Positions 1-64,000 of a stretch of DNA of 64,000 nucleotides are shown in pieces. The position numbers and the translations under genes are program-made. A model generated the notes under the pieces. The model did no database searches and was not told where the DNA came from. It saw nothing but the letters and a program-made list of their open reading frames with translations. This DNA is from Bryoerythrophyllum caledonicum (lineage: Eukaryota; Streptophyta; Bryopsida; Pottiales; Pottiaceae): contig OZ020520.1 of assembly GCA_963971425.1 (NCBI GenBank), positions 8,598,553 through 8,662,552 on the forward strand. Reading direction: 5' to 3'. Each line of letters starts with the position of its first letter. Position 1 is the stretch's first letter.

Positions 1-121
1 CATGACGTACGCCAACTCGTTGTACTTGCGCAGCTTGGTATGCAACACATGCTCTGGAGCTGCGTACTTCCTCTTCACGGCCGGGATCTACGTAAGCTCC
101 TTCTTGAAAAGAAAGAGGAGG
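1..121 (-). pseudogene. Fragment of a second copy of the large palindrome-bearing element (methyltransferase-like exon)
   Basis: This stretch aligns without gaps to 23497-23617 of the large element, with about 14 differences by eye over 121 bases. It corresponds to the C-terminal part of the exon that I call methyltransferase-like. It is cut by the window edge on the left. At 121/122 it stops abruptly where an unrelated sequence starting TGTGGGATTCCG begins. It therefore shows that the 19-kb element, or at least this gene, is present in more than one copy. The length is too short to judge whether the other copy was functional. Confidence 0.85.
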
Positions 122-1028
122 TGTGGGATTCCGTTTCCACATGGTGCCGGAAGTTAACCTTAAATTCCGACCAAAATAAAAAAATTAGTTAATTAGTCAT
201 GATAGTTTGTGCTGAGATAGAACCAATAGTCTTCAGGTAGGAATAAAGTCGGATAGACCTGACTGCAAACCCTAATTAAGCCAATAACTCTCAAAAGCGG
301 AGCCAGAGCAGTTACCAGAATTCTGGGTCAGTCAGTTATCCGGAATTGTCAGCCGGAACTGTCGCCGTCAACCGTCATCATGATGCCGTACTAACAACCA
401 GACTACTTAAGGCTGGGGTTTGGTAGGATACTCTTTCTTCTCACTTCGTCTTCCTGTGTCTAGATTTTCTCTCTTTCTTTCGCTCTCGCTTCCTCTCTCA
501 CTCTTACGGTTTTCCGAACCGCTTGTGTGAGCCGCAAAAATGGCTCACGGTAACGAATGGACCACGCATCATGCGTGTTAAGGTTAACAAGTAGTAGAAA
601 TGGGTTATCCCAATGGATTAGCTCATGATTTTTGATTAAGATGGCTAAATAGCCTCTTCATCCGCTAATTCTTAAAATAGGAGCCACATTGTGGCAACCA
701 AGGAATTCATGAAGGTAACCAAAAAATAATTAGAAAGAAAAAAATAAAAGAAAAAGGTTAGGAAAACAAAAACAATGGAAAGGAAGTAGAAATGGAAGTG
801 GTGGAGAAGAAATTACCTCCTACCGAGTCGGGGACCGCAAATGGCCACGATGAGGAAACCACGGAAAAAAATTAGAAGAAGAAGAATGATGGTGAGGAGA
901 GAGAAAAAAGAATGAGGCTTGAAAAGCCATAAAAAAATAAGTAAAAAGGGGTCCAAAAGAAGTGGGCAAAACCCTCACCAATCACTAAGTAAATTAGGAA
1001 TTCCTCCAAGCAAGGGAAATTCAAGCTA

Positions 1029-3620
1029 TGTGAGTGGCCAAAGTGGGCCCTCACTCTTTTTTCTTTGTTTTTTTCGAGTTTTTGATAGTATTGACCCAAT
1101 TTTAGTTAAAGTAGTAGTCAATCCATCTACTAGAGTCAAATTCCTAGAGTAATAAACTTAGTGCCATGATGTCACACTACGGTTCGTATTTTTCCTCTTC
1201 CCTACTAATATGCTTGAAAGTGTAGTGGAAGTGGAGTGGGAATGAAGAGAAAGATAAAAAAGGGAAAAAAAAGGTCCTTGGAAAATGACTAAAAATTGAG
1301 AAATGGGACAAAAATTATGGAAAAAATTGAGAGAGTGTCTCCTAGCAGGTAGAAGTAGTGGTAAAATTTCTAGAATTTTCCGAGTTGAATTACTATTTAA
1401 TTCTAGGGGTTGACTAGTTAGTCGACGGGTTGACCACTCGGAAAAAATACTTAATGAACTCCAAAAATGCTAGGAAAATTTGTGTAGACTAATTAGGGTG
1501 CTAGGAGTCCAGCTATGTGGTTAGTTTTTGAAGTTATAAGTAAATTGCAAATCATCAGTAGATAGTAGTAGATCTAGGGTAATGGTCGTTAAAAGATCAA
1601 AAGGAAAAGAAAAAAAAGGGGAAGAAAAGAAAAGAAGGTGGTTGGGTGTGCTTCCCCATGCACATGCCACATGACAATTCTTGCCACCATGGAATTAATT
1701 TTAGGGAGGCTTGTCAGGAGCAAAGCGGCGAGTTAATGCTAGTAATAAACTAAAAACATGCAAAAACGGCTGTAAGTGGCCAATCCTGCACTTCTGTGAG
1801 AGGTCATGGGCTGCCTCATTTAAACTAAGCCAGTCTTGTCGGGGAAGAAAAACGAGAGAGACCAAAAGAAAAAGAAAAAAAAAAGAAAAAAAGGAGAACC
1901 AGCCAGGCTGAGTCGCTGGCGAGAGAGCTGGGGTCACGGAATTTTCGGGGGGCCGTTTTTGGAGCGAGGAGGAGCTCCTGCGAGCAGGAGAGAGGGCTGG
2001 AGCTCTCGTTTTTTGCTTTGGGTTGGGTTTGTTTTGTTTGGTGGTTGGTGGTGTGTGCGCCCTGGGCGCGAGGGAGAGCTGGCCTCTCTGTTTTTTTTTT
2101 TTCTTTCTTGGAAGAGCTCTGTGGGGAGAGGCGCGCTCTGAGCGCGTGAAGGAGGTCTCGTGTTCGGGGAGCTGGAGGAGGAGCTCCGGCGCGAGAGAAG
2201 AGCTGGAGTCTTCTGTTTTTGTGTGTGTGCGCGGGGATCGGAGCTGGGGCTTGCACGAGCTGGGCTCTGTTCCGGAAGGCTGCTCGGCGAGGGGCGCACC
2301 TGTGCGCGCAAGGGTCCGTGATTGTGATCACGAGGTCTGGCTCTGAGCACGGGAGAGAGAGCCGTGTTTTCTTTTTTTTTGTGGTTTTGAGAGAGCGCGC
2401 TGGAGTGCTCCTGCGGTGGGAGCTTCGGTGTGGAGGCGCTGTTGAAGGTCGGCGTTGGTGATCGTGGAGCCGTGTGTGCGCGCGGTGGTGTGAAGGTGCC
2501 GCGAGCTGAGAAGACTCGAGCTGGAGGATCCAGGCGAGAAGAGGCTGCGGCGCTCGGACCAGGGAGTATTTCCTGGGTGAAGCTACCTTCCCTAATTCCT
2601 ACCTGCATGCGGTCGTTGCGGTTTCCTTCTTGTGTTGATTGAATTTGTGGGATCTCTAAACTTGTGCGGAAGCGCTGGAGGATTTTTTTTGACATTAGGG
2701 TTCCAAAACTTGGTGATGATTGCTCGCTGGCCGATGCAAGAATGCTGATGCTTGTAAGTTGGTGCTTGCTGGAATCGTTGAGAATTTGGTGAATGGTGTT
2801 CCCAATTGAATGATGTGTGAGCTCATGAGGAAGCTGTGAATACTTGTTGTGGTTGTTGGGTCGCCGCTGTCCGTCTGTATGTGGCAGTCCTCAAGGTCTG
2901 GTTGGACATTCTGAGGAGTCCATCGTCAAGAGCACGAAAAACTAATAAGATTAGAAGTTGAAAACGCTCAATTCGGAGTTAATCCTAGGAAGTTAAGATG
3001 TTTTAAAAAAAAAAAAACAAAACCTGGGACTCACAGGGACTGTCTGCTGCGACTGCTGGTGGAGGCCGGTATCAATCTCAAATTAGGTATTTAGTGTTTT
3101 AACCAAGTTGGAATTGAGCTGGTGATCATTTTAAGAGGAAATTTTTTTGGTATTCGGAGTCCCGAATCAATAGATAAAGGCTGCCGAAGTTGCTGCTCCA
3201 ACCAGGGTCTGGATCAGGCCTGATCAGCTGACCTAAACTAAAAAAAAAATAAAAAAATAATAATAATAATAATAAAACAACAAAAAATTAAAATAAATAA
3301 ATAAATAAAGAATAAGTAATAATAATCATAATAACTAATAGCCATAATAATTAGATAACAATTAATTAATTAACTATTCATACCTATCTAATTTATCCAG
3401 AGTTAAGCCTTTAAATACCAAGGAGGGTTAATCGAGTTCACTTAACTGGATTAAGATAATAGTACTATTGATTTCTAAATATATAAATGGATATGCCAAG
3501 ATCCAAATCCAGTAGAAATTAGGGTTTACAGTTAAGCATAAGGAATGGTAAGTGGTGTAACAATAGGACCTCGTAGGTTTAAAAATGGATTCTCTTAGGG
3601 GGTTTATTTTTGGGCTTACA
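1029..3620 (+). mobile_element. Family C solo LTR (TSD AGCTA)
   Basis: The unit begins TGTGAGTGGCC and ends GGGCTTACA. It is flanked by AGCTA at 1024-1028 and 3621-3625, which is a perfect 5-bp duplication. It is 2.59 kb long and sits inside family D copy a. An inverted copy lies at 39158-41852 with its own TSD. The interior has a GC-rich block (about 1900-2560), a GCGGAAGCGCTG motif near 2667 and an AT-rich tail. No internal protein domain or second LTR is present, so a solo LTR left by recombination is the simplest reading. The many overlapping ORFs here have no recognisable similarity. Confidence 0.9.
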
Positions 3621-4039
3621 AGCTAGGTGGAGTATTAGATTTTTTCATCCTTGAATTAGCTAAAATAGCTCACTTATTGGTGATCATACGCACACCATGT
3701 GGCTTAACGTAGAATATGAGATTTAAGTATTCCTTGGTTAGTGGGACACCCACTTTTGTTAATGCAAGGGTGGCACGGAATTAAGTAGTCACAGGTTAAT
3801 GGTTTTTTATGGAGAAAGGTCATTAATGGAGGAAGGAAAAGGGGGCAGGGAACGACCTTGGGAACGCAAGGGGAGCAAAGAGCTTGGGGGTTACCCCCTG
3901 GAGAGACTCTCATTCTTGCAAAGGGCTGTGTAGGAGAGGACTGAGAGAATGTAGGAGCGTGGATTAGAGAGGAGCCAGAAGCCCCGGCCGTTGAATAGAA
4001 TTTTGTTTAGGTAGATAGTAGTAAATTCGAGAGAGATAG

Positions 4040-5935
4040 GGTTAGACAAGAAGAGGAAGACACGATCACAGCACAAGAGGAGGAAGACACGAGCATGATC
4101 ACAACACAAGAAGAGGAAGACACGATGACTGCACAAGAGGAGGACGACAGGGTCACGACCACAACACAAGCGGAGGAAGACACGATCACGATCACAGCAC
4201 AAGAGGAGGAAGACACGATTCCAACACATGAAGGAGACGACACGGTCACGACCACAGCACAAGAGGAGGAAGACACGATCACGATCACAACACAAGAGGA
4301 GGAAGACACGATTCCAACACATGAAGGAGACGACACGGTCACGACCACAGCACAAGAGGAGGAAGACACGATCACGATTAGAGCAAAAGAGGAGGAAGGC
4401 ACGATCACAACACAAGAGGAGGAAGACACGATCACAATCACAGCACAAGAGGAGGACGACACAATCAGGATCACAGCACAAAAGGACGACGACAGGATCA
4501 CGACCACAACACAAGCGGAGGAAAACACGATCACAATCACAGCACAAGAGGAGGAAGACACAATCACAGCACAAGAGGAGGAAGACACGACCACAGCACA
4601 AGAGGAGGAAGACACGATCACAACACAAGAGGAGAACGACACGAGCACGATCACAGCACAAGAAGAGGAAGACACGATCACGATCACAGCACAAGAGGAG
4701 GAAGATACGACCACAACACAAGAGGAGGAAGATATGACCACAACACAAGAGGAGGAAGATATGACCACAACACAAGAGGAGGAAGACACGATCACAACAC
4801 AAGAGGAGGAAGACACGACCACAACACAAGAGGAAGAAGACACGACCACAACACAAGAGGAAGAAGACACCATCACAGCATAAGAGGAGGAAGACACCAT
4901 CACGATCACAACACAAGAGGAGGACGACACGATGACGATCACAGCACAAGAGGAGGACGACACGGTCACGACCACAGCACAAGTGGAGGAAGACACTATC
5001 ACGATCACAGTACAAGAGGAGGAAGACACAATCACAACACAAGAGGAGAACGACACGAGCACGATCACAGCACAAGAAGAGGAAGACACTATCACGACCA
5101 CAACACAAGAGGAGGAAGACACGATCACGATCACAGCACAAGAGGAGGAAGATACGACCACAACACAAGAGGAGGAAGATACGACCACAACACAAGAGGA
5201 GGAAGATACGACCACAACACAAGAGGAGGAAGACACGATCACAGCACAAGAGGAGGAAGACACGACCACAACACAAGAGGAGGAAGACACGACCACAACA
5301 CAAGAGGAAGAAGACACCATCACAGCATAAGAGGAGGAAGACACCATCACGATCACAACACAAGAGGAGGACGACACGATGACGATCACAGCACAAGAGG
5401 AGGACGACACGGTCACGACCACAGCACAAGTGGAGGAAGACACTATCACGATCACAGTACAAGAGGAGGAAGACACAATCACAGTACTAGAGGAGGAAGA
5501 CACGACCACAACACAAGAGGAGGAAGACACGATCATAGCACAAGAGGAGGAAGACATGATAATGATCACAACAAAAGAGGAGGACGACACGATCACGATC
5601 ACAGCACAAGAGGAGGACGACATGGTCACGACCACAACACAAGCGGAGGAAGACACGATCACGATCACAGCACAAGCGGAGGAAGACACGATCACGATCA
5701 CAGCACAAGAGGAGGAAGACACGATCACGATCAGAGCAAAAGAGGAGGAAGGCACGATCACAACACAAGAGGAGGAAGACACGATCACGATCACAGCACA
5801 AGAGGAGGACGACACAATCAGGATCACAGCACAAAATGACGACGACAGGGTCACGACCACAACACAAGCAGAGGAAAACACGATCACAATCACAACACAA
5901 GAGGAGGAAGACACGATCACAACACAGCCAAGGAC
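4040..5935. repeat. Minisatellite of ~15-30 bp GA/CA-rich units in family D copy a
   Basis: About 1.9 kb of variants of 'cacaagaggaggaagacacgat' with higher-order duplication; the block near 4620-4930 recurs near 5040-5400. Because unit lengths are multiples of three, several frames stay open for hundreds of codons on both strands. The resulting proteins are pure repeats and I do not call them genes. Different minisatellites occupy the same site in the other D copies. Confidence 0.9.
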
Positions 5936-7860
5936 GAACACGAACAAGGCAGAGGGTGAATTGAGCGGGATCACGGAGCCTTCTTGCTCTCCCAATTGAT
6001 TCATTATCCTCTTGATTGCATGTGGAGAAGGAACTCTTAATTTTCTAGTTTCAACAATTGCGTGGAAGCGCTGCCTAATTTCCAATAGAATTAGGGTTTC
6101 CTATCAACATAACAATACAACCAGTTATAATATAAAAAAATAAATTAATGCAGTTGGAGGTACATGTGTGGTATGATGTTTAAGTAGGGCTCCTTGTGTG
6201 AATGTATGTGATATGCACGTGATGTATGGTACATGGTTTTGAATAAACGTAAAAGTTGAGTCTTGCACTGCTGATTGCTGGGCTGTGAGTCCAGGGTTAA
6301 GTTGGATGGGTAATTGAATGCTGCCATTGCGTTAAGCACAAAAAACACTAAGGATACCAAAAACAAACATGAAAAACGGAGTTATAACCAAAAAGATTAT
6401 GGAAATATAAGTTCTAGAATTGGTCTTTGAGGGTTGAACTGAGTCCATAAGGCCGAGCTGAACCCATCTAAGCTTTAAAATGTTGAAAATGGAGTCCTAG
6501 AGCAAAACTTACGTGTGCTTGAAGTTCGGAATCAACTTAAGGCTAGATTCAGTCATCACATCACTAATCAGCAGCGAAGCGTCCAAAGGGACCACAATAT
6601 GGATCACCATGCTTGTATGGGGTATGTATGAAGGGTTTGAATGATGTTTGCACAAGGGGCTGTATCCCGCAGTAGGGTCTTATGTTGAAGATAAGCCACC
6701 TGTTAGGGGGCGGTTGATTTGGCTCACAGCTTGCCGTTAGGGTTTGAAACGTGGATGGTTAAAACGGACGTGCGTTCGTTAGGGAGGGTTTTTGTGAGGT
6801 TGGTGCGTGCAGGGACAACCTCGAGAGACTGTGAGGTATTAGGAAGTTTTCACGAAGTTTGTGCCGATGGCAAAGAAGAAGAGGACTGATAGAGATGGGC
6901 GCGGCCGGAGAGACGAGGAGCCGGCAGTTGCACTGCCCCTTTTATTCCGCGTTCTCCCGGACATACCAGAAGACCAAACGAACTCAGTATGCTGAAGAGT
7001 ATTCTGAGGTATATGGGTTGTGAGGGTTTGCTAGAGGTTCCGTGGGGCATCTGGGAGGAGATCTATGTTCGGGAACTTGTCGAGACACCGGACGAGAAGT
7101 ACAAGGGGTTAATGATAGCCCATCCGGAAGTTTGGGGAGTTCTGGAGTGGTCTCAGGCCTACAACTTCCGAGCCGGCCGCACCAAGGTGGTGGAACGGCG
7201 GGACGAGTTTCTGGCGGAGGAATTCGGAGGACCAGCAGACCCGAAGGATGGCTACAACCTCCAAGACCTTCAACACCTGGATGAGCAGCTCGTGCTAGGG
7301 TTTTTAAACCCTATCTTCCATCCGGAAAAGCCGAAGCGGGTGGTGGCGAAGTGGGCCTGCACTTTCCTCGGAGCACTTTGGGGGAAGATCGTCGTCGACT
7401 GGGGAACGTTGATGATCGACCTGATCAACCGGCTTGTGGCCAATTTCTAGAAGGTGAAAAAATCAGCAACACCTCTGGCCTCGTATGTGGTGCACTTTTA
7501 AGCCCATAACCAACAGTTGACCCAGACGGAATTCCGGCAGTACGATGAAGTCCTTAACTTCCAGAGGTATGGAGGGGACGAGTCGGAGGAAGAGGAGTCC
7601 GGAGGGAAGGAGACTGTGCCGGAAGCAACAACCACAGACACTCCAGAAGGCTGGAAGGCTCCCAAGAGACCTCGGGGGAAGGAGCCCGAGACGGAGAGTC
7701 CGCGCATACGCAGCTCCTCTACATCATCCGGAGAAGACGAGTCTGGACCTTCAGAAGGGACCAACCCGAAGAGGAGAAAGGTCGACAAAAGCAATTTCAA
7801 GGGTCAGCTCAAACTGATGGATGAGTTCACCCGGGATATTGGCTGGAGAGTTGGGCTCCT

Positions 7861-9703
7861 TGTAGAGCCTAAATCCTAAAACTAGCTTTTTTCAGAAAAT
7901 TAAGTGTAAAAAGGGTTGTAGATATATGGAGAATAAAATAATTAATGATTAAGTTTACATTAAGTACTTAATTAATTGAAAAGTACCTCTTCATATCTAA
8001 GATAGAAGGATTAATGGGAAAAGGGTTGAATTTGCACCCTTTGGGAAGGGTGTGCCCTTTCATATCTAGATATGAATAGATGTGAGGATTTAGTGGAATT
8101 AATCTCAATGGTTAATTATAGGCAAAACCGTTTTTCCAAGAGATGTGCCTCTTGGATTTGAGTAGAATGACTAGCTTGAATTTTTAGCATTCTTGGCCAT
8201 TATCATAGAAATTCCTTGGAGGAAGGTTGGAGTGAGCCCTAGCTTAGGTGAAAAAGCTAGTAATTGAAGAAATCTCTTATGTTGTAAGAGTATTATGTGA
8301 TGTGTGAAATTATTAGTATATAATTATTATTGAATTTGCGTGTGTAGAGTCTTGTGTGTGACTTGAATCATATGTATAATTACAATAATATTTGAACTTC
8401 ATTGAATAAACTTGATATTGTGTTTTGTGAATGCAAAGATATGCATGAGGTATTAATTGTGAATAAATTCCTATGCATAAATGCATTAATTATTTATTTA
8501 GATCTTCATTGTAAAAATTAGGATACTATCCTAATTAATTATGTGACATGAAAGTGTGTGTGTGTTGATGAATTAAAATTAATGTATTGCATATGAGTGA
8601 AATATGAATACTTAATAATGTTAAAACTTCAAGAGATAAAGTTAGGGAAGATCCTAACTATGTCAAAGTGACATTGTGAATATTAATGTAATAATTCTAA
8701 GTATATGTAAGGCATTTAGAAATTAATTTGGAGTAAGAAACTTAATGCATTAATGTGAGGAATGCATAAGTAATTAATGAAATACTTAAGTTCAGGTGTG
8801 GAAACTTAAGTATTAAGACATACGACGGGAGTCTTGTGCATGTGTAAACAACAAAACTTAAGTCTAGAGTTACAGGACTTAAGTATGAATGACAGGACTT
8901 AAGTCTGAGTGAAAGAACTTAAGTCTACAGTGGAATAGAATTTAAGTTTAAGTGATAAAACTTAAGTCTAGAGTTATAAGACTTAAGTCCAGAGTGAGAA
9001 AGAACTTAAGTATTAACGATAGGACTTAAGTGTGAGTGTTAGGACTTAAGTCTAGAGTGAGGGAAAACTTAAGTCTGAGTTACAGAACTTAAGTCATGCA
9101 AGTATAAGAGCGAAGATACTCTTTTTGCATTTAAGTGTTAAAGATTAATAGATAGATTAGACTTAAGTCCGGACTTAGAGTAGAAATATTTAGAGGCTTA
9201 ATCTAATTTGTGTGTTGTCCGAGACTAACACTTGTGATAAATACATGAGTACGTGAACCGTGGGACGTACCTGAGAAGTGGAGCGAATTGCACAAGGTAA
9301 ATTTGTGAATTCTAATGGATTTAATTAAGGAACTAACAATGAGTGCAATGGATAGTATCCATGAGCCGAAGATGGCAAAAGTCTAGGAAACTAACTAACG
9401 TGCATATTCATAGTTAAATCAAGAGCAAGGCTCTTTAGAGAAGCAAGGCTTTATCCTAGCACTTAATCCTTGGGATTAATACCTTAAGAGTGGAATGCTA
9501 AGAGTGAAGCATTTTAAGGCTTAATTCCCTAAAAACGAGTGCATAAACTTAAGTCATGTAATAGAAGATAGCTTTTGGCATACAATTAGAGGCGAACTAT
9601 TTAATAGTTGACGCTAGACCATCCCGGGAATGAATTTAGAATCTAGGGGAGATTGTGTGTGAGTCTTGGGTGTTTTGTGAGTTGACCCGTTTTAAACCTT
9701 ACA
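7861..9703. mobile_element. Family F solo LTR (TSD CTCCT)
   Basis: The unit begins TGTAGAGCC and ends CCTTACA. It is flanked by CTCCT at 7856-7860 and 9704-9708. It is 1.84 kb, AT-rich and has no ORF. Excising it with one TSD copy restores the gag-like reading frame of the host element, which confirms the borders. It carries a dense array of ACTTAAGT motifs (8783-9160). Confidence 0.88.
8783..9160. repeat. Array of about 15 ACTTAAGT palindromes
   Basis: The 8-bp self-complementary motif ACTTAAGT recurs roughly every 18-25 bp, often followed by CTAGAGTG or CTGAGTG, in the pattern 'gga/gaa-CTTAAGT-ctagagtga'. Spacing is not constant. A further copy lies near 9548. It is an imperfect tandem repeat inside the F LTR. 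Confidence 0.8.
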
Positions 9704-10671
9704 CTCCTTAAGGAGACCAACTACATCATCACCACGAGCGTGGAGCAAATGTTTCGGAGTCTAGACGTCGACGAGCTGGAGGACGCCATCAACAGGGTAG
9801 AGGAACTTTGGAACCTGGAGACGGATGAGAAGGCGTTGCATACACAAATCTCCACCATGTAGAAGGCCAGTACAGAGATGGAGAGGAAAAGAAAGCATTA
9901 CCTCACCGAAGCAGCCCTGGCAGTGACGGCCCAGAAGCTGGCTGAGGCAAAGACCCTTGCTTTCGCAGCGGCCCTAACGGAGGTCCGGGCGGTCCTGCAA
10001 TTTCCGATCGACGTGATCAACCGGAGCCGGCTCTTCACCAAACTGGTGGAGAAAAAGGAGAAGGTCACCAGGCCAACATCATCCGGTTTCTCCTAGACCA
10101 AGTAGAGAAGATGGGTCGGACGTGGGAACAAATGAAGATGTTGGTTGCCAACGTCACCGTGGAGCCTCTGGAAGACCCAACAACACCTAGGCTGGACAAC
10201 ACCCCAACACCAACACCGACGGTAGCCCCTCCGGAACCTCCGGCCAAGTCAACACTAGCTCCGGGCACCTCTGCAAATCCAGAGTCTCTCGACACTCCGT
10301 CACCTCGGACACCAACGACGGGAATCGTATTTCCCAATCCGAGTACGAGTGAGATCCTGGAGACCCTTCCGGATCTCCTGTCGCCACCAAACATGCGTCT
10401 ATTAGATCCTCCGGTAGAAGGCAAGCTTTCGGTACCCCCCAAGTCTGTGTCCCGGAGAGTGGCGTCCGGACCAAGGAGTCCGTCCGGAAGTTACAGAGAC
10501 TTGGTCGTGGAGACGAGGTCAGCTTCCGCGACGGAAACGCCAGCACCCGTGGTCCAGGAAGGATCACCGGAACAGCCCTTCCACCGCCGGACGCCAGGAC
10601 TCCGGTGGCTGCTATTCCTTCAGAGATCGGACCATCAACCCGGAAGACCGACCTTTTGCCTGCAACGTTGA

Positions 10672-11949
10672 AGAAGGCAATGGGCAAGTCGCGTGTTCCG
10701 GTGGAGATTTCCCCCTCCCACCAGAGTGGGAGAAATCGGGGCCTAGGTGCTCCGACTTAGATAGTTAGGTTTTAGATTTCCTTTGCTTATTTTTCTATGA
10801 CTTAGACTCCGGATCTGCAGCGACTAACAATGGGGCCCCAAGTGCACCCGGTTGCTGACGAAGTTGACTGACCGTTTTGGTGAGATAGAGTAGGAATTCC
10901 GGAGATGGAATTGTTCCGTGATTTGTGGATCTGAGATCCGATCTAGAACTTTTCCGGATTTCTCGGATCTTTTAGATAAGATCTAGCGGACTTTGTGTAG
11001 ATGGCTAGGAGGAAAGCTAAGTTTAGAAGGACTTAGTTAGTACTTAGTGGTGAGGTTTTGTCAAAAACCTTTCATCTTGTCTTTCTCACTTGGTAATATA
11101 TTGCACTACTTGTATCATATTGGCTCTCTTGTACATCCAGTGTGTGGTATAGACTTTGTGGGTAGCGGATCCATTCTGGTGGGAGAAGTTGTGTCAATAT
11201 CCTTTCGGAGTGTGGTGAAGGTTAGTTCGGATAGAGGAATACCGGTCAAGATCCGTGTCGGGAGTTCGCCTGGGAGAGCTGGAGGGCTATTGCAGAGGTG
11301 TGCCTGGTAGACTCCAGGGTCCAGAAGTAGCCAGGAGGGGAGGGGACGAACTGCAGAGGTGTTCCTAGTAGTCCCTAGGAAACGGAGTAATCCGTGTTAA
11401 CATGAATTCCGGACAATACCGGAGTTATCCTCCAAGATAGGAAAAAGCCCAATGCGTAGGTCTACACGGAGAACACTGACGAGATATCACCATCGTCTCC
11501 GAAGGATCACAATTCGCTCGCCGGAATGTCGTTGTAGTCCGGACTTATCTCTATGTGACCGCATCCGGAAGGCCTATCGGATGTCGTGAGAGTCTAAGTC
11601 TAGCAGCAACAATCAATTCATCTTGTTAGCAGAGTAGGAGAGTGGTGTTCGGTCACTATAAGTTCCGGATAGTGGAGGTCTAACCACTTTTAGTCACAAG
11701 GCAGTGGGAAATCCAGCCACTTACACAAAACAGGATCAGTGGACTCCGGCCACTCGTTTAAAAACTCCAGGAGCCCCTCTGAGGAGGAACAGAGACAAAT
11801 CAAACTACCCTCCTGACTTCCGAAAATTATTTTCCGGAAATCATTGTACATTATCCGGACTCCAGAAGGATCCGGATCTACCCTACTAAAACTAAAAAGA
11901 GAGCTAACCTATAAACGATTGTTGTAGTAAGTTAAGTAAGTGGGAGTAT
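10672..11949 (+). other. Non-coding 3' part of element E
   Basis: No ORF with recognisable similarity. The motif TCCGGA and close variants ('ccggaa', 'ttccgg') occur unusually often. A purine-rich stretch near 10730 (gagtgggagaaatcgggg) could be a polypurine tract but no matching LTR follows. The block ends at AGTAT (11945-11949), the likely left TSD of Gypsy-1. Confidence 0.4.
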
Positions 11950-12350
11950 TGTCATAGTACGCGTTGGCAAGTATTCACATCTTAACACAAAGATACCGTT
12001 AAGATAATTGTTCCTACAGAGAGTCACCGAGAACTATAACGGCTAACAACAAACCATGATCTGTACAATGTCAACTATACAATATATACATCAAAAGAAA
12101 GGAGAGAAAGGTTTAGATCACAAGGGGTGAGCGTTAATTACACCAACCGCCCCACCTAAGTGCTATACATGGCCCGGATCGTACATGGCCCGGATCCTAC
12201 ATGGCCCAGATCCTACATGGCCCGAATCATACATGGCCCGGATCCTACATGGCCCAGATCCTACATTGCCCGCATGCCACATGGATGTTACAACTATATA
12301 CATTATACACATCCAAGATACTTGCGTATCCAAAGAGTGTTTTATCACCA

Positions 12351-13815
12351 TGTGAGCCGAAAAAACGGCTCACGGTGACGAATGGACCACGCACCCTGTC
12401 CATTAAGGTTAACAAGAAGTGGAAATGGGTTATCCCATTGGTTAGCTCTTGGTTTTTGATCAAAATGGCTAAATAGCCTTTCCATTCACTAATTCCTTAA
12501 TAGGAGCCACTTCATCACAACCATGGATTTTATTAATTTTACCAAAAAATAATTAGGAAGGAAAACATGAAGAGAAGATTGGGAAAAAACAAAATCAATA
12601 GAAAAGAAGGAGATATAGAAGTGGTGAAGAAGAAATTACCTCCTACCGAGTCGGGGACCACAATTGGCCACAGTGAAGAAACCACGGGAAAATAAATTAA
12701 GAGAAGAAGAAGAATGATGGTGAGGAGAAGGAAAGAAAGGAAAGAGGCTTAAAAGCCCTTAAAAAAGTAGTTTAAAAAGTCCAAAAGGCTTGGGAAAAAA
12801 AACCCTCACCATCACTTGGTAAATTAATCCTAACCCCAAGCAAGGGGAATTCAATTTAGGTAGATTAGTTAGATTTAGCACCATTGAATTTGGCATAAAA
12901 GCTCACTTATTGGAGATCATGCACACACATGTGGCATGGGGTTAAAGTGAGATTTAGATATTCCTTGGTTAGTGGGACACCCACTTTTGTTAAATGCAAG
13001 GGTGGCACAGAATTAGTTAGTCATAGGTTAATGGATTTTTTTATTGAAGAGGGTCATTTATGGAAGAAGGCAAAGGTGGTAGGGAACGACCTTGGGAACG
13101 AAGAAGGAAGCAAGGGCCTTGGGGTTACCCCCTTGGAGGACGCTCATTCGAAGGGTAGGAGCTAGGAAACCGAGAGGAGGTGTGTGGAAAGAGAGAGAAG
13201 AGGTAGGGTCTGAGATTTCCCCCTTGTGTGGGCTGGATTTTGAGTCAACTGTTACGAAAATTGGAAGGTAGTTAGATCAAAGTGTGGGCTTTCCAACAAG
13301 ATCAAGTGCGTGTGATTTGGAATTGTGACAACGAAGATACAAGCTTTGGAGCGAGGACAACCAGCTGGAGGATCGGCGGCGGATCTCACACGGCCTTAGT
13401 TTTCCCCTTTTCAGTCACGGAGTTTTTGTCCAATTAAGCTAAGCTTTGAGGACTAGCTAGATCAAAGCGTTGGCTTTTCAACTAGCTCAAGAACGTGCAA
13501 ATCAAAGCTGTGACAACGAAGATACAAGCTGCGGAGCGAGGACGGCCAGCTGGAGGATCGGTGGCGGATCTCACACGGCCTCGGTTTTTTTCTTGTCAGT
13601 CGCGGAGTTTTTGTTCAATCAAAGTAAATTTTTAGGAATAGTTAGATTAGAGCGTTGGCTTTTCACCTAGCTCAAGAAAGTGCAAATCAAAGCTGTAAAG
13701 ACGAAGATACAAGCTGCGGAGCGAGGACAACCGGCTGGAGGATCGGCGACGGATCTCACACGGCCTCGGTTTTTTCCTCGTCAGTCCCGAAGTTTTTGTC
13801 TAATCGAGCTGAATT
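12351..13815 (+). mobile_element. Family D unit, copy b, right end deleted
   Basis: It starts with TGTGAGCC right after CACCA (12346-12350). The uninterrupted LTR sequence is visible at about 45745-45751, where TTATCACCATGAACG continues. The D sequence runs through its usual 5' part and three tandem repeats of ~185 bp, then stops at about 13815. No GGCTCACA terminus or right TSD is present. A deletion has removed the D end together with part of the host LTR. Confidence 0.7.
13330..13810. repeat. Three tandem copies of a ~185-bp unit in D copy b
   Basis: Units align at 'gatacaagct..ggagcgaggac' near 13336, 13523 and 13705, giving periods of about 187 and 182 bp. The same unit, inverted, is found three times in D copy e (48480-48950). 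The ORFs across it are repeat translations. Confidence 0.85.
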
Positions 13816-13817
13816 TT

Positions 13818-14462
13818 CATCATCAGTTGCGTTCCATACGCCATGTCCTCCTCCGAAGTGGTCTCCTAGAAATGGTGATACAGGTGGATCAGAAACGGGC
13901 AGAGGGGTGCACGCTTGACAATGTGGATGCTCCAGGTCAACCTAATCACTACATCCTTCACGATGATGGCCCAATTCACCACCCTCTCACCAAGGGAGGA
14001 GCCATACACGGTGTAAGCAAGGGTAACCATCACTCGGGTAGGTTTCTCGGGGTGTAAAATCAGTACAAGGAATTCGAAGATCCGTCTGGCACGGGGGTCC
14101 GCGCAATCTTGTACCGCATAACCGTTCTTGGCATCCTTGTTACCAAACCTCCCCTTGGCATACTCTTCCTTCTTTGTACTTGTCAATCCCGCCCCTTGTC
14201 GTGGAACTCCATACACCTCTTGCCACCTTCCCATGGTCCATCTATCCGGGCAAGCCCGGATGCTATCTCCATTGGGCTCGGGCAAAGGATCTTGCCTCAT
14301 CTCCTGCACGGTTGATTTCATCCAAAAACTCCAACAGAACTCCATCAGAGAAAGACATCCCATGTGAAGGAGATCCTCTTTGAGCTTGGTGAGCTCCAGA
14401 GAATCCTTGGGAATGACTGGGCACATATCCTTCTTCCTCGAGGGTACCAGATTGGAGGCCAT
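13818..14462 (-). pseudogene. Gag-like ORF fragment inside the Gypsy-1 3' LTR
   Basis: Its 198-residue open frame is closely similar to the first half of the ORF at 54740-56934. Shared blocks include ELTKLKEDLL, GRWQEVYG, GYAVQDCADPRARR and FLVLILHPEKPTRV. A stop interrupts after the YHHF motif, after which the same frame continues (ETTSEE...) until about 13818, where the family D remnant cuts it. It sits in the LTR upstream of the TATA-like element, so it would lie in U3. I see no enzyme motif; a structural gag-type role is inference from family resemblance to element E. Confidence 0.6.
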
Positions 14463-14559
14463 TTGATTCGGGTGGTAGGACTTACTGTCCTTGACCTCCG
14501 GTTGATGCTTTCCTTCAAGCTGGCCTTGTTATGAGCTGAGGTACTCTTCTTAAGGGCTG

Positions 14560-14770
14560 AGGTCTTCCTCGAACAAGCTGGCCTGGAAGGGCTCAGGTCC
14601 TTATCGAACAAGCTGGCCTGGAAAGGCTGGGGTCCTCCTCAAACAAGCTGGCTCGGAAGGATTGGGGTCCTCCTCGAACAAGCTGGCTCGGAAGGCTGGG
14701 GTCCTCGTCGAACAAGCTGGCCCGGAAGGCTGGGGTCCTCCACAAACAAGCTGGCCCGAAAACGACTCGT
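14560..14770. repeat. ~33-bp tandem repeat in Gypsy-1 3' LTR
   Basis: About six imperfect units of 'cgaacaagctggcccggaag' plus 'gctggggtcctc'. The same LTR position in Gypsy-2 holds a different minisatellite (57100-58140). Further short repeats of 'cgggccagattcggg' follow near 15140-15250. Confidence 0.8.
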
Positions 14771-15546
14771 GACACTCCTCGTATGGGTTGTGGACTCCTT
14801 CACCTTGCTGCGGTCTCCCTCTTCAACCTATTGCAGGTTTTGGGAGTTACATACCTTGGTTTACAAGCTGGCAGCGTCCCCTGTGGATGCCCTTCGTCCT
14901 GCTCAGCTATGGATGACCTTCGTCTTGCTCTTCGTGTAAGCTTCTCCGGGCTAGCTTGTTCGAGCTGGCTCTCGTCCTTCACCTACTGGCTCGGAAGCTC
15001 CTCGGCACGCTCGCTGTAGCTCCTCGCTAGCTTGCCGAGTGCTGTGATGATCCTCCTCGTCGAGCTGGTCTTTATGCCTGGTGGCCCACTCCTTGGGGAA
15101 CCTTCCTAGTCCCTTCTCGTCCCGCTTCTTCTCACCTTCCGGGCCAGATTCGGGTTGAGTCCATTTTTCGGGCCAGATTCGGGTGGTGTCCATCTTCCGG
15201 GCCAGATTTGGTCTCTTTCCTTCTTTCGGGCCAGATTCAGTCTCCTTCCTTCTTCCGTGCCAGGTTCGGATTCGTGCGGGTTGGCCCGAATGATGGCATT
15301 CCCTGCCCCTTGGTCTTCATGTGGGTTTGGGGCCCGAGGGATTGTTTTTAGGCTAGAGTCTAAGTCATAGCTCTAGATCCCTTCTTGCTACTATTAAGGC
15401 TTTCATAAAAGCCCCGTATTCTTCCTATCCTAATCTTAATTAAAGATTAATCCCGGGTGGGAATAAACTTCTAGCCTAGCTATCTTGCCTAATTTTAATA
15501 CCTCTATCTACCTAACTAAAAAAAACGAAAAATTTGTGGTACGACA

Positions 15547-15557
15547 TCACCCCCTTC
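15547..15557 (-). promoter_or_regulatory. Polypurine tract of Gypsy-1
   Basis: On the minus strand, GAAGGGGGTGA immediately precedes the LTR start TGTCGTACC. It matches the expected plus-strand primer site of an LTR retrotransposon. Gypsy-2 has GAAGGGGGTAA at the equivalent place (58690-58700). Confidence 0.7.
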
Positions 15558-18500
15558 TCACATGGGAGCGTCCTCGCGAGCAGACGAGTCCCCGTCTCCC
15601 TCTTCTTCTATTCCTTCGTTTTCGCGGTATAATTTAATCCGCGAACCATTGATCTTAGTCTCCAAGAAGTTCCCTTGTAAATCTTTCAGCTGCAAGGATA
15701 CATTGGAAAACACCTCATGTACTTTAAAGGATCCCATCCATTGGCGGTGTAATTTACTTGGAAAATCTTGGTGTCGGCTATCGAAGAGTAGAACGAGACT
15801 CCCTGCTTCAATGCCCTTATTGCTGGTCAGCTTCACGTCGTACGTCCTCTTTCTCCGAGCCTGGACTTCTACCGTTTGTTGCAGCGCGTCACTCCGGACT
15901 TCTTCGAGGGCATCCAAGTCAGCAAACCGAGTCTCTAGGGAAGTGCTTTGATCGGCGCGGTTGGATGCTAAGACCCTATGGGTCTCGATGTCCGTCTCGA
16001 TGTGCTGCAATACCTCTTGTCCATGGACTAGGAAGTAGGGACTTCTTCCGGTGGTGGTCTTCCTTGTCGTGTTGTAGGCATACACGGTGGAGAAAAGCTT
16101 TATGTCCCAGTCCGTTTTATGCGCTGCGACGACTTAATTGAGGATTGCCCCCACTATATCGTTTGCACGTTCCGTGAGACCATTGGCCTTGGGATTATAC
16201 GGCGTGGTCTTCCTATGCTTAATGGCATACCTGGAGGTTAGATCAAGAACTACTTCATTCAGGAAGTGAGTTCCTCTATCACTGACAATCTCAAAGGGGT
16301 GGCCAAACCTCATACATATCTGTTCGAGGAGAAAGGTTGCTGTAGTGTTGGCGTCGTTCCTCCGGGTTGCTTGGGCTTCGATCCACTTGGTGGCGTAATC
16401 CGTCGCTAGGATGATGTATTTGTTCCTGCTCTTAGTTACCGAAAAGATGGGCCCGATAAAATCTATCCCTCATTTCTTGAATGGTGCTAACGGAATGATG
16501 GGGGTCAAAGGCCAATGGTTCGCAGTGGCCGGATTGCCAATTGGTTGGCATGGGTCGCAGCCTTGGACAAATTGCTTCACGTCTCGGTGGAGTTGATGCC
16601 ACCAGTACCCTGCCGCGCGGATCGTCTTCACGGTACTCATCACAGCAAAGTGTCCTCCAGCGGGATCATCGTGTAAGGCACGGATGACAGGCCTTGTCTC
16701 CTTAACCTCTCATCGCCTCCATACTTAAAGAGGATCCCTTCAATGAGGGTGTAAGGAGCTACCTTTTGCTGGAACACGGCCTTCTCTTCTCCGTTGTACC
16801 TTTCCGGGTATGTGCGATCAAGGAGATAGGTTTGGATGTCCTTGTACTCGGATTCTTCATCGGGATCCATTTGGAAGATCGGCACTTCTTCCATAATCGG
16901 TCCATCTCCTTCAGCGTGACCCTCCCACGTCCATTCGGTGGTTGACCGAGAAGAGTGTTGCTCGGTTGAGCGTTTCTGAAGGATGTCCGGATTCCGATTC
17001 ATGCGGTCCTCCGGGCCAGATTTCGACGTCGACTCCGGAAATTTGTCAGGGAATTCTGTTTCGAGGTCGTAGGCGCTCTCCGACCCTCACTGTCGTGACA
17101 GGTAGTCGGCATTTTGGTTGGCCCTGCCAAGTTTCACTCTCACCTCGTAGTTAAACTCTTGAAGTAGAAGTTTCCAACAAGCAATCCTCCCTGATAGGTC
17201 AGGCTTGTTCACAAGGTACTTCAGTGAGTCATGGTCGGTGTGAAAGACAATCTTGTACCCCAGAAGGTAATGGCGGAACTTCTTACAAGCATACACCACT
17301 ACCAATGCCTTCCGCTCGGTGGCGGTGTAGTTCCTCTCTGTTGCGCTCATTTGACGGCTAGCGTAGTAGATGGGCTTCTCTCCGCCACTTGGGCCTTCCT
17401 GCCACAAGATTGCTCCTAGGCACCATCAAAAGTAACATGAAAATCCTTATCCCATTGAGGTGGGGATAGGATGGGTGCGGATGACACTCGTACCTTGAGT
17501 TCTTCAAAGGTTGCTTGTCTTTGTTCTGTCCACAAGAACTCTTTATCTTACTTGAATAGTTCTGTGAGGGGTGCGGCTAGCTGGGTATACTTGTCGATGA
17601 AACGCCTGTAGTAGCCTACACATCCTAGGAATCCTCTTATCTCTCGCACATTGACCGGCGCTAGTAGCTGGAGTATCGCCTTCACCTTGTCAATGTCAAC
17701 ATGCAGTCCATCCTTGCTGGCCACATGTCCAAGAAGTACGCCGGAGAGCATTGCAAAGAAGCACATACCCGGATGTAGTTTCAGGTTTATCTCTCTGCAC
17801 CTCTGGAACGTCTTCCGTAAGTACTCCAAATGGTCCATCTGTAGACTGAACACCGCGAAGTCATCAATGAACACTTCTAGGAAATGCTTGAGGAAGTCCT
17901 GGAAAATTTCCATCATCAGGCGCTGAAAAGTGCCGGGTGCGTTACATAGCCCGAAGGGCATTCGGTTGAACACGTAGGTGCCCCATTCTCTGGTGAATGT
18001 TGTCTTCACTTGGTCGCTCTGTCTAATGGATACCTGATTGTACCCGGAGAACCTGTCCATGAAGCTAAAGCACTCATTCCCTGCTATGTGATCTAACACC
18101 ATGTCAATGAAAGGTAGGGGGAAGTAGTCTTTCTTGGTGGCCGAGTTTAACTTACGGAAGTCCTGGCACACACGGATTTTTGCCTTCCCATCTCGTCCTA
18201 CCTTCTTAGGTACGATCCCTATGGGTGATACCCACTCCGAGTTGTTGACGGGGTAGATGAATCCGGCCTCCAACAGTTTATCCAATTCCTCCTTCACCAT
18301 AAGTGAATACTTAGGATTTAGGCGGTATTGATGTTGTCTAATCGGTGCGGCACCCTCTACAAGATCGATTTGATGCTCTTCTAGCCGCACGGGTATACCG
18401 GTCAGATTTGAAGTCTCCCAAACAAACACATCCGCAAACTCTCGCAAGAGTTCGGTGTACAACCTCCTTTCTTTCTTTGTCAAGTTCTTTTCGAGGTTGA

Positions 18501-19282
18501 AAGACTTGCCTGGAAGGCCTTTGATGGTGTCGTAATCTTCAGGAGACACGAGTGATTTGGTGCAATCCGCTCCTTCCAATCCGAGCAAGCACGGATCGCT
18601 CTACTATGAAGGTGTCTGAATGTGATCCCCTTCTTGTATCGGGAGAGTCATGTCCCCTAGTTGCTTCCTCAGCCACTCTTGAGTAAGAGTCATGGAAGAC
18701 TCTCCTAAAGAGCGATCTTCTTGTGGCCAGGGATAAACATCTGGGCCAGGCTCTTCTTTGTCCACCTCTTCTACCACACCTTGTTCCGGGATAGCTTCCA
18801 GGAAGCCGTAGTCCGTTTGGACTTGGTCCCGAAAGTTCTCCACAAGGTACGAAGAGGTGGAGTCATCTCCTTCTTGGTCTGACCAATTGGAGGTGTAGCC
18901 TTTGTTGTCACTCGTCTCTCCCATGGCCTCTTTGTGCTGCCATGGGATGGAGGTAGGTGGGTTGCGCAATGTGAACTCCTTCCTTCCCCAATTCACCCGC
19001 ACATCTGCAAGATATAACCAAGGGCGTCCGAGCAGCAACGGGAAAGGTTTACCGATTTCGACTTTGAGTATGACATAGTTGAGGGGGTAGGTAATGGGAC
19101 CTATCTTGGTGGGAATACCTGATAACCGTCCTAGAGGTAAGACGCGTGATTGGTCGGCCATCCTCAAGACTTGATTAGTAGGGTCGAAGGCTGTATACCC
19201 TAGATCATTGGCGGTCTCTTCTGTTATGAGGTTGACTCCCGATCCTCCGTCAACAGGTACATGACGAATTAATCACCCATCT
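15558..19282 (-). pseudogene. pol: Gypsy-1 pol: protease, reverse transcriptase, RNase H, integrase
   Basis: Reading right to left, the protease motif VDGGSGVNL is near 19255-19230. A spacer follows, then reverse transcriptase (about 18300-17800) with CQDFRKLNSA, FSGYNQV, MPFGLCNAPGTFQ and the catalytic FIDDFAVF box. RNase H (about 17440-17090) shows YTATERKALVVVYACKKFRHY, TDHDSLKYL and the closing ANQNADYLS. Integrase (about 16690-15700) shows a zinc-finger region, DFIGPIF, SDRGTHFLNEV and the YNTTRKTTTGRSP C-terminal region. Domain order PR-RT-RH-IN is that of Ty3/gypsy elements. Stops interrupt the frame near 17545, 16470 and 16135, and a short deletion lies near 17425, so it is inactive. 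The large DNA element splits it from its gag at 19282/38568. Confidence 0.9.
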
Positions 19283-19286
19283 ATCT

Positions 19287-19315
19287 AACACCATATTCGT
19301 TATATTGGGAAATTT
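19287..19315 (+). repeat. Left terminal inverted repeat of the large element
   Basis: Starts AACACCATATTCGTTATATT, continues GGGAAATTT. It is preceded by the TSD ATCT. It pairs with 38535-38563 with one mismatch (GGGA-A-ATTT against GGGA-G-ATTT). A short subterminal inversion (CCATGACTATGG) follows. Confidence 0.93.
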
Positions 19316-19578
19316 CCATGACTATGGAGAAATATGGTTGTTGAAGTATCAATAAATACAGACATTTGTAGGTGCAAAGCATAAAAACAATGTATCAAGA
19401 ATACTGTATTTTTTACCATGGATGGACCAAAATAGCTTATTGTCCAAAAAAGTGGTAACGATAAAGGAAGCATATACTATTAATCCAAGCTTTATTCAAA
19501 ACTCCATGAAAAAAAGTCACACATAACACTCATTTACCTCGACGCAAATCACAATCGCCCTATTACTAATCAAACATT

Positions 19579-20433
19579 CTAGGGAGTCCCTCCATAAGCC
19601 TCTATACGCGTCTTCAAAAAAGCCCTCTGACGTTGCCGAGTCCATGTTGCACCATTCTCTTGCATTAATGGACTCTCAAGAAGACGCTGCAAACCCCGCC
19701 TTCGCACCTCGTCCGTGTTTGATTTGGGCAGCGAGTGACGGCGGGTGGGAGCAGAAGGAGAGCATGTGATTCCAGCAGCATATCTTGAGAGAATACGGGG
19801 GCGAAGACATTTACTAGATGGTTCTTGCACAATAGGCGCCACAAACAATCCAAACAAATACACTTTAGGTCGAATACACCTACACGACAACACAAAAAAA
19901 CTGTATCATCAAGATCCATCCTAGTGCACTTTAGCTCAAATGGAGCTAAAATGCAGAAGGTGAAATTCACAGAGCACATTTAATATCCAATGCACAAAAA
20001 CAAGCTCAAATGAAGCAAAACTACAAGAGTGCAAGGTACCTCAACAACAAACCAAGACTCTCTAGGCAAGAACGACTCAATAGTGCAATAACTTGGAGGT
20101 CAGCATAACACGCACCGTGAGCGAGTGGTGGTGAGTGGCATCCCTTAAATCGTCATAGAGAATACGCTTTGCTGGAATACAATTATCCAAGTTTAGGCGC
20201 GGAGACCCCGGAACTAAACGAGGCCACTGCGGCGAAGGTGAATTGTTCCTTTCATGAATTGGCTCCCGCGCAATAGGGCTTTCAACAACTCCGTCGTCCA
20301 CTGCCATGGTCGAATAATCCATGGTTGATTGCGCGGTGGCAGCAGAGTGCAACAAAAGCCCTTTACTCCGAAGGAAAAGGGCGAACTCATGTGGACCCAA
20401 CAAGGAATCCACGGACGCCCGACAATCACAGTC
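19579..20433 (-). CDS. Small gene of unknown function near the left end of the element (two exons)
   Basis: Exon 20433-20116 follows a good acceptor (TTTCTACAG) and encodes a segment containing ASVDSLLGPHEFALFLRSKG and a Ser/Pro-rich stretch, ending at a GTGCGT donor. The last exon (about 19879-19579) follows GTCGTGTAG. It encodes a basic, Arg-rich tail ending RIEAYGGTP. The phases of these two splice sites as I placed them do not agree, so an intermediate exon or a different donor is likely. The start codon is not certain. A palindrome (19926-19954) lies in the intron and another (20644-20672) upstream. It could also be a 3' extension of the larger gene, although that gene has its own stop at 20701. 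I recognise no domain. Confidence 0.45.
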
Positions 20434-20672
20434 CTGTAGAAATTTCAACAAAAGTGACACTCACATACCTCAGAACAATAGATAAAAATTCCAATCATTA
20501 AAAAAAGGACGACATTTCACCAGCAGTAGGTATCCAATCCGCACAATAAATTCGGTGGAGAAACATCACCATTTGTATTATCAAAAAATATATATAAAAC
20601 ACGGCCCAACAAAATTTACAAAATGGAGTTGCAGTCAAACGAAACACTTTAGCTCCATTCGACCTAAAGTGT
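19926..20672. repeat. Two variant palindromes around the small left-end gene
   Basis: 19926-19954 is GCACTTTAGCTC, five bases, GAGCTAAAATGC. 20644-20672 is ACACTTTAGCTC, five bases, GACCTAAAGTGT. Both keep the arms but have a different centre from the CTCGAGTCGAG class. A half-site lies at 19861-19875. Confidence 0.8.
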
Positions 20673-20700
20673 ATTAAGGATCTAAGCGCTTCCAACCACA

Positions 20701-21495
20701 TTAGGAACGGAGATTCTGATAGGCTTGAATTGCGTTACAAATACTCGCAGCCTGACCACACGTCTTCTGATCATTATAGAACATCTCCCGACCCGAGAAA
20801 TGTTCAGCACGATACTGCGCTAGGCCACCCGAAAATTGATGAAGGTCAGAGAGATATGGTAGCAATTCCTCCAGCAGTACAGAATCATGTCTCGCGCCAT
20901 CATGGTTGTGCGACCATGACGAAAGAAGAAGGACGTTCTCCGGCAAATTAAGGACATGCTTAATCGGGCTATCGTCAATGACAAGTGTATTTGACGGAGT
21001 ATACTCACAGCCCAACCTATTAAAGAGATGGTTCGATAACGTCTTCAAGAAGATGTCCTTCTGAGTGCCAAATTCCTTCATGTAGATTGTTATGTTACCG
21101 ACTCTACCCTCGGGAACCCTATCGCAACTCTCCTGACCAAAGATCCTGAGAGGATACGCAGAACTATGCTGAAAAAGATATTGACATATCTCACGTGTTG
21201 TAGATTCCATCATTGAACTCCAGATCGTGATGGTGGCAATCTTAGACAACTTCGTAAGGAATTCAGCACAACCAGGGCGCACTCGAACAAGCTTAGGGCC
21301 TACTTCGGCCGGCAGCGAGGCCGAGTGAATGGACCGGATAGAGCCCCTGGATCCCCTGGCCTGCCAGGATGGCTTACAAGTGCATAGAATCCCATTTAGG
21401 TCCAGCACAACATTCAACCATCTGCCCTCGGAATCTGAATAGATTCTAGGTAATTCTTCTAAATTGCTGGCACCACTTATTGATGCCTTGCAGAC
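20701..21495 (-). CDS. Gene A last exon: FCP1/NIF-like HAD phosphatase domain
   Basis: The exon follows the acceptor CCGAACTAG and ends in TAA at 20701. About 30 residues in, it contains VVLDLNGILC. This corresponds to HAD motif I, with D-x-N in place of the usual D-x-D. TIWSSMM fits motif II and LVIDDSP fits motif III. This layout matches the NLI-interacting-factor/FCP1 family, which dephosphorylates Ser/Thr, typically in the RNA polymerase II C-terminal domain. A D-x-N-G variant is, as I recall, usual in one plant subfamily, so the altered residue need not mean loss of activity. Here the domain is the C-terminus of a fusion protein. Phase agrees with the preceding exon (phase 0). Substrate cannot be inferred. 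Confidence 0.7.
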   Translation of the reverse strand, partial: VCKASISGASNLEELPRIYSDSEGRWLNVVLDLNGILCTCKPSWQARGSRGSIRSIHSASLPAEVGPKLVRVRPGCAEFLTKLSKIATITIWSSMMESTTREICQYLFQHSSAYPLRIFGQESCDRVPEGRVGNITIYMKEFGTQKDIFLKTLSNHLFNRLGCEYTPSNTLVIDDSPIKHVLNLPENVLLLSSWSHNHDGARHDSVLLEELLPYLSDLHQFSGGLAQYRAEHFSGREMFYNDQKTCGQAASICNAIQAYQNLRS

Positions 21496-21638
21496 CTAGT
21501 TCGGAAACGCCAGGAGAACGAAAAATATTACTAAAGATTCATTAACAACGACAAGTCAACATAATGTAGAACGAAAAGAGCAAACGGGGGGGAAGCAACA
21601 TGGAGAAGCGCAGAGTGTGGATAGTGTTAGAGGAGCAC

Positions 21639-21910
21639 CTCGAGAACTTCATCGTCTTGAAGCAATTCGTTTCGGACCCCCATCGATTCCAATGAAAGTT
21701 GGACGGTGTCAAGGGCCCTCGAGTGCTCCAGAACCATTTGGGGGCACGGTTCCGGGACAAAAAGAGCGGGCTCCTGGACAGGAGAATCACGATTGATCTC
21801 GTCTACGAGCACGGCCGAAGATTGGACGACATCCTCTACGATTGGGACTGCAGTTTGGACGACCTCATCTACGACTGGTTGAGCAATCGCGTCATCACCA
21901 AAACTAAGAT
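21639..21910 (-). CDS. Gene A acidic linker exon
   Basis: Acceptor TTTTTTCAG at 21911-21913 region; phase matches the phase-1 donor at 22118/22119. It encodes an acidic, Val-rich segment with the repeats QPVVDEVVQ, VPIVEDVVQ and VLVDEIN, then LLQDDEVLE. The donor (CTCGAG then GTGCTC) is weak. No enzymatic motif; it probably links the coiled-coil part to the phosphatase-like domain. The next intron (21496-21638) is the only gene A intron in the 22-27 kb block where I see no palindrome. Confidence 0.65.
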
Positions 21911-21992
21911 CTGAAAAAATTCAACAACTTCAACCCATCAGCTCATGCGCACATTGGACACTGATACAATGTCAGAGTCGTCACATGTCAAG

Positions 21993-22019
21993 CAGTTTAG
22001 CTCGAGTCGAGCTAAAGTG
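21993..22019. repeat. Palindrome in gene A intron (21911-22118)
   Basis: CAGTTTAGCTCGA, one base, TCGAGCTAAAGTG. One outer pair is mismatched (CAG against GTG). Confidence 0.9.
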
Positions 22020-22118
22020 ATCACTGAGCACTGTAATATTAACAAAAATACTGGAGCACAAAATTGGACATTTACAAAATGTTCTGGCTCTATACATTCG
22101 CAACTACGTTACACTAAC

Positions 22119-23082
22119 CTGACGATGAGCTGCGGACATCAACGACAGAATCATCCCGAGCCGGCGACTTCGGGGAGGAAGAGGGGCGGGTCGGCGGGGA
22201 CGGGGGATCAGGCAGCGATTGAGCCCCCATGGAGACGGGGGAGGAATCCGCCGGAGACGGCATAAGCGAACCGCGAGGCAGACTCCTAGTCTCATCGTCA
22301 CCTGAGATTGGAGGCTGAGGGATCGTAGAATTCACTACGGTTTGTGTCGTGGCGACAGGAGGCATAGTAGCCGTCATGAATCTCTGCATCATAAGCATCA
22401 TGTCGTTATGCCTCTGGTCCTGGTCCCTCTTCATCTCCTCGTCACGCCTCCGCTGCATATCCCTGAGCTCCTCGTCACGCTCCGCCAGCCGCTGCTCCAT
22501 CAACCTCATCCGGGTGGCCTCCTCTTCGAGCTTCTTCTCGAGGGCGATAAACCTGATGTCATCCTCAGCACTGCTCGCCGTTGCCAACGGTGAGCGGCCG
22601 GTCGCGCTGGCAACTTTCCTCTTCTTGGCTGCGGGGCGAGCGGATGACCCACCCAAGGTCGGAGCTGAATGAGGCCTCTCGGAGATATCAAGCGATTCGA
22701 ACTCCACAAAATCGAGTCGCTGCCGCGAGGTACCCATTGTCTCTCCCGCTTCAGACTGAGAGCCACTATGAAGCTCCGCCGGAGTGTTGGTATCGAAGTC
22801 ATCATGGGAATCGGCATCAGGTGTGACCGTATTGGTGCTCGGGCACACACCAATAGGGCTCGGGACCACATCCTCCTCCTCCTCCTCATCGACGAGATTG
22901 ATAATCACTTTCCCCTTTCCCTTGGCAACAGCCTCTCCAAGCTCGGGGAAGATCTCCAAGCTAATGTGATATGAACCAATAACGAAATCGGCCCGATCCA
23001 ATGTCAACGCTACATCCTGGGCGTCGTCCAGGTCCTGCTCATCGGTGTCGTGGGATATGCAGAATGCCTCCAGATCCAACAT
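22119..23082 (-). CDS. Gene A coiled-coil and low-complexity exon
   Basis: Acceptor TGTGCAG precedes ATGTTGGATCTGGAG; the phase-0 junction agrees with the previous exon. The exon encodes an acidic start (DTDEQDLDDAQDV), a Glu-rich stretch, a basic nuclear-signal-like AAKKRK, then a strongly predicted-looking coiled coil (EKKLEEEATRMRLMEQRLAE followed by RDEELRDMQRRRDEEMKRDQ) and a Ser/Pro-rich tail. It ends at a GTTAGT donor. Oligomerisation is a plausible role. The composition is unlike the retroelement ORFs around it. Confidence 0.75.
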
Positions 23083-23124
23083 CTGCACACTTTAGATCTG
23101 CACACCTATGGATTAAACAAGTCA

Positions 23125-23369
23125 CACTTTAGATCGATTCGAGCTAAAGTGAGCACAGAAGAACACTGATATGAAAACGTAGCCATTAAAACTTGGAAGA
23201 ATATGACGCGATTGACGACTGCTAAAAAACCATATAAGTATAAGCCGGCACTTTACCTCGACTCGAGCTAAAGTGCCACGCTACAAAGCATGAGAGACGA
23301 CCTCTCTGAAACAATACATTCACAGTCAGAGAGAGGGATCAACAGTTTAGCTCGAGTCGAGCTAAACTG
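23125..23369. repeat. Three palindromes in gene A intron (23083-23382)
   Basis: Located at 23125-23151, 23247-23277 (GGCAC...GTGCC outer arms) and 23343-23369 (CAGTTTAG...CTAAACTG). The last starts only 13 bp inside the donor. All three are within a 300-bp intron flanked by canonical GT and AG. Confidence 0.9.
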
Positions 23370-23382
23370 CAAAGATACTCAC

Positions 23383-24726
23383 CACACTCGCAGTCAGTAA
23401 TTTCGTCCCGCAAAACAGCTGGACAGTAGAATCCCCTTTCTTGCAGAACAGCTCCAGAACCTTGATGAAGAACTCCATTCTCAGCTTGTTCATGTTCATG
23501 GAGTACGCCAGCTCGTTGTACTTGCGTAGCTTGGTGTGCAACACATGCTCCGGAGCTGCGTAGATCTTCTTCACGGCCGGAATCTGCGTAAGCTCTTTCT
23601 TAAAGAGAAAGAGGAGGCGAACCGGGTCGAGAGCGTTATTGGTCTTCGGCGCGAATCCCCCCAAGCGCTTGTTGTCGGAGGGAAGATACTTCGACTGCAG
23701 GACGTCGTACGCATGGCACAACGACGGGCCCTCAGCAAACGCTGTCACTTGAAGGTGTGACTGCTCGTCGCCGCAAATGAAGAGCCACGATGGAAGACCG
23801 GTGAGAGAAGGCTGCCCTTTCGATGCGAACATTGTCATGAACTCGTCGAAGAAGGGCTTCTCCAATGACGACGTCGCCTTCCCTGCGAACCCAGGGATAT
23901 TATGGAAGTCGATGATGCCGAGCTTCACGTTGCAGCCCAAGTTACGCCACGCATCCGAGGGCCATCCACCGAGCGAGTTGGTTGCCGCCTTGTATGGACG
24001 AAAGTGCAAGGCCCCCACAGGTGCAACGAACCGCGCCCGCACATCGAGGAAGACTCTGAAGAACTCCTTCGCATACGGAGAGAGATCTTCACATCTGTAG
24101 TTGCGAAACTGCGTCTGCCTCGAGTTTGCGTAGTACGAATCGGGTGGACCCCAATCCAAGAGGGCACGCTTTGAGGCCTTGCTGACGTTGTAGTCCTTCT
24201 TGAACTTTTGCCAGTTGGAACGACTGTACGCCCTAGTGCTGTTGAAGAAGGCGAGCTCCGGCCTGATCAACTGAAGCTCCATCCGAGCGACCTCCTTCCT
24301 CTTCCTTCGATCGACCCAGTCCCGGGCGCTGTAGCAATCCTCCAGCACTGATTGCGGCTGCTTTACAACCACCTTTGGATAAGGTAGTTTTCGCGATGGC
24401 CTTGATCGATTAAGAATATGCTTACACAGCGTTGCGTTATCAGCCTCGGTCATATTGCCGAAAAATTTAAAGAACTCGCGTGTCAATACCCCATCTTTCT
24501 CAAGCACCCAGGACTTGGCGTCCTTAAACTTCGACAAGGGCGACGTTGTTGAATCCACGTTGATGAGGTCGCCTTGTGCCGCCGAAGAGATGACATCCGA
24601 CCAGAGCTTGAAGGTCTCATCAGACGAGGTGATAATCTTCACCTCGTTCGTAATCGAGAGCTCCTTCGCCTTTCCGGCTTTCTTGAGCGCTGCCTGGCTT
24701 TTGGCGACGTCAATCATTGCGAAGCG
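23383..24726 (-). CDS. Gene A large exon: possible degenerate DNA methyltransferase region
   Basis: About 448 residues from an acceptor at CGTGAG (24727) to a GTGAGT donor (23382); both junctions are phase 0. A central motif LLDWGPPDSYY recalls the DPPY-type motif IV of N6-adenine/N4-cytosine methyltransferases. It is followed by FFRVFLDVRARFVAPVGAL, similar in layout to the strand after motif IV. Together with the ParB-like segment in the preceding exon this resembles ParB-methyltransferase fusions known from phages and some eukaryotic mobile elements. The catalytic motif is not canonical and I see no clear SAM-binding FxGxG, so the assignment is tentative. It could equally be an uncharacterised plant domain. 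Part of this exon is repeated at 1-121. Confidence 0.6.
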
Positions 24727-24831
24727 CTCACGAACCGCGTTTAGAAATGGTTGTGCAGAACATTGGCAGTGTTGATTTAGCGTACAACCACAGAGGGAAA
24801 AAATCCAAACCAGCAGGAACCAAAAATGCAG

Positions 24832-24950
24832 GTTAACTCGAGTCGAGCTAACTTGGAACCGGAGAGTGTACACTCTAAGTGCTTGAATCTATATTCAGAA
24901 CTATACGAAGAAGGACAAGCACAGAAGTTACCTCGAGTCGAGCTAAAGTG
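24832..24950. repeat. Two palindromes in gene A intron (24727-24975)
   Basis: At 24832-24852 (GTTAACTCGAG form) and about 24928-24950 (TTACCTCGAG/CGAGCTAAAGTG form), within a 249-bp intron. Confidence 0.88.
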
Positions 24951-24975
24951 CATGACCTTGGTTAAGATTAATTAC

Positions 24976-25863
24976 CTCAAACTTCTTGTCATTGACAATC
25001 TCCACTGCCGTTCTCCGACCTGATCTATGGGACCCGTGAATGCCTACGGCGGAGTGCTTCGGCATCGGTCTTCCAGCTTGGATCCACAACGCGCGAGAGC
25101 CAAGGATATTTGTTGCCCACGTCGGCTTGAATTGGACCAAGTGATTTACGCGATTATAATACGCAGAAATCTTCCTCAGCTTCTCAGGGTCCTCCGTCCA
25201 GACAATGTAACACTGCCATGTTCGGAAGTGCCTTCTCATAACCTCCGGCACAATACCGTTTATCATCGACTTTGATGCAGCAACGCTGTGCTGGCCGTTG
25301 ATGATATAGAAGTCGCAGTTGCTGAGCTCCTCAACCTTCGTTGGCATATGATCGAGCTTGGGCATGACGCAGAGAGTCTGCTTCCACGTCTTGTCCGGCA
25401 TTTCGAAGTAGTAATGCTTCAACTCCTCCATACCGCGAGGTTCGAATGCACGGATCATCCACTCCGGCGGTGCATTATGCAGCCTCATCACATCAAGCTC
25501 GATCTTCATCTCTCTGTCTCCTTGGAAGAAACAGCTCTGACACTCCGTCCAGAATTTCTGATATATCTGTTGGACGTTGGTGTAGTCTGTTACCTCTCCG
25601 AACCCGAGCGTCGAAGGGAGTTCCAACAGTGCAGAGGCCATCGAATTGGCCAACTCTTCCTCTGAAACGAGTTTCGTCTTCTTCCTGGAAGAAGTCTCCA
25701 GCTTCTTGGCAGCTGAGCGCTTCTTGACGGGAGACGCTGACAGCGTGTTGCGCAGGGTGCTTCGACTTGCTCTTGCACCTAGAGTTCTTACCGGTACCGA
25801 TGCTTGACTTATATTCTGGCTACTGTTACGGCACCAGAAACTACCAAAAGTTCTATTGGGCGC
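24976..25863 (-). CDS. Gene A ParB/sulfiredoxin-like exon
   Basis: The frame is open from about 25863, after a TCTAG acceptor-like site, to a GTAATT donor (24975). It starts with a basic Ser-rich segment (SASPVKKRSAAKKLE). The core contains FYIINGQHSVAASKS, which resembles the G-x-[RQ]-R/H motif of the ParB/Srx fold (compare DGQHR). Just after it comes a W-rich segment with CYIVWTEDPEKLRKISAYYN. In bacterial ParB this fold binds CTP and acts at palindromic parS sites; in other families it is a nuclease or accessory to a methyltransferase. Which applies here is unknown. The exon has no internal stop. Confidence 0.65.
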
Positions 25864-26009
25864 CTAGACGCGATTAATTTCGCCTTCTCAAGAGCGGCAA
25901 AAGTACTCATTCTGGAAAGAATGACGCGGAGTTTGTTTGCTACAGCCTTTGCTTTCAGCGGCTGACCACTACTAGTCTCCCATTTCTTTTGGGAGATTTC
26001 CTGGTCGAC

Positions 26010-26421
26010 CTGAGCCACTATGTCATCAAATTGTCACCCCCTCAGAGAACTGACTAAGTCGAAGATACAGAAGGGAGACGAAGTATTGTTCACTACAATA
26101 GTGAACATATAAGGATCGACAGACTCAGTGGTTGTCTCACACGACAACTTCACTATATCGTTATCTTCGTGGACTACATCAATGATTTTGGTCTTGAAGT
26201 CGATGTGCTGGGGTTCATGGATATCACCAGCGAAGGTCTGACCAAACACTAGATTCTCAGTGTAGGGGGCCCACAGCAGCGTCCACTTCAGTGTCATCGA
26301 AGGACACTTGAGCTCCCAGCAATCTAAGTGGTTGTTGTCGTCTCCATCGTCATCATCAATGTCGACAGGCTTTGGCTGGAAGAAGTGCTGCAGCTGAGAC
26401 ACCATCCTGTCCCTCTCAGAT
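26010..26421 (-). CDS. Gene A N-terminal exon, with an in-frame TGA
   Basis: Acceptor GTTTGTGCAG (26422-26424 region). Joined to the start exon in phase 2 it gives a short basic start, then LQHFFQPKPVDIDDDDGDD and CWELKCPSMTLKW. This resembles an N-terminal domain of unknown function. A TGA at 26034-26036 interrupts the frame, yet the same frame continues sensibly (QFDDIVAQVDQEIS). Either this is a CGA-to-TGA nonsense change, or my junction with the ParB-like exon (about 25863) is wrong and the stop is intronic. The frame stays open to 25809 (KAKAVANKLRVILSRMSTF), so the exon may be longer than listed. Confidence 0.55.
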
Positions 26422-26596
26422 CTGCACAAACACAAAACGGAGCACAAATATTAGATTGTTTTAATAATCATCCGATTAGGACGGCGAGGTCACACATTGG
26501 CTCGACTCGAGCTAATGTGTAACTAAATACAAGTATGTAAATAATGCTCTGCAAGAAAATCTAGTCAATTTGACCGTTCGCTTAGACGCTTACAAT

Positions 26597-26759
26597 CAAC
26601 TCATGCCTGCTTCTCGTTCAACTCTCAGAACTGTGAAAGAGCTTCAGGTCACGCTCAAATCACTCACGAACCTCACTCTTTGAGGTTCTCAAGTGGTTGA
26701 AGCGGGACTGAAGCTCTTGCACGATTTATGAGAGGTGAACAAAAAGTAGACGTGAGTTG
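26597..26759. other. Long foldback hairpin 1, possible small-RNA precursor
   Basis: The first ~80 bases are largely complementary to the last ~80, with a short CTCTT loop near 26678. The best-paired part is AAGAGCTTCAG against CTGAAGCTCTT, and GAACCTCA against TGAGGTTC. A related copy lies at 26921-27082. The size and mismatch pattern resemble plant MIRNA foldbacks, but a small foldback transposon is equally possible. Either strand could be transcribed; it lies in intron 1 of gene A. Confidence 0.7.
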
Positions 26760-26920
26760 AGTTAGGAGACTGCAATTACACCAATGTATCAATGTTGTAT
26801 TCAAGTTTTAGCTTCATCTTTAGCTCGACTCGAGCTAAAGTGCTCATGCATGGATTGCATAGCTGAACAGTTCTGACACTTACAATATTCATTCAAACGA
26901 ATTTCCTATACATGTATTTT

Positions 26921-27082
26921 CAAATCATGGCTACTTCTCGTTTAACTCTCAGAACTGCGAAAGAGCTTCAGTTCACCCTTAAATCACTCACGAACCTCAC
27001 TCTTTGAGGTCCTCAAGTGGTTGAAGCATGACTGAAGTTCTTGCACACATGTGAGAATTTAACGAGAAGTGGACATGAGTTG
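26921..27082. other. Long foldback hairpin 2, related to hairpin 1
   Basis: Same layout as 26597-26759: ACTTCTCGTTTAACTCTCAG pairs with the complement of the segment ending near 27075, and GAAAGAGCTTCAG pairs with CTGAAGTTCTTGC. The two hairpins are direct repeats of each other with scattered differences, so the unit was duplicated after it arose. Confidence 0.7.
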
Positions 27083-27366
27083 GGTCGTCGATATCATTGG
27101 TTTACTATACCTTTGGAGTGTTTAAAGTCCGAGTGTTGTTGTGTTTGAGTTGTTTAAGTTTATTGTCATACACTTTAGCTCAATTCGAGGTAAAGTGTGC
27201 TGGCTTTACTGGAAGGCCATGACATTTTTCAGACCGAGAGTTTGAAAGTAGTCATTATGATTACTGTTCCTGTAGCCAGCTTTGGCGCAACCATAGACGT
27301 ATTAAGTCGAACATTTCTGTTCGACTCAAGCTTTAGAGGGCCTCCATTGTGCACTATTGATCACAC

Positions 27367-27648
27367 TTTAGCTCGAGTCGAGCTAAAGTGCCCTCTCCAG
27401 TGTGCTTCATTGGCCATAGTTTACCTCGAGTCGAGTTTAAATGTAGCCTAAAGAGCACTGGAGAGCGCACTTTATCTCGAGTCGAGGTTAATGCAGCCAC
27501 AAGACCACACGGGGGATCCCACTTTAGCTCGAGTCGAGCTAAAGTGTGGCCCATTTTGCACAGTGGAAGCCCACTTTAGCCCGAGTCGAGCTAAAGTGTG
27601 GACAGTAGTGCAATATCGATGTCCCAGTTTAGCTCGACTCGAGCTAAA
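27367..27648. repeat. Phased palindrome array 1 (six units, 51-53 bp spacing)
   Basis: Six palindromes have cores centred at 27377, 27430, 27481, 27533, 27585 and 27638, giving spacings of 53, 51, 52, 52 and 53 bp. Consensus is CACTTTAGCTCGA, one base, then the complement. The second and third units have diverged arms (TTTACCTC/GAGTTTAA, TTTATCTC/GAGGTTAA). The whole array lies in intron 1 of gene A, about 110 bp from the start exon. Confidence 0.92.
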
Positions 27649-27757
27649 CTGTGTTCATTGAAGAGCTTATTTATTGCAGTTTGTGCAGATCCGTCTTTCG
27701 TCATATGATATTGAAGGCGTAGGGTTTAGGGCTCCTGGGTGAGAGCATGGATTTTAC

Positions 27758-27815
27758 CTTTCAGCCATTGATTATGAACCTGAATCCCAGACAATTTCTG
27801 CTGGAACTAGAAGTC
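27758..27815 (-). CDS. Gene A start exon
   Basis: Acceptor TTGTTGCAG is followed by 47 bases and then ATGGCTGAAAG directly before the donor GTAAAATC (27757). The ATG at 27768 spliced to 26421 gives a continuous frame (MAERSERDRMVSQ), which is why I choose this start. The 1,336-bp intron that follows (26422-27757) carries nine palindromes and two long hairpins. Confidence 0.7.
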
Positions 27816-28235
27816 CTGCAACAACAATAACAAACCCACACACACAAAATCAAACAAAGTAGCACATGGAAACCAACACATTGAAATCATTCACAATGAA
27901 ATCAGCACTTTCAAATGAGCACATTGAAATTAACACATTGAATTCAGCACATTGAATTTAGCAATTGAAACCACGACATTGAATTCAATGTGCACATCTA
28001 AACTAGCACAAACCAGCACATTTAAACTAGCACAAACCACGACAAATAACCACAAACCACCACAAACCACCACATTCAAACTACCACATTCAAACCACCA
28101 CATTGAATACACAATCTCATCTACCTTCTCACACATACATCAAAAGCAATGCTATCATATTGTTTCAATACATCATATCTAAAGCAAAACTACACAAATA
28201 TCAAAAGAAATGCAAGACTGAATGAGTGCAGTTAC

Positions 28236-28300
28236 CTTTAAAACTATGAAATCCGACTGAAAAAGCTGCAAGTCTTGTTCCTTCTTCACGTCAATCCTCC
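28236..28300 (-). other. Probable 5' untranslated exon of gene A
   Basis: A strong donor (TTTTAAAG then GTAACT, at 28235) lies upstream of the start exon, with the acceptor at 27816-27818. The intron between (27816-28235) is rich in CA/GA simple repeats. The transcription start is not defined; no clear TATA box is seen. Confidence 0.4.
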
Positions 28301-28480
28301 GAGCACCGCCGTTTCAGACTGTACGTGCTCACAGAAACTCGCAGAAACTCACACACACTCACAGAAACTCCTAGAAACTCACACACTCACAGAAACTCCT
28401 AGAAACTCACACAAACTCACAAACTCACAGAAACTCAGAGAAACCCTCACAATCTCACACAAACAGCCCTAAACTCCAGC
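28270..28480. repeat. CA-rich minisatellite 'cacagaaactc'
   Basis: About ten imperfect copies of an 11-22 bp unit (cacagaaactcctagaaact). Upstream, 27830-28110 is built of related CA/GA words (cacattgaaat, aaaccacgacaa). Both flank the presumed promoter region of gene A. No ORF is credible here. Confidence 0.75.
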
Positions 28481-29550
28481 GCTGCAGTGGACACAAACTC
28501 ACACAATTAAGAATCACACGTCCTACAAACCCTATCTGCAGGAAACCCTAACGTCCACGAAAGCCTAAACGCACGAAAGCCTAAACGCAGGAGTACAATA
28601 TACACAAACTTAACAGACCCTGAACATTACGAAACCAACACAAACCGCAAACTCGCCTCAGAAAACAACAACACCTAGACAAACACACACAAAACCACGA
28701 CGAACCGACGCATAAACGCACAACCCTCACAAAACAAGAACGTACACGGACACACACAAAACTCACAGCAACAAAAAGGAAGAGAAAATGCGAGCGCCAG
28801 GAGTTTCTAGGGTACCTTCGGGGGCACCTAGAGCCGTGAGGGTCGAAACCCTGTGGCCGTGTGGTGCTCCCGAGATACCCTCGGGATACCCTTCGTGATA
28901 TTCGGGTGAGACCCTCGGATATTTTAGATGGATGCACCACAAATTATTCACCTTCATTATTGATACCCAGAGTTTCAAGAAGCCATTTTAATCTTTCTAA
29001 TGTAAGTTCTAGATATTACGCGCGTGTTGTATTTCTGTACTCGTAAATTTCCTACGCAATTTTTCTTGGCCATTAACACTACAATTTTGCATATTCTGGG
29101 GCAACGAACGGATAGCAAAAGAAATGTGATTATTTCCAATTTCATTCGTATGATCTCAATTAAAACTTCTAAATTGGCATTTTCTCAATAATACACAAAC
29201 TTGGATTGGACGGAAGTGAACGATTATAGTGTTTACTGTTACAAATAGGATTATAGTGTTTAGTTTTCTGTCATGCTTTCAGTGGATCAGCTGGCTTTCA
29301 CTTGACTGGATTTCAATTTCTGCATTACAGAAGGAGTAAATTCATTACCATCGATGTATATAAGTTCCTCCTACACCAATTATTAGGTGAAGCACACTTA
29401 AGAGAGTTTTAAAGCTACGATTTTAAGATTCTATTACTTTGAATTCACGTTTTGATTATTTATGAGTTTGATATTATATACTTTGAGAATCGAACTGACA
29501 TTAAGTATGTTAAGACCACATCTTGCAATTGTATAATTATAAAATAAATG
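28481..29550. other. Intergenic region upstream of gene A
   Basis: It starts CA-rich (28481-28790). A GC-rich patch at 28800-28930 has repeated 'accctcgg/gataccc' words with inverted arrangement. An AT-rich stretch follows. No gene or RNA is recognised. It may contain the gene A promoter. Confidence 0.4.
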
Positions 29551-29555
29551 TCGGT

Positions 29556-29655
29556 GCACACTTTAGCTCTATTGGAGCTAAAGTGTGCATATTTTCTTTT
29601 TAGTTTCCTACAATTCCTGATGGTGCACATTTTAGCTCTAATAGAGCTAAAGTGT
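29556..29655. repeat. Two intergenic palindromes (variant centre)
   Basis: 29556-29588 has GCACACTTTAGCTC, then TATTG, then GAGCTAAAGTGTGC, a perfect outer stem. 29624-29655 has GCACATTTTAGCTCTA and its near complement. They are about 68 bp apart and share a T-rich spacer, like the units at 32312-32415 and 37871-37995. Confidence 0.88.
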
Positions 29656-29717
29656 GAATTTTTTCTTTACTTTTCACTTCATTTTGCTTTTACTTTAACG
29701 GTACAAATCCAGTAGTT

Positions 29718-30106
29718 AGAGCATCTCCACCCCTGACGGGGAATTTTCCACGCCAGCGGGAAGGTGCCCAAGTTTGAGATGAAGGGAGGGGGGTTTACCC
29801 TTTTCCCCCCGCACCGTCCCCGAATTGGCCACTGTGAGGGAACGCCAGCGCCCAACACTTACGCCATAGTAGGCTAATTTGTTTTGGGGTTTTTATTGAT
29901 TTTTTTTAATTCCCTCGTGTAATTACATGATTGAACACATGCTCCCGGGGAATTTTAGTCTCCCCTGTACTTTTTGTAAATTTATTGTTTAGAAGAACCG
30001 GCGCCGCCACTCAGGTGGGCCGATACACCGGCCTAGGCCTCAGGGAGTGGGCTTTACCGTGTTTATTCTTGCATCCCGGTCCTTCGGCCCCGGTGGAGAT
30101 TCTCTA
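29718..30106. mobile_element. MITE-like insertion with inverted ends
   Basis: The left end reads TAGAGCATCTCCACCCC and the right end, complemented, TAGAGAATCTCCACCGG. The interior is GC-rich, unlike the surrounding AT-rich DNA. 'GAGCATCTCCA' starts are common among plant MITEs. I could not settle the TSD, so the superfamily is open. Confidence 0.5.
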
Positions 30107-30118
30107 TTTCTAGTACAC

Positions 30119-30780
30119 TACTAGCAATTGGCGCTTGCGTTGCAAGGCATTAGTTCAACCATTTTCATGTAGTTTTTAAATCACAAAATATTAAAAAGAG
30201 AAAGGTAACAACAATCTACATAAAATAAAAATATATCTTTGAAACCTATGCATGACTTTTAATAATGTAATAGAATAGAATAGAAAAAAATTAATTACGT
30301 TTTAGATTTTTTTGCATTTTAACATGGAATTTCAAAAAGGTTATGAACGTCAAATTTGTAATTAAGAGTTTCAAATTTATTTTGGGTAAGCACAAATTGC
30401 AACACACAAATGCAAATTTCACACACCCACAAACTCAACTTGCAATTATAATCTCAATTTTATACACCCACAAACTCAATTTGCAATTACAATCTCAAAA
30501 CTTGCAATCTCACCTCAAAACTTGTAATTTCAATCTCCACAACTCGAATATGCAATTTTGCAACTCCAACTTTGTATGCCAACCTCCAAGATCACAACTC
30601 CAACTTCATTGCGTGGTTTTATATTACAAACTATATTAAAGAAAAGGTAACATGATTCACTGTGCGGTTGGCTGCACCGTTCCTAGCAATTGGCGCTTGC
30701 TTTGCAACGCATATGTCCAACCATTATAATGTAGTTTTTATAATACAAACTATAAATAATAAAAAGGTAACATGGTTCAC
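30119..30780. repeat. Direct repeat pair beginning CTAGCAATTGGCGCTTGC
   Basis: About 90-100 bp from 30119 recurs from 30681 with scattered differences. On the minus strand each starts with a small hairpin (CTTGC...GCAAG), then ~9 bases, then CTAG, which recalls a Helitron 3' end. Between them, 30400-30600 holds repeats of 'acaaactcaacttgcaatt'. Confidence 0.5.
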
Positions 30781-31515
30781 TGCACGGTTGACTACGCAAT
30801 TAACTGCGCGTTTGACTGCACTGTTTATGTAGTTCACCGCACGGTTGACTACGTGGTTCACTGCGTGGATTATGATTTTAGTAGTATGATTAGTCAACAA
30901 GTTGGCAACTAGTTTTAGCCACCATTGTCATGAATATTATCCCTCATTTGTTCACCTACTACAGTTCATTTTGTAATAGCCCTCTATCAAAACTCTTCCC
31001 TAGCACACAATTTTGATACTTGATAAAATGTATAAGCTCAATATGTTATACCTGCCGAACGCCATGCATTTATTCTTCGTCTCATCTTCAACCTCAATTT
31101 CTTATCGTCTTATCCACAACTATTCTCATTCCCATCTCTTGCATTTTTTAAATATTTTTTAATATTATCCAAATGCATATTTAATGTGTAATCATATAAT
31201 TAGCCAATAACTAATGACTTTGTAATGATTTTTTATAGGATACTTCATGTATATTTGTATATCTAAAACTTCTATGCACAATTAAAGAATATTTAAATTT
31301 TACTTAATGAATGTTTGAAGTTTTAAAAGTATATTTTAGGATAGTTTAATTAATATTTGTATATTTAATGATTATTTATAGAGTATTTAATGCACTGTTA
31401 ATGAATAGATAATGAATAGTGCATAAATTTCTAATGTAAAATTAATGTGTAGTTGAATATTCAATAAGTATTTAATGAATATTTACTGAATATGTAATGC
31501 ACATTGAATGCATAA

Positions 31516-31753
31516 AACACCATATTCATTATATTGGGAGATTGGGAGCCTCCCAAAATAATATTTGAAGCTTGAGAATGACCTAAATATGCAAATATTT
31601 AGTAAATTTGCACAATGCAATTTGTCCAATATCTACAATATGGGTACATATTCAGCTTGAGTCGAGCTGAATGTGCACCAAAAAAATGTATTGGAAAAAC
31701 CGTTCAGAACTTTCAAAATCCTGGAAATCTCCCAATAAAATGAGTATGGTGTT
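31516..31753. mobile_element. 238-bp non-autonomous relative of the large element (TSD ATAA)
   Basis: It begins AACACCATATTCATTATATT and its right end, complemented, begins AACACCATACTCATTTTATT. Both continue GGGAGATT. ATAA flanks both sides (31512-31515, 31754-31757). Its only other structured feature is one palindrome (31647-31675: TTCAGCTTGAGTCGAGCTGAA). It therefore has the termini, the TSD length and the palindrome of the large element but no gene. It is probably mobilised by the large element's transposase. Confidence 0.9.
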
Positions 31754-31759
31754 ATAATA

Positions 31760-33760
31760 TGTGATGGATATCCAATGAGTATTTTACTTGTATTTCTATA
31801 TTTATTGTATGTTTAAGTTTTTTCCTTTTCCAATATTCCTTTCTTTTCTCATTTTCGTTTCCAGAAGAATGTTCTTATATTTCCAATCTTCTACTTGCAG
31901 TTTCATTTTCCCTCCATATTTTACATTCTACTTTGTCCAATTTTTGATATTTTTCGTTTGCTCCATACCTACGTCTGATTATTCCCAAGCTCTTTCTTGC
32001 AAATTCTTGCTTTTCTACATGCACTCAACCCTTCCTTACTATGATGCTCAAGATGTTATCAAACCATGATTATGGTTTCCTAAACTAATTGTCCACAAGT
32101 AAAAAACTTTATGTTCCACTATTTACTAGGATTGACATTTAAAGTAGTAGTTGACATTGGGTGATGTATAGTTTTGACACTACACTTATTGTTCATTTTA
32201 CAATTACTGTATGGATTCCTAATTAGTGTCGACTTCTCTAGAAGCCATCTTCTGTATACTGGAGCTACATAGTGCATTTTTGCTTTCTAATCTACTCCAT
32301 TTAGTGATGGTGCACAATTTAGTGCTAGTAGAGCTAAACTGTGCATATTTTCTTTTTAGTTCACTGCACCCAGTGATGAGGCACACGTTAGCGCTACTGG
32401 AGCTAAAGTGTGTGCACACACTCCTTTTGGTTCATTGCACAAAGTGATGGTGAAGACCTTTGCTAGAAATCGAGCTGATGTATGTGCAATGTGTATATCC
32501 ACTTCTACAAACAATCATTTTGAACTCCGTACTTCTCTTTATGGTTAAGTATTTCACAAGTGAAATAGTAATCTTTTGAATTTTAAAAGGGTTTTCAAAA
32601 TATGTGGATCTAAATCTCCAATAGTAATATTAAAAAGCAAAAAAATATGACGATCCCCTAGTCTTTAGTGAATATGAAGTCTAAGTATTCTTGGTACCCT
32701 AAATCAATAATATGTGACAATGTGTGAAAATGTACGAATTGGGATGTAATCTTATTTTTCACTAGAAGAATAACATGTTTATCCACAATATCATTCGTTC
32801 TAATATTACTTCTATGTATTCAAAATATCACATTCCATACTGAGTCATAGCAAAACGTTTTTCAGGTTGCTCGACGTGCCGGCAATCGAGAAGTTTCTCT
32901 TTTGGCTCACATAACTTTTATTGAAGACGTTCATTGAGAAAATATAATTATGCCTCATGACTTTTATCATCCTTCTACAAAATTTTGAGAATTTCAAAAA
33001 TAATTTGCAACCACTAGAACGTGCTCAAAAACTAATTATTCCATTTTTGCATGTATCAATAAATTCAAAATTACTTACATTACGAACATTAAATTATGCC
33101 TGATGCACTAAGTGATACACTTTGTATTAGTTATATTTTATATTTTGATTATTCTTTTTTTGTCATGAGGAGGTCTCTCCGTTCCTTGTTGAAATCTTTT
33201 AATATTGTTCCACTCTCTCTGTGTTACAAATGACAAAGTCTTTAATTTCAAGTCAAAACATGAAATAAATTGTGTATGGTCAAGAATTCTTCCATCTTTC
33301 ATGTCATGCTTAGACTGCCACACCCTAAACTCATGATAATGCAATGCGAACTCAAATATAAGATATTTTAATTCAAAATATTAGTAACCAATTTCAATTC
33401 CAAATCCAGACCATGGAGACACTTGGGATTCTTGCCAAAGAATGCACATTCTAGATTGATGACAAAATAGTAACATGATGCACATTTTTAAAACCCCAAA
33501 GAAATGATGTCCAAAGCATGTTTGAATACATTAATTTTTGCTAAAAATACACGTACACATAAAATATGTTTTTTTTAAAAATGCTATTTGTTTGTTAAGG
33601 TCTTTGATTTCAACATAATAGATAAGTCCTATTTGGATTGTAATACAAATTATTTCTAATAATCTCAATATCTTCTCGACATTTCCCTATACCTTAGTTG
33701 AATTGTCAATATATTGAATGTTCAAAGTATTATTATATTGAAATGAAATGACATCAGAAG
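31760..33760. other. AT-rich intergenic DNA
   Basis: No credible gene. It contains two variant palindromes in a ~70-bp tandem unit (32312-32415; see separate entry). The rest shows nothing I can name. Confidence 0.5.
32312..32415. repeat. Two palindromes in a ~70-bp tandem unit
   Basis: 32312-32344 (GCACAATTTAGTGC...GAGCTAAACTGTGC) and 32381-32415 (GCACACGTTAGCGC...GAGCTAAAGTGTGTGC). Each is preceded by 'agtgatg(g/a)' and followed by 'ttttcttttTAGTTCA.TGCACC'. A third degenerate unit follows near 32450. Confidence 0.8.
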
Positions 33761-33768
33761 ATAACACC

Positions 33769-33900
33769 TAAACCAAGGACCCTAAACCCTGAACCCTAAA
33801 ACCTGAACTTAAATACCAAACCCTAAACCCTAAATCCCAAAATCCTAACCCTAAACCCTAAATCTAACCCTAACCCAAACCCTGAGCGTTACCCTGAAAC
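33769..33900. repeat. Degenerate telomere-like tract (CCCTAAA variants)
   Basis: About a dozen CCCTAAA or CCCTGAA words, as in 'ccctaaaccctaaatccc', imperfectly arranged. It lies inside the element about 180 bp before the presumed 5' exon of the transposase-like gene. Interstitial plant telomere repeats and promoter telo-boxes look like this. Confidence 0.8.
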
Positions 33901-34080
33901 CTTGTATATAACTCGCATGTGCGAGTATATTCGAGGTATGTACTCTTCCTTATTTTAGTCAGCCAGGAAATAGTTGATTCTGTTTCCCGCTAAGATTTCG
34001 AATTTGCACCTTTTTAGGGGCTGTGGATACGCCCCCCCGCCAATTCTGAAGTTTCCTCCCGCCAATTCTAAAACGGTCGT

Positions 34081-34283
34081 GTGTCCGTGAGTGACCTCGC
34101 CGATCCTCGAAAACTTTCTTCATTTCTTTCCTTTCTCACTTTGGTTGCTGTGCAAGGTTGTTGTGGAGAGGCTTGGAGGGAGAAGAACTGTCGGAGGTTG
34201 AGGAGGGTAACATCTACAGGTTACGCACGGTTGAGCAGGGCGCTTGCGCGAGGCAACAACGCACCAGTTGTCTTCTTCATAAG
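34081..34283 (+). other. Possible 5' untranslated exon of the transposase-like gene
   Basis: A stretch with higher GC, no ATG, ends at CTTCATAAG before GTACAC, a usable donor. Upstream are two copies of CCGCCAATTCT (near 34038-34068), which could be promoter elements. A spliced transcript to 35112 would skip all the palindromes between 34521 and 35012. Splicing is not proven. Confidence 0.4.
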
Positions 34284-34520
34284 GTACACAATGTGTACTT
34301 CTTGCATTCTCTGTGCACAGTCTCTAGCAATTAGGATGTGACAGTGTGTAGGGTTATTTGCGGTGGTTCCAGTTGCTACTGTGATTTTGAAGCATCACTG
34401 CGAGTTTCGTGACGACTAACGGGAAGATTTGGGTTGTAGTACACAGAGAGTCAGATTCATATGCTGAAGAGTTTTACCATATGAATCCCTAAAAGGACGC
34501 CGAAAATCACGGAAGGACAG

Positions 34521-34822
34521 TTTAGCTCGAGTCGAGCTAAACTGTCTTACAATATTGTATTGACATTTTAGCTCGAGTCGAGCTAAACTGTCATACCTTC
34601 TTTCCTAGTACAATTTAGCTCGACTCGAGCTAAACTGTCGATAAATATTATTATCGATAGTTTAGCTCGAGTCGAGCTAAATTGTCTTACCTTCTTTTGA
34701 AGGAAAGTTTAGCTCGACTCGAGCTAAACTGACATACCTGATGTCCTATTTCTGTTTAACTCGACTCGAGTTAAAATAACAATGAGTCTGATAGTCATAA
34801 ATTTAGGTCGGGTCGGGCTTAG
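34521..34822. repeat. Phased palindrome array 2 (seven units, 46-47 bp spacing)
   Basis: Cores are centred at 34531, 34577, 34624, 34671, 34718, 34765 and 34812, giving spacings of 46, 47, 47, 47, 47 and 47 bp. The first five have TTTAGCTCGA arms. The sixth has TTTAACTCGA on one side and TCGAGTTAAA on the other. The seventh is degraded. Several spacers are themselves inverted repeats. The array lies in the presumed first intron of the transposase-like gene. Confidence 0.93.
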
Positions 34823-34908
34823 TTGTCTTTGTCAAGGGTGAAATAATTTCATATTCGGCTTATAGCTAATTGCATGAAATTTTATACTTGTCATCTTATA
34901 CCGCATGA

Positions 34909-35012
34909 GTTTACCTCGAGTCGAGCTAAATTTACATGGTCTGCCATGTCAGCTCACTTGAATCATACTTTTTTTTTCAAGCGCCAGACCTTACCTCGAT
35001 TCGAGATCAATT
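34909..35012. repeat. Two diverged palindromes downstream of array 2
   Basis: 34909-34933 (TTTACCTCGAG/CGAGCTAAA) and 34990-35012 (TTACCTCGATTCGAGATCAA). They fall out of the 47-bp phase. Confidence 0.7.
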
Positions 35013-35111
35013 ACCCTCCTCCTATGCTTCTTCATAAATGTCTATTCCTACAAGGCGTTTACCCATTTTTATTTGTCAGGGTTTTTTATTATGTATCTCA
35101 TTGGAATGCAG

Positions 35112-37554
35112 GATATCGTCTTCGGAGGGCAACGATGTTCATGTTGACGCTCTCGTGAATCCAGACCTTCCAGAGTTTGATGTTATTCCTCGCCGTCTCT
35201 GGGTCGGGCTGACTGTTTTGCTTCACAATGGTTCGGGTGTTCGCGTTGCGGAGGGGTTGGTTCGCAATGTCCGGTCCAGTGCACTTCTAGGTTCCTCTGG
35301 TCCTCTTGGGGATTCGAATGTTGTAGTACAGGTGTCCAGTACTTTTGTTTTAGACGAAGCTCCTGATGAGTGGAGATACTCGTTTAAGACCTGGCCTATT
35401 CAACAAGTCTTCTTAAACGGTGTGAGTCTCTTCCATCATTGCCTTCGAGACATTTACAATGTCTCGTTGGTTGAGCGTAACAGACCTCTAGGTGGGAGCT
35501 CCCGTTCGTACGACAATTCCTCAAGGAATACACGTCCAACAGTGTCCAGGAATGCTGAATTTCTCATGACCCCTTTTTCCATTAACGCTGTTGCGAGCAA
35601 TAGTTGTTGCAGTCAAAATTGTGTTCAACACTACCCTAGAGATAAAATAAGAGTCCTTCGGACGCGCTTGTACAGTGAGACCATCGTGCAGTTCAAAAAT
35701 CATATCAAACTCGACGTTCACAGACAGTTTCATAGAGACGCTGCGGGTAGGAAGGTTGTGACCCTAGAGGGTGTGGACGTTTGTGCCCATGCTTGGATGA
35801 AAATCATGGGTGTAAGTTCGAGTACTTTCTATCGGAATGCGAAGGACGCTGCCGCTGGTCATGCCGCTCAACACCACGGGAATACCGGTTTGCGTAAGCC
35901 TAGAGGTCATACGGTTGTGGCTACTGCCGCTCTTGGAGCCATTCTCGATAGACATGCGGACCACATGCCTCATAAGTCTCGTGTTCTCCCATCTGGGGAG
36001 AAGGCTGTGGCAAAGGTCCTCCCTGCAAGTTTTAAGTGGAAGGATCAGATACCGCTTCTTGATGATCATCTCGCTGATTGTGGATTGCCGCCAATCTCAA
36101 CCTCAAGCTTGAGTAAGATTCGGCGTGTGAGCTTCCCTGAGTACTATGCCAAGAAAGGTGGAGACAACTTTGCCCGTTGTTCTACTTGTGACAAATACCA
36201 GGATCAGAAGAAGCTTACTCAACCTGGAACACAAGCATCACTGCTATGGCAAAAGAAGATGCAGGTTCACATTGATTCTGCTTTCTCACATCGGGACTTG
36301 TACTACCTGAACCAATTTCGATCAAAGTCGTCGCCCCAGGAGGTTCTTACCATCATGCATGATAAGATGGATCACTCAAAGACCGCCTCCCCGGTTTTTT
36401 CACATAAAACAAAGCACTTAGATGGGCTTATGAAGTTGCCTCTTGCAATCACAGGTATGCTTGCCCATGGTCATGTGGACCAGCGTTACGCCCATTACGG
36501 CCTTGATTTATACTCCCATGATGCCAATTACAGGGTCGGGTCGTTCGCAAAACTATTGCGTGACTTGGAGGCGCCTCCGAAGTCATCGTCCCGGCAACTC
36601 TTTCCAGAATCTAGTTCTCATCCATTGTATGCGGCGGTATTACGGGGTGCGGAGATGTGTTTGGATCCATTAGGGCCGATTCCAGATATCCTAGTTCCAG
36701 GGAGGCCTTTGCCACCAATACTGAATGTACAAATGGACAATGCAGTTGGTGATAACAAAAATAGATTTGTTTTCTGTTTTTGGTCTCTCCTTGTTGCCAA
36801 ACACATTTTCCGCGAGGTGTATGTTAATTTTATGCTAGTTGGTCATACACATGATGATATAGATGCATTATTTGGACGTTGGAGTATGACACTGAGGAAG
36901 GAGAGTTTTCCAACCATTCCTTTGCTCATGAGGTCGTTTATGAAAAATGAGAGTGTTCCCACAATCCCGCATCTCATCCAAGAGGTTCCTGACTTTAAGA
37001 AGTTCATTGGGGGTAAGATTGCGGACGGTGATGAAGCTTTGGAGGGTCATACAAAGGCTCATCAGTTCAAGTTTTATGTGGATTCAAGTGGTTGTGAGGA
37101 GTACCGTGAAGATGAGCATTTTGTTGGCCAGAGACGCGATCGTCCACCTCCTTCTTTTAGAGTTGGTCGTGATCTTTTTGCTGGCTATTTTGTTGCATTG
37201 CGTCCTTGTGATGGGGACGAGCGCCCATATTGGATTGCTCAAGCAGTTTCAGATCCTAATTCTAACCCGGATATGCCAAACACCGTGCGTATCCAATTCT
37301 TCCGCCCTATATCGCGCGATCGGGATGTTATGAAGTTCTACAAAGATTGGGATACTGATACCAACCTTCGTTGGACAATTGAAAAGGGGATAGCCATAAC
37401 GTGGGAGAGTACCAATTCAATCTTGACAGCATGGAAACCTAGGTCTTCAAAGAGGGATGGAGGTCATGTGCAAGATTCAACTACAAAAATTCCGAAGGGG
37501 CAAGTAGCAATTATCAAGGCCTCCTTGGAAGCACTTGCTAGCTCCGAATCGTAA
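35112..37554 (+). CDS. DUF7869-type transposase-like protein
   Basis: The frame is open from at least 35038 to TAA at 37554. I prefer an exon start at 35112, after the acceptor TGGAATGCAG; an unspliced start at ATG 35038 (838 residues) is possible. By that numbering, a Cys-rich CCSQNC motif lies near residue 190. A helix-turn-helix-like VCAHAWMKIMGVSSSTFYR is near 248, and a second pair, CSTC, near 380. A nuclease-like core contains IMHDKMDHS (~439), VQMDNAVGDNKN (~561) and MLVGHTHDDIDALFG (~600). These acidic blocks match the layout of DUF7869 proteins, considered DDE-like. A C-terminal domain of about 150 residues follows. It is the only intact transposase candidate in the element and has no internal stop. 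The catalytic triad is inferred, not shown. Confidence 0.8.
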
Positions 37555-37870
37555 TAGGCTTAGATAAATGGATTTCCTTTTCCTAGATTTTAGATTCTAA
37601 TGCGTAATACTTCATGTAGTATGGTTAGATCCATTGGTGCTGGGATTATAGATATTTGTATTTCATTAATTTACACTCTGTATGACTATAATATGTGATG
37701 CCAATGATTGCTATGAAATATTCTCTCCATTCTTTTTGTGTATCGGTGATAATTTGCAGTATGTTTTATTTTCTTTTTATAATAACAATGTGGTAAATTG
37801 CTTCTAGTCTTGAAACCAATAATACCAGTAATTGCCTTCATGGTGAATGATAGAAAGTAAATGTTGGGTC

Positions 37871-38060
37871 GCACTTTAGCTCTAGTGGAGCTAAAGTGTG
37901 AGCAAATCTTCTTATTGACACTTTAGCTCTCCATTCTTTTTAGTTCAGTGTACTTAGTAATGGTGCGCACTTTAGGTCAAGTGGAGCTAAAGTGTGTGGA
38001 GTTTCCTTTTTGAGTTCATTGCACCTCTAAGTGATGGGGACACTTTAGTTCGAAAAGAGG
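37871..38060. repeat. Palindromes in ~95-bp tandem units downstream of the transposase-like gene
   Basis: 37871-37899 (GCACTTTAGCTC, TAGTG, GAGCTAAAGTG) and 37967-37995 (CGCACTTTAGGTC...GAGCTAAAGTG) are clear. 37920-37932 and 38040-38060 are half or decayed sites, and a half-site lies at 38486-38499. They share 'agtgatgg(t)gcaca' and T-rich spacers with 29556-29655 and 32312-32415. They may act in the 3' region or as subterminal sites. Confidence 0.8.
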
Positions 38061-38534
38061 TAGTGTGTGCAATTTTTTTTCCACTTCTGAGCACCATCAT
38101 TTGAAACTCGTTATATATTTTTTTTGCCAATGTGAATTCCACAAGGAGAATTGAAATTCTTTTAAATCAAAAAGGGCTCATCAAAATGTGTTAAGCTAAT
38201 TCTCTTACAAGTGGATATTTGTCCGTCATTTAGCTCACTTTTAGCTAAATTGGAGCATGGTGTTAATCCGGGTTAGTAGGATCGAGTGTGAATATTTAGC
38301 TATTCATATTCAATGAACACATGTGGTATAAAAAAAGTGTCGACTAATGTGTTCTTCTTTTCAATATTATAGTTAGATTCGTAATGCAATGTTATCCGTA
38401 GTACTTATTTTTCTACGGGTTTTTGTAGAAAACATTACCTCCCAATTTAATGGAAACTCATGTCCCTCCATATTGTAGAGTTTAGATGTGCACTTTAGCT
38501 CTTATTATCTACATGTGTTAATTTGGGAGTCACT

Positions 38535-38563
38535 AAATCTCCCAATATAACGAATATGGTGTT
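38535..38563 (-). repeat. Right terminal inverted repeat of the large element
   Basis: The reverse complement starts AACACCATATTCGTTATATT and continues GGGAGATTT. It is followed by ATCT (38564-38567), after which the Gypsy-1 sequence resumes. Confidence 0.93.
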
Positions 38564-38567
38564 ATCT

Positions 38568-39157
38568 CCATAGCTATTTTAGGGGCGCCGTAGTCTTCCA
38601 CTGTAGAAAAGTTCACAGCTATAGTGGGAAGTCGGATCCTACGCGGCCTAAGTGAGTACAAGCTTCCTTGACTATCTTTTGGTAATTGGGGTTGTCCCGC
38701 AGGAGCTGTCCTATAGTCACGTTGGCTTGTGATCCCCTAATGTCCTGAAGGATGTCATATTCGTCTACTCTGAGAGTTGGCTCCTTCCCTATGGTGAGAC
38801 CGGGCGCAAATCTAACTTGGCGACCAGTTCTCGTTTCCTACCTTCTAGGTTCTACTAGCTGTCTCCTTACCTCCGCACTAATGTTTGGACAGGTGGTACT
38901 CACCCCCTTCTCGGCTTCGGCTAAAGGATCTCCTATAGGGCTCTAGTAAGCTCTGGGATAGCTTTCGTCTACGGTGGTCCGGGGTGAATCCGGGCCAGAT
39001 TAGAGTGGATCCGGATCAGATTGGGGTGGATCCGGATCAGATTGGGGTGGATCCGGACCAGATCGAGGTGGATCCGGGCCAGATTGGCGAGGATCCGAGC
39101 CAGATCGGGGTGGATTCGGGCCAGTCTCTAAATGTTTTTCTCGCACTGTTGGCTCGG
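38568..39157 (-). pseudogene. Gypsy-1 gag/protease segment right of the large element
   Basis: The sequence directly continues 19282 and matches 62430-62600 of Gypsy-2 (ggggcgccgtagtcttc...). Read on the minus strand, it goes from a Pro/Asp-rich repeat (38985-39125, about six units of ~21 bp, 'ccggatcagattggggtg') to the region before the protease. It is cut at 39157 by the family C solo LTR. Confidence 0.75.
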
Positions 39158-41852
39158 TGTAAGCCCAAAAATAGACCCCCTAAGAGAATCAATTTTTAAA
39201 CCTACAAGGTCCTATTGTTACACCACTTAACCATTCCTTATGCTTAACTGTAGATTCTAATTTTATTGGAGTTGGATCTTGGGCATATCTATTTATATAT
39301 TTAGAATTTAATAATACTATTATCTTAATCCAGTTAAGTGAACTCGATTAACCCTTCCCTGGAATTTAAACACTTATCTCTGGATAAATTAATTAGGTAT
39401 AAGTAATTATTTAATTATTTTTTATCTAATTATTATGGTTATCACTTATTATGATTATTATTTTTATTATTTTTATTTTTAAAAAAAAAATTTTAAAAAA
39501 AAAATTAAAAAAAAATTTTGTTTTGATTCTTTTTTAATTTATTTTTTTCCGGGTTTAGGTCGGCTGATCAGGCCTGATCTAGATCTTGTTTTGTGGCAGC
39601 AACTTCAGCAGCACTTATCTCTTGATTCAGGACTCCGAATCCAAAAAAAATTTCCTCTCACAATGATCAGCAACTCATTTCCAACTTGAATGAACCACTT
39701 AGAACCAATATCAGCAGGCCGAGGACATAGAAACTACCATCACAAGAATTTTCCATGCACCAACGATCTCAACACATCATTATGAACCAAAGACGAACTG
39801 ATGCATACAAAATAGAGTCAATGGGCTGTGGACCGGTTCAGCTCTGATGGAACTTGTGGCCAAATACCTAATTCTGGCAAAAATTTACCAGCGCTTCTGC
39901 ATGAGAATCGGCCACCAGAATTTTAACACCTTGCTCCTCGCAGCTCTCCAGCACCTTCTCTCCGGATCGCACCGCGCGCGCAGGCTCTTGATCTCTCGCA
40001 CAGACGCCCGCGGCTCCGCGACAAGCCGGGTGACGACCTCCGGCTATTCACACCAGACTCACACTTTGACACAACACCTGTGGTCAGAGGCGTTTACAAA
40101 CGCCGGCACCCTCCAGATCGATCCTCCTCCTCGAGTCTTTTCCAGCTCGTGCCAGCTCCTCCGCGCACTTCAGTGCACTCCCTCAACACCCAAAAAAAAA
40201 AAAAAAACGGCTCTCTCTCCCGAGCTCAGAACCAGACCTCGTGATCAATTCACGGACCCCGCAATCCCAGCAGCCACAACACCGACCGCCTCACACACAC
40301 AAGAAACAAAAAAAAAGTAAGCATAAAAAAAAACCCGCACCTCGCACCTTGCGCACACAGGCGCGCAGTCTCCTCACACCTCGCGCACCCTTCTGCGAGC
40401 CTCTCCTCGCCGAACAGCTTCCCGGAACCGAGCCCACCTCGCGCGAGCTCCTCTCTCTCCGCGCACTCCGCGCGTTCTTCCTCCAAAAAAACCACACAAG
40501 TCCGCAGCTCGCCCACGCTCGCGGGAGCTCCTCTCCCACGCAGCCGCGACGCACGCACACGATTCTCCTTTGCGCGCCCAGATGCGCACCTCTCAACAAA
40601 ACAGCACCACGAAAAACCGGAGAGCTCCAGCCTCCGATCCTCCAGCTCTCCCGCTCGCAGGAGCTCCTTGCTCGCGCGCTCAGCGGCGCACCTCTCCCAA
40701 CAGCACACAAAAACGAGAGCTCCAGCTCCCAATCCTCTAGCTCTCGCACACAGAGGTGCGCAAAGAAAAAAAAAACGACTCTCTCACACACGTGCCCAAA
40801 AAAAAAAAAACAACACACGAAAACAACGAGCTCCAGCTCGCTTGCTCGTAGGAGCTCCTCTCCCACACGCCGATCGCGGTGCAGCACACGCCCACGATTC
40901 TCCTTCGCGCGCCCAGCGCGCAACTCTCGAACGGCTCTCCAAAAACAGAGAGCTCCAGCTCTCCTCGCTAGGGATTCCGCCTGGCTCCTCCCTTCCCCCT
41001 CTTTTTTTTTTCTGCCTATCTCTTTTTCTTCCCCGACAAGACTGGCTTAGTTTTAATGAGGCAGCCCATGACCTCTCACAGAAGTGCAGGATTGGCTACT
41101 TACAGCCGCTTTGGCATGGTTTAAGTTTATCACAAGCATTAACTCGCCGCTTTGCTCCTGACAAGCCTCCCTAAAATTAAATCCATGGTGGCAAGAATTG
41201 TCATGTGGCATGTGCATGGAGAAGCACATCCAACCACTTCCTTTTTTTTTTTTCTTTTTTTTTTTTCCTTTTTCTTTTTCTTTTGATCTTTTAAAGACTA
41301 TTACACTAGATCTAATACTATCTACTGATGACTTTCAATTTACTTATAAATTCAAAAACTAACCACACAGCCGGACTCCTAGCACCCTAATTAGTCTACC
41401 TGAAATTCCTTAGCATTTTTGAAGGTTCCTAAGTATTTTGCCCGAACGGTCAACCCGCCGATCCACTAGTCAAACCCTAGAAATAAATAGCAATTCAACT
41501 CGGAAAATTCTAGAAATCTTACCACTACTTCAACCTGCTAGGAGACACTCTTCCGATTTTTCCCATATTTTTTGACCCATTTCTCAAATTTTAGTCATTT
41601 TCCAAAGACTTTTCTTTCCATTGTTTATCCTTTTCTTCATTTCCATTCTACTTCCACTACACTTTCAAGCATATTAGTAGGAAGGAGGACAAATGGGAAG
41701 TTTAATGTCACATCATGGCTCTAGGCCTATTAATCTAGGAATTTGACCCTATTAGATGGGTTGTCCACCAATTTAACTAAAACTTGGTTAATACTATCCA
41801 AAAACTCAAAAAAATGAAGAAAAAGAGTGAGGGCCCACTTTGGCCACTCACA
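39158..41852 (-). mobile_element. Family C solo LTR, inverted copy (TSD CTCGG)
   Basis: Plus-strand ends are TGTAAGCCC and GGCCACTCACA. CTCGG flanks both sides (39153-39157, 41853-41857). It is the reverse complement of the 1029-3620 type with many small differences. It contains the GC-rich block at 39950-41000 and the GCGCTTC motif near 39890. ORFs here are fortuitous. Removing it rejoins the Gypsy-1 gag frame. Confidence 0.9.
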
Positions 41853-41857
41853 CTCGG

Positions 41858-42043
41858 CTTCCAAAGGTTCGGGATCGGAGGTCCCGTGATCGGTGTCCGA
41901 ACTAGATGTACTACAACTTCTACCAACCGGCCTTGCTAAAGGTCGGGACGCTCTACTCCTACGCTTGTGACGATTAGTTCGGGTAGAACTGCAAGTACTA
42001 ACCTTCTGCACTACCTCCTCCTGAACGCTTGGCGGTTCCACCT
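41858..42043 (-). pseudogene. Gypsy-1 gag fragment between two insertions
   Basis: It encodes an Arg/Ser-rich stretch (RTNRHKRRSRASRPLARPVG) followed by an acidic STSSSDTDHGTSDPEP. The frame continues after the family C LTR is removed. It ends at 42043, where a family D unit starts. Confidence 0.6.
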
Positions 42044-44355
42044 TGTGAGCCGCCAAAATGGCTTCCGATGATGAATGGGCCACACATTGATTGTGTTAGG
42101 TTCAACTAGTAGTTGATATAGGTAACCCAACTAGATTAACCCATGATTTTGGATCAAGAGGGCTAAATGGCCTTTCCATTCACTAATTCCTTAATAGGAG
42201 CCACTTTTTGGCAACCCCGGATTTTATTAAGTTAACCAAAAAATAATTAGGAAGGAAAAAATGAAGAGAAGATTAGGAAAAAAAAAAAAAAACAATCGAA
42301 AAGAACGAGAAATAGAAGTGGTGGAGAAGAAATTTCCTCCTACCCAGTCGGGAACCGCAATTGGCCATGGTGAAGAAACCACGGGAAAAATTAGGAGAAG
42401 AAGAAGAATGATGGTGAGGAGAAGGCGAGAAAAGAAGGAGGCTTAACAAGCCCTTAAAAAAGTAGTTTATAAAGTCCAAAAGGCTTGGGCAAAACCCTCA
42501 CCATCACTTGGTAAATTAATCCTAACCCCAAGCAAGGGGAATTCAATTTAGGTAGATGAGTTAGATTTAGCATTCTTGAATTTAGCTTAGTGATTCACTT
42601 ATTGGAGATCATGCACACACCATGTGGCATGGAGTTAAAGTTGAGATTTAGATATTCCATGGTTAGTGTGACATCCACTTTTGGTTAAATGCAAGGGTGG
42701 CATGGAGATAAGTAGTCATAGGGTAATAGTTTTTTTTGGAGAAAGTCATTAATGGAAGAAAGCAAAGGCGGCGGGGAACATCCTTGGGAACGCAAGGAGA
42801 GCAAGGGCTTAGGGGGTTACCCCCTGGAGAAGCTCATTCGGGTGTGTGTGAGTCAAGGGAAGGGAAACGGAGAGAGATTGAGCGATTGAAGAGAGAGCCG
42901 GAAGCCCCGGCCACGAACAGGAAGTGAATTAGGTTACGAACAAGAGCACGAGCGAGAGCACAAGAGCACGAGCTGGAGCACAAACACGAAGATCACAAGA
43001 GGACGAGCGAGAGCTGGAGCACAAGAACGAAGATCACAAGAAGACGAGCAAGAGCTGGAGTACAAGCACAAAGATCACGAGAGCACGAGCGAGAGCACAA
43101 GAGCACGAGCGAGAGCACAAGAGCACGAGCGAGAGCACAAGAGCACAAGGTGGAGCACAAACACAAAGATCACAAGAGCACAAGCTGGAGCACAACCACG
43201 AAGATCACAAGAGAACGAGCGAGAGCTGGACCACAAGAGCACGAGCTGGAGCATAACCACGAAGATTACAAGAGCACGAGCTGGAGCACAAGAACGAAGA
43301 TCACAAGAGGACGAGCGAGAGTTGGAGCACAAGCACGGAGATCACGAGAGCACGAGCTGCAGCACAAGAACGAAGATCACGAGAGTACGAGCTGGAGCAG
43401 AACCACGAAGATCACAAGAGGACGAGCGAGAGCTAGAGCACAAGAGCACGAGCTGGAGCACAAGAACAAAGATCACAAGAGGACGTGCAAGAGCTGGAGC
43501 ACAAGAGCACGAGCTAGAGCACAAGAGCACGAGCAGGAGCACAACCACGAAGATCACAAGAGGACGAGCGAGAGCTGAGTCAGAAGAGCACGAGCTGGAT
43601 GACAAGCACGAAGACCAAGGACGGAGGGTGAATCGAGCTGAATCAGGGAGCCTCTCCTCTCCCTCGGACTAGTTTTAATTCCTTGTGCATGAAGGGAACC
43701 CTAATTTTCTAGTTACAAAAATCACGCGGAAGCGCTGCCAAATTTTCACTAGGATTAGGGTTTGCTATCAACTCAACCAACCAATCGGTTTAATCTACAA
43801 TAGTAAGTGAACGCAGCTGGAGGCTCATGCATGGTAGTGTTTGAGTAGGGCTACTTGTGTGAATGCATGTGGTATACACGTGAATGTGTGGTGGACGATT
43901 CTGAATAAACATGTACGTTAAGTGTGCACTGCTGGTCGTTGGCTAGGAGCCCAGGATTGAGTCAACCGGTTAATTGAAGGCTGCCATCGTGTTAAGCAAG
44001 AAAAACTTATAAGAATTCAAAAAACAAACATAGAAAACGGAGTCATAACCACAAAGATAATGAAGAACTAAACTCTGGGTATAAAAAAAAGAAGCATGTC
44101 TGCTGGCCGCTGCTGTCAGGGTCGCACTTAGGTCTGGAATTGGTCGCTGAGGTTCTAATCAAGTTTGCAAGGTTGACCTAACCCGTGTAAGCTTTAAAAC
44201 GTTGAAAACGGAGCCTTAAGGTGGAACTTATGCTTGTTTAAAGGTTTGGTTCAATTTAAGACTGAATTCAGCCATCACAACACTAATCAGGAGTGAACCT
44301 TCTTAAGTAACCACACTATGGGTCACCGTGTCTGAAGTAACCACACTATGGGTCC
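42044..44355 (+). mobile_element. Family D unit, copy c (right end unclear)
   Basis: Starts TGTGAGCC at 42044. It follows the D layout: A-rich 5' part, the 'gggacacccacttttg'-type block, a minisatellite, then GCGGAAGCGCTGCC (43730). The expected GGCTCACA end is missing. Instead a 21-bp word (gaagtaaccacactatgg...) is repeated near 44305 and 44335, and the gypsy gag starts soon after. The right end was probably lost in a rearrangement. Confidence 0.7.
42930..43620. repeat. Minisatellite 'acgagc(t/g)ggagcacaag' in D copy c
   Basis: About 0.7 kb of 9-45 bp units built from 'gagcacgagctggagcac' and 'aagatcacaagaggacgag'. It sits at the same place in the D unit as different minisatellites in copies a, d and e. 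Both strands show long open frames that are only repeats. Confidence 0.88.
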
Positions 44356-45388
44356 GCCTTTACCTCGTCTGACAACCCATGGTACTAATTGAGAGCTTCG
44401 CCCTTCAACAACCCCGGAATGATCCAAAGTCGCGAAGGATCATCCTCCTCGTTGGCCATGGCAATCGTCTGCCTCTCCATTACCTTTGAACGAGCTATAT
44501 CTTAGGCAGGTCCCAGGTCGAGCCATGGTGACGGTTGCTTCCTCTTCTTGGGCCTCATGTTCTTCAAATTCGAAGGTTGTGGTCTGTCCTAGTTGGTTCA
44601 CTTCAAAGTTTTCTAGAAAGGGCTCAAACGACGAAGTTAGAGGTGGCGTGTCACTCCCTACATAAGTGTGTACTTCCACAATGTCTACTGGGGGACTTAC
44701 GACTCTTACTCCTCTGCTCGGCCTAGGGGTTGAGGTGTTCCTAGGACTAGGTTCGGCACGGAAGGGCTGGCTTCCTCGTCTCGTACTTCTATTCCTACGT
44801 TGGGATCGACGCACTCCTATTTTGCTAGGTTCTTCTTGACTCATGAAGGTTCATGGTACTGCCTAGGCACTCACTACATCTATCTTTTGGTCTATGATTA
44901 CTGGTCACAACTACTAGTTATATTAATGGACTAGCTGTCTTGCTTAGAGAGTGCTCGAATCTCTGCTTGGATCTGCGCGTGGACACGGCTTGGGCATGGT
45001 ACAGGTGCGTATTGAACGCGGCACGGACACAATGCGGGTACAGCTACTTTCGCAAGATCTGGACAGACTTCAGTCACTTGGGGTCGGACAGGCTCACCGG
45101 ATGTTATACCTTCCACTGGCGTTTCCATTCCAAGAATGGAGTTCCTGGCCTTCGTTGTCCGCCGGTTCTGAGTAAGGTACTTGAGCCGCTCCCCTTAATG
45201 ACACCGCCGCCAGGGCAGCTCTGGATCAAATTTGGAAGCAATCGTGATGGACGGTTGATGCTCCTTCACTATCTCCCTCGTTCTCTCTCTTTGCCTCGTA
45301 GCTGCTAGGTATCCAAGGATCACAAAGTTAGTTTCAGAAAGAATATACAAGAGGACATGCTATTAGTCTTTGAGTTCAGCGAAGTGGC
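44356..45388 (-). pseudogene. gag: Gypsy gag N-terminal region and leader
   Basis: On the minus strand, the ATG at 44844 begins an open frame of 134 residues. It has a basic start (RRSQRRNRSTRRGSQPFR) and an acidic second half (FEFEEHEAQEEEATV). Between it and the PBS (45389) is a ~540-bp leader. Position and orientation fit the gag start of Gypsy-1, although insertions separate it from pol. It is truncated where the D unit joins. Confidence 0.6.
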
Positions 45389-45406
45389 TCCCCGGCAGCG
45401 GCGCCA
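45389..45406 (-). promoter_or_regulatory. Primer binding site, tRNA-Asp type
   Basis: The minus strand reads TGGCGCCGCTGCCGGGGA. This differs at one base from the plant PBS commonly matched to tRNA-Asp (TGGCGCCGTTGCCGGGGA). It lies 5 bp inside the LTR end at 45412, as expected for a minus-strand element with its 5' LTR to the right. Confidence 0.85.
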
Positions 45407-45411
45407 CTTTG

Positions 45412-47504
45412 TGTCGTAGTATGCGTTGGCAAGTATTCACATCTTAACACAAAGATACCCTTAAGGAAATCGTTCCTAGAGAGAGTCACCGAGAACTACA
45501 ATGACTAACAACAAACCATGATCTGTACAATGTCAACTGTACAATATATACATCAAAAGAAAGGAGAGAAAGGTTTAGATCACAAGGGATGAGCGTTAAT
45601 TACACCAACCGCCCCACCCAAGTGTTTTACATGGCCCAGATCGTACATGGCCCGGATCCTACATGGCCCGGATCCCACATGGACGTTACAACTATATACA
45701 TTATAGACATCCGAGATACTTTCGTATCCAGAGAGTGTTTTATCACCATGAACGACAGTTCACAGACTCAAACAAGTTTTAGTAAACGTCAATTGTTCCT
45801 CACAGTTTCTCCAATCACTCCTACTCACTAACTTGGGATGGTTGTGGTGTCACTGGGTTCCCCCCGTAAGAGGGGATAAGGCTTGGGCCTTAAGGACTAA
45901 CACTACTCTGGTGGCAAGTATGCGGTTTACCTACCATTCGATCTATGAGACCTTTCTTTACCTCAGAATCAGCTAAAGGAGTAGTACGTCGTGGGCTTGC
46001 CTAGCTATTAGCCCCCGGGATACCCTATTCCTACTCCTTTTCTTTAGGGAACAAAGTCCTCCTCCTATTACTCCGATGGTCACCGCGCAAACAGGGTTAG
46101 TTGGATCTCCTTTTTTCTCTCAAGATAATCCGAGCTGCTAGAGTCGGTCTGGGCTTACTGCCCTTGGGTCAAGCCAATCTACTCCGTCCTCAAGACAAAG
46201 GGCAGATGGTGTGTAATACTCCTATGGATCAACCTATCTAATCAAAGGTTGATAAATCCGGGATCCAGAGTACATCTTCACAATCGATGACATCCTGCCG
46301 CCGACCGGTCACACAAGACATATCAAGACTCCTTCCGCACTCGTCACTCCCCCTCGTCCTCCCCTAACCACTTATAATCTCACCTGTTATTCCCATCCAC
46401 CCGGACTAACTCTACCTGATGGAACAAGGAAACAATCACAAGGGGTCAGAGTTAGAGCCACGCCCAACTAACCATCTAACCATCTCACCTGTTATTCCCA
46501 TCCACCCGGACTAATTCAACTTGATGGAACAAGGAAACAATCACAAGGGGTTAGAGTTAGAGTCACGCCCAACTAACCACCTAACCATCTCACCTGTTAT
46601 TCCCATCCACCCGGACTAATTCAACTTGATGGAACAAGGAAACAATCACAAGGGGTCAGAGTTAGAGTCACGCCCAACTAACCACCTAACCATCTCACCT
46701 GTTATTCCTATCTACCCGGACTAACTCTACTTGATGGAACAAGGAAACAATGACTCGACGGTTAGTATGGACTTGAGGAGTGGACTACTTGAGATGGTAC
46801 TCACAGTCATATAGAATCCGAGCTCTCCAATCGTCGAAGGTTTTCTGAGAGCGTAGGTTTAGAATTGAACTGAAAGCAAGTACACACATTAAGCAGTGAA
46901 GAGAGAAGCCACGAGACTCCTCTCTTATACTACGAAAGGACTCACACAAGAGTCTAAACTCAAACGATACCTTCTAAGAAAAAACGGTGACATTAACTAC
47001 TCTTGGCGGTCGTGCTGCCACTCCACACGACGTGCACCGTCAGAGATCACTTATTACACAAAACCCAAGGCAAAACCAAGTCAAAACCAAAGTCAACCGG
47101 GGGCCAAATCTCGGACTGAATAGTGACCTACAATCCAAGATCTTGGCCTACTTTTGGGCCAGATCCTCGAGTCTCTTCCGCTCCTCCCTCCTCTTGCGCT
47201 TGTTGGAACTCCGGCTTGAAGTCGGGGTGGGCGCGGCTGCTGCAAGTGCCACCAATGGCGCAAACACATCGGTGGAAGGCGTGGGTTGGCCAATCGTTGC
47301 CCTCAACAAGGTTTCCCTCCAGGGCAAGGAGGAATCCGGGCCATCCGGGGTGATTGACACGGTAGTCATGCCCGGATGTGGCCCGCATCGTGTCAGAGGA
47401 GTCGATACCTGACTCGGGGTGCCCATGATGATATCCTGGCCGGATATCTGTCCTGGAGTATGCAAGTAAGAGGAACTCTCACTTGCGGTCTTCCCAATGT
47501 AAAG
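45412..47504 (-). mobile_element. Gypsy-1 5' LTR, 3' portion
   Basis: The LTR ends (minus strand) in CATACTACGACA at 45412. Near 46922-46928 the minus strand carries TATAAGA, followed by GAGGAGTC, a plausible core promoter. Between 46380 and 46760 there are about four ~110-bp repeats containing 'ccatctcacctgttattccc'. The segment 47100-47500 encodes the C-terminus of the LTR's gag-like ORF. The LTR is interrupted at 47505 by D copy e, and its distal part is not recognisable beyond 49896. Confidence 0.7.
47106..47500 (-). pseudogene. Gag-like ORF C-terminus in the Gypsy-1 5' LTR
   Basis: Encodes ISGQDIIMGTPSQVSTPL, ALAAAAPTPTSSRSSNKRKR and REERKRLEDLAQK then stop. It corresponds to the end of the 54740-56934 ORF (ALATAAPTPSSSQSSKKRGR...EKLAQGR). 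The basic run could be a nuclear signal. The N-terminal part has been separated by D copy e. Confidence 0.6.
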
Positions 47505-49876
47505 TGTGAGCCAAATAAACCGCCCCTAATGGGTGGCTTATCTTGAACACAAGACCCTACATATAGGATGCAGCCCCTTGTGCAAACATACTTTAACCAT
47601 TCATACAAGCATGATGACCCAAGGCGTGGTCACTTAAGAGGGTTCGTTAATAATTAGTGATGTGATGGCTGAATTCAGCCTTAGGTTGAATCCAACCTTT
47701 AGACAAGCGTAAATTCCGCCTCAAAGCTTTGTTTCCAATGTTTTAAAGTTCCATCGGGTTCAATTTTGCCTTGTGAACTTGATTAGCACCTTAACCACCA
47801 CTTCCACGCCCAAGTGCGACCCTAACAGCAGCAACCAGCAGACAGGCTCCTCTTTTTATGTTAAAAGTTTAATTCTTCATTATCTTCGTGATTATGACTC
47901 CGTTTTTTACGTTTGTTTTTTGAATTCTTATTAGTTTTTCTTGCTTAACACGATGGCAGCCTTCAATTGATCATTTGACTCGACCCTGGACCTCCCAGCC
48001 AGCGACCAGCAGTGCACCTTCAACATATGACTTTATTCAAGATCATGCACCACATTCCTACGCATGTATCACATTCATTCACACAAGAATCCATCCCAGC
48101 CTTACTAAGAGTGAGCCTCCTGCTGTGTTCACTTACTAATGGCGCTCTAATCGGTTATTTAGTTGAATATATAGCAAACCCTAATTCTACCGAAAAATTG
48201 GCAGCGCTTCCGCGTGGTTTTTGTATTTAGAAAATTAGGGTTCAAGTCATACACATGGAATTGAAGAGGTTCGAGGGAGAAAAAAAAAGGGGCTCCCTGA
48301 TTTAATTCGGTTCACCCTCCATCCTTAGCCTTCGACTTGCTTTGTCAGCTCGTGATCTTGCTCCTCTTGTTCAGCTCGTGATCTTACTCCTCTTGTTCAG
48401 CTCGTGATCTTGCTCCTCTTGTTCAGCTCGTGATCTTGCTCCTCTTGTTCAGCTCGTGATCTTGCTCCTCTTGTTGGTGCTCTTCACTCCGCAGCCCGTA
48501 TCTTTGTTGTCATAGCTCCGATCCGCACGTTCTTGAGCTTGTTGGAAAGCCAACGTTCTAATCTATCTAGTCCTTAAATCTTAGCTTGATTGGACAAGAA
48601 CTCCACTACTGACAAGGGAAAACCTGAGGCCGTATGAGATCCGCCACCGATCCTCCAGCTGGTCGTCCTCACTCCGCCGCCCGTATCTTCGTCGTCACAG
48701 CTCCGATCCGCACTTTCTTGAGCTTGTTGGAAAGCCAACGTTTTAATCTATCTACTCCGAAAGTCTTAGCTCGATTGGACAAGAACTCCGCTACTGACGA
48801 GGGAAAACCTGAGGCCGTACGAGATCCGCCACCGATCCTCCAGCTGGTCGTCCTCACTCCGCCGCTCGTATCTTTGTCGTCACAGCTCCGATCCGCACGT
48901 TCTTGAGCTTGTTGGAAAGCCAACGTTCTAATCTATCTACCCTGTTATTTTCGCAACGATTGAATCAATTTTCAGCCCACATGAGGGGGAAATCTGAACC
49001 CTACCTCTCTCTCTCCTTCCACACACCTCTCTCACTCCCACCTCCCACACTTCGAATGAGCGCCCTCCAAGGGGGTGACCCCAAGGCCCTTGCTCCCTTC
49101 TTTGTTCCCAAGGTCGTTCCCTTCGTCGTTCAGAGCCGCCATTTTGGGTGGGCACATTAATGGTCACACTAAACAACTAGTAACTAAAAAGCTAATAAAT
49201 CACTAGCCACCCTTGCATTTAACACAAGTGGGTGTCCCACTAACCAAGGAATATCTAAATCTAAACTTTGACTCCATGCCACATGTGTGTGCATGATCTC
49301 AATAAGTGAGCTATTAGCTAATTTTGAAAGGTGCAAAAAAATCTAACTCTACCTAGCTTGAATTTCCCTTGCTTGGGGGAATTCCTAATTTACTTAGTGA
49401 TTGGTGAGGGTTTTTTTCCACTTCTTTTTGGACCCTATTGACTATTTTTTTAAGGGCTTTTAACGCCCCATTCTTTTTTCTTTTCTCCTCACCATCCTCC
49501 TTCTTCTTCTCCCATTTTTTTGGTTTCGTGATTTCTTCATCGTGACCGAATACGGTCTACAACTCGATAGGAGGTAAATTCTTCTCCACCACTACTCATT
49601 TTAATTCTTTTCTAATTTTCTTTTGTCTTTTTTCCCTTCTCTCTTTGCTTTTCTTTTCTGGTTTATTCCCTTTTTTTTCTTCCTTTTTGGCTAACTACAT
49701 AAATTCCGCGATTGCCCATATATGGCTCCTCTTTTAGTGAGGGGAAAGGCCACTTGGCCATTTTAATCAAAAAACCACGAGCTAGTCCATGGGATAACCC
49801 ATTTTCACCACTCATTAGCCCTAATGGACCCGACGTGAGGTCCATTCATCCCTGTGAGCCGTTTTTGGGGCTCACA
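47505..49876 (-). mobile_element. Family D unit, copy e, inverted and complete (TSD TAAAG)
   Basis: TGTGAGCC and GGCTCACA ends, flanked by TAAAG at 47500-47504 and 49877-49881. Internal order is inverted relative to copies a-d. It carries five 26-bp repeats ('gttcagctcgtgatcttgct', 48345-48475) and three ~187-bp repeats (48480-48950). It is 2.37 kb and has no gene. Confidence 0.88.
48345..48960. repeat. Two tandem repeats in D copy e (26 bp x5, ~187 bp x3)
   Basis: The 26-bp units are nearly identical. The 187-bp units match the ~185-bp units of D copy b on the other strand ('gctccgatccgcacgttcttgagc'). Confidence 0.85.
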
Positions 49877-49896
49877 TAAAGCCCGCTCTGCAAAGA

Positions 49897-50279
49897 TGTG
49901 AGCCCAAATTTTGGGTCCCATTTCATTTTTGGTTAAATTGTTGAATTCTTAGTACAGTAGTTGGAAGTTAGTTTCGAAATATGGTTAGTAGTGTTAGAAG
50001 CCCATAATACTTCGCAAAATTAGTGGAAGGAGGCTTGAGAGGGTTAGAGTTTAGAGGAGATTAGACCTCGCAAAGGAAAATTTGCAATAGCAGTAAAGAG
50101 AAATAGAAGAAAAAAAAAATTAGAATTAGAATTACAAGTAGAAATATTAAAATTAGAATTAGAAGTAGAATATTAGAATTAGAAGGAGAAGTAGAAGATC
50201 TAGAAGAAAAAAAGAAGAAGAAAGAAAGAGAGGAAGAGAAGGAAAAAGTAGAAGAAAGAAGTGGATGAGGTAGAAGGTG

Positions 50280-50310
<31 letters not shown>

Positions 50311-52914
50311 AAAAAAAAAAGGAAAAAAAAAAAGAAAAAAAAAAGAAGATGAGCTGGAGAAGGAAGGAGCAACATGGAGGGAGCAGAATGTAGGGATGTT
50401 GAAGCGATGGCAGTACCTGAGTTTGGAAGAGCCATGTGGATGCCAGCTGAAGTCGTGGCGCGCATGAGCAAGGAGATGCACGATCGCCTTAGCGAATGCA
50501 AGAATTCGGGGACGTTAGGAATCCGCGGGCGGAAGGCGCGGCGGTGGGCGATGAGCGTCGAGGTGCAAGCGGAGCAGGGAGCTCGGCGGCCAGAGAGTGG
50601 AAGATCGGTGCTGTGGAGGGAAAAAGGAGACGATTCGTGGGGGTCTGAGGGGAAGGGATTCGGAAAGAGAGTGTGTGTGAAGGGCGGGTCGATGTTGGAG
50701 AGTAGGCGATGTGTGTCGGGGAGGAAGCTGTGAGTGTGGGCGGGCGGTCAATTGGCGGTGTGTCTGTGAGTGATGGAGTGGCGGGGTCGTGAGTGTGTAG
50801 GCAGAGAGTAGAACGAATGTGGTGTGTGTGGGAGTTCGTGGTTGCGGTCACTGCCAAGAGAGAGCGAGGAAGCAGCGTCGGCGGCTAGGGCGAGAAGCAA
50901 GCGAGGGTTCTGTGAGGGAATTGGAGTGTAGGTCGTGTGAGGTTGGGCGGTGATTCTTGGTGTGCGATGCAGAGTCCGCGCGCAAAGCATCGGCGAAGTT
51001 GCGATTGGGGGGGTCGTGAATCTCGTGTCAGTGAGTGAAGTGTGTGTGTGTGAGTTGAGTCTGGTGTGTAGAGGATTGCAGCTGATGCCACTGCGGAGAG
51101 GAGTGTGAGGGTCTTCATCGTGTGAGGTTTTGGGAGCGGTTGATGTGCGTGTGCGAGAGCAAAGGTTTTGTACCGGTGAGGGACCGATTTCGAGGGGAAA
51201 GTAACTTGCTGTGAGGTGCTGGAGTCAGAGGGTCAGGTAATCAGGCTCGGCCTGAGTCTGCTCTCTGTATGTGTGTATTTCCGGGGAGGTTGTGATTGAC
51301 GAGTCTGCGCCGTTGGTGACGTTTAGGTATCTGGAGGGAGCAGACTCGGTGTGTACTCCGAGTTCGCGGGGGTGCGGTTGTGAAGACCAAAGTTCGGACG
51401 AGAGGACAGGAGGCACTAAGAGTCGTCAAAGAGAGTGTGGGCAATTTTGGGCGGATTGGCTGCTGCAAAGATGAGCGCGAGCGCTTGGCGAGAAACGTCT
51501 GCGGTGGACAGTGAGAAGTGCCTTCGGAGCGCAGCGTTTGGTGGAGGGAGTTCGGACTAGTGCGTGCGTGCGATTGCGAGCGGAAGGCTCTCGGATTACA
51601 TGTGTGAGGAAGGCGCGGTCTTGAAGCGCGGCGAAGGTGCTGCGAGGGCGGCGCTCAAGGGGGACGTTAGGGGTCGGAGCCCGAGCTTGGGCGGCGAGCG
51701 AGAGCGTGAAGTTTGAGCGATCGCCCAAACTGTGGGTGGCGTGGTGGGTCGTGCTGCAGACGCGGTTATCACCGCGGCTCCGTAACTCATTGATGGCAGC
51801 AGCTGCAGGGGTGCAGAATCGCAATTGCATCGTCGCCACAACTTTGCCTCAGCCCGTACGCGACATCACAATAGGGAGGCGTCGTAGGTGGTCGTCCGTC
51901 TGTGAGCACGTTATCTGTAGATGTGTGGAGTGGTAGGATATAGTTCGAAGGTTTGGGTGCGTGCCGAGTTGAAGGCGTGCGGTTGTGTGTGGGATCGGTT
52001 TCGGTTGCCTCGGAGTCAGCCTTGGTCTGGACGCGCATGTCACCATTAACATTGTGGTTGGAGTGAGTCCGGGTGCATTAGCCTTGCTGGAGTTGCGTGC
52101 CGTGTTGCAGAGTTGTGTGTGAGGCCTTGCAGCGGCGGTTGTGGCGAGTCGGTGCCGCGCGCAGAGCAAGTGAGGGTGTGAACCTGTTGGAAAAGGAGTG
52201 GTAAGAGCGCGCGGGAAAGAACGGCCCGTGCCGTGCAGTAGTGCTAAGGCAACTTGAAGGAGGAGTTCGTGTAGAGTAAGACGAGGAATCTTGTAACTAG
52301 GATTTCGGTGGAGCTTTCTTCCGTGCGCTCGTTGGACAGTGGGATCTTAGACACTGCGGTTGCCTCCATGAGCTCTTGTATTTTGTGTATCTGGTGTATT
52401 GGATTAAATTCGGGAGCCAGTCTTGGCTTGTTTCCAGTGCATGTTTCCGCCTAGAATTCTGATGTCTAAGAATGTCGTGAAGAAGAGTTGAAAGAAGAAA
52501 ACCACACATAAAAGAACAGAAAAGAAAAAAATCAAATAAAAGATAAAAAAACAAGGAAAAAGAAAATCAAGCCAATAAGGAAGAGAAATTAGTAAATGGT
52601 AAAAGAGAAGAGCATGGTATGATGAAGGTATGAGTACAAAGTACTTCGACCACCGTAATTAAGAATTATAGACCGTGGAGTTTATTTGTTGGCCGAGAGG
52701 TACAGTAAGTGCATTGGGAATAGATGGAGGTTGTCTAACAGTAATTAATTAAATTTAACGATCTTATTAATCAGGGTAATTTAATGGTGAAACCATAAGG
52801 AGGAATTAGGTTGCACTCATCGATAGTGAAATCGAGAAGGTTGGAGAGAGATGTAATCTTGAACTCACCACTTGACTACATAACGCAATTAAGGGTGGTG
52901 ATTTTGGGGTTACA
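49897..52914. mobile_element. Probable LTR of another family, TSD not matching
   Basis: It starts TGTGAGCCC and ends GGGGTTACA at 52914, like the ends of families C and D. Flanks are AAAGA and ATAGG, so there is no TSD; it may be a recombinant. It contains an A-rich tract (50280-50345), a GC- and GTG-rich central block (50370-52250) and an AT-rich tail. The overlapping ORFs have simple Ser/Thr/Pro/His composition and I do not call them genes. Confidence 0.4.
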
Positions 52915-53430
52915 ATAGGGGCCACAACCGGTGTAGTGCGCGAGGGATTACCGAGTGGTAGCAGGTGAGGATGCACGGGGAGTGGGGGCTCCATCGCAAC
53001 ACCCGGATGTTCCTTCCAACCACACTGCATTGGTGTGATGACCTCCAAAGGAAATGGTCCCGCCGGGACCTTCGAGCTCGTGAGTTGAGGGGGCAGATCC
53101 GAGCTGTCAAGGTCCACCACTTCCTTCTCCTTCCGTGGGCCGTGATCACCAAGGCGACGCTCCTCCGGGTTGGTCTCCGAACCCGAGTCCCCATCCTTGT
53201 CGGAACTGTGGGAGTCTTCCACAAACCTCGGTAGAATGTGAGTGAGATTGCTCACCAATAACCTCATGTTGGCATAAGCCGCCTCAACCTTCACAGTTTG
53301 CTCCATTACGAAGGCAATCACCCGCTTGCTGGAAATGTGGTCATCCCTCTCCAATCGAGCATCGAACATCTTGGCCTTCAATACCACATCTGCGGGAAAA
53401 TGTAATGCTTCGGGAAAGTATAGATTGACC
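52915..53430 (-). pseudogene. Gag-like C-terminal fragment resembling element E
   Basis: Encodes FPADVVLKAKMFDARLERDD, then KRVIAFVMEQTVKVEAAYANM and RLLVSNLTHILPRF. This parallels the E gag segment FPIDVINRSRLFTKLVEKKE ... QMKMLVANVTVE. An acidic stretch (DSHSSDKDGDSGSE) follows. It is joined at about 53430 to a truncated gypsy LTR, with no start codon of its own. Confidence 0.55.
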
Positions 53431-54739
53431 ACGTACAAGGTCAATTATACAATAGATACATCAAAAGAAAGGATGGAATAAAGGTTTAGATCACAAAGCC
53501 TAGGTGTTAATTACACCAATTATCCTCGTCTTCGTACGCGTGATGTCTCCTCGTACGTCCTACCTCGTACGTCTTACCTCGTACGTCCTACCTCGTACGT
53601 GTTACCTCATACGTCCTACCTCGTACGTGTTACCCCGTACGTCCAAACTTGTACATCCTACCTCGTACGAGTAGGAAGGGCTTTTATTACTCAAACTTTA
53701 GATTAGATCTGGGGCTTATAGTTACACCTATGCACAATATGGACATCCAGAGTACATGCGTACTCGGCAGGGGTTTATATCACCACGGACGATGATCCAA
53801 GGACTCACGGAGATTTTAGTGTTTCGCACAAGTAACATAGATTCTTCGTCCCATTCTCTCCTTCTAACTCTTCTCACTCACTCGGATAGTTATGGCGTCA
53901 TTGAGATCCCCGAAGGGCTGTTAGACCCGTGTTTCCAAAACTGTCAGTGGCGTAATGTAAGTGAGCAAGGGGCCTATCCGCCCACTATCCGTCCTCCTCT
54001 CAGTCTCCCTCCACATCCGATGCGGCTGGAGGTAAGATGTTTCAGGGGATGATACGAGTCGTCACAACTGACACCAATCGGTACATCGGAAGGTCAGTCA
54101 AGACTCACTATGACCCTTACACATCCGTCACTCCCCCCTCGTCCTTCCCTAGACACGTACAATCTCACATGTTATTCCCATCCACCCCAACTATTCTACT
54201 TGATGGAACAAGGAAACAACTGTAACCGTTTAGAGTTAGAGTCACGCCCCTACTAACTATCCTCTCACCTCACCTGTTATTCCCATCCACCCGTACTAAT
54301 CTACTTGAAGGAACAAAGAAACAATGATTAGACAATTAGTACAGACTTGAGGAGTGGACTACTTGAAATGGCACTCATAGTCATGTATGCAATCCGAGCT
54401 CTCCAACCTTCAAAGGTCTTCTCAAAGCGTAGGTTTAGAATTTAATTGAAAGCGAGTATACACATCAAGCAGTCCAGAGAGATGCCCCGAGACTCTTCTC
54501 TTATACTGCAGCAAATACACACTACCGTCCAAACTCAAAGGATACCTTCTCACTAAAACAACGCATTAACTACTCTTGGCGGCGGTGGCTGCCACTCTAC
54601 ACGACGTGCACTGTCAGAAGGTAACTTATTACACAAATCCCAAGGCAAAACTAAGTCAAAACCAAAGTCAACCGGGGGCCAAATCCCGGAATGAACAGTG
54701 ACCTACGAACCAAGATCCTTACCCTACAGACATAGAATC

Positions 54740-56934
54740 CTACCTACCCTGCGCCAACTTCTCAAGCCTCTTCTTCTCCTCCTTCCTTCCACGCTTCTTG
54801 GAGCTTTGGCTTGAAGAAGGGGTGGGTGCGGCTGTAGCAAGTGCCATCAATGGTGCCAAAGTGGCCTGTGAAGGCTGAGTCGGCGTGGCAAACGGACGGG
54901 GCACAATTTCCCTTGCAGAGAAAGGAGTGGGTAGAAGCACACTAAGGTGGGTGCACTTTCATACAACCTATTGTACCAAAAAAGTGGTAAAAGTCAACCC
55001 TTCTTTGGGATCCAATTTGCCTTGTATACATTGAGTATAAACATGAATATTTTTAGCATTCCTAAAGCGTGGCAGGTGGTGTGACACGCGCGGCTTTAAG
55101 AGCCTCGAAAGTTGCGCCTGTTGGAGTTTATGGAGGCGTTTAAGAGGTTTAATTTGTACTATATTTGTACCTTTGCGGGAGTGGAAGGTGTTTCAGTTTG
55201 CCACCTTTTACTCATATTACTTAAAAATCAGTTTGCTACCCACATGGGGATCCCCTTAAAACGACTGGATACTGAAAAAAAAACAAAGTTTGGATCATTT
55301 TTGAGTATATTTTGCCCAAAAATAATTTTAGCACTTTGACCGTAAAAATCACAATGAGCGACTAAAAATTATCACAACTTTTAATGTGCATTTGAAGGAT
55401 TTAAACATGTTCTTCCACTATCTAAGTGTGAATTTGTACTATCTTTTGTCAAACAACATGATATTCGTACTTTTGTTGTTTTTATCCAGACTATGACGTA
55501 CCTTCTGAAAGTTAAAAAAGTACATATATACATGTGTTCCCAATGTTTTTTGAAGTAAAGCACAATAGTTTTACAATATTCATTAGTATTGCTAACATCA
55601 TTGCCAAAAACATTAGTACTTTTGCATTGGGAGCACTACTAATCCGGCCATTGAAGTTTGGGACCCCCTGAAAAAACTGCTCGTGACGTACTAAGTGCTC
55701 CGACCTAGCTTGCTTCCACCCTAGCTTGCTTCCACCCGAGTACCAGTTCCGGTGGAGGTGAGTGGCAGAGAAATTGAAACCGGATGAAACTTTGGCCTAG
55801 CTAGGGGAATTGGTACCTGGTTCGGAGTCGTCATGATATCCGGGCCGGATGTAAGAACCGAGAGGTGCCACTGAGAAGAACTTTCACTGGTAGTCTTTCC
55901 TATCTTGATTGCGAGGTAGTTCTCATGCATTTCCTATAGTTCAGTCAATACAGTCAATAAATTATTTTTTCCTTCACCGCCTGGACGAGTCCTTGGATGG
56001 GTGGGTTGCCCACCAAACTGCTCACATGTGCCAATGTCTTGTTTGTGTCTTTTACGTACACACGAAGGGCTTCAATTAGCTCGGATGCCCGGTATGTCTT
56101 GTCTCCGAGGTGTGCGGGTCGCGTAACGGCTGCGCGGAGTGCAGCTCGAGTTCGAGTGGAAGGGGCTCCTCCGTCTCTCCTTCTCTGACGCTTGGGGGGT
56201 GGAGGTGCCTCTTCTTCTGATGGGGAGGAAGTGCTTCCTCCTTCAGAGCCCGACTCGAACTCCAATTCCGTCCCCTGGAATTTCTTCATCATCACATGAG
56301 TCTCGTACACCGTAGTCTCCTCGGGCGTCGTTTCCTTGAAGTGATGATAGAGGTGGATCAAGAAGGGACAAAGAGGAGATCGCTTGGCATTGCTAACACT
56401 CTTTGTCAATCGGAAAACTACGTCCTTCACAATGATGGCCCAATTCACCATCCTCTCCCCTAGATAAGATCCATACACGGTATTGGCAAGAGTCACGGTG
56501 ACCCGTGTAGGTTTTTCAGGGTGCAGAATTGGTACGAGGAATGCAAAGACCCGTCGGGCTCGAGGGTCTATGCAATCCTTCAAACCGTAACCATTCTTGG
56601 AGTCCTTGGTGTTGAATTGTCCCTTGGCATACTCCTCCTTCTTCAAACTCGTCCATCCTGCCCCATGCCAAGGAAATTTGTACACCTCCTGCCACTTTCC
56701 CATAGTCCACGGACTTGGGCAAGCTCGGATACTGTCTCCTTTAGGGTCTGGCAACGAATCTTGCCTTAATTCCTGTATAGTGGACTCAATGCAAAAACTC
56801 CAACAACATTCCAAAAGAGAGAGGCATCCCATGCGGAGAAGATCCTCCTTGAGTTTGGTAAGCTCAAGGAGGTCCTTGGCGATGGCGGGAAAAATGGCTT
56901 TGACCGAGGCCATTACCAGGGTGGAAGAGGCCAT
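54740..56934 (-). pseudogene. Best-preserved copy of the LTR-borne gag-like ORF
   Basis: The main frame (56934-55954, 326 residues) begins MASSTLVMASVKAIFPA. It continues with ELTKLKEDLLRMGCLSLLE, WTMGKWQEVYKFPW, GYGLKDCIDPRARR, FLVPILHPEKPTRVTV and GERMVNWAIIVKDVV. An acidic segment (ELEFESGSEGG) and a basic QRRRDGG segment follow. After a stop, related sequence continues (IGKTTSESSS..., 55930-55721). A ~0.75-kb insertion follows, then the C-terminus ending EKKRLEKLAQGR at 54740. Homologues: 13818-14462, 47106-47500 and the E gag. No protease, RT or zinc knuckle is present. A structural role is inferred. Confidence 0.65.
54950..55700. mobile_element. AT-rich insertion in the LTR ORF
   Basis: The gag-like frame is interrupted here compared with the 47.1-47.5 kb copy. 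The ends look inverted: AGCACTAAG on the left, CTAAGTGCT on the right (one mismatch). No TSD could be settled. The interior has no gene. Confidence 0.45.
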
Positions 56935-57099
56935 GATCCCCCCTACTTCCTCGTTTTACTTCCTTCCCTCTTGTTTGCAATTCTTGGGTACCAGGTGCTC
57001 CCTCGTGGACTGACTTGGAGTACCGACTCGTCTTCTCGGGTTCCCCAAGTTCCATGCTCCGGGCTGGACCTCTCCGGTGCTGCAGCTGGTGTGATGGTG

Positions 57100-58140
57100 C
57101 TTCTAGGCGGGTAAGTGGTGGTGCCTCTGGCTCGGCTACTACAGTACCCTCCAGGCTGTAAGGAACAGGGCCTCTGAGCTTACGTCAAAAGTGCCTCTGG
57201 GCTGTAAGGATGAGTGCCTCCGGGCTTACCTCGACAGTGCCTCCGGGCTTGTACGTGAAGGTGCCTCCGGGCTTTAAGAGTGCCTCCGGGCTTGTACGTG
57301 AAGGTGCCTTCGAGCTGTAAGGATGAGTGCCTCAGGGCTTACAAGGATGAGTGCCTCCGGGCTTACAAGGATGAGTGCCTCCGGGCTTACAAGGATGAGT
57401 GCCTTCGGGCTGTAAGCAACAATGCCCCTGGGAGTAAGGATGAGTGCCTCCAGGCTTACCTTGACAACATCTCCGGGTTTGTACGTGAAGGTGCCTCCGG
57501 GCTGTAAGCAACAGTGCCTCCGGGCTTGTACGGGAAGTTGCCTCCGGGCTGTAAGCAACAGTGCCTCCGGGCTTGTACGCGAAGGTGCCTCCGGGCTGTA
57601 AGGATGAGTGCCTCTGGGCTTACCTCGATAGCGCCTTCGGGTTTGTACGTGAAGGTGCCTCCGGGCTGTAAGCAACAATGCCTCCGGGCTTGTACGTGAA
57701 GGTGCCTTCGAGCTGTAAGGATGAGTGTCTCCGGGCTTACAAGGATGAGTGCCTCCGGGCTTACAAGGATGAGTGCCTTTGGGCTGTAAGCAACAGTGCC
57801 TCCGAGAGTAAAGATGAGTGCCCCCAGGCTTACCTTGACAGCATCTCCGGGCTTGTACGTGAAGGTGCCTCCGGGCTGTAAGCAACAGTGCCTCCGGGCT
57901 TGTACAGGAAGATGCCTCCGGGCTGTAAAGATGAGTGCCTCCGGGCTTACCTTGACAGCATCTCCGGGCTTGTACGTGAAGGTGCCTCCGGGCTGTAAGC
58001 AACAGTGCCTCCAGGCTTGTACAGGAAGATGCCTCTGGGCTGTAAAGATGAGTGCCTCCGGGCTTTCAAGGATGAGTGCCTCCGCGCTTACCTTGACAGC
58101 GCCTCCGGGCTTGTACGTGAAGGTGCCTCCGGGCTCAGCT
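57100..58140. repeat. Minisatellite 'gtgcctccgggctt' in the Gypsy-2 LTR
   Basis: About 1 kb of ~21-48 bp units combining 'gtgcctccgggctgtaag', 'gcctccgggcttgtacgtg' and 'aaggatga'. There is a higher-order duplication of roughly 370-380 bp. All open frames here are repeat translations. Confidence 0.9.
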
Positions 58141-58700
58141 CGTCCTCTCACCTACTCCTGGCTCAGCTCGTCTCTCTCTAATCAGTGGTGCTATAGAGGT
58201 CAAGTGGGGTCGGTTAAGTAGTTGACCCGAGCTTAAGGGGAAGGATCCGATGGGTTGCGGCTGTAGATTCCACGTTCCTTCCTTTCGTTCCAGCTATTGC
58301 TCCGGGCTCGGCACGTTCGATTCTCACTTTACAACTTGCGTTTGTCTCTCACTCCTCGTCCAGATCAATCTTCAGGGCGTGGGTTCCGGGCTTGGGGTCC
58401 GAGCTTGGGCTCTAGCTTGGGCTCCGGGCTTGGGATGGCTCTGTCCTTGGCCATATCTGCGCTTGGGCTGTATTGGCTCTCGGGGCGATGGTTTGAGCTC
58501 CGGGCATGGGCTGGTCCCAGGTCCATGCTTCGTGGTTTTAAGGTATCCTTACAGCCCCTATTAATCTTGCTTCCTAACCTATCTAATAAACTATACCAAA
58601 GTAGTATTAACCTAAAACCTGAACCAATTAGTCTAGGATTAGCATAGTTAACCTCTTAACTAAAAAAAATTGAAATTTGTGGTACGATATTACCCCCTTC

Positions 58701-61700
58701 TCACATGGGAGCGTCCTTCCGAGCAGACAAACTGTCTTCTAACTCGTCCTGTTTCTTCATTCTCGCGGTATAATTTCACTCGTGAACCGTTGGTTCTAGT
58801 CTCCAAAAAGTTTCTTTGCAAATCCTTTAGTTGTAAGGATCCATTTGAAAACACCTCATGTACTTCAAAGGGACCCATCTATGTACTTTACCTGGGAAAT
58901 CTTGGTGTCTGCTATCAAAGTACAGGACAAGACTCGCAACTTCAATGCCCTTGTTGCTGGTCAGCTTTAGATCGTAAATCCTCTTCCTTTGAGCTTGGAC
59001 CTCCCTCGTTTGTTGTAGCGTGTCACTTCGGGCTTCTTCCAGGCCATCAATTTCGGCAAACCGTGCTTCTAGGGAGGTACTCCGCGTGGTGCGTTTGGAG
59101 GCCAAGACTCTATGGGTTTCTATGTCCATCTCGATGTGCTGCAACACCTCTTGTCCATGGACCAGGAAGTAGGGGCTCCTTCCGGTGGTGGTCTTCCTTG
59201 TAGTGTTATAAGCATACACGGTGGAGAAAAGCTTCTTGTCCCAGTTCGTTTTGTGTGCCGCAACTACCTTGTTGAGGATTCCCCCCACTATATCATTTGC
59301 ACGCTTGGTAAGACCGTTGGCCTTTGGGTTATAGGGCGTGGTCTTCCTATGCTTGATGGCATACCTAGAGGTTAGATCCTGAATTACTTCATTCAGAGAG
59401 TGAGTACCCCTGTCACTAACAATCTCAAGGGGGTGACCAAACCTCATACATATTTGTTCAAAGAGGAAGGCAGCCGAGGTGTTGGCGTCATTTCTCCTGG
59501 TTGCTCGAGCTTTGACCCACTTAGTGGCGTAATCCGTGGCTAGGATGATGTACCTGCTTCTATTCTTGTTCACCAGAAAAATGGGGCCGATGAAATCTAT
59601 TCCCTATTTCTCGAAGGGTGCCAAGGGAATGATGGGAGTCAAGGGCCAATGATTCAGGGTGGCCAGATTGTTGGTTCGTTGGCAAGGGTCGCAACTTTAG
59701 ACAAAGTGCTTTACGTCTCGGTGGAGATGCTACCACCAGTATCCCGCCGCTCAAATCCGCTCCACGGTGCTCATCACAACAAAGTGTCCTAACGCAGGGT
59801 GATCGTGTAAGGCACGGATGACAGGTCTTCTCTCTTACAGCTCTAGACACCTTCGTAACTTCTCGTCGGGTCCAAACTTGAAAAGGATCCCTTCAATGAG
59901 GGTGTAAGGAGCTACCTTGTGCTAGAATACGGCCTTCTCTTCTCTGCTACTCCCTTCCGGGTACGTGTGATCCCGAAGGTAGGATCGTATGTTCTTGTAC
60001 TCTGAGTCTTCGTTGGGATCTGTTTGGAAGATCAACTCTTCTTCCGTGGTCTTTCCTTCTCCTCCAGCGTGACGCTTCTCCGTGGTCCTTGGCTCGGAGT
60101 GATGATGGTGGGCAGGGCGTTCCTGAAGGATATCCGGATTTTGATCCATGTTGTCTCCCAGGTTGGAATCCGATATTGAGTCCGGGAACTCGTCGGTGAA
60201 CTCTATTTCTAGGTCGTTGGTACTTTCCGACCCTCGTTTTTGCGACAGGTAGTCAGCGTTTTGGTTGGCTTTGCCGGGTTTTACTCTCACCTCGTAGTTA
60301 AACTCTTGAAGTAGAAGTATCCAGCAAGCAATCCTCCCTGAAAGGTCAGGCTTGTTCACAAGGTACTTCAATGAGTCATGGTCCGTGTGGAAGACTATCT
60401 TGTATTCAAGAAGGTAATGGCGAAACTTCTTACAGGCGTACACCACTGCCAAAGCTTCCCTCTCGGTGGCCGTGTAGTTCCTCTCCGCGGCGCTCATCTG
60501 ACAACTAGCGTAGATGGGCTTTTCTCTGCCACTTGGTCCTTCCTGCCACAAGATTGCTCCTAGGCACCATCGAGATGCGTCAAGAGTAACGTGAAAATCC
60601 TTATCCCATCGCGGAGGGGATAAGATAGGTGCGGACAATACTCGTACCTTGAGTTCTTCAAAGGCCTCTTATCTTTGTTCTGTCCACGCAAAATCCTTTT
60701 CTTTCTTGAATAGTTCCGTGAGAGGGGCAGCCAATTGGGCATACTTGTTGATGAACCGCCGGTAGTAGCCTACGCATCCCAAAAACCTTCTTATTTCTTG
60801 CACATTGGTCAGTGCCAGTAGCTAGAGTATCGCCTTTACCTTATCGATGTTGACATGCAGTCCCTCCTTGTTGACAACATGCCCCAAAAGTACGCCGGAG
60901 AGCATCGCAAAGAAACACTTACCCGGGTGTAGTTTCAAGTTGGTTTCTCGGCACCTCTCGAACGTCTTCCGCAAGTACCCCATGTGGCCCATGTGGGTAC
61001 TGAATACCGCAAAATCGTCTATGAACACTTCCAAGAAATGCTTCAGGAAGTCTTGAAAGATGTCCATCATCAAGCGCTGAAAAGTGCTAGGTGCGTTGCA
61101 CAACCAAAAGGGCATGCAGTTGAATGCATAAGTGCCCCATTCCGTGGTGAAGGTCGTTTTCAGTTGGTCGGCTTGTCTAATGGATACCTGATTGTACCCG
61201 GAGAACCCGTCCATGAAACTAAAGCACTCATTCCCTGCTATGTGATCCAACACCATGTCAATGAAAGGAAGGGGGAAGTAGTCTTTCTTGGTGGCCGAGT
61301 TTAACTTACGAAAGTCCTGGCACACACGTATTTTTACCTTCCCATCTCGTCCCACCTTCTTGGGTACGATCACTATGGATGAAACCCACTCCGACTTGTT
61401 GACCGAGTATATGAACCCAGCCTCCAACAGTTTGTCCAACTCCTCCTTTACCATAAGTGAATACTTAGGGTTCAGGCGGTATTGGCATTGCCTGACCGGT
61501 ACAGCACCGTCTATTAGATCGATCCCGTGCTCTCCTCACCCGGCGGGTATACCGGTCAGGTCGGAAGTCTCCCAGAAAAATACATCCACAAACTCTTGTA
61601 GAAGATCTTCCTCTCTCCTTTCGTTAAGTTCTTTCCGAGGTCGAACGGCTTGCCTGGAAGGACTTCGAGGGTGTCGTAATCTTCAGGTGATACGACAGGT

Positions 61701-62608
61701 TTGGTGCGATCTTCTCCATCTAATCCGAGCAGGCTTGGGTCGCACAATTGTGGGGGTGTTTGTAGATGTTCACCTTCTTGTATCGGAAGGGTCCGTCCTT
61801 CTAATTGTTTCCTTACCCACTCTTGAGTAAGGAGCTGTGAAGCCTCTCCTAACGAGGAATCTTCCTGATGGAATGGGTTGGCGTCCGGTCTGGGCTCTTT
61901 CCCGTCCAGCTCCTCCACCTCCCCTTGCTCCTGGACTGCCTCCACAAATCCATAGTCCGTTTCGACTTGGTCCCTAAAGTTCTCCACCAGGTAGGACGAG
62001 GTAGAGTCATTTCCTTCGTGGTCTGACCAATTGGAGGTATAACCTTCATTGTCACTGGTCTCTCCCATGGCTTCTTCGTATTTCCATGGAAGAGAGGTAG
62101 GTGGGTTGCCAAAGGTGAACTCTTTTTTACCTTAGTTCACTCGTACGTCTAGAAGATATAACCAAGGGCATCCAAAGAGCAATAGAAAAGGCTTACCCAT
62201 TTCTACTTTAAGTATGACGTAGTTGAAGAGATAGGTGATGGGACCTATCTTGGTGGGAATACTGGACAACCTTCCTAAAGGTAAGACCCGGGATTGGTCG
62301 GCCATCCGTAGGACTTGATTCGTATGATCAAAGGCCGTACACCCTAGGTCATTGGCGGTCTCTTCTGTCATGAGGTCGACTCCCGATCCTCCATCGACAG
62401 GTACATTACGGATAACACCCATCTATCTCTACGGTTATTTCCGGGGCGCCGTAGTCTTCTACTGCGGAAAAGTTTACGGCCACAGTGGGAAGTCGTATCC
62501 TACGTTGTCTAGAATGGATACAAGCTTCTTTGTCTATCTTCTGGTAATTAGGGTTGTCTCGTAACACCTGGCCTATAGTCACGTTGGCCTGTAATCCTCT
62601 AATGTCTT
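58701..62608 (-). pseudogene. pol: Gypsy-2 pol: protease, RT, RNase H, integrase
   Basis: Same order as Gypsy-1. The protease VDGGSGVDL is near 62400. RT (61454-60822) has CQDFRKLNSA, FSGYNQV and FIDDFAVF. RNase H (60638-60230) has YTATEREALAVVYACKKFRH and ANQNADYLS, and integrase (about 59850-58830) has SDRGTHSLNEV and YNTTRKTTTGRSP. Several stops break it, near 62130, 61540, 60670 and 59605. It is the reference for the unoccupied insertion site of the large DNA element (62420-62430). A family D unit cuts it at 62609. Confidence 0.88.
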
Positions 62609-63812
62609 TGTGAGCCGCTAAAACGGCTCCCGACAATGAATGGACCGCACATCAATTGTGTTAGGTTCAACTAGTAGTTGAAGTGGGTAATCCAATAAGA
62701 TTAACCCATGATTATTGATCAATATGGCTAAATGGCCTTCCCATTCACTAATTCCTTAAATAGGAGCCACTTTATGGTGACCACGGGTTTTATTAAGTTA
62801 ACCAAAAAATAATTAGGGAAGGAAAAAATGAAGAGAAGGAAAAAGAAAAAAGAAAACAAAAACAATAGAAAAGAAGAAAAGTAAAGTGGTGGGAAAAACC
62901 ACGGGAAAAAAAATTAGGAGAAGAAGAAGAATGATGATGAGGAGAAGGAGAAAGAATAAAAAGGAGGCTCAAAAAAGCCCTTAAAAAGTAGAAAAAGAGG
63001 GGTCCAAAAGAAGTGGGAAACAACCCTCACCATCACTTGGTAACTTAATCCTAACCCCGAGCAAGGGAAATTAAATTTAGGTAGATTAAATTAGATTTAG
63101 CACCCTCGGAAATTAGCTAATAGCTCACTTATTGAGATCATGCACACCCATGTGGCATGGAGTCAATGTTTAGATTTAGATATTCCTTGGTTAGTGGGAC
63201 ACCCACTCTTGTTAAATGCAAGGGTGGCACGGAATTAGTAGATATAGGTTTAATAGGTTTTATAAGAGGTAAGCCATTAATGGAAGGAGGCCAAAGGTGG
63301 CAGCGAACCTTTTTGGGAACTCAAGGAGAACGAAGGTTGGGGGGTTACTCCCTGGAGAGGTGGCATTCGGTTGGAGAGAGGCAGTAGGAGAAGGGAGAAC
63401 AGGGGTGTGGAGAGAATGTGCGAGGAGAGGAACTGAGGGAATGAGAGCCGGAAGCCTCGGCCACTGAAAGTGTGAATTAGGTAAGAGCAGGAGCTGAACA
63501 GAGCTCGAAGAGGACGAGACCACGAATAAGACCAGAGCACGAAGAGGACGAGATCACGAAGAGGACCAGAACACGAAGAGGACGATATCACAAAGAGGAC
63601 CAGAACACGAAGAGAGGAGGTCACGAAGAGGACGATATCACGAAGAGGACCAGAACACGAAGAGGACGGGATCACGAAGAGGACCAGAGCTCGAAGAGGA
63701 CGAGACCACGAAGAAGACCAGGACACGAAGAGGACGAGATCACGAAGAGGACCAGAACACGAAGAGAGGAGGTCACGAAGAGGACGATATCACGAAGAGG
63801 ACCAGAACACAA
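62609..63812 (+). mobile_element. Family D unit, copy d, cut by a gypsy LTR
   Basis: TGTGAGCC at 62609 follows GTCTT. The usual D 5' half is present. A minisatellite from about 63490 has units of 'gaagaggaccagaacac' and 'gaagaggacgagatcac'. At 63813 the sequence switches to TGTCGTACC, so the D unit is interrupted and its right end is outside the window. Confidence 0.8.
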
Positions 63813-64000
63813 TGTCGTACCACAGATTTTTTGTTATTTTTAGTTAGGTACATATAGGTATTAAAAGTAAGAAAGGTAGCTAGGCTAGAAGGTTATTCCC
63901 ACCCGGGATTAATCTTTAATTAAGATTAGGATAAGAGGAATACGGGGCTTTTATAAAAGCTTTAATAGTAGCAAGAAGGGACCTAGAGCTATGACTTAGA
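63813..64000 (+). mobile_element. Start of a third gypsy LTR, plus orientation
   Basis: TGTCGTACCACAGATTTTTT matches the minus-strand LTR start at 15546 and continues with the same sequence ('cccacccgggattaatcttt', 'tacggggcttttat'). It has inserted in the minisatellite of D copy d and runs off the window. Confidence 0.85.

Follow-up and report, generated by a model that had tools for sequence, protein, structure and literature searches.

Palindromes in the noncoding DNA of a moss DNA transposon as putative docking sites for one of its own proteins

What are some thirty near-identical palindromes doing in a single moss transposon? The window, a 64,000-nucleotide stretch of the Bryoerythrophyllum caledonicum genome, carries a 19.3-kb DNA transposon at 19287-38563 with 24-bp terminal inverted repeats (TIRs; AACACCATATTCGTTATATTGGGA, left at 19287-19310 on the plus strand, right at 38540-38563 on the minus strand), flanked by a 4-bp target duplication ATCT (19283-19286 and 38564-38567) and inserted into a Ty3/gypsy-like pol sequence. 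Of three other full-length end pairs, two show a 4-bp duplication; the third is without one and may be mispaired. A literature search found no description of a moss transposon group with a DUF7869 transposase, 24-bp TIRs, 4-bp duplications and miniature elements (MITEs) of 163 and 237 bp. The CpG ratio is 0.85 in the transposon and 0.73 and 0.75 in its flanks, which fits low methylation or youth and is not used as evidence here.

The transposon holds two divergent genes. The transposase-like gene (35113..37551, plus strand) belongs to DUF7869 (PF25273; E 9.5e-40, 136.7 bits against a curated cut-off of 26), the sole Pfam match at E up to 1; in the alignment, the window copy is without an internal stretch that its relatives have. 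It has 105 homologues, the named ones in Ceratodon and Physcomitrium, and scored at least 53 loci in its own genome. Gene A (20077..26417, minus strand) is intron-rich and comprises about six exons, delimited by homology and by visual reading of splice sites: 26417-24976, interrupted in the window copy by a stop codon in frame and by a shift of frame near 25810; 24738-23380; 23082-22117; 21920-21627, by open frame only; 21495-20704, encoding the FCP1/NIF phosphatase (NIF E 4.2e-18) in which the gene ends; and 20451-20077. The exon starting at 24738 (scored as 24738-23383) has at least 93 loci in its own genome. Among the matches listed, 38 of the 53 scored transposase matches had a gene A match within 30 kb, on the opposite strand in 38/38. 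Contig sizes of 3976, 224779 and 559682 were common to the two protein lists, which is no more than a hint of co-location.

The earlier note had claimed that about thirty palindromes are confined to the transposon. Scanning for TTTAGCTC-5 bases-GAGCTAAA, with arm mismatches summed over both arms, gave 15, 23, 28 and 33 sites in the window at 0, 1, 2 and 3 mismatches allowed, and 15, 23, 27 and 32 of these lay inside 19286-38564. This confirmed the claim; the sole outlying site at up to 3 mismatches is 45957 (2 mismatches). With 4 mismatches allowed, 37 sites were found inside and 5 outside, so this threshold is near background. Furthermore, all 43 exact 8-base half-sites of the window are inside the transposon. 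First-order Markov simulations of the transposon, 100 in all, produced no sites at up to 2 mismatches, 12 at 3 and 82 at 4; the expectation is 0.12 sites per element at up to 3 mismatches, and these simulations rule out a chance origin.

As the earlier note had also claimed, the exons are empty. Coding DNA makes up 7667 of the 19279 bp of the transposon and holds 0/32 sites (binomial P 9e-8), or 1/37 with 4 mismatches allowed (26308), and coding exons of three further, partly incomplete copies hold 0/34, 0/32 and 0/26. The sites lie instead before the genes, in introns and between genes. Upstream of the transposase gene is an array of seven (34521..34930; sites 34521, 34567, 34614, 34661, 34708, 34755 and 34910), the first six 46-47 bp apart; the nine or so reported there are reached by counting two at 4 mismatches. 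Seven palindromes lie in the gene A 5' region (27174..27648; sites 27174, 27367, 27420, 27471, 27523, 27575 and 27628), the last six 51-53 bp apart, with two more at 26496..26839 (sites 26496 and 26819). Two are found in the gene A intron 24975-24739 (24832..24947; sites 24832 and 24927), three in the intron 23379-23083 (23128..23366; sites 23128, 23252 and 23346) and one in the intron 22116-21921 (21996..22016). This reproduces the counts of 9, 2, 3 and 1 per intron reported for gene A, the nine being those of the 5' region 26496-27648. Another palindrome lies in the gap that separates the phosphatase exon from exon 20451-20077 (20648..20668), and one with a non-CpG centre lies downstream of the latter (19930..19950). 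Two intergenic pairs, each 69 bp apart, also have non-CpG centres (29562..29651, sites 29562 and 29631; 32318..32407, sites 32318 and 32387), and three palindromes follow the transposase gene (37875..38249; sites 37875, 37971 and 38229). Another role is possible for the non-CpG class sites of the 29-32 kb region and at 37.9 kb. A nested 238-bp MITE (31516..31753, between ATAA duplications at 31512-31515 and 31754-31757) holds a palindrome of TTCAGC..GCTGAA type with 1 arm mismatch (31651-31671), which is not part of the host transposon proper. It was the only nested element found to hold one, and the idea that the palindromes mark nested micro-insertions did not hold up.

Are the sites peculiar to this element family? 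The 437-Mb genome contains 3707 exact core palindromes, and the reversed control 0. Among the 61 distinct sites listed, all on contig C1, 58 had another within 20 kb, against a random mean of 9.7 and a maximum of 24 in 2000 draws. In nineteen arbitrary 10-kb stretches we found 4 sites at up to 3 mismatches, of which 3 sit where a sister element ends. More than 20 kb separated 26 of the 61 from any exact TIR; these include the K3 cluster, which is a copy of the transposon as judged by its proteins. The clustering of the listed sites and the sparse arbitrary stretches rule out a generic genomic repeat. A similar density genome-wide, or frequent exonic sites, had been set beforehand as evidence against a function for the transposon, and neither was seen in the parts examined. 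Viral contigs yielded 0 matches to the strict palindrome and 0 to the TIR, and profiles of the transposase and gene A found 0 relatives there; the loose palindrome occurred once in each of 14 contigs, which we take as background.

Conservation between copies points the same way. Array cores are 92-95% identical, versus 64-72% in flanking noncoding DNA, and cores outside arrays, taken without the centre base, are 92-95% identical, versus 77-83%. Comparisons with the window copy W are biased since the sites were picked in it, and that of K1 with K3 is less affected. A relative on a contig of another genome (L001; protein 77% identical) keeps the 27-mer CAGTTTAGCTCGACTCGAGCTAAACTG and has 6 sites at up to 3 mismatches, 0/6 in its coding sequence; blastn of its noncoding DNA against the transposon (E up to 1) matched only palindromes and the spacers between them. 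The arrays, which repeat in tandem at periods of 47 and 52 bp, could in principle have drifted without function, multiplying by slippage and travelling with the transposon. We regard this as very improbable: spacers diverge more than palindromes, conservation extends to isolated sites in introns and between genes, and L001 retained the palindrome despite unalignable flanks. Neutral repeat drift was rejected on the greater conservation of cores than flanks. Clustering, empty exons and core conservation together support the earlier proposal of a function for the transposon.

The sites are also symmetric: halves of the 32 sites agreed at 377 positions versus 344.8 (sd 4.7) on shuffling halves, and none of 20000 shuffles scored as high. 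Such symmetry would be expected of RNA hairpins acting in transcripts on splicing, stability or small-RNA production, most sites being in introns or 5' regions and both arms being changed in the sister motif described below. It is also explained by a dimer-binding site, however, and the excess comes partly from related array sites and two flank classes. Moreover, single-arm changes that break pairs are common in the core and many sites are intergenic, and hairpins appear improbable to us.

In a sister subfamily the palindrome is doubly changed, to TTCAGC..GCTGAA with one change per arm, and this form (TTCAGCTCGANTCGAGCTGAA) has 674 exact copies genome-wide (control 0). Related MITEs of 163 and 237 bp have TIRs nearly those of the transposon and 4-bp duplications and are too short for genes; in 8/8 fetched, the two 12-bp ends were exact and the 4-bp flanks matched each other. 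In these respects they resemble other MITEs, from which they differ by keeping an internal palindrome: in 16/16 pairs, picked by eye among the TIR matches listed, the two TIRs enclosed a palindrome of sister type, exact in 10 and with 0-1 arm mismatch in the fetched sequence of the other 6. That gene-less MITEs keep a site is equally well explained by a role in transposition, with the transposase or an accessory protein binding the palindromes to assemble a transposition complex or to autoregulate promoters, and arrays directly before both genes fit this role too. However, the full transposon shows no crowding of sites towards its termini: at up to 3 mismatches, the first site comes 643 bp in from the left end and the last stops 314 bp short of the right end, and promoter regions and introns hold the majority. 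The MITEs, for their part, may derive by deletion from a terminus in which a site was present by chance. We consider a transposition role, the main rival, rather unlikely. A host transcription factor, for which the palindromes would serve only as enhancers, could account for the arrays before both genes and for intronic sites, which can act as enhancers. We see a slim chance of this, given that sites go with the element family in the genome parts examined (61 of 3707 listed) and that the motif differs in the sister subfamily, which is easier to explain if the binder is element-encoded.

Taken together, exon absence, clustering, core conservation, retention in L001 and the changed sister palindrome indicate that the palindromes are, as far as sequence can tell, selected, element-specific cis sites. 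They probably serve as docking sites for a protein that the transposon itself encodes, most likely a dimeric one. We infer the nature of the function as follows. A homodimeric DNA-binding protein, most likely the gene A product, would recognise the dyad-symmetric palindromes and occupy the two spaced arrays, at ~52 bp before gene A and 47 bp before the transposase gene, as well as sites in introns and intergenic DNA. Once bound, it would keep the transposon's noncoding DNA open against host silencing, allowing expression of both genes and mobilisation of copies and MITEs. Thus the sites may help the transposon escape silencing; we favour this mechanism over the others and give it about an even chance.

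No DNA-binding domain was recognised in gene A: at E below 0.001, searches of its sequence against Pfam, NCBIfam, PHROGs and PDB returned only phosphatase models, and for its exons and 12 homologues Pfam gave NIF alone. The PHROGs listed were mostly unnamed, at E 0.028 or worse, and one segment run by tblastn against phages yielded no informative match. By eye only, a conserved segment, FYIINGQHSVAASK, is reminiscent of ParB/sulfiredoxin-like folds, and another resembles a degenerate amino-methyltransferase. ParB-parS likewise pairs palindromic sites with a dimer (putative here), but no ParB-named family matched gene A at E up to 1 (Pfam, PHROGs, NCBIfam).

An element protein acting on repeated short motifs, as we propose for the moss, is known from Spm, where TnpA binds such motifs, also as a regulator. 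Spm motifs are subterminal, whereas the moss transposon ends are site-poor; CACTA elements have CACTA TIRs and a 3-bp duplication, whereas here the TIR is AACACCATATTC and the duplication 4 bp, which sets the element outside CACTA/Spm. The proposed strategy would be the one that VANC proteins follow in Arabidopsis VANDAL elements, arrived at on an unrelated transposon: the VANDAL transposase VANA is MULE-type, and the moss element, with its DUF7869 transposase, 24-bp TIRs and 4-bp duplications, is not. For VANDAL21 and VANDAL6 (Hosaka et al. 2017, PMC5735166; Sasaki et al. 2023, PMC10398659), the target motifs are YAGTATTAY or AGTTGTMC. They are reported from introns and from DNA upstream of genes, often as tandem repeats, and differ between subfamilies (PMC5735166). 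The moss element shares short element-specific motifs in noncoding DNA (introns, upstream, intergenic) and not exons, tandem arrays, subfamily-specific motifs (3707 TTTAGC-type versus 674 TTCAGC-type sites, with exceptions) and a multi-gene layout whose non-transposase gene has motif-bearing introns. It differs in that its motif is a 21-27-bp palindrome and that gene A matches, in Pfam at E below 0.001, only an FCP1/NIF phosphatase domain.

It is possible, at somewhat less than an even chance, that this moss transposon group, of which the literature searched gave no description, evolved its own sequence-specific anti-silencing independently of VANDALs, through a large gene A protein (ParB/sulfiredoxin-like and methyltransferase-like segments, by eye; FCP1-type phosphatase) acting via palindrome arrays that co-diverge with subfamily. 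If so, sequence-specific anti-silencing by transposons would have evolved two or more times in land plants instead of being peculiar to one transposon lineage in Arabidopsis, the second case using an unrelated transposase and a different protein and site architecture. The 21-bp site and its cognate protein would then be a tool to open chromatin at chosen loci. Homologues of both genes are also present in Physcomitrium, a moss that can be worked with in the laboratory.

Since a single moss genome holds two subfamilies whose sites differ, target specificity can be tested directly. The linkage of palindrome type to TIR type is imperfect: two CATT-type TIRs enclose three TTTAGC-type sites (4698049-4698255), another TTTAGC-type site (6239834) lies inside a TTCAGC-type cluster, and the palindrome of MITE L052 has one arm of each type. 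TTCAGC-type sites are tentatively tied to a diverged transposase by a single 30-kb region, which is degenerate and has fragments in both orientations.

The palindromes lie in a DNA transposon at 19287-38563 of the window (C8:8598553-8662552; genome of 437 Mb in 894 contigs). The element has perfect 24-bp inverted ends (TIRs) with a 4-bp target duplication, ATCT, and, by our reading of the gypsy sequence by eye, sits within Ty3/gypsy-like coding sequence. Exact copies of the TIR numbered 647 and 678 in the genome, with none for the reversed control. Its two genes are divergent: a DUF7869 transposase-like protein on the plus strand (Pfam E 9.5e-40; 105 homologues) and gene A on the minus strand (26417-20077, about six exons), which encodes an FCP1/NIF phosphatase domain (Pfam E 4.2e-18). 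The main part of gene A has 22 homologues, 12 of which, 1291-1587 aa long, carry the phosphatase domain. For both genes the closest named proteins come from two mosses, Ceratodon purpureus and Physcomitrium patens, on which ground we take the genome to be that of a moss. Adjoining Ceratodon locus tags (KC19_3G000200 and KC19_3G000300) hold one homologue of each. Among the scored matches listed for the moss's own genome, gene A lay within 30 kb of the transposase in 38 of 53 cases, and these pairs were on opposite strands in 38/38, at a median distance of 11.9 kb. The window copy is damaged: an in-frame stop and a frame break interrupt gene A, and the transposase is missing a stretch found in other copies.

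The earlier note had described about thirty palindromes confined to the element and absent from its exons, and both parts of this description held. With sites defined by a 5-base centre and at most 3 mismatches over the 16 arm positions, 32 of the 33 sites in the window fell within the element, compared with 0.12 per element in Markov simulations. None of the 32 lay in the element's coding DNA (7667 of 19279 bp; P 9e-8). Three further copies on contig C1 of the same genome (K1, K2 and K3), which were chosen by their site clusters, are partly incomplete and had exon ends of low similarity trimmed by hand, contained 34, 32 and 26 sites, again with none in coding DNA. Regularly spaced arrays precede both genes in all four copies; with up to 4 mismatches allowed, neighbouring sites are for the most part 51-54 bp apart in the gene A array and 46-47 bp apart in the transposase array. 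Gene-proximal sites have the centre CGA-S-TCG (S = G or C), and the intergenic and 3' sites mostly have no centre CpGs.

We aligned the four copies and compared the palindrome cores, excluding arrays and the centre base, with flanking noncoding DNA 7-40 bp away. Core identity exceeded flank identity between the window copy (W) and K1 (357/380 vs 932/1124, Fisher p 1.5e-8), W and K3 (277/300 vs 634/821, p 1.4e-9) and K1 and K3 (286/300 vs 623/814, p 3.6e-15), p-values that serve as guides only because positions within copies are not independent. K2 is almost identical to K1 and adds little. The contrast was greater within arrays than outside them, and more distant noncoding DNA, at 85-88% identity, ranked below the cores and above the near flanks.

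Genome-wide, exact TTTAGCTCGANTCGAGCTAAA occurred 3707 times and the pattern read backwards not at all. Among the matches listed, all on C1, 58 of 61 distinct sites had a neighbour within 20 kb, against a random mean of 9.7, and their spacings resembled those of the element itself. An A or T centre was found in 145 of the 3707 sites. At least 50 of these 145 were on C1 (65 Mb, ~15% of the genome), where older copies may accumulate.

The palindromes also recur in a relative from another genome, L001 (CADCWO010000071.1), a 4327-bp contig catalogued as part of a cyanobacterial assembly, which we infer to be moss DNA and whose DUF7869 protein is 77% identical to the window's over the best segment. 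L001 carries 6 sites at up to 3 mismatches, among them the exact 27-mer CAGTTTAGCTCGACTCGAGCTAAACTG, with none in its 2832 coding bases (P 0.0017); 500 simulation runs gave 7 such sites in total. In blastn (E up to 1), matches of L001 noncoding DNA to the element were confined to the palindromes and the short stretches that separate them, and one further match (E 0.23) falls outside the element. L001 and the window share a CAG..CTG flank variant ahead of the transposase gene. In the whole assembly of L001 the loose pattern (at most 1 mismatch) occurred at three places, all on this contig, with a control of 0. Moss-transposon-like DNA was seen in assemblies filed as cyanobacteria in two instances, L001 and P0233 (Synechococcales MAG81, Leptolyngbya MAG94), and is likely contamination.

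Short elements with the same ends carry a related palindrome. Among the first 100 TIR places, 16 such elements of 163 or 237 bp were paired by eye, and all 16 contain TTCAGCTC-5-GAGCTGAA (10 exact for TTCAGCTCGANTCGAGCTGAA, 6 with no more than 1 arm mismatch). In full sequence, the latter 6 and 2 of the exact ones (8 of 8) each held a single palindrome of this type and had the same 4 bp on both sides. This TTCAGC-type form has 674 exact genome copies (control 0), some clustered at 45-, 52- and 104-bp spacings that resemble the element arrays. One degenerate region with this form, met in an arbitrary 10-kb stretch, holds transposase fragments (segments >100 aa) 71-78% identical to P0010 vs 60-74% to P0001, the type near the window's. 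Thus two subfamilies seem to exist, with unlike transposases and with palindromes set apart by a symmetrical two-arm change, although the tie of palindrome type to subfamily is imperfect, with exceptions.

The distribution of the moss palindromes is the same in kind as that of the motifs of VANC21, an anti-silencing protein of Arabidopsis VANDAL transposons (PMC5735166). VANC21 binds a short motif in introns and in intergenic and terminal noncoding regions; tandem repeats of it occur within introns of VANC21 and VANB21 and also upstream of VANA21, and VANC6 targets have motifs unlike those of VANC21 (PMC5735166). The dyad symmetry of the moss sites, their arms of 8-15 bases and their regular spacing point to recognition by a putative dimeric DNA-binding protein. 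The element itself is the expected source of this binder, because the motif tracks the family and takes another form in the sister subfamily. Gene A would be the better candidate, because it travels with the transposase and has motif-bearing introns, as VANC21 does. By eye, it has a FYIINGQHSVAASK segment that looks like ParB/sulfiredoxin folds and a C-terminal segment that looks like the final amino-methyltransferase motifs but lacks the catalytic DPPY; no profile in Pfam, NCBIfam, PHROGs or PDB searches supported either resemblance, so both are leads only. Any such binding may act on silencing, on transcription or on transposition. The short elements, which keep the site and have no gene, fit anti-silencing in cis and a role in transposition alike. 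In titles and abstract openings, with most subscription journals outside coverage, no description of such an element was found: DUF7869 was named in no paper found, a search on Ceratodon purpureus DNA transposons and sex chromosomes matched only work on brown algae, and titles and abstract openings on transposon anti-silencing in bryophytes yielded nothing on such an element.

Several further features were observed. The middle base was equal in 13/19 W-K1 site pairs outside arrays and 7/12 within them, and unequal in about one third or more of corresponding-site comparisons among the window sites and K1-K3. In the CpG class, read by eye, W and K1 were unlike at 9 sites, with G in one copy and C in the other at 8. 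Inversion of the palindrome via a hairpin, or a requirement for G or C, would explain this switching. At window sites 34755, 26496, 24832 and 31651 departures from the consensus are identical on both arms, changes that could reflect hairpin-templated correction. DUF7869 proteins (window 35038-37554) share conserved HDKMD, DN..GDNKN and VGHTH.D motifs, which could form part of an acidic catalytic site. Among the matches listed, 12 of 16 Ceratodon gene A homologues have locus tags of the U or V chromosome, which suggests that moss sex chromosomes are rich in this family. Telomere-like CCCTAAA repeats lie at 33767-33883, between the element's two genes.
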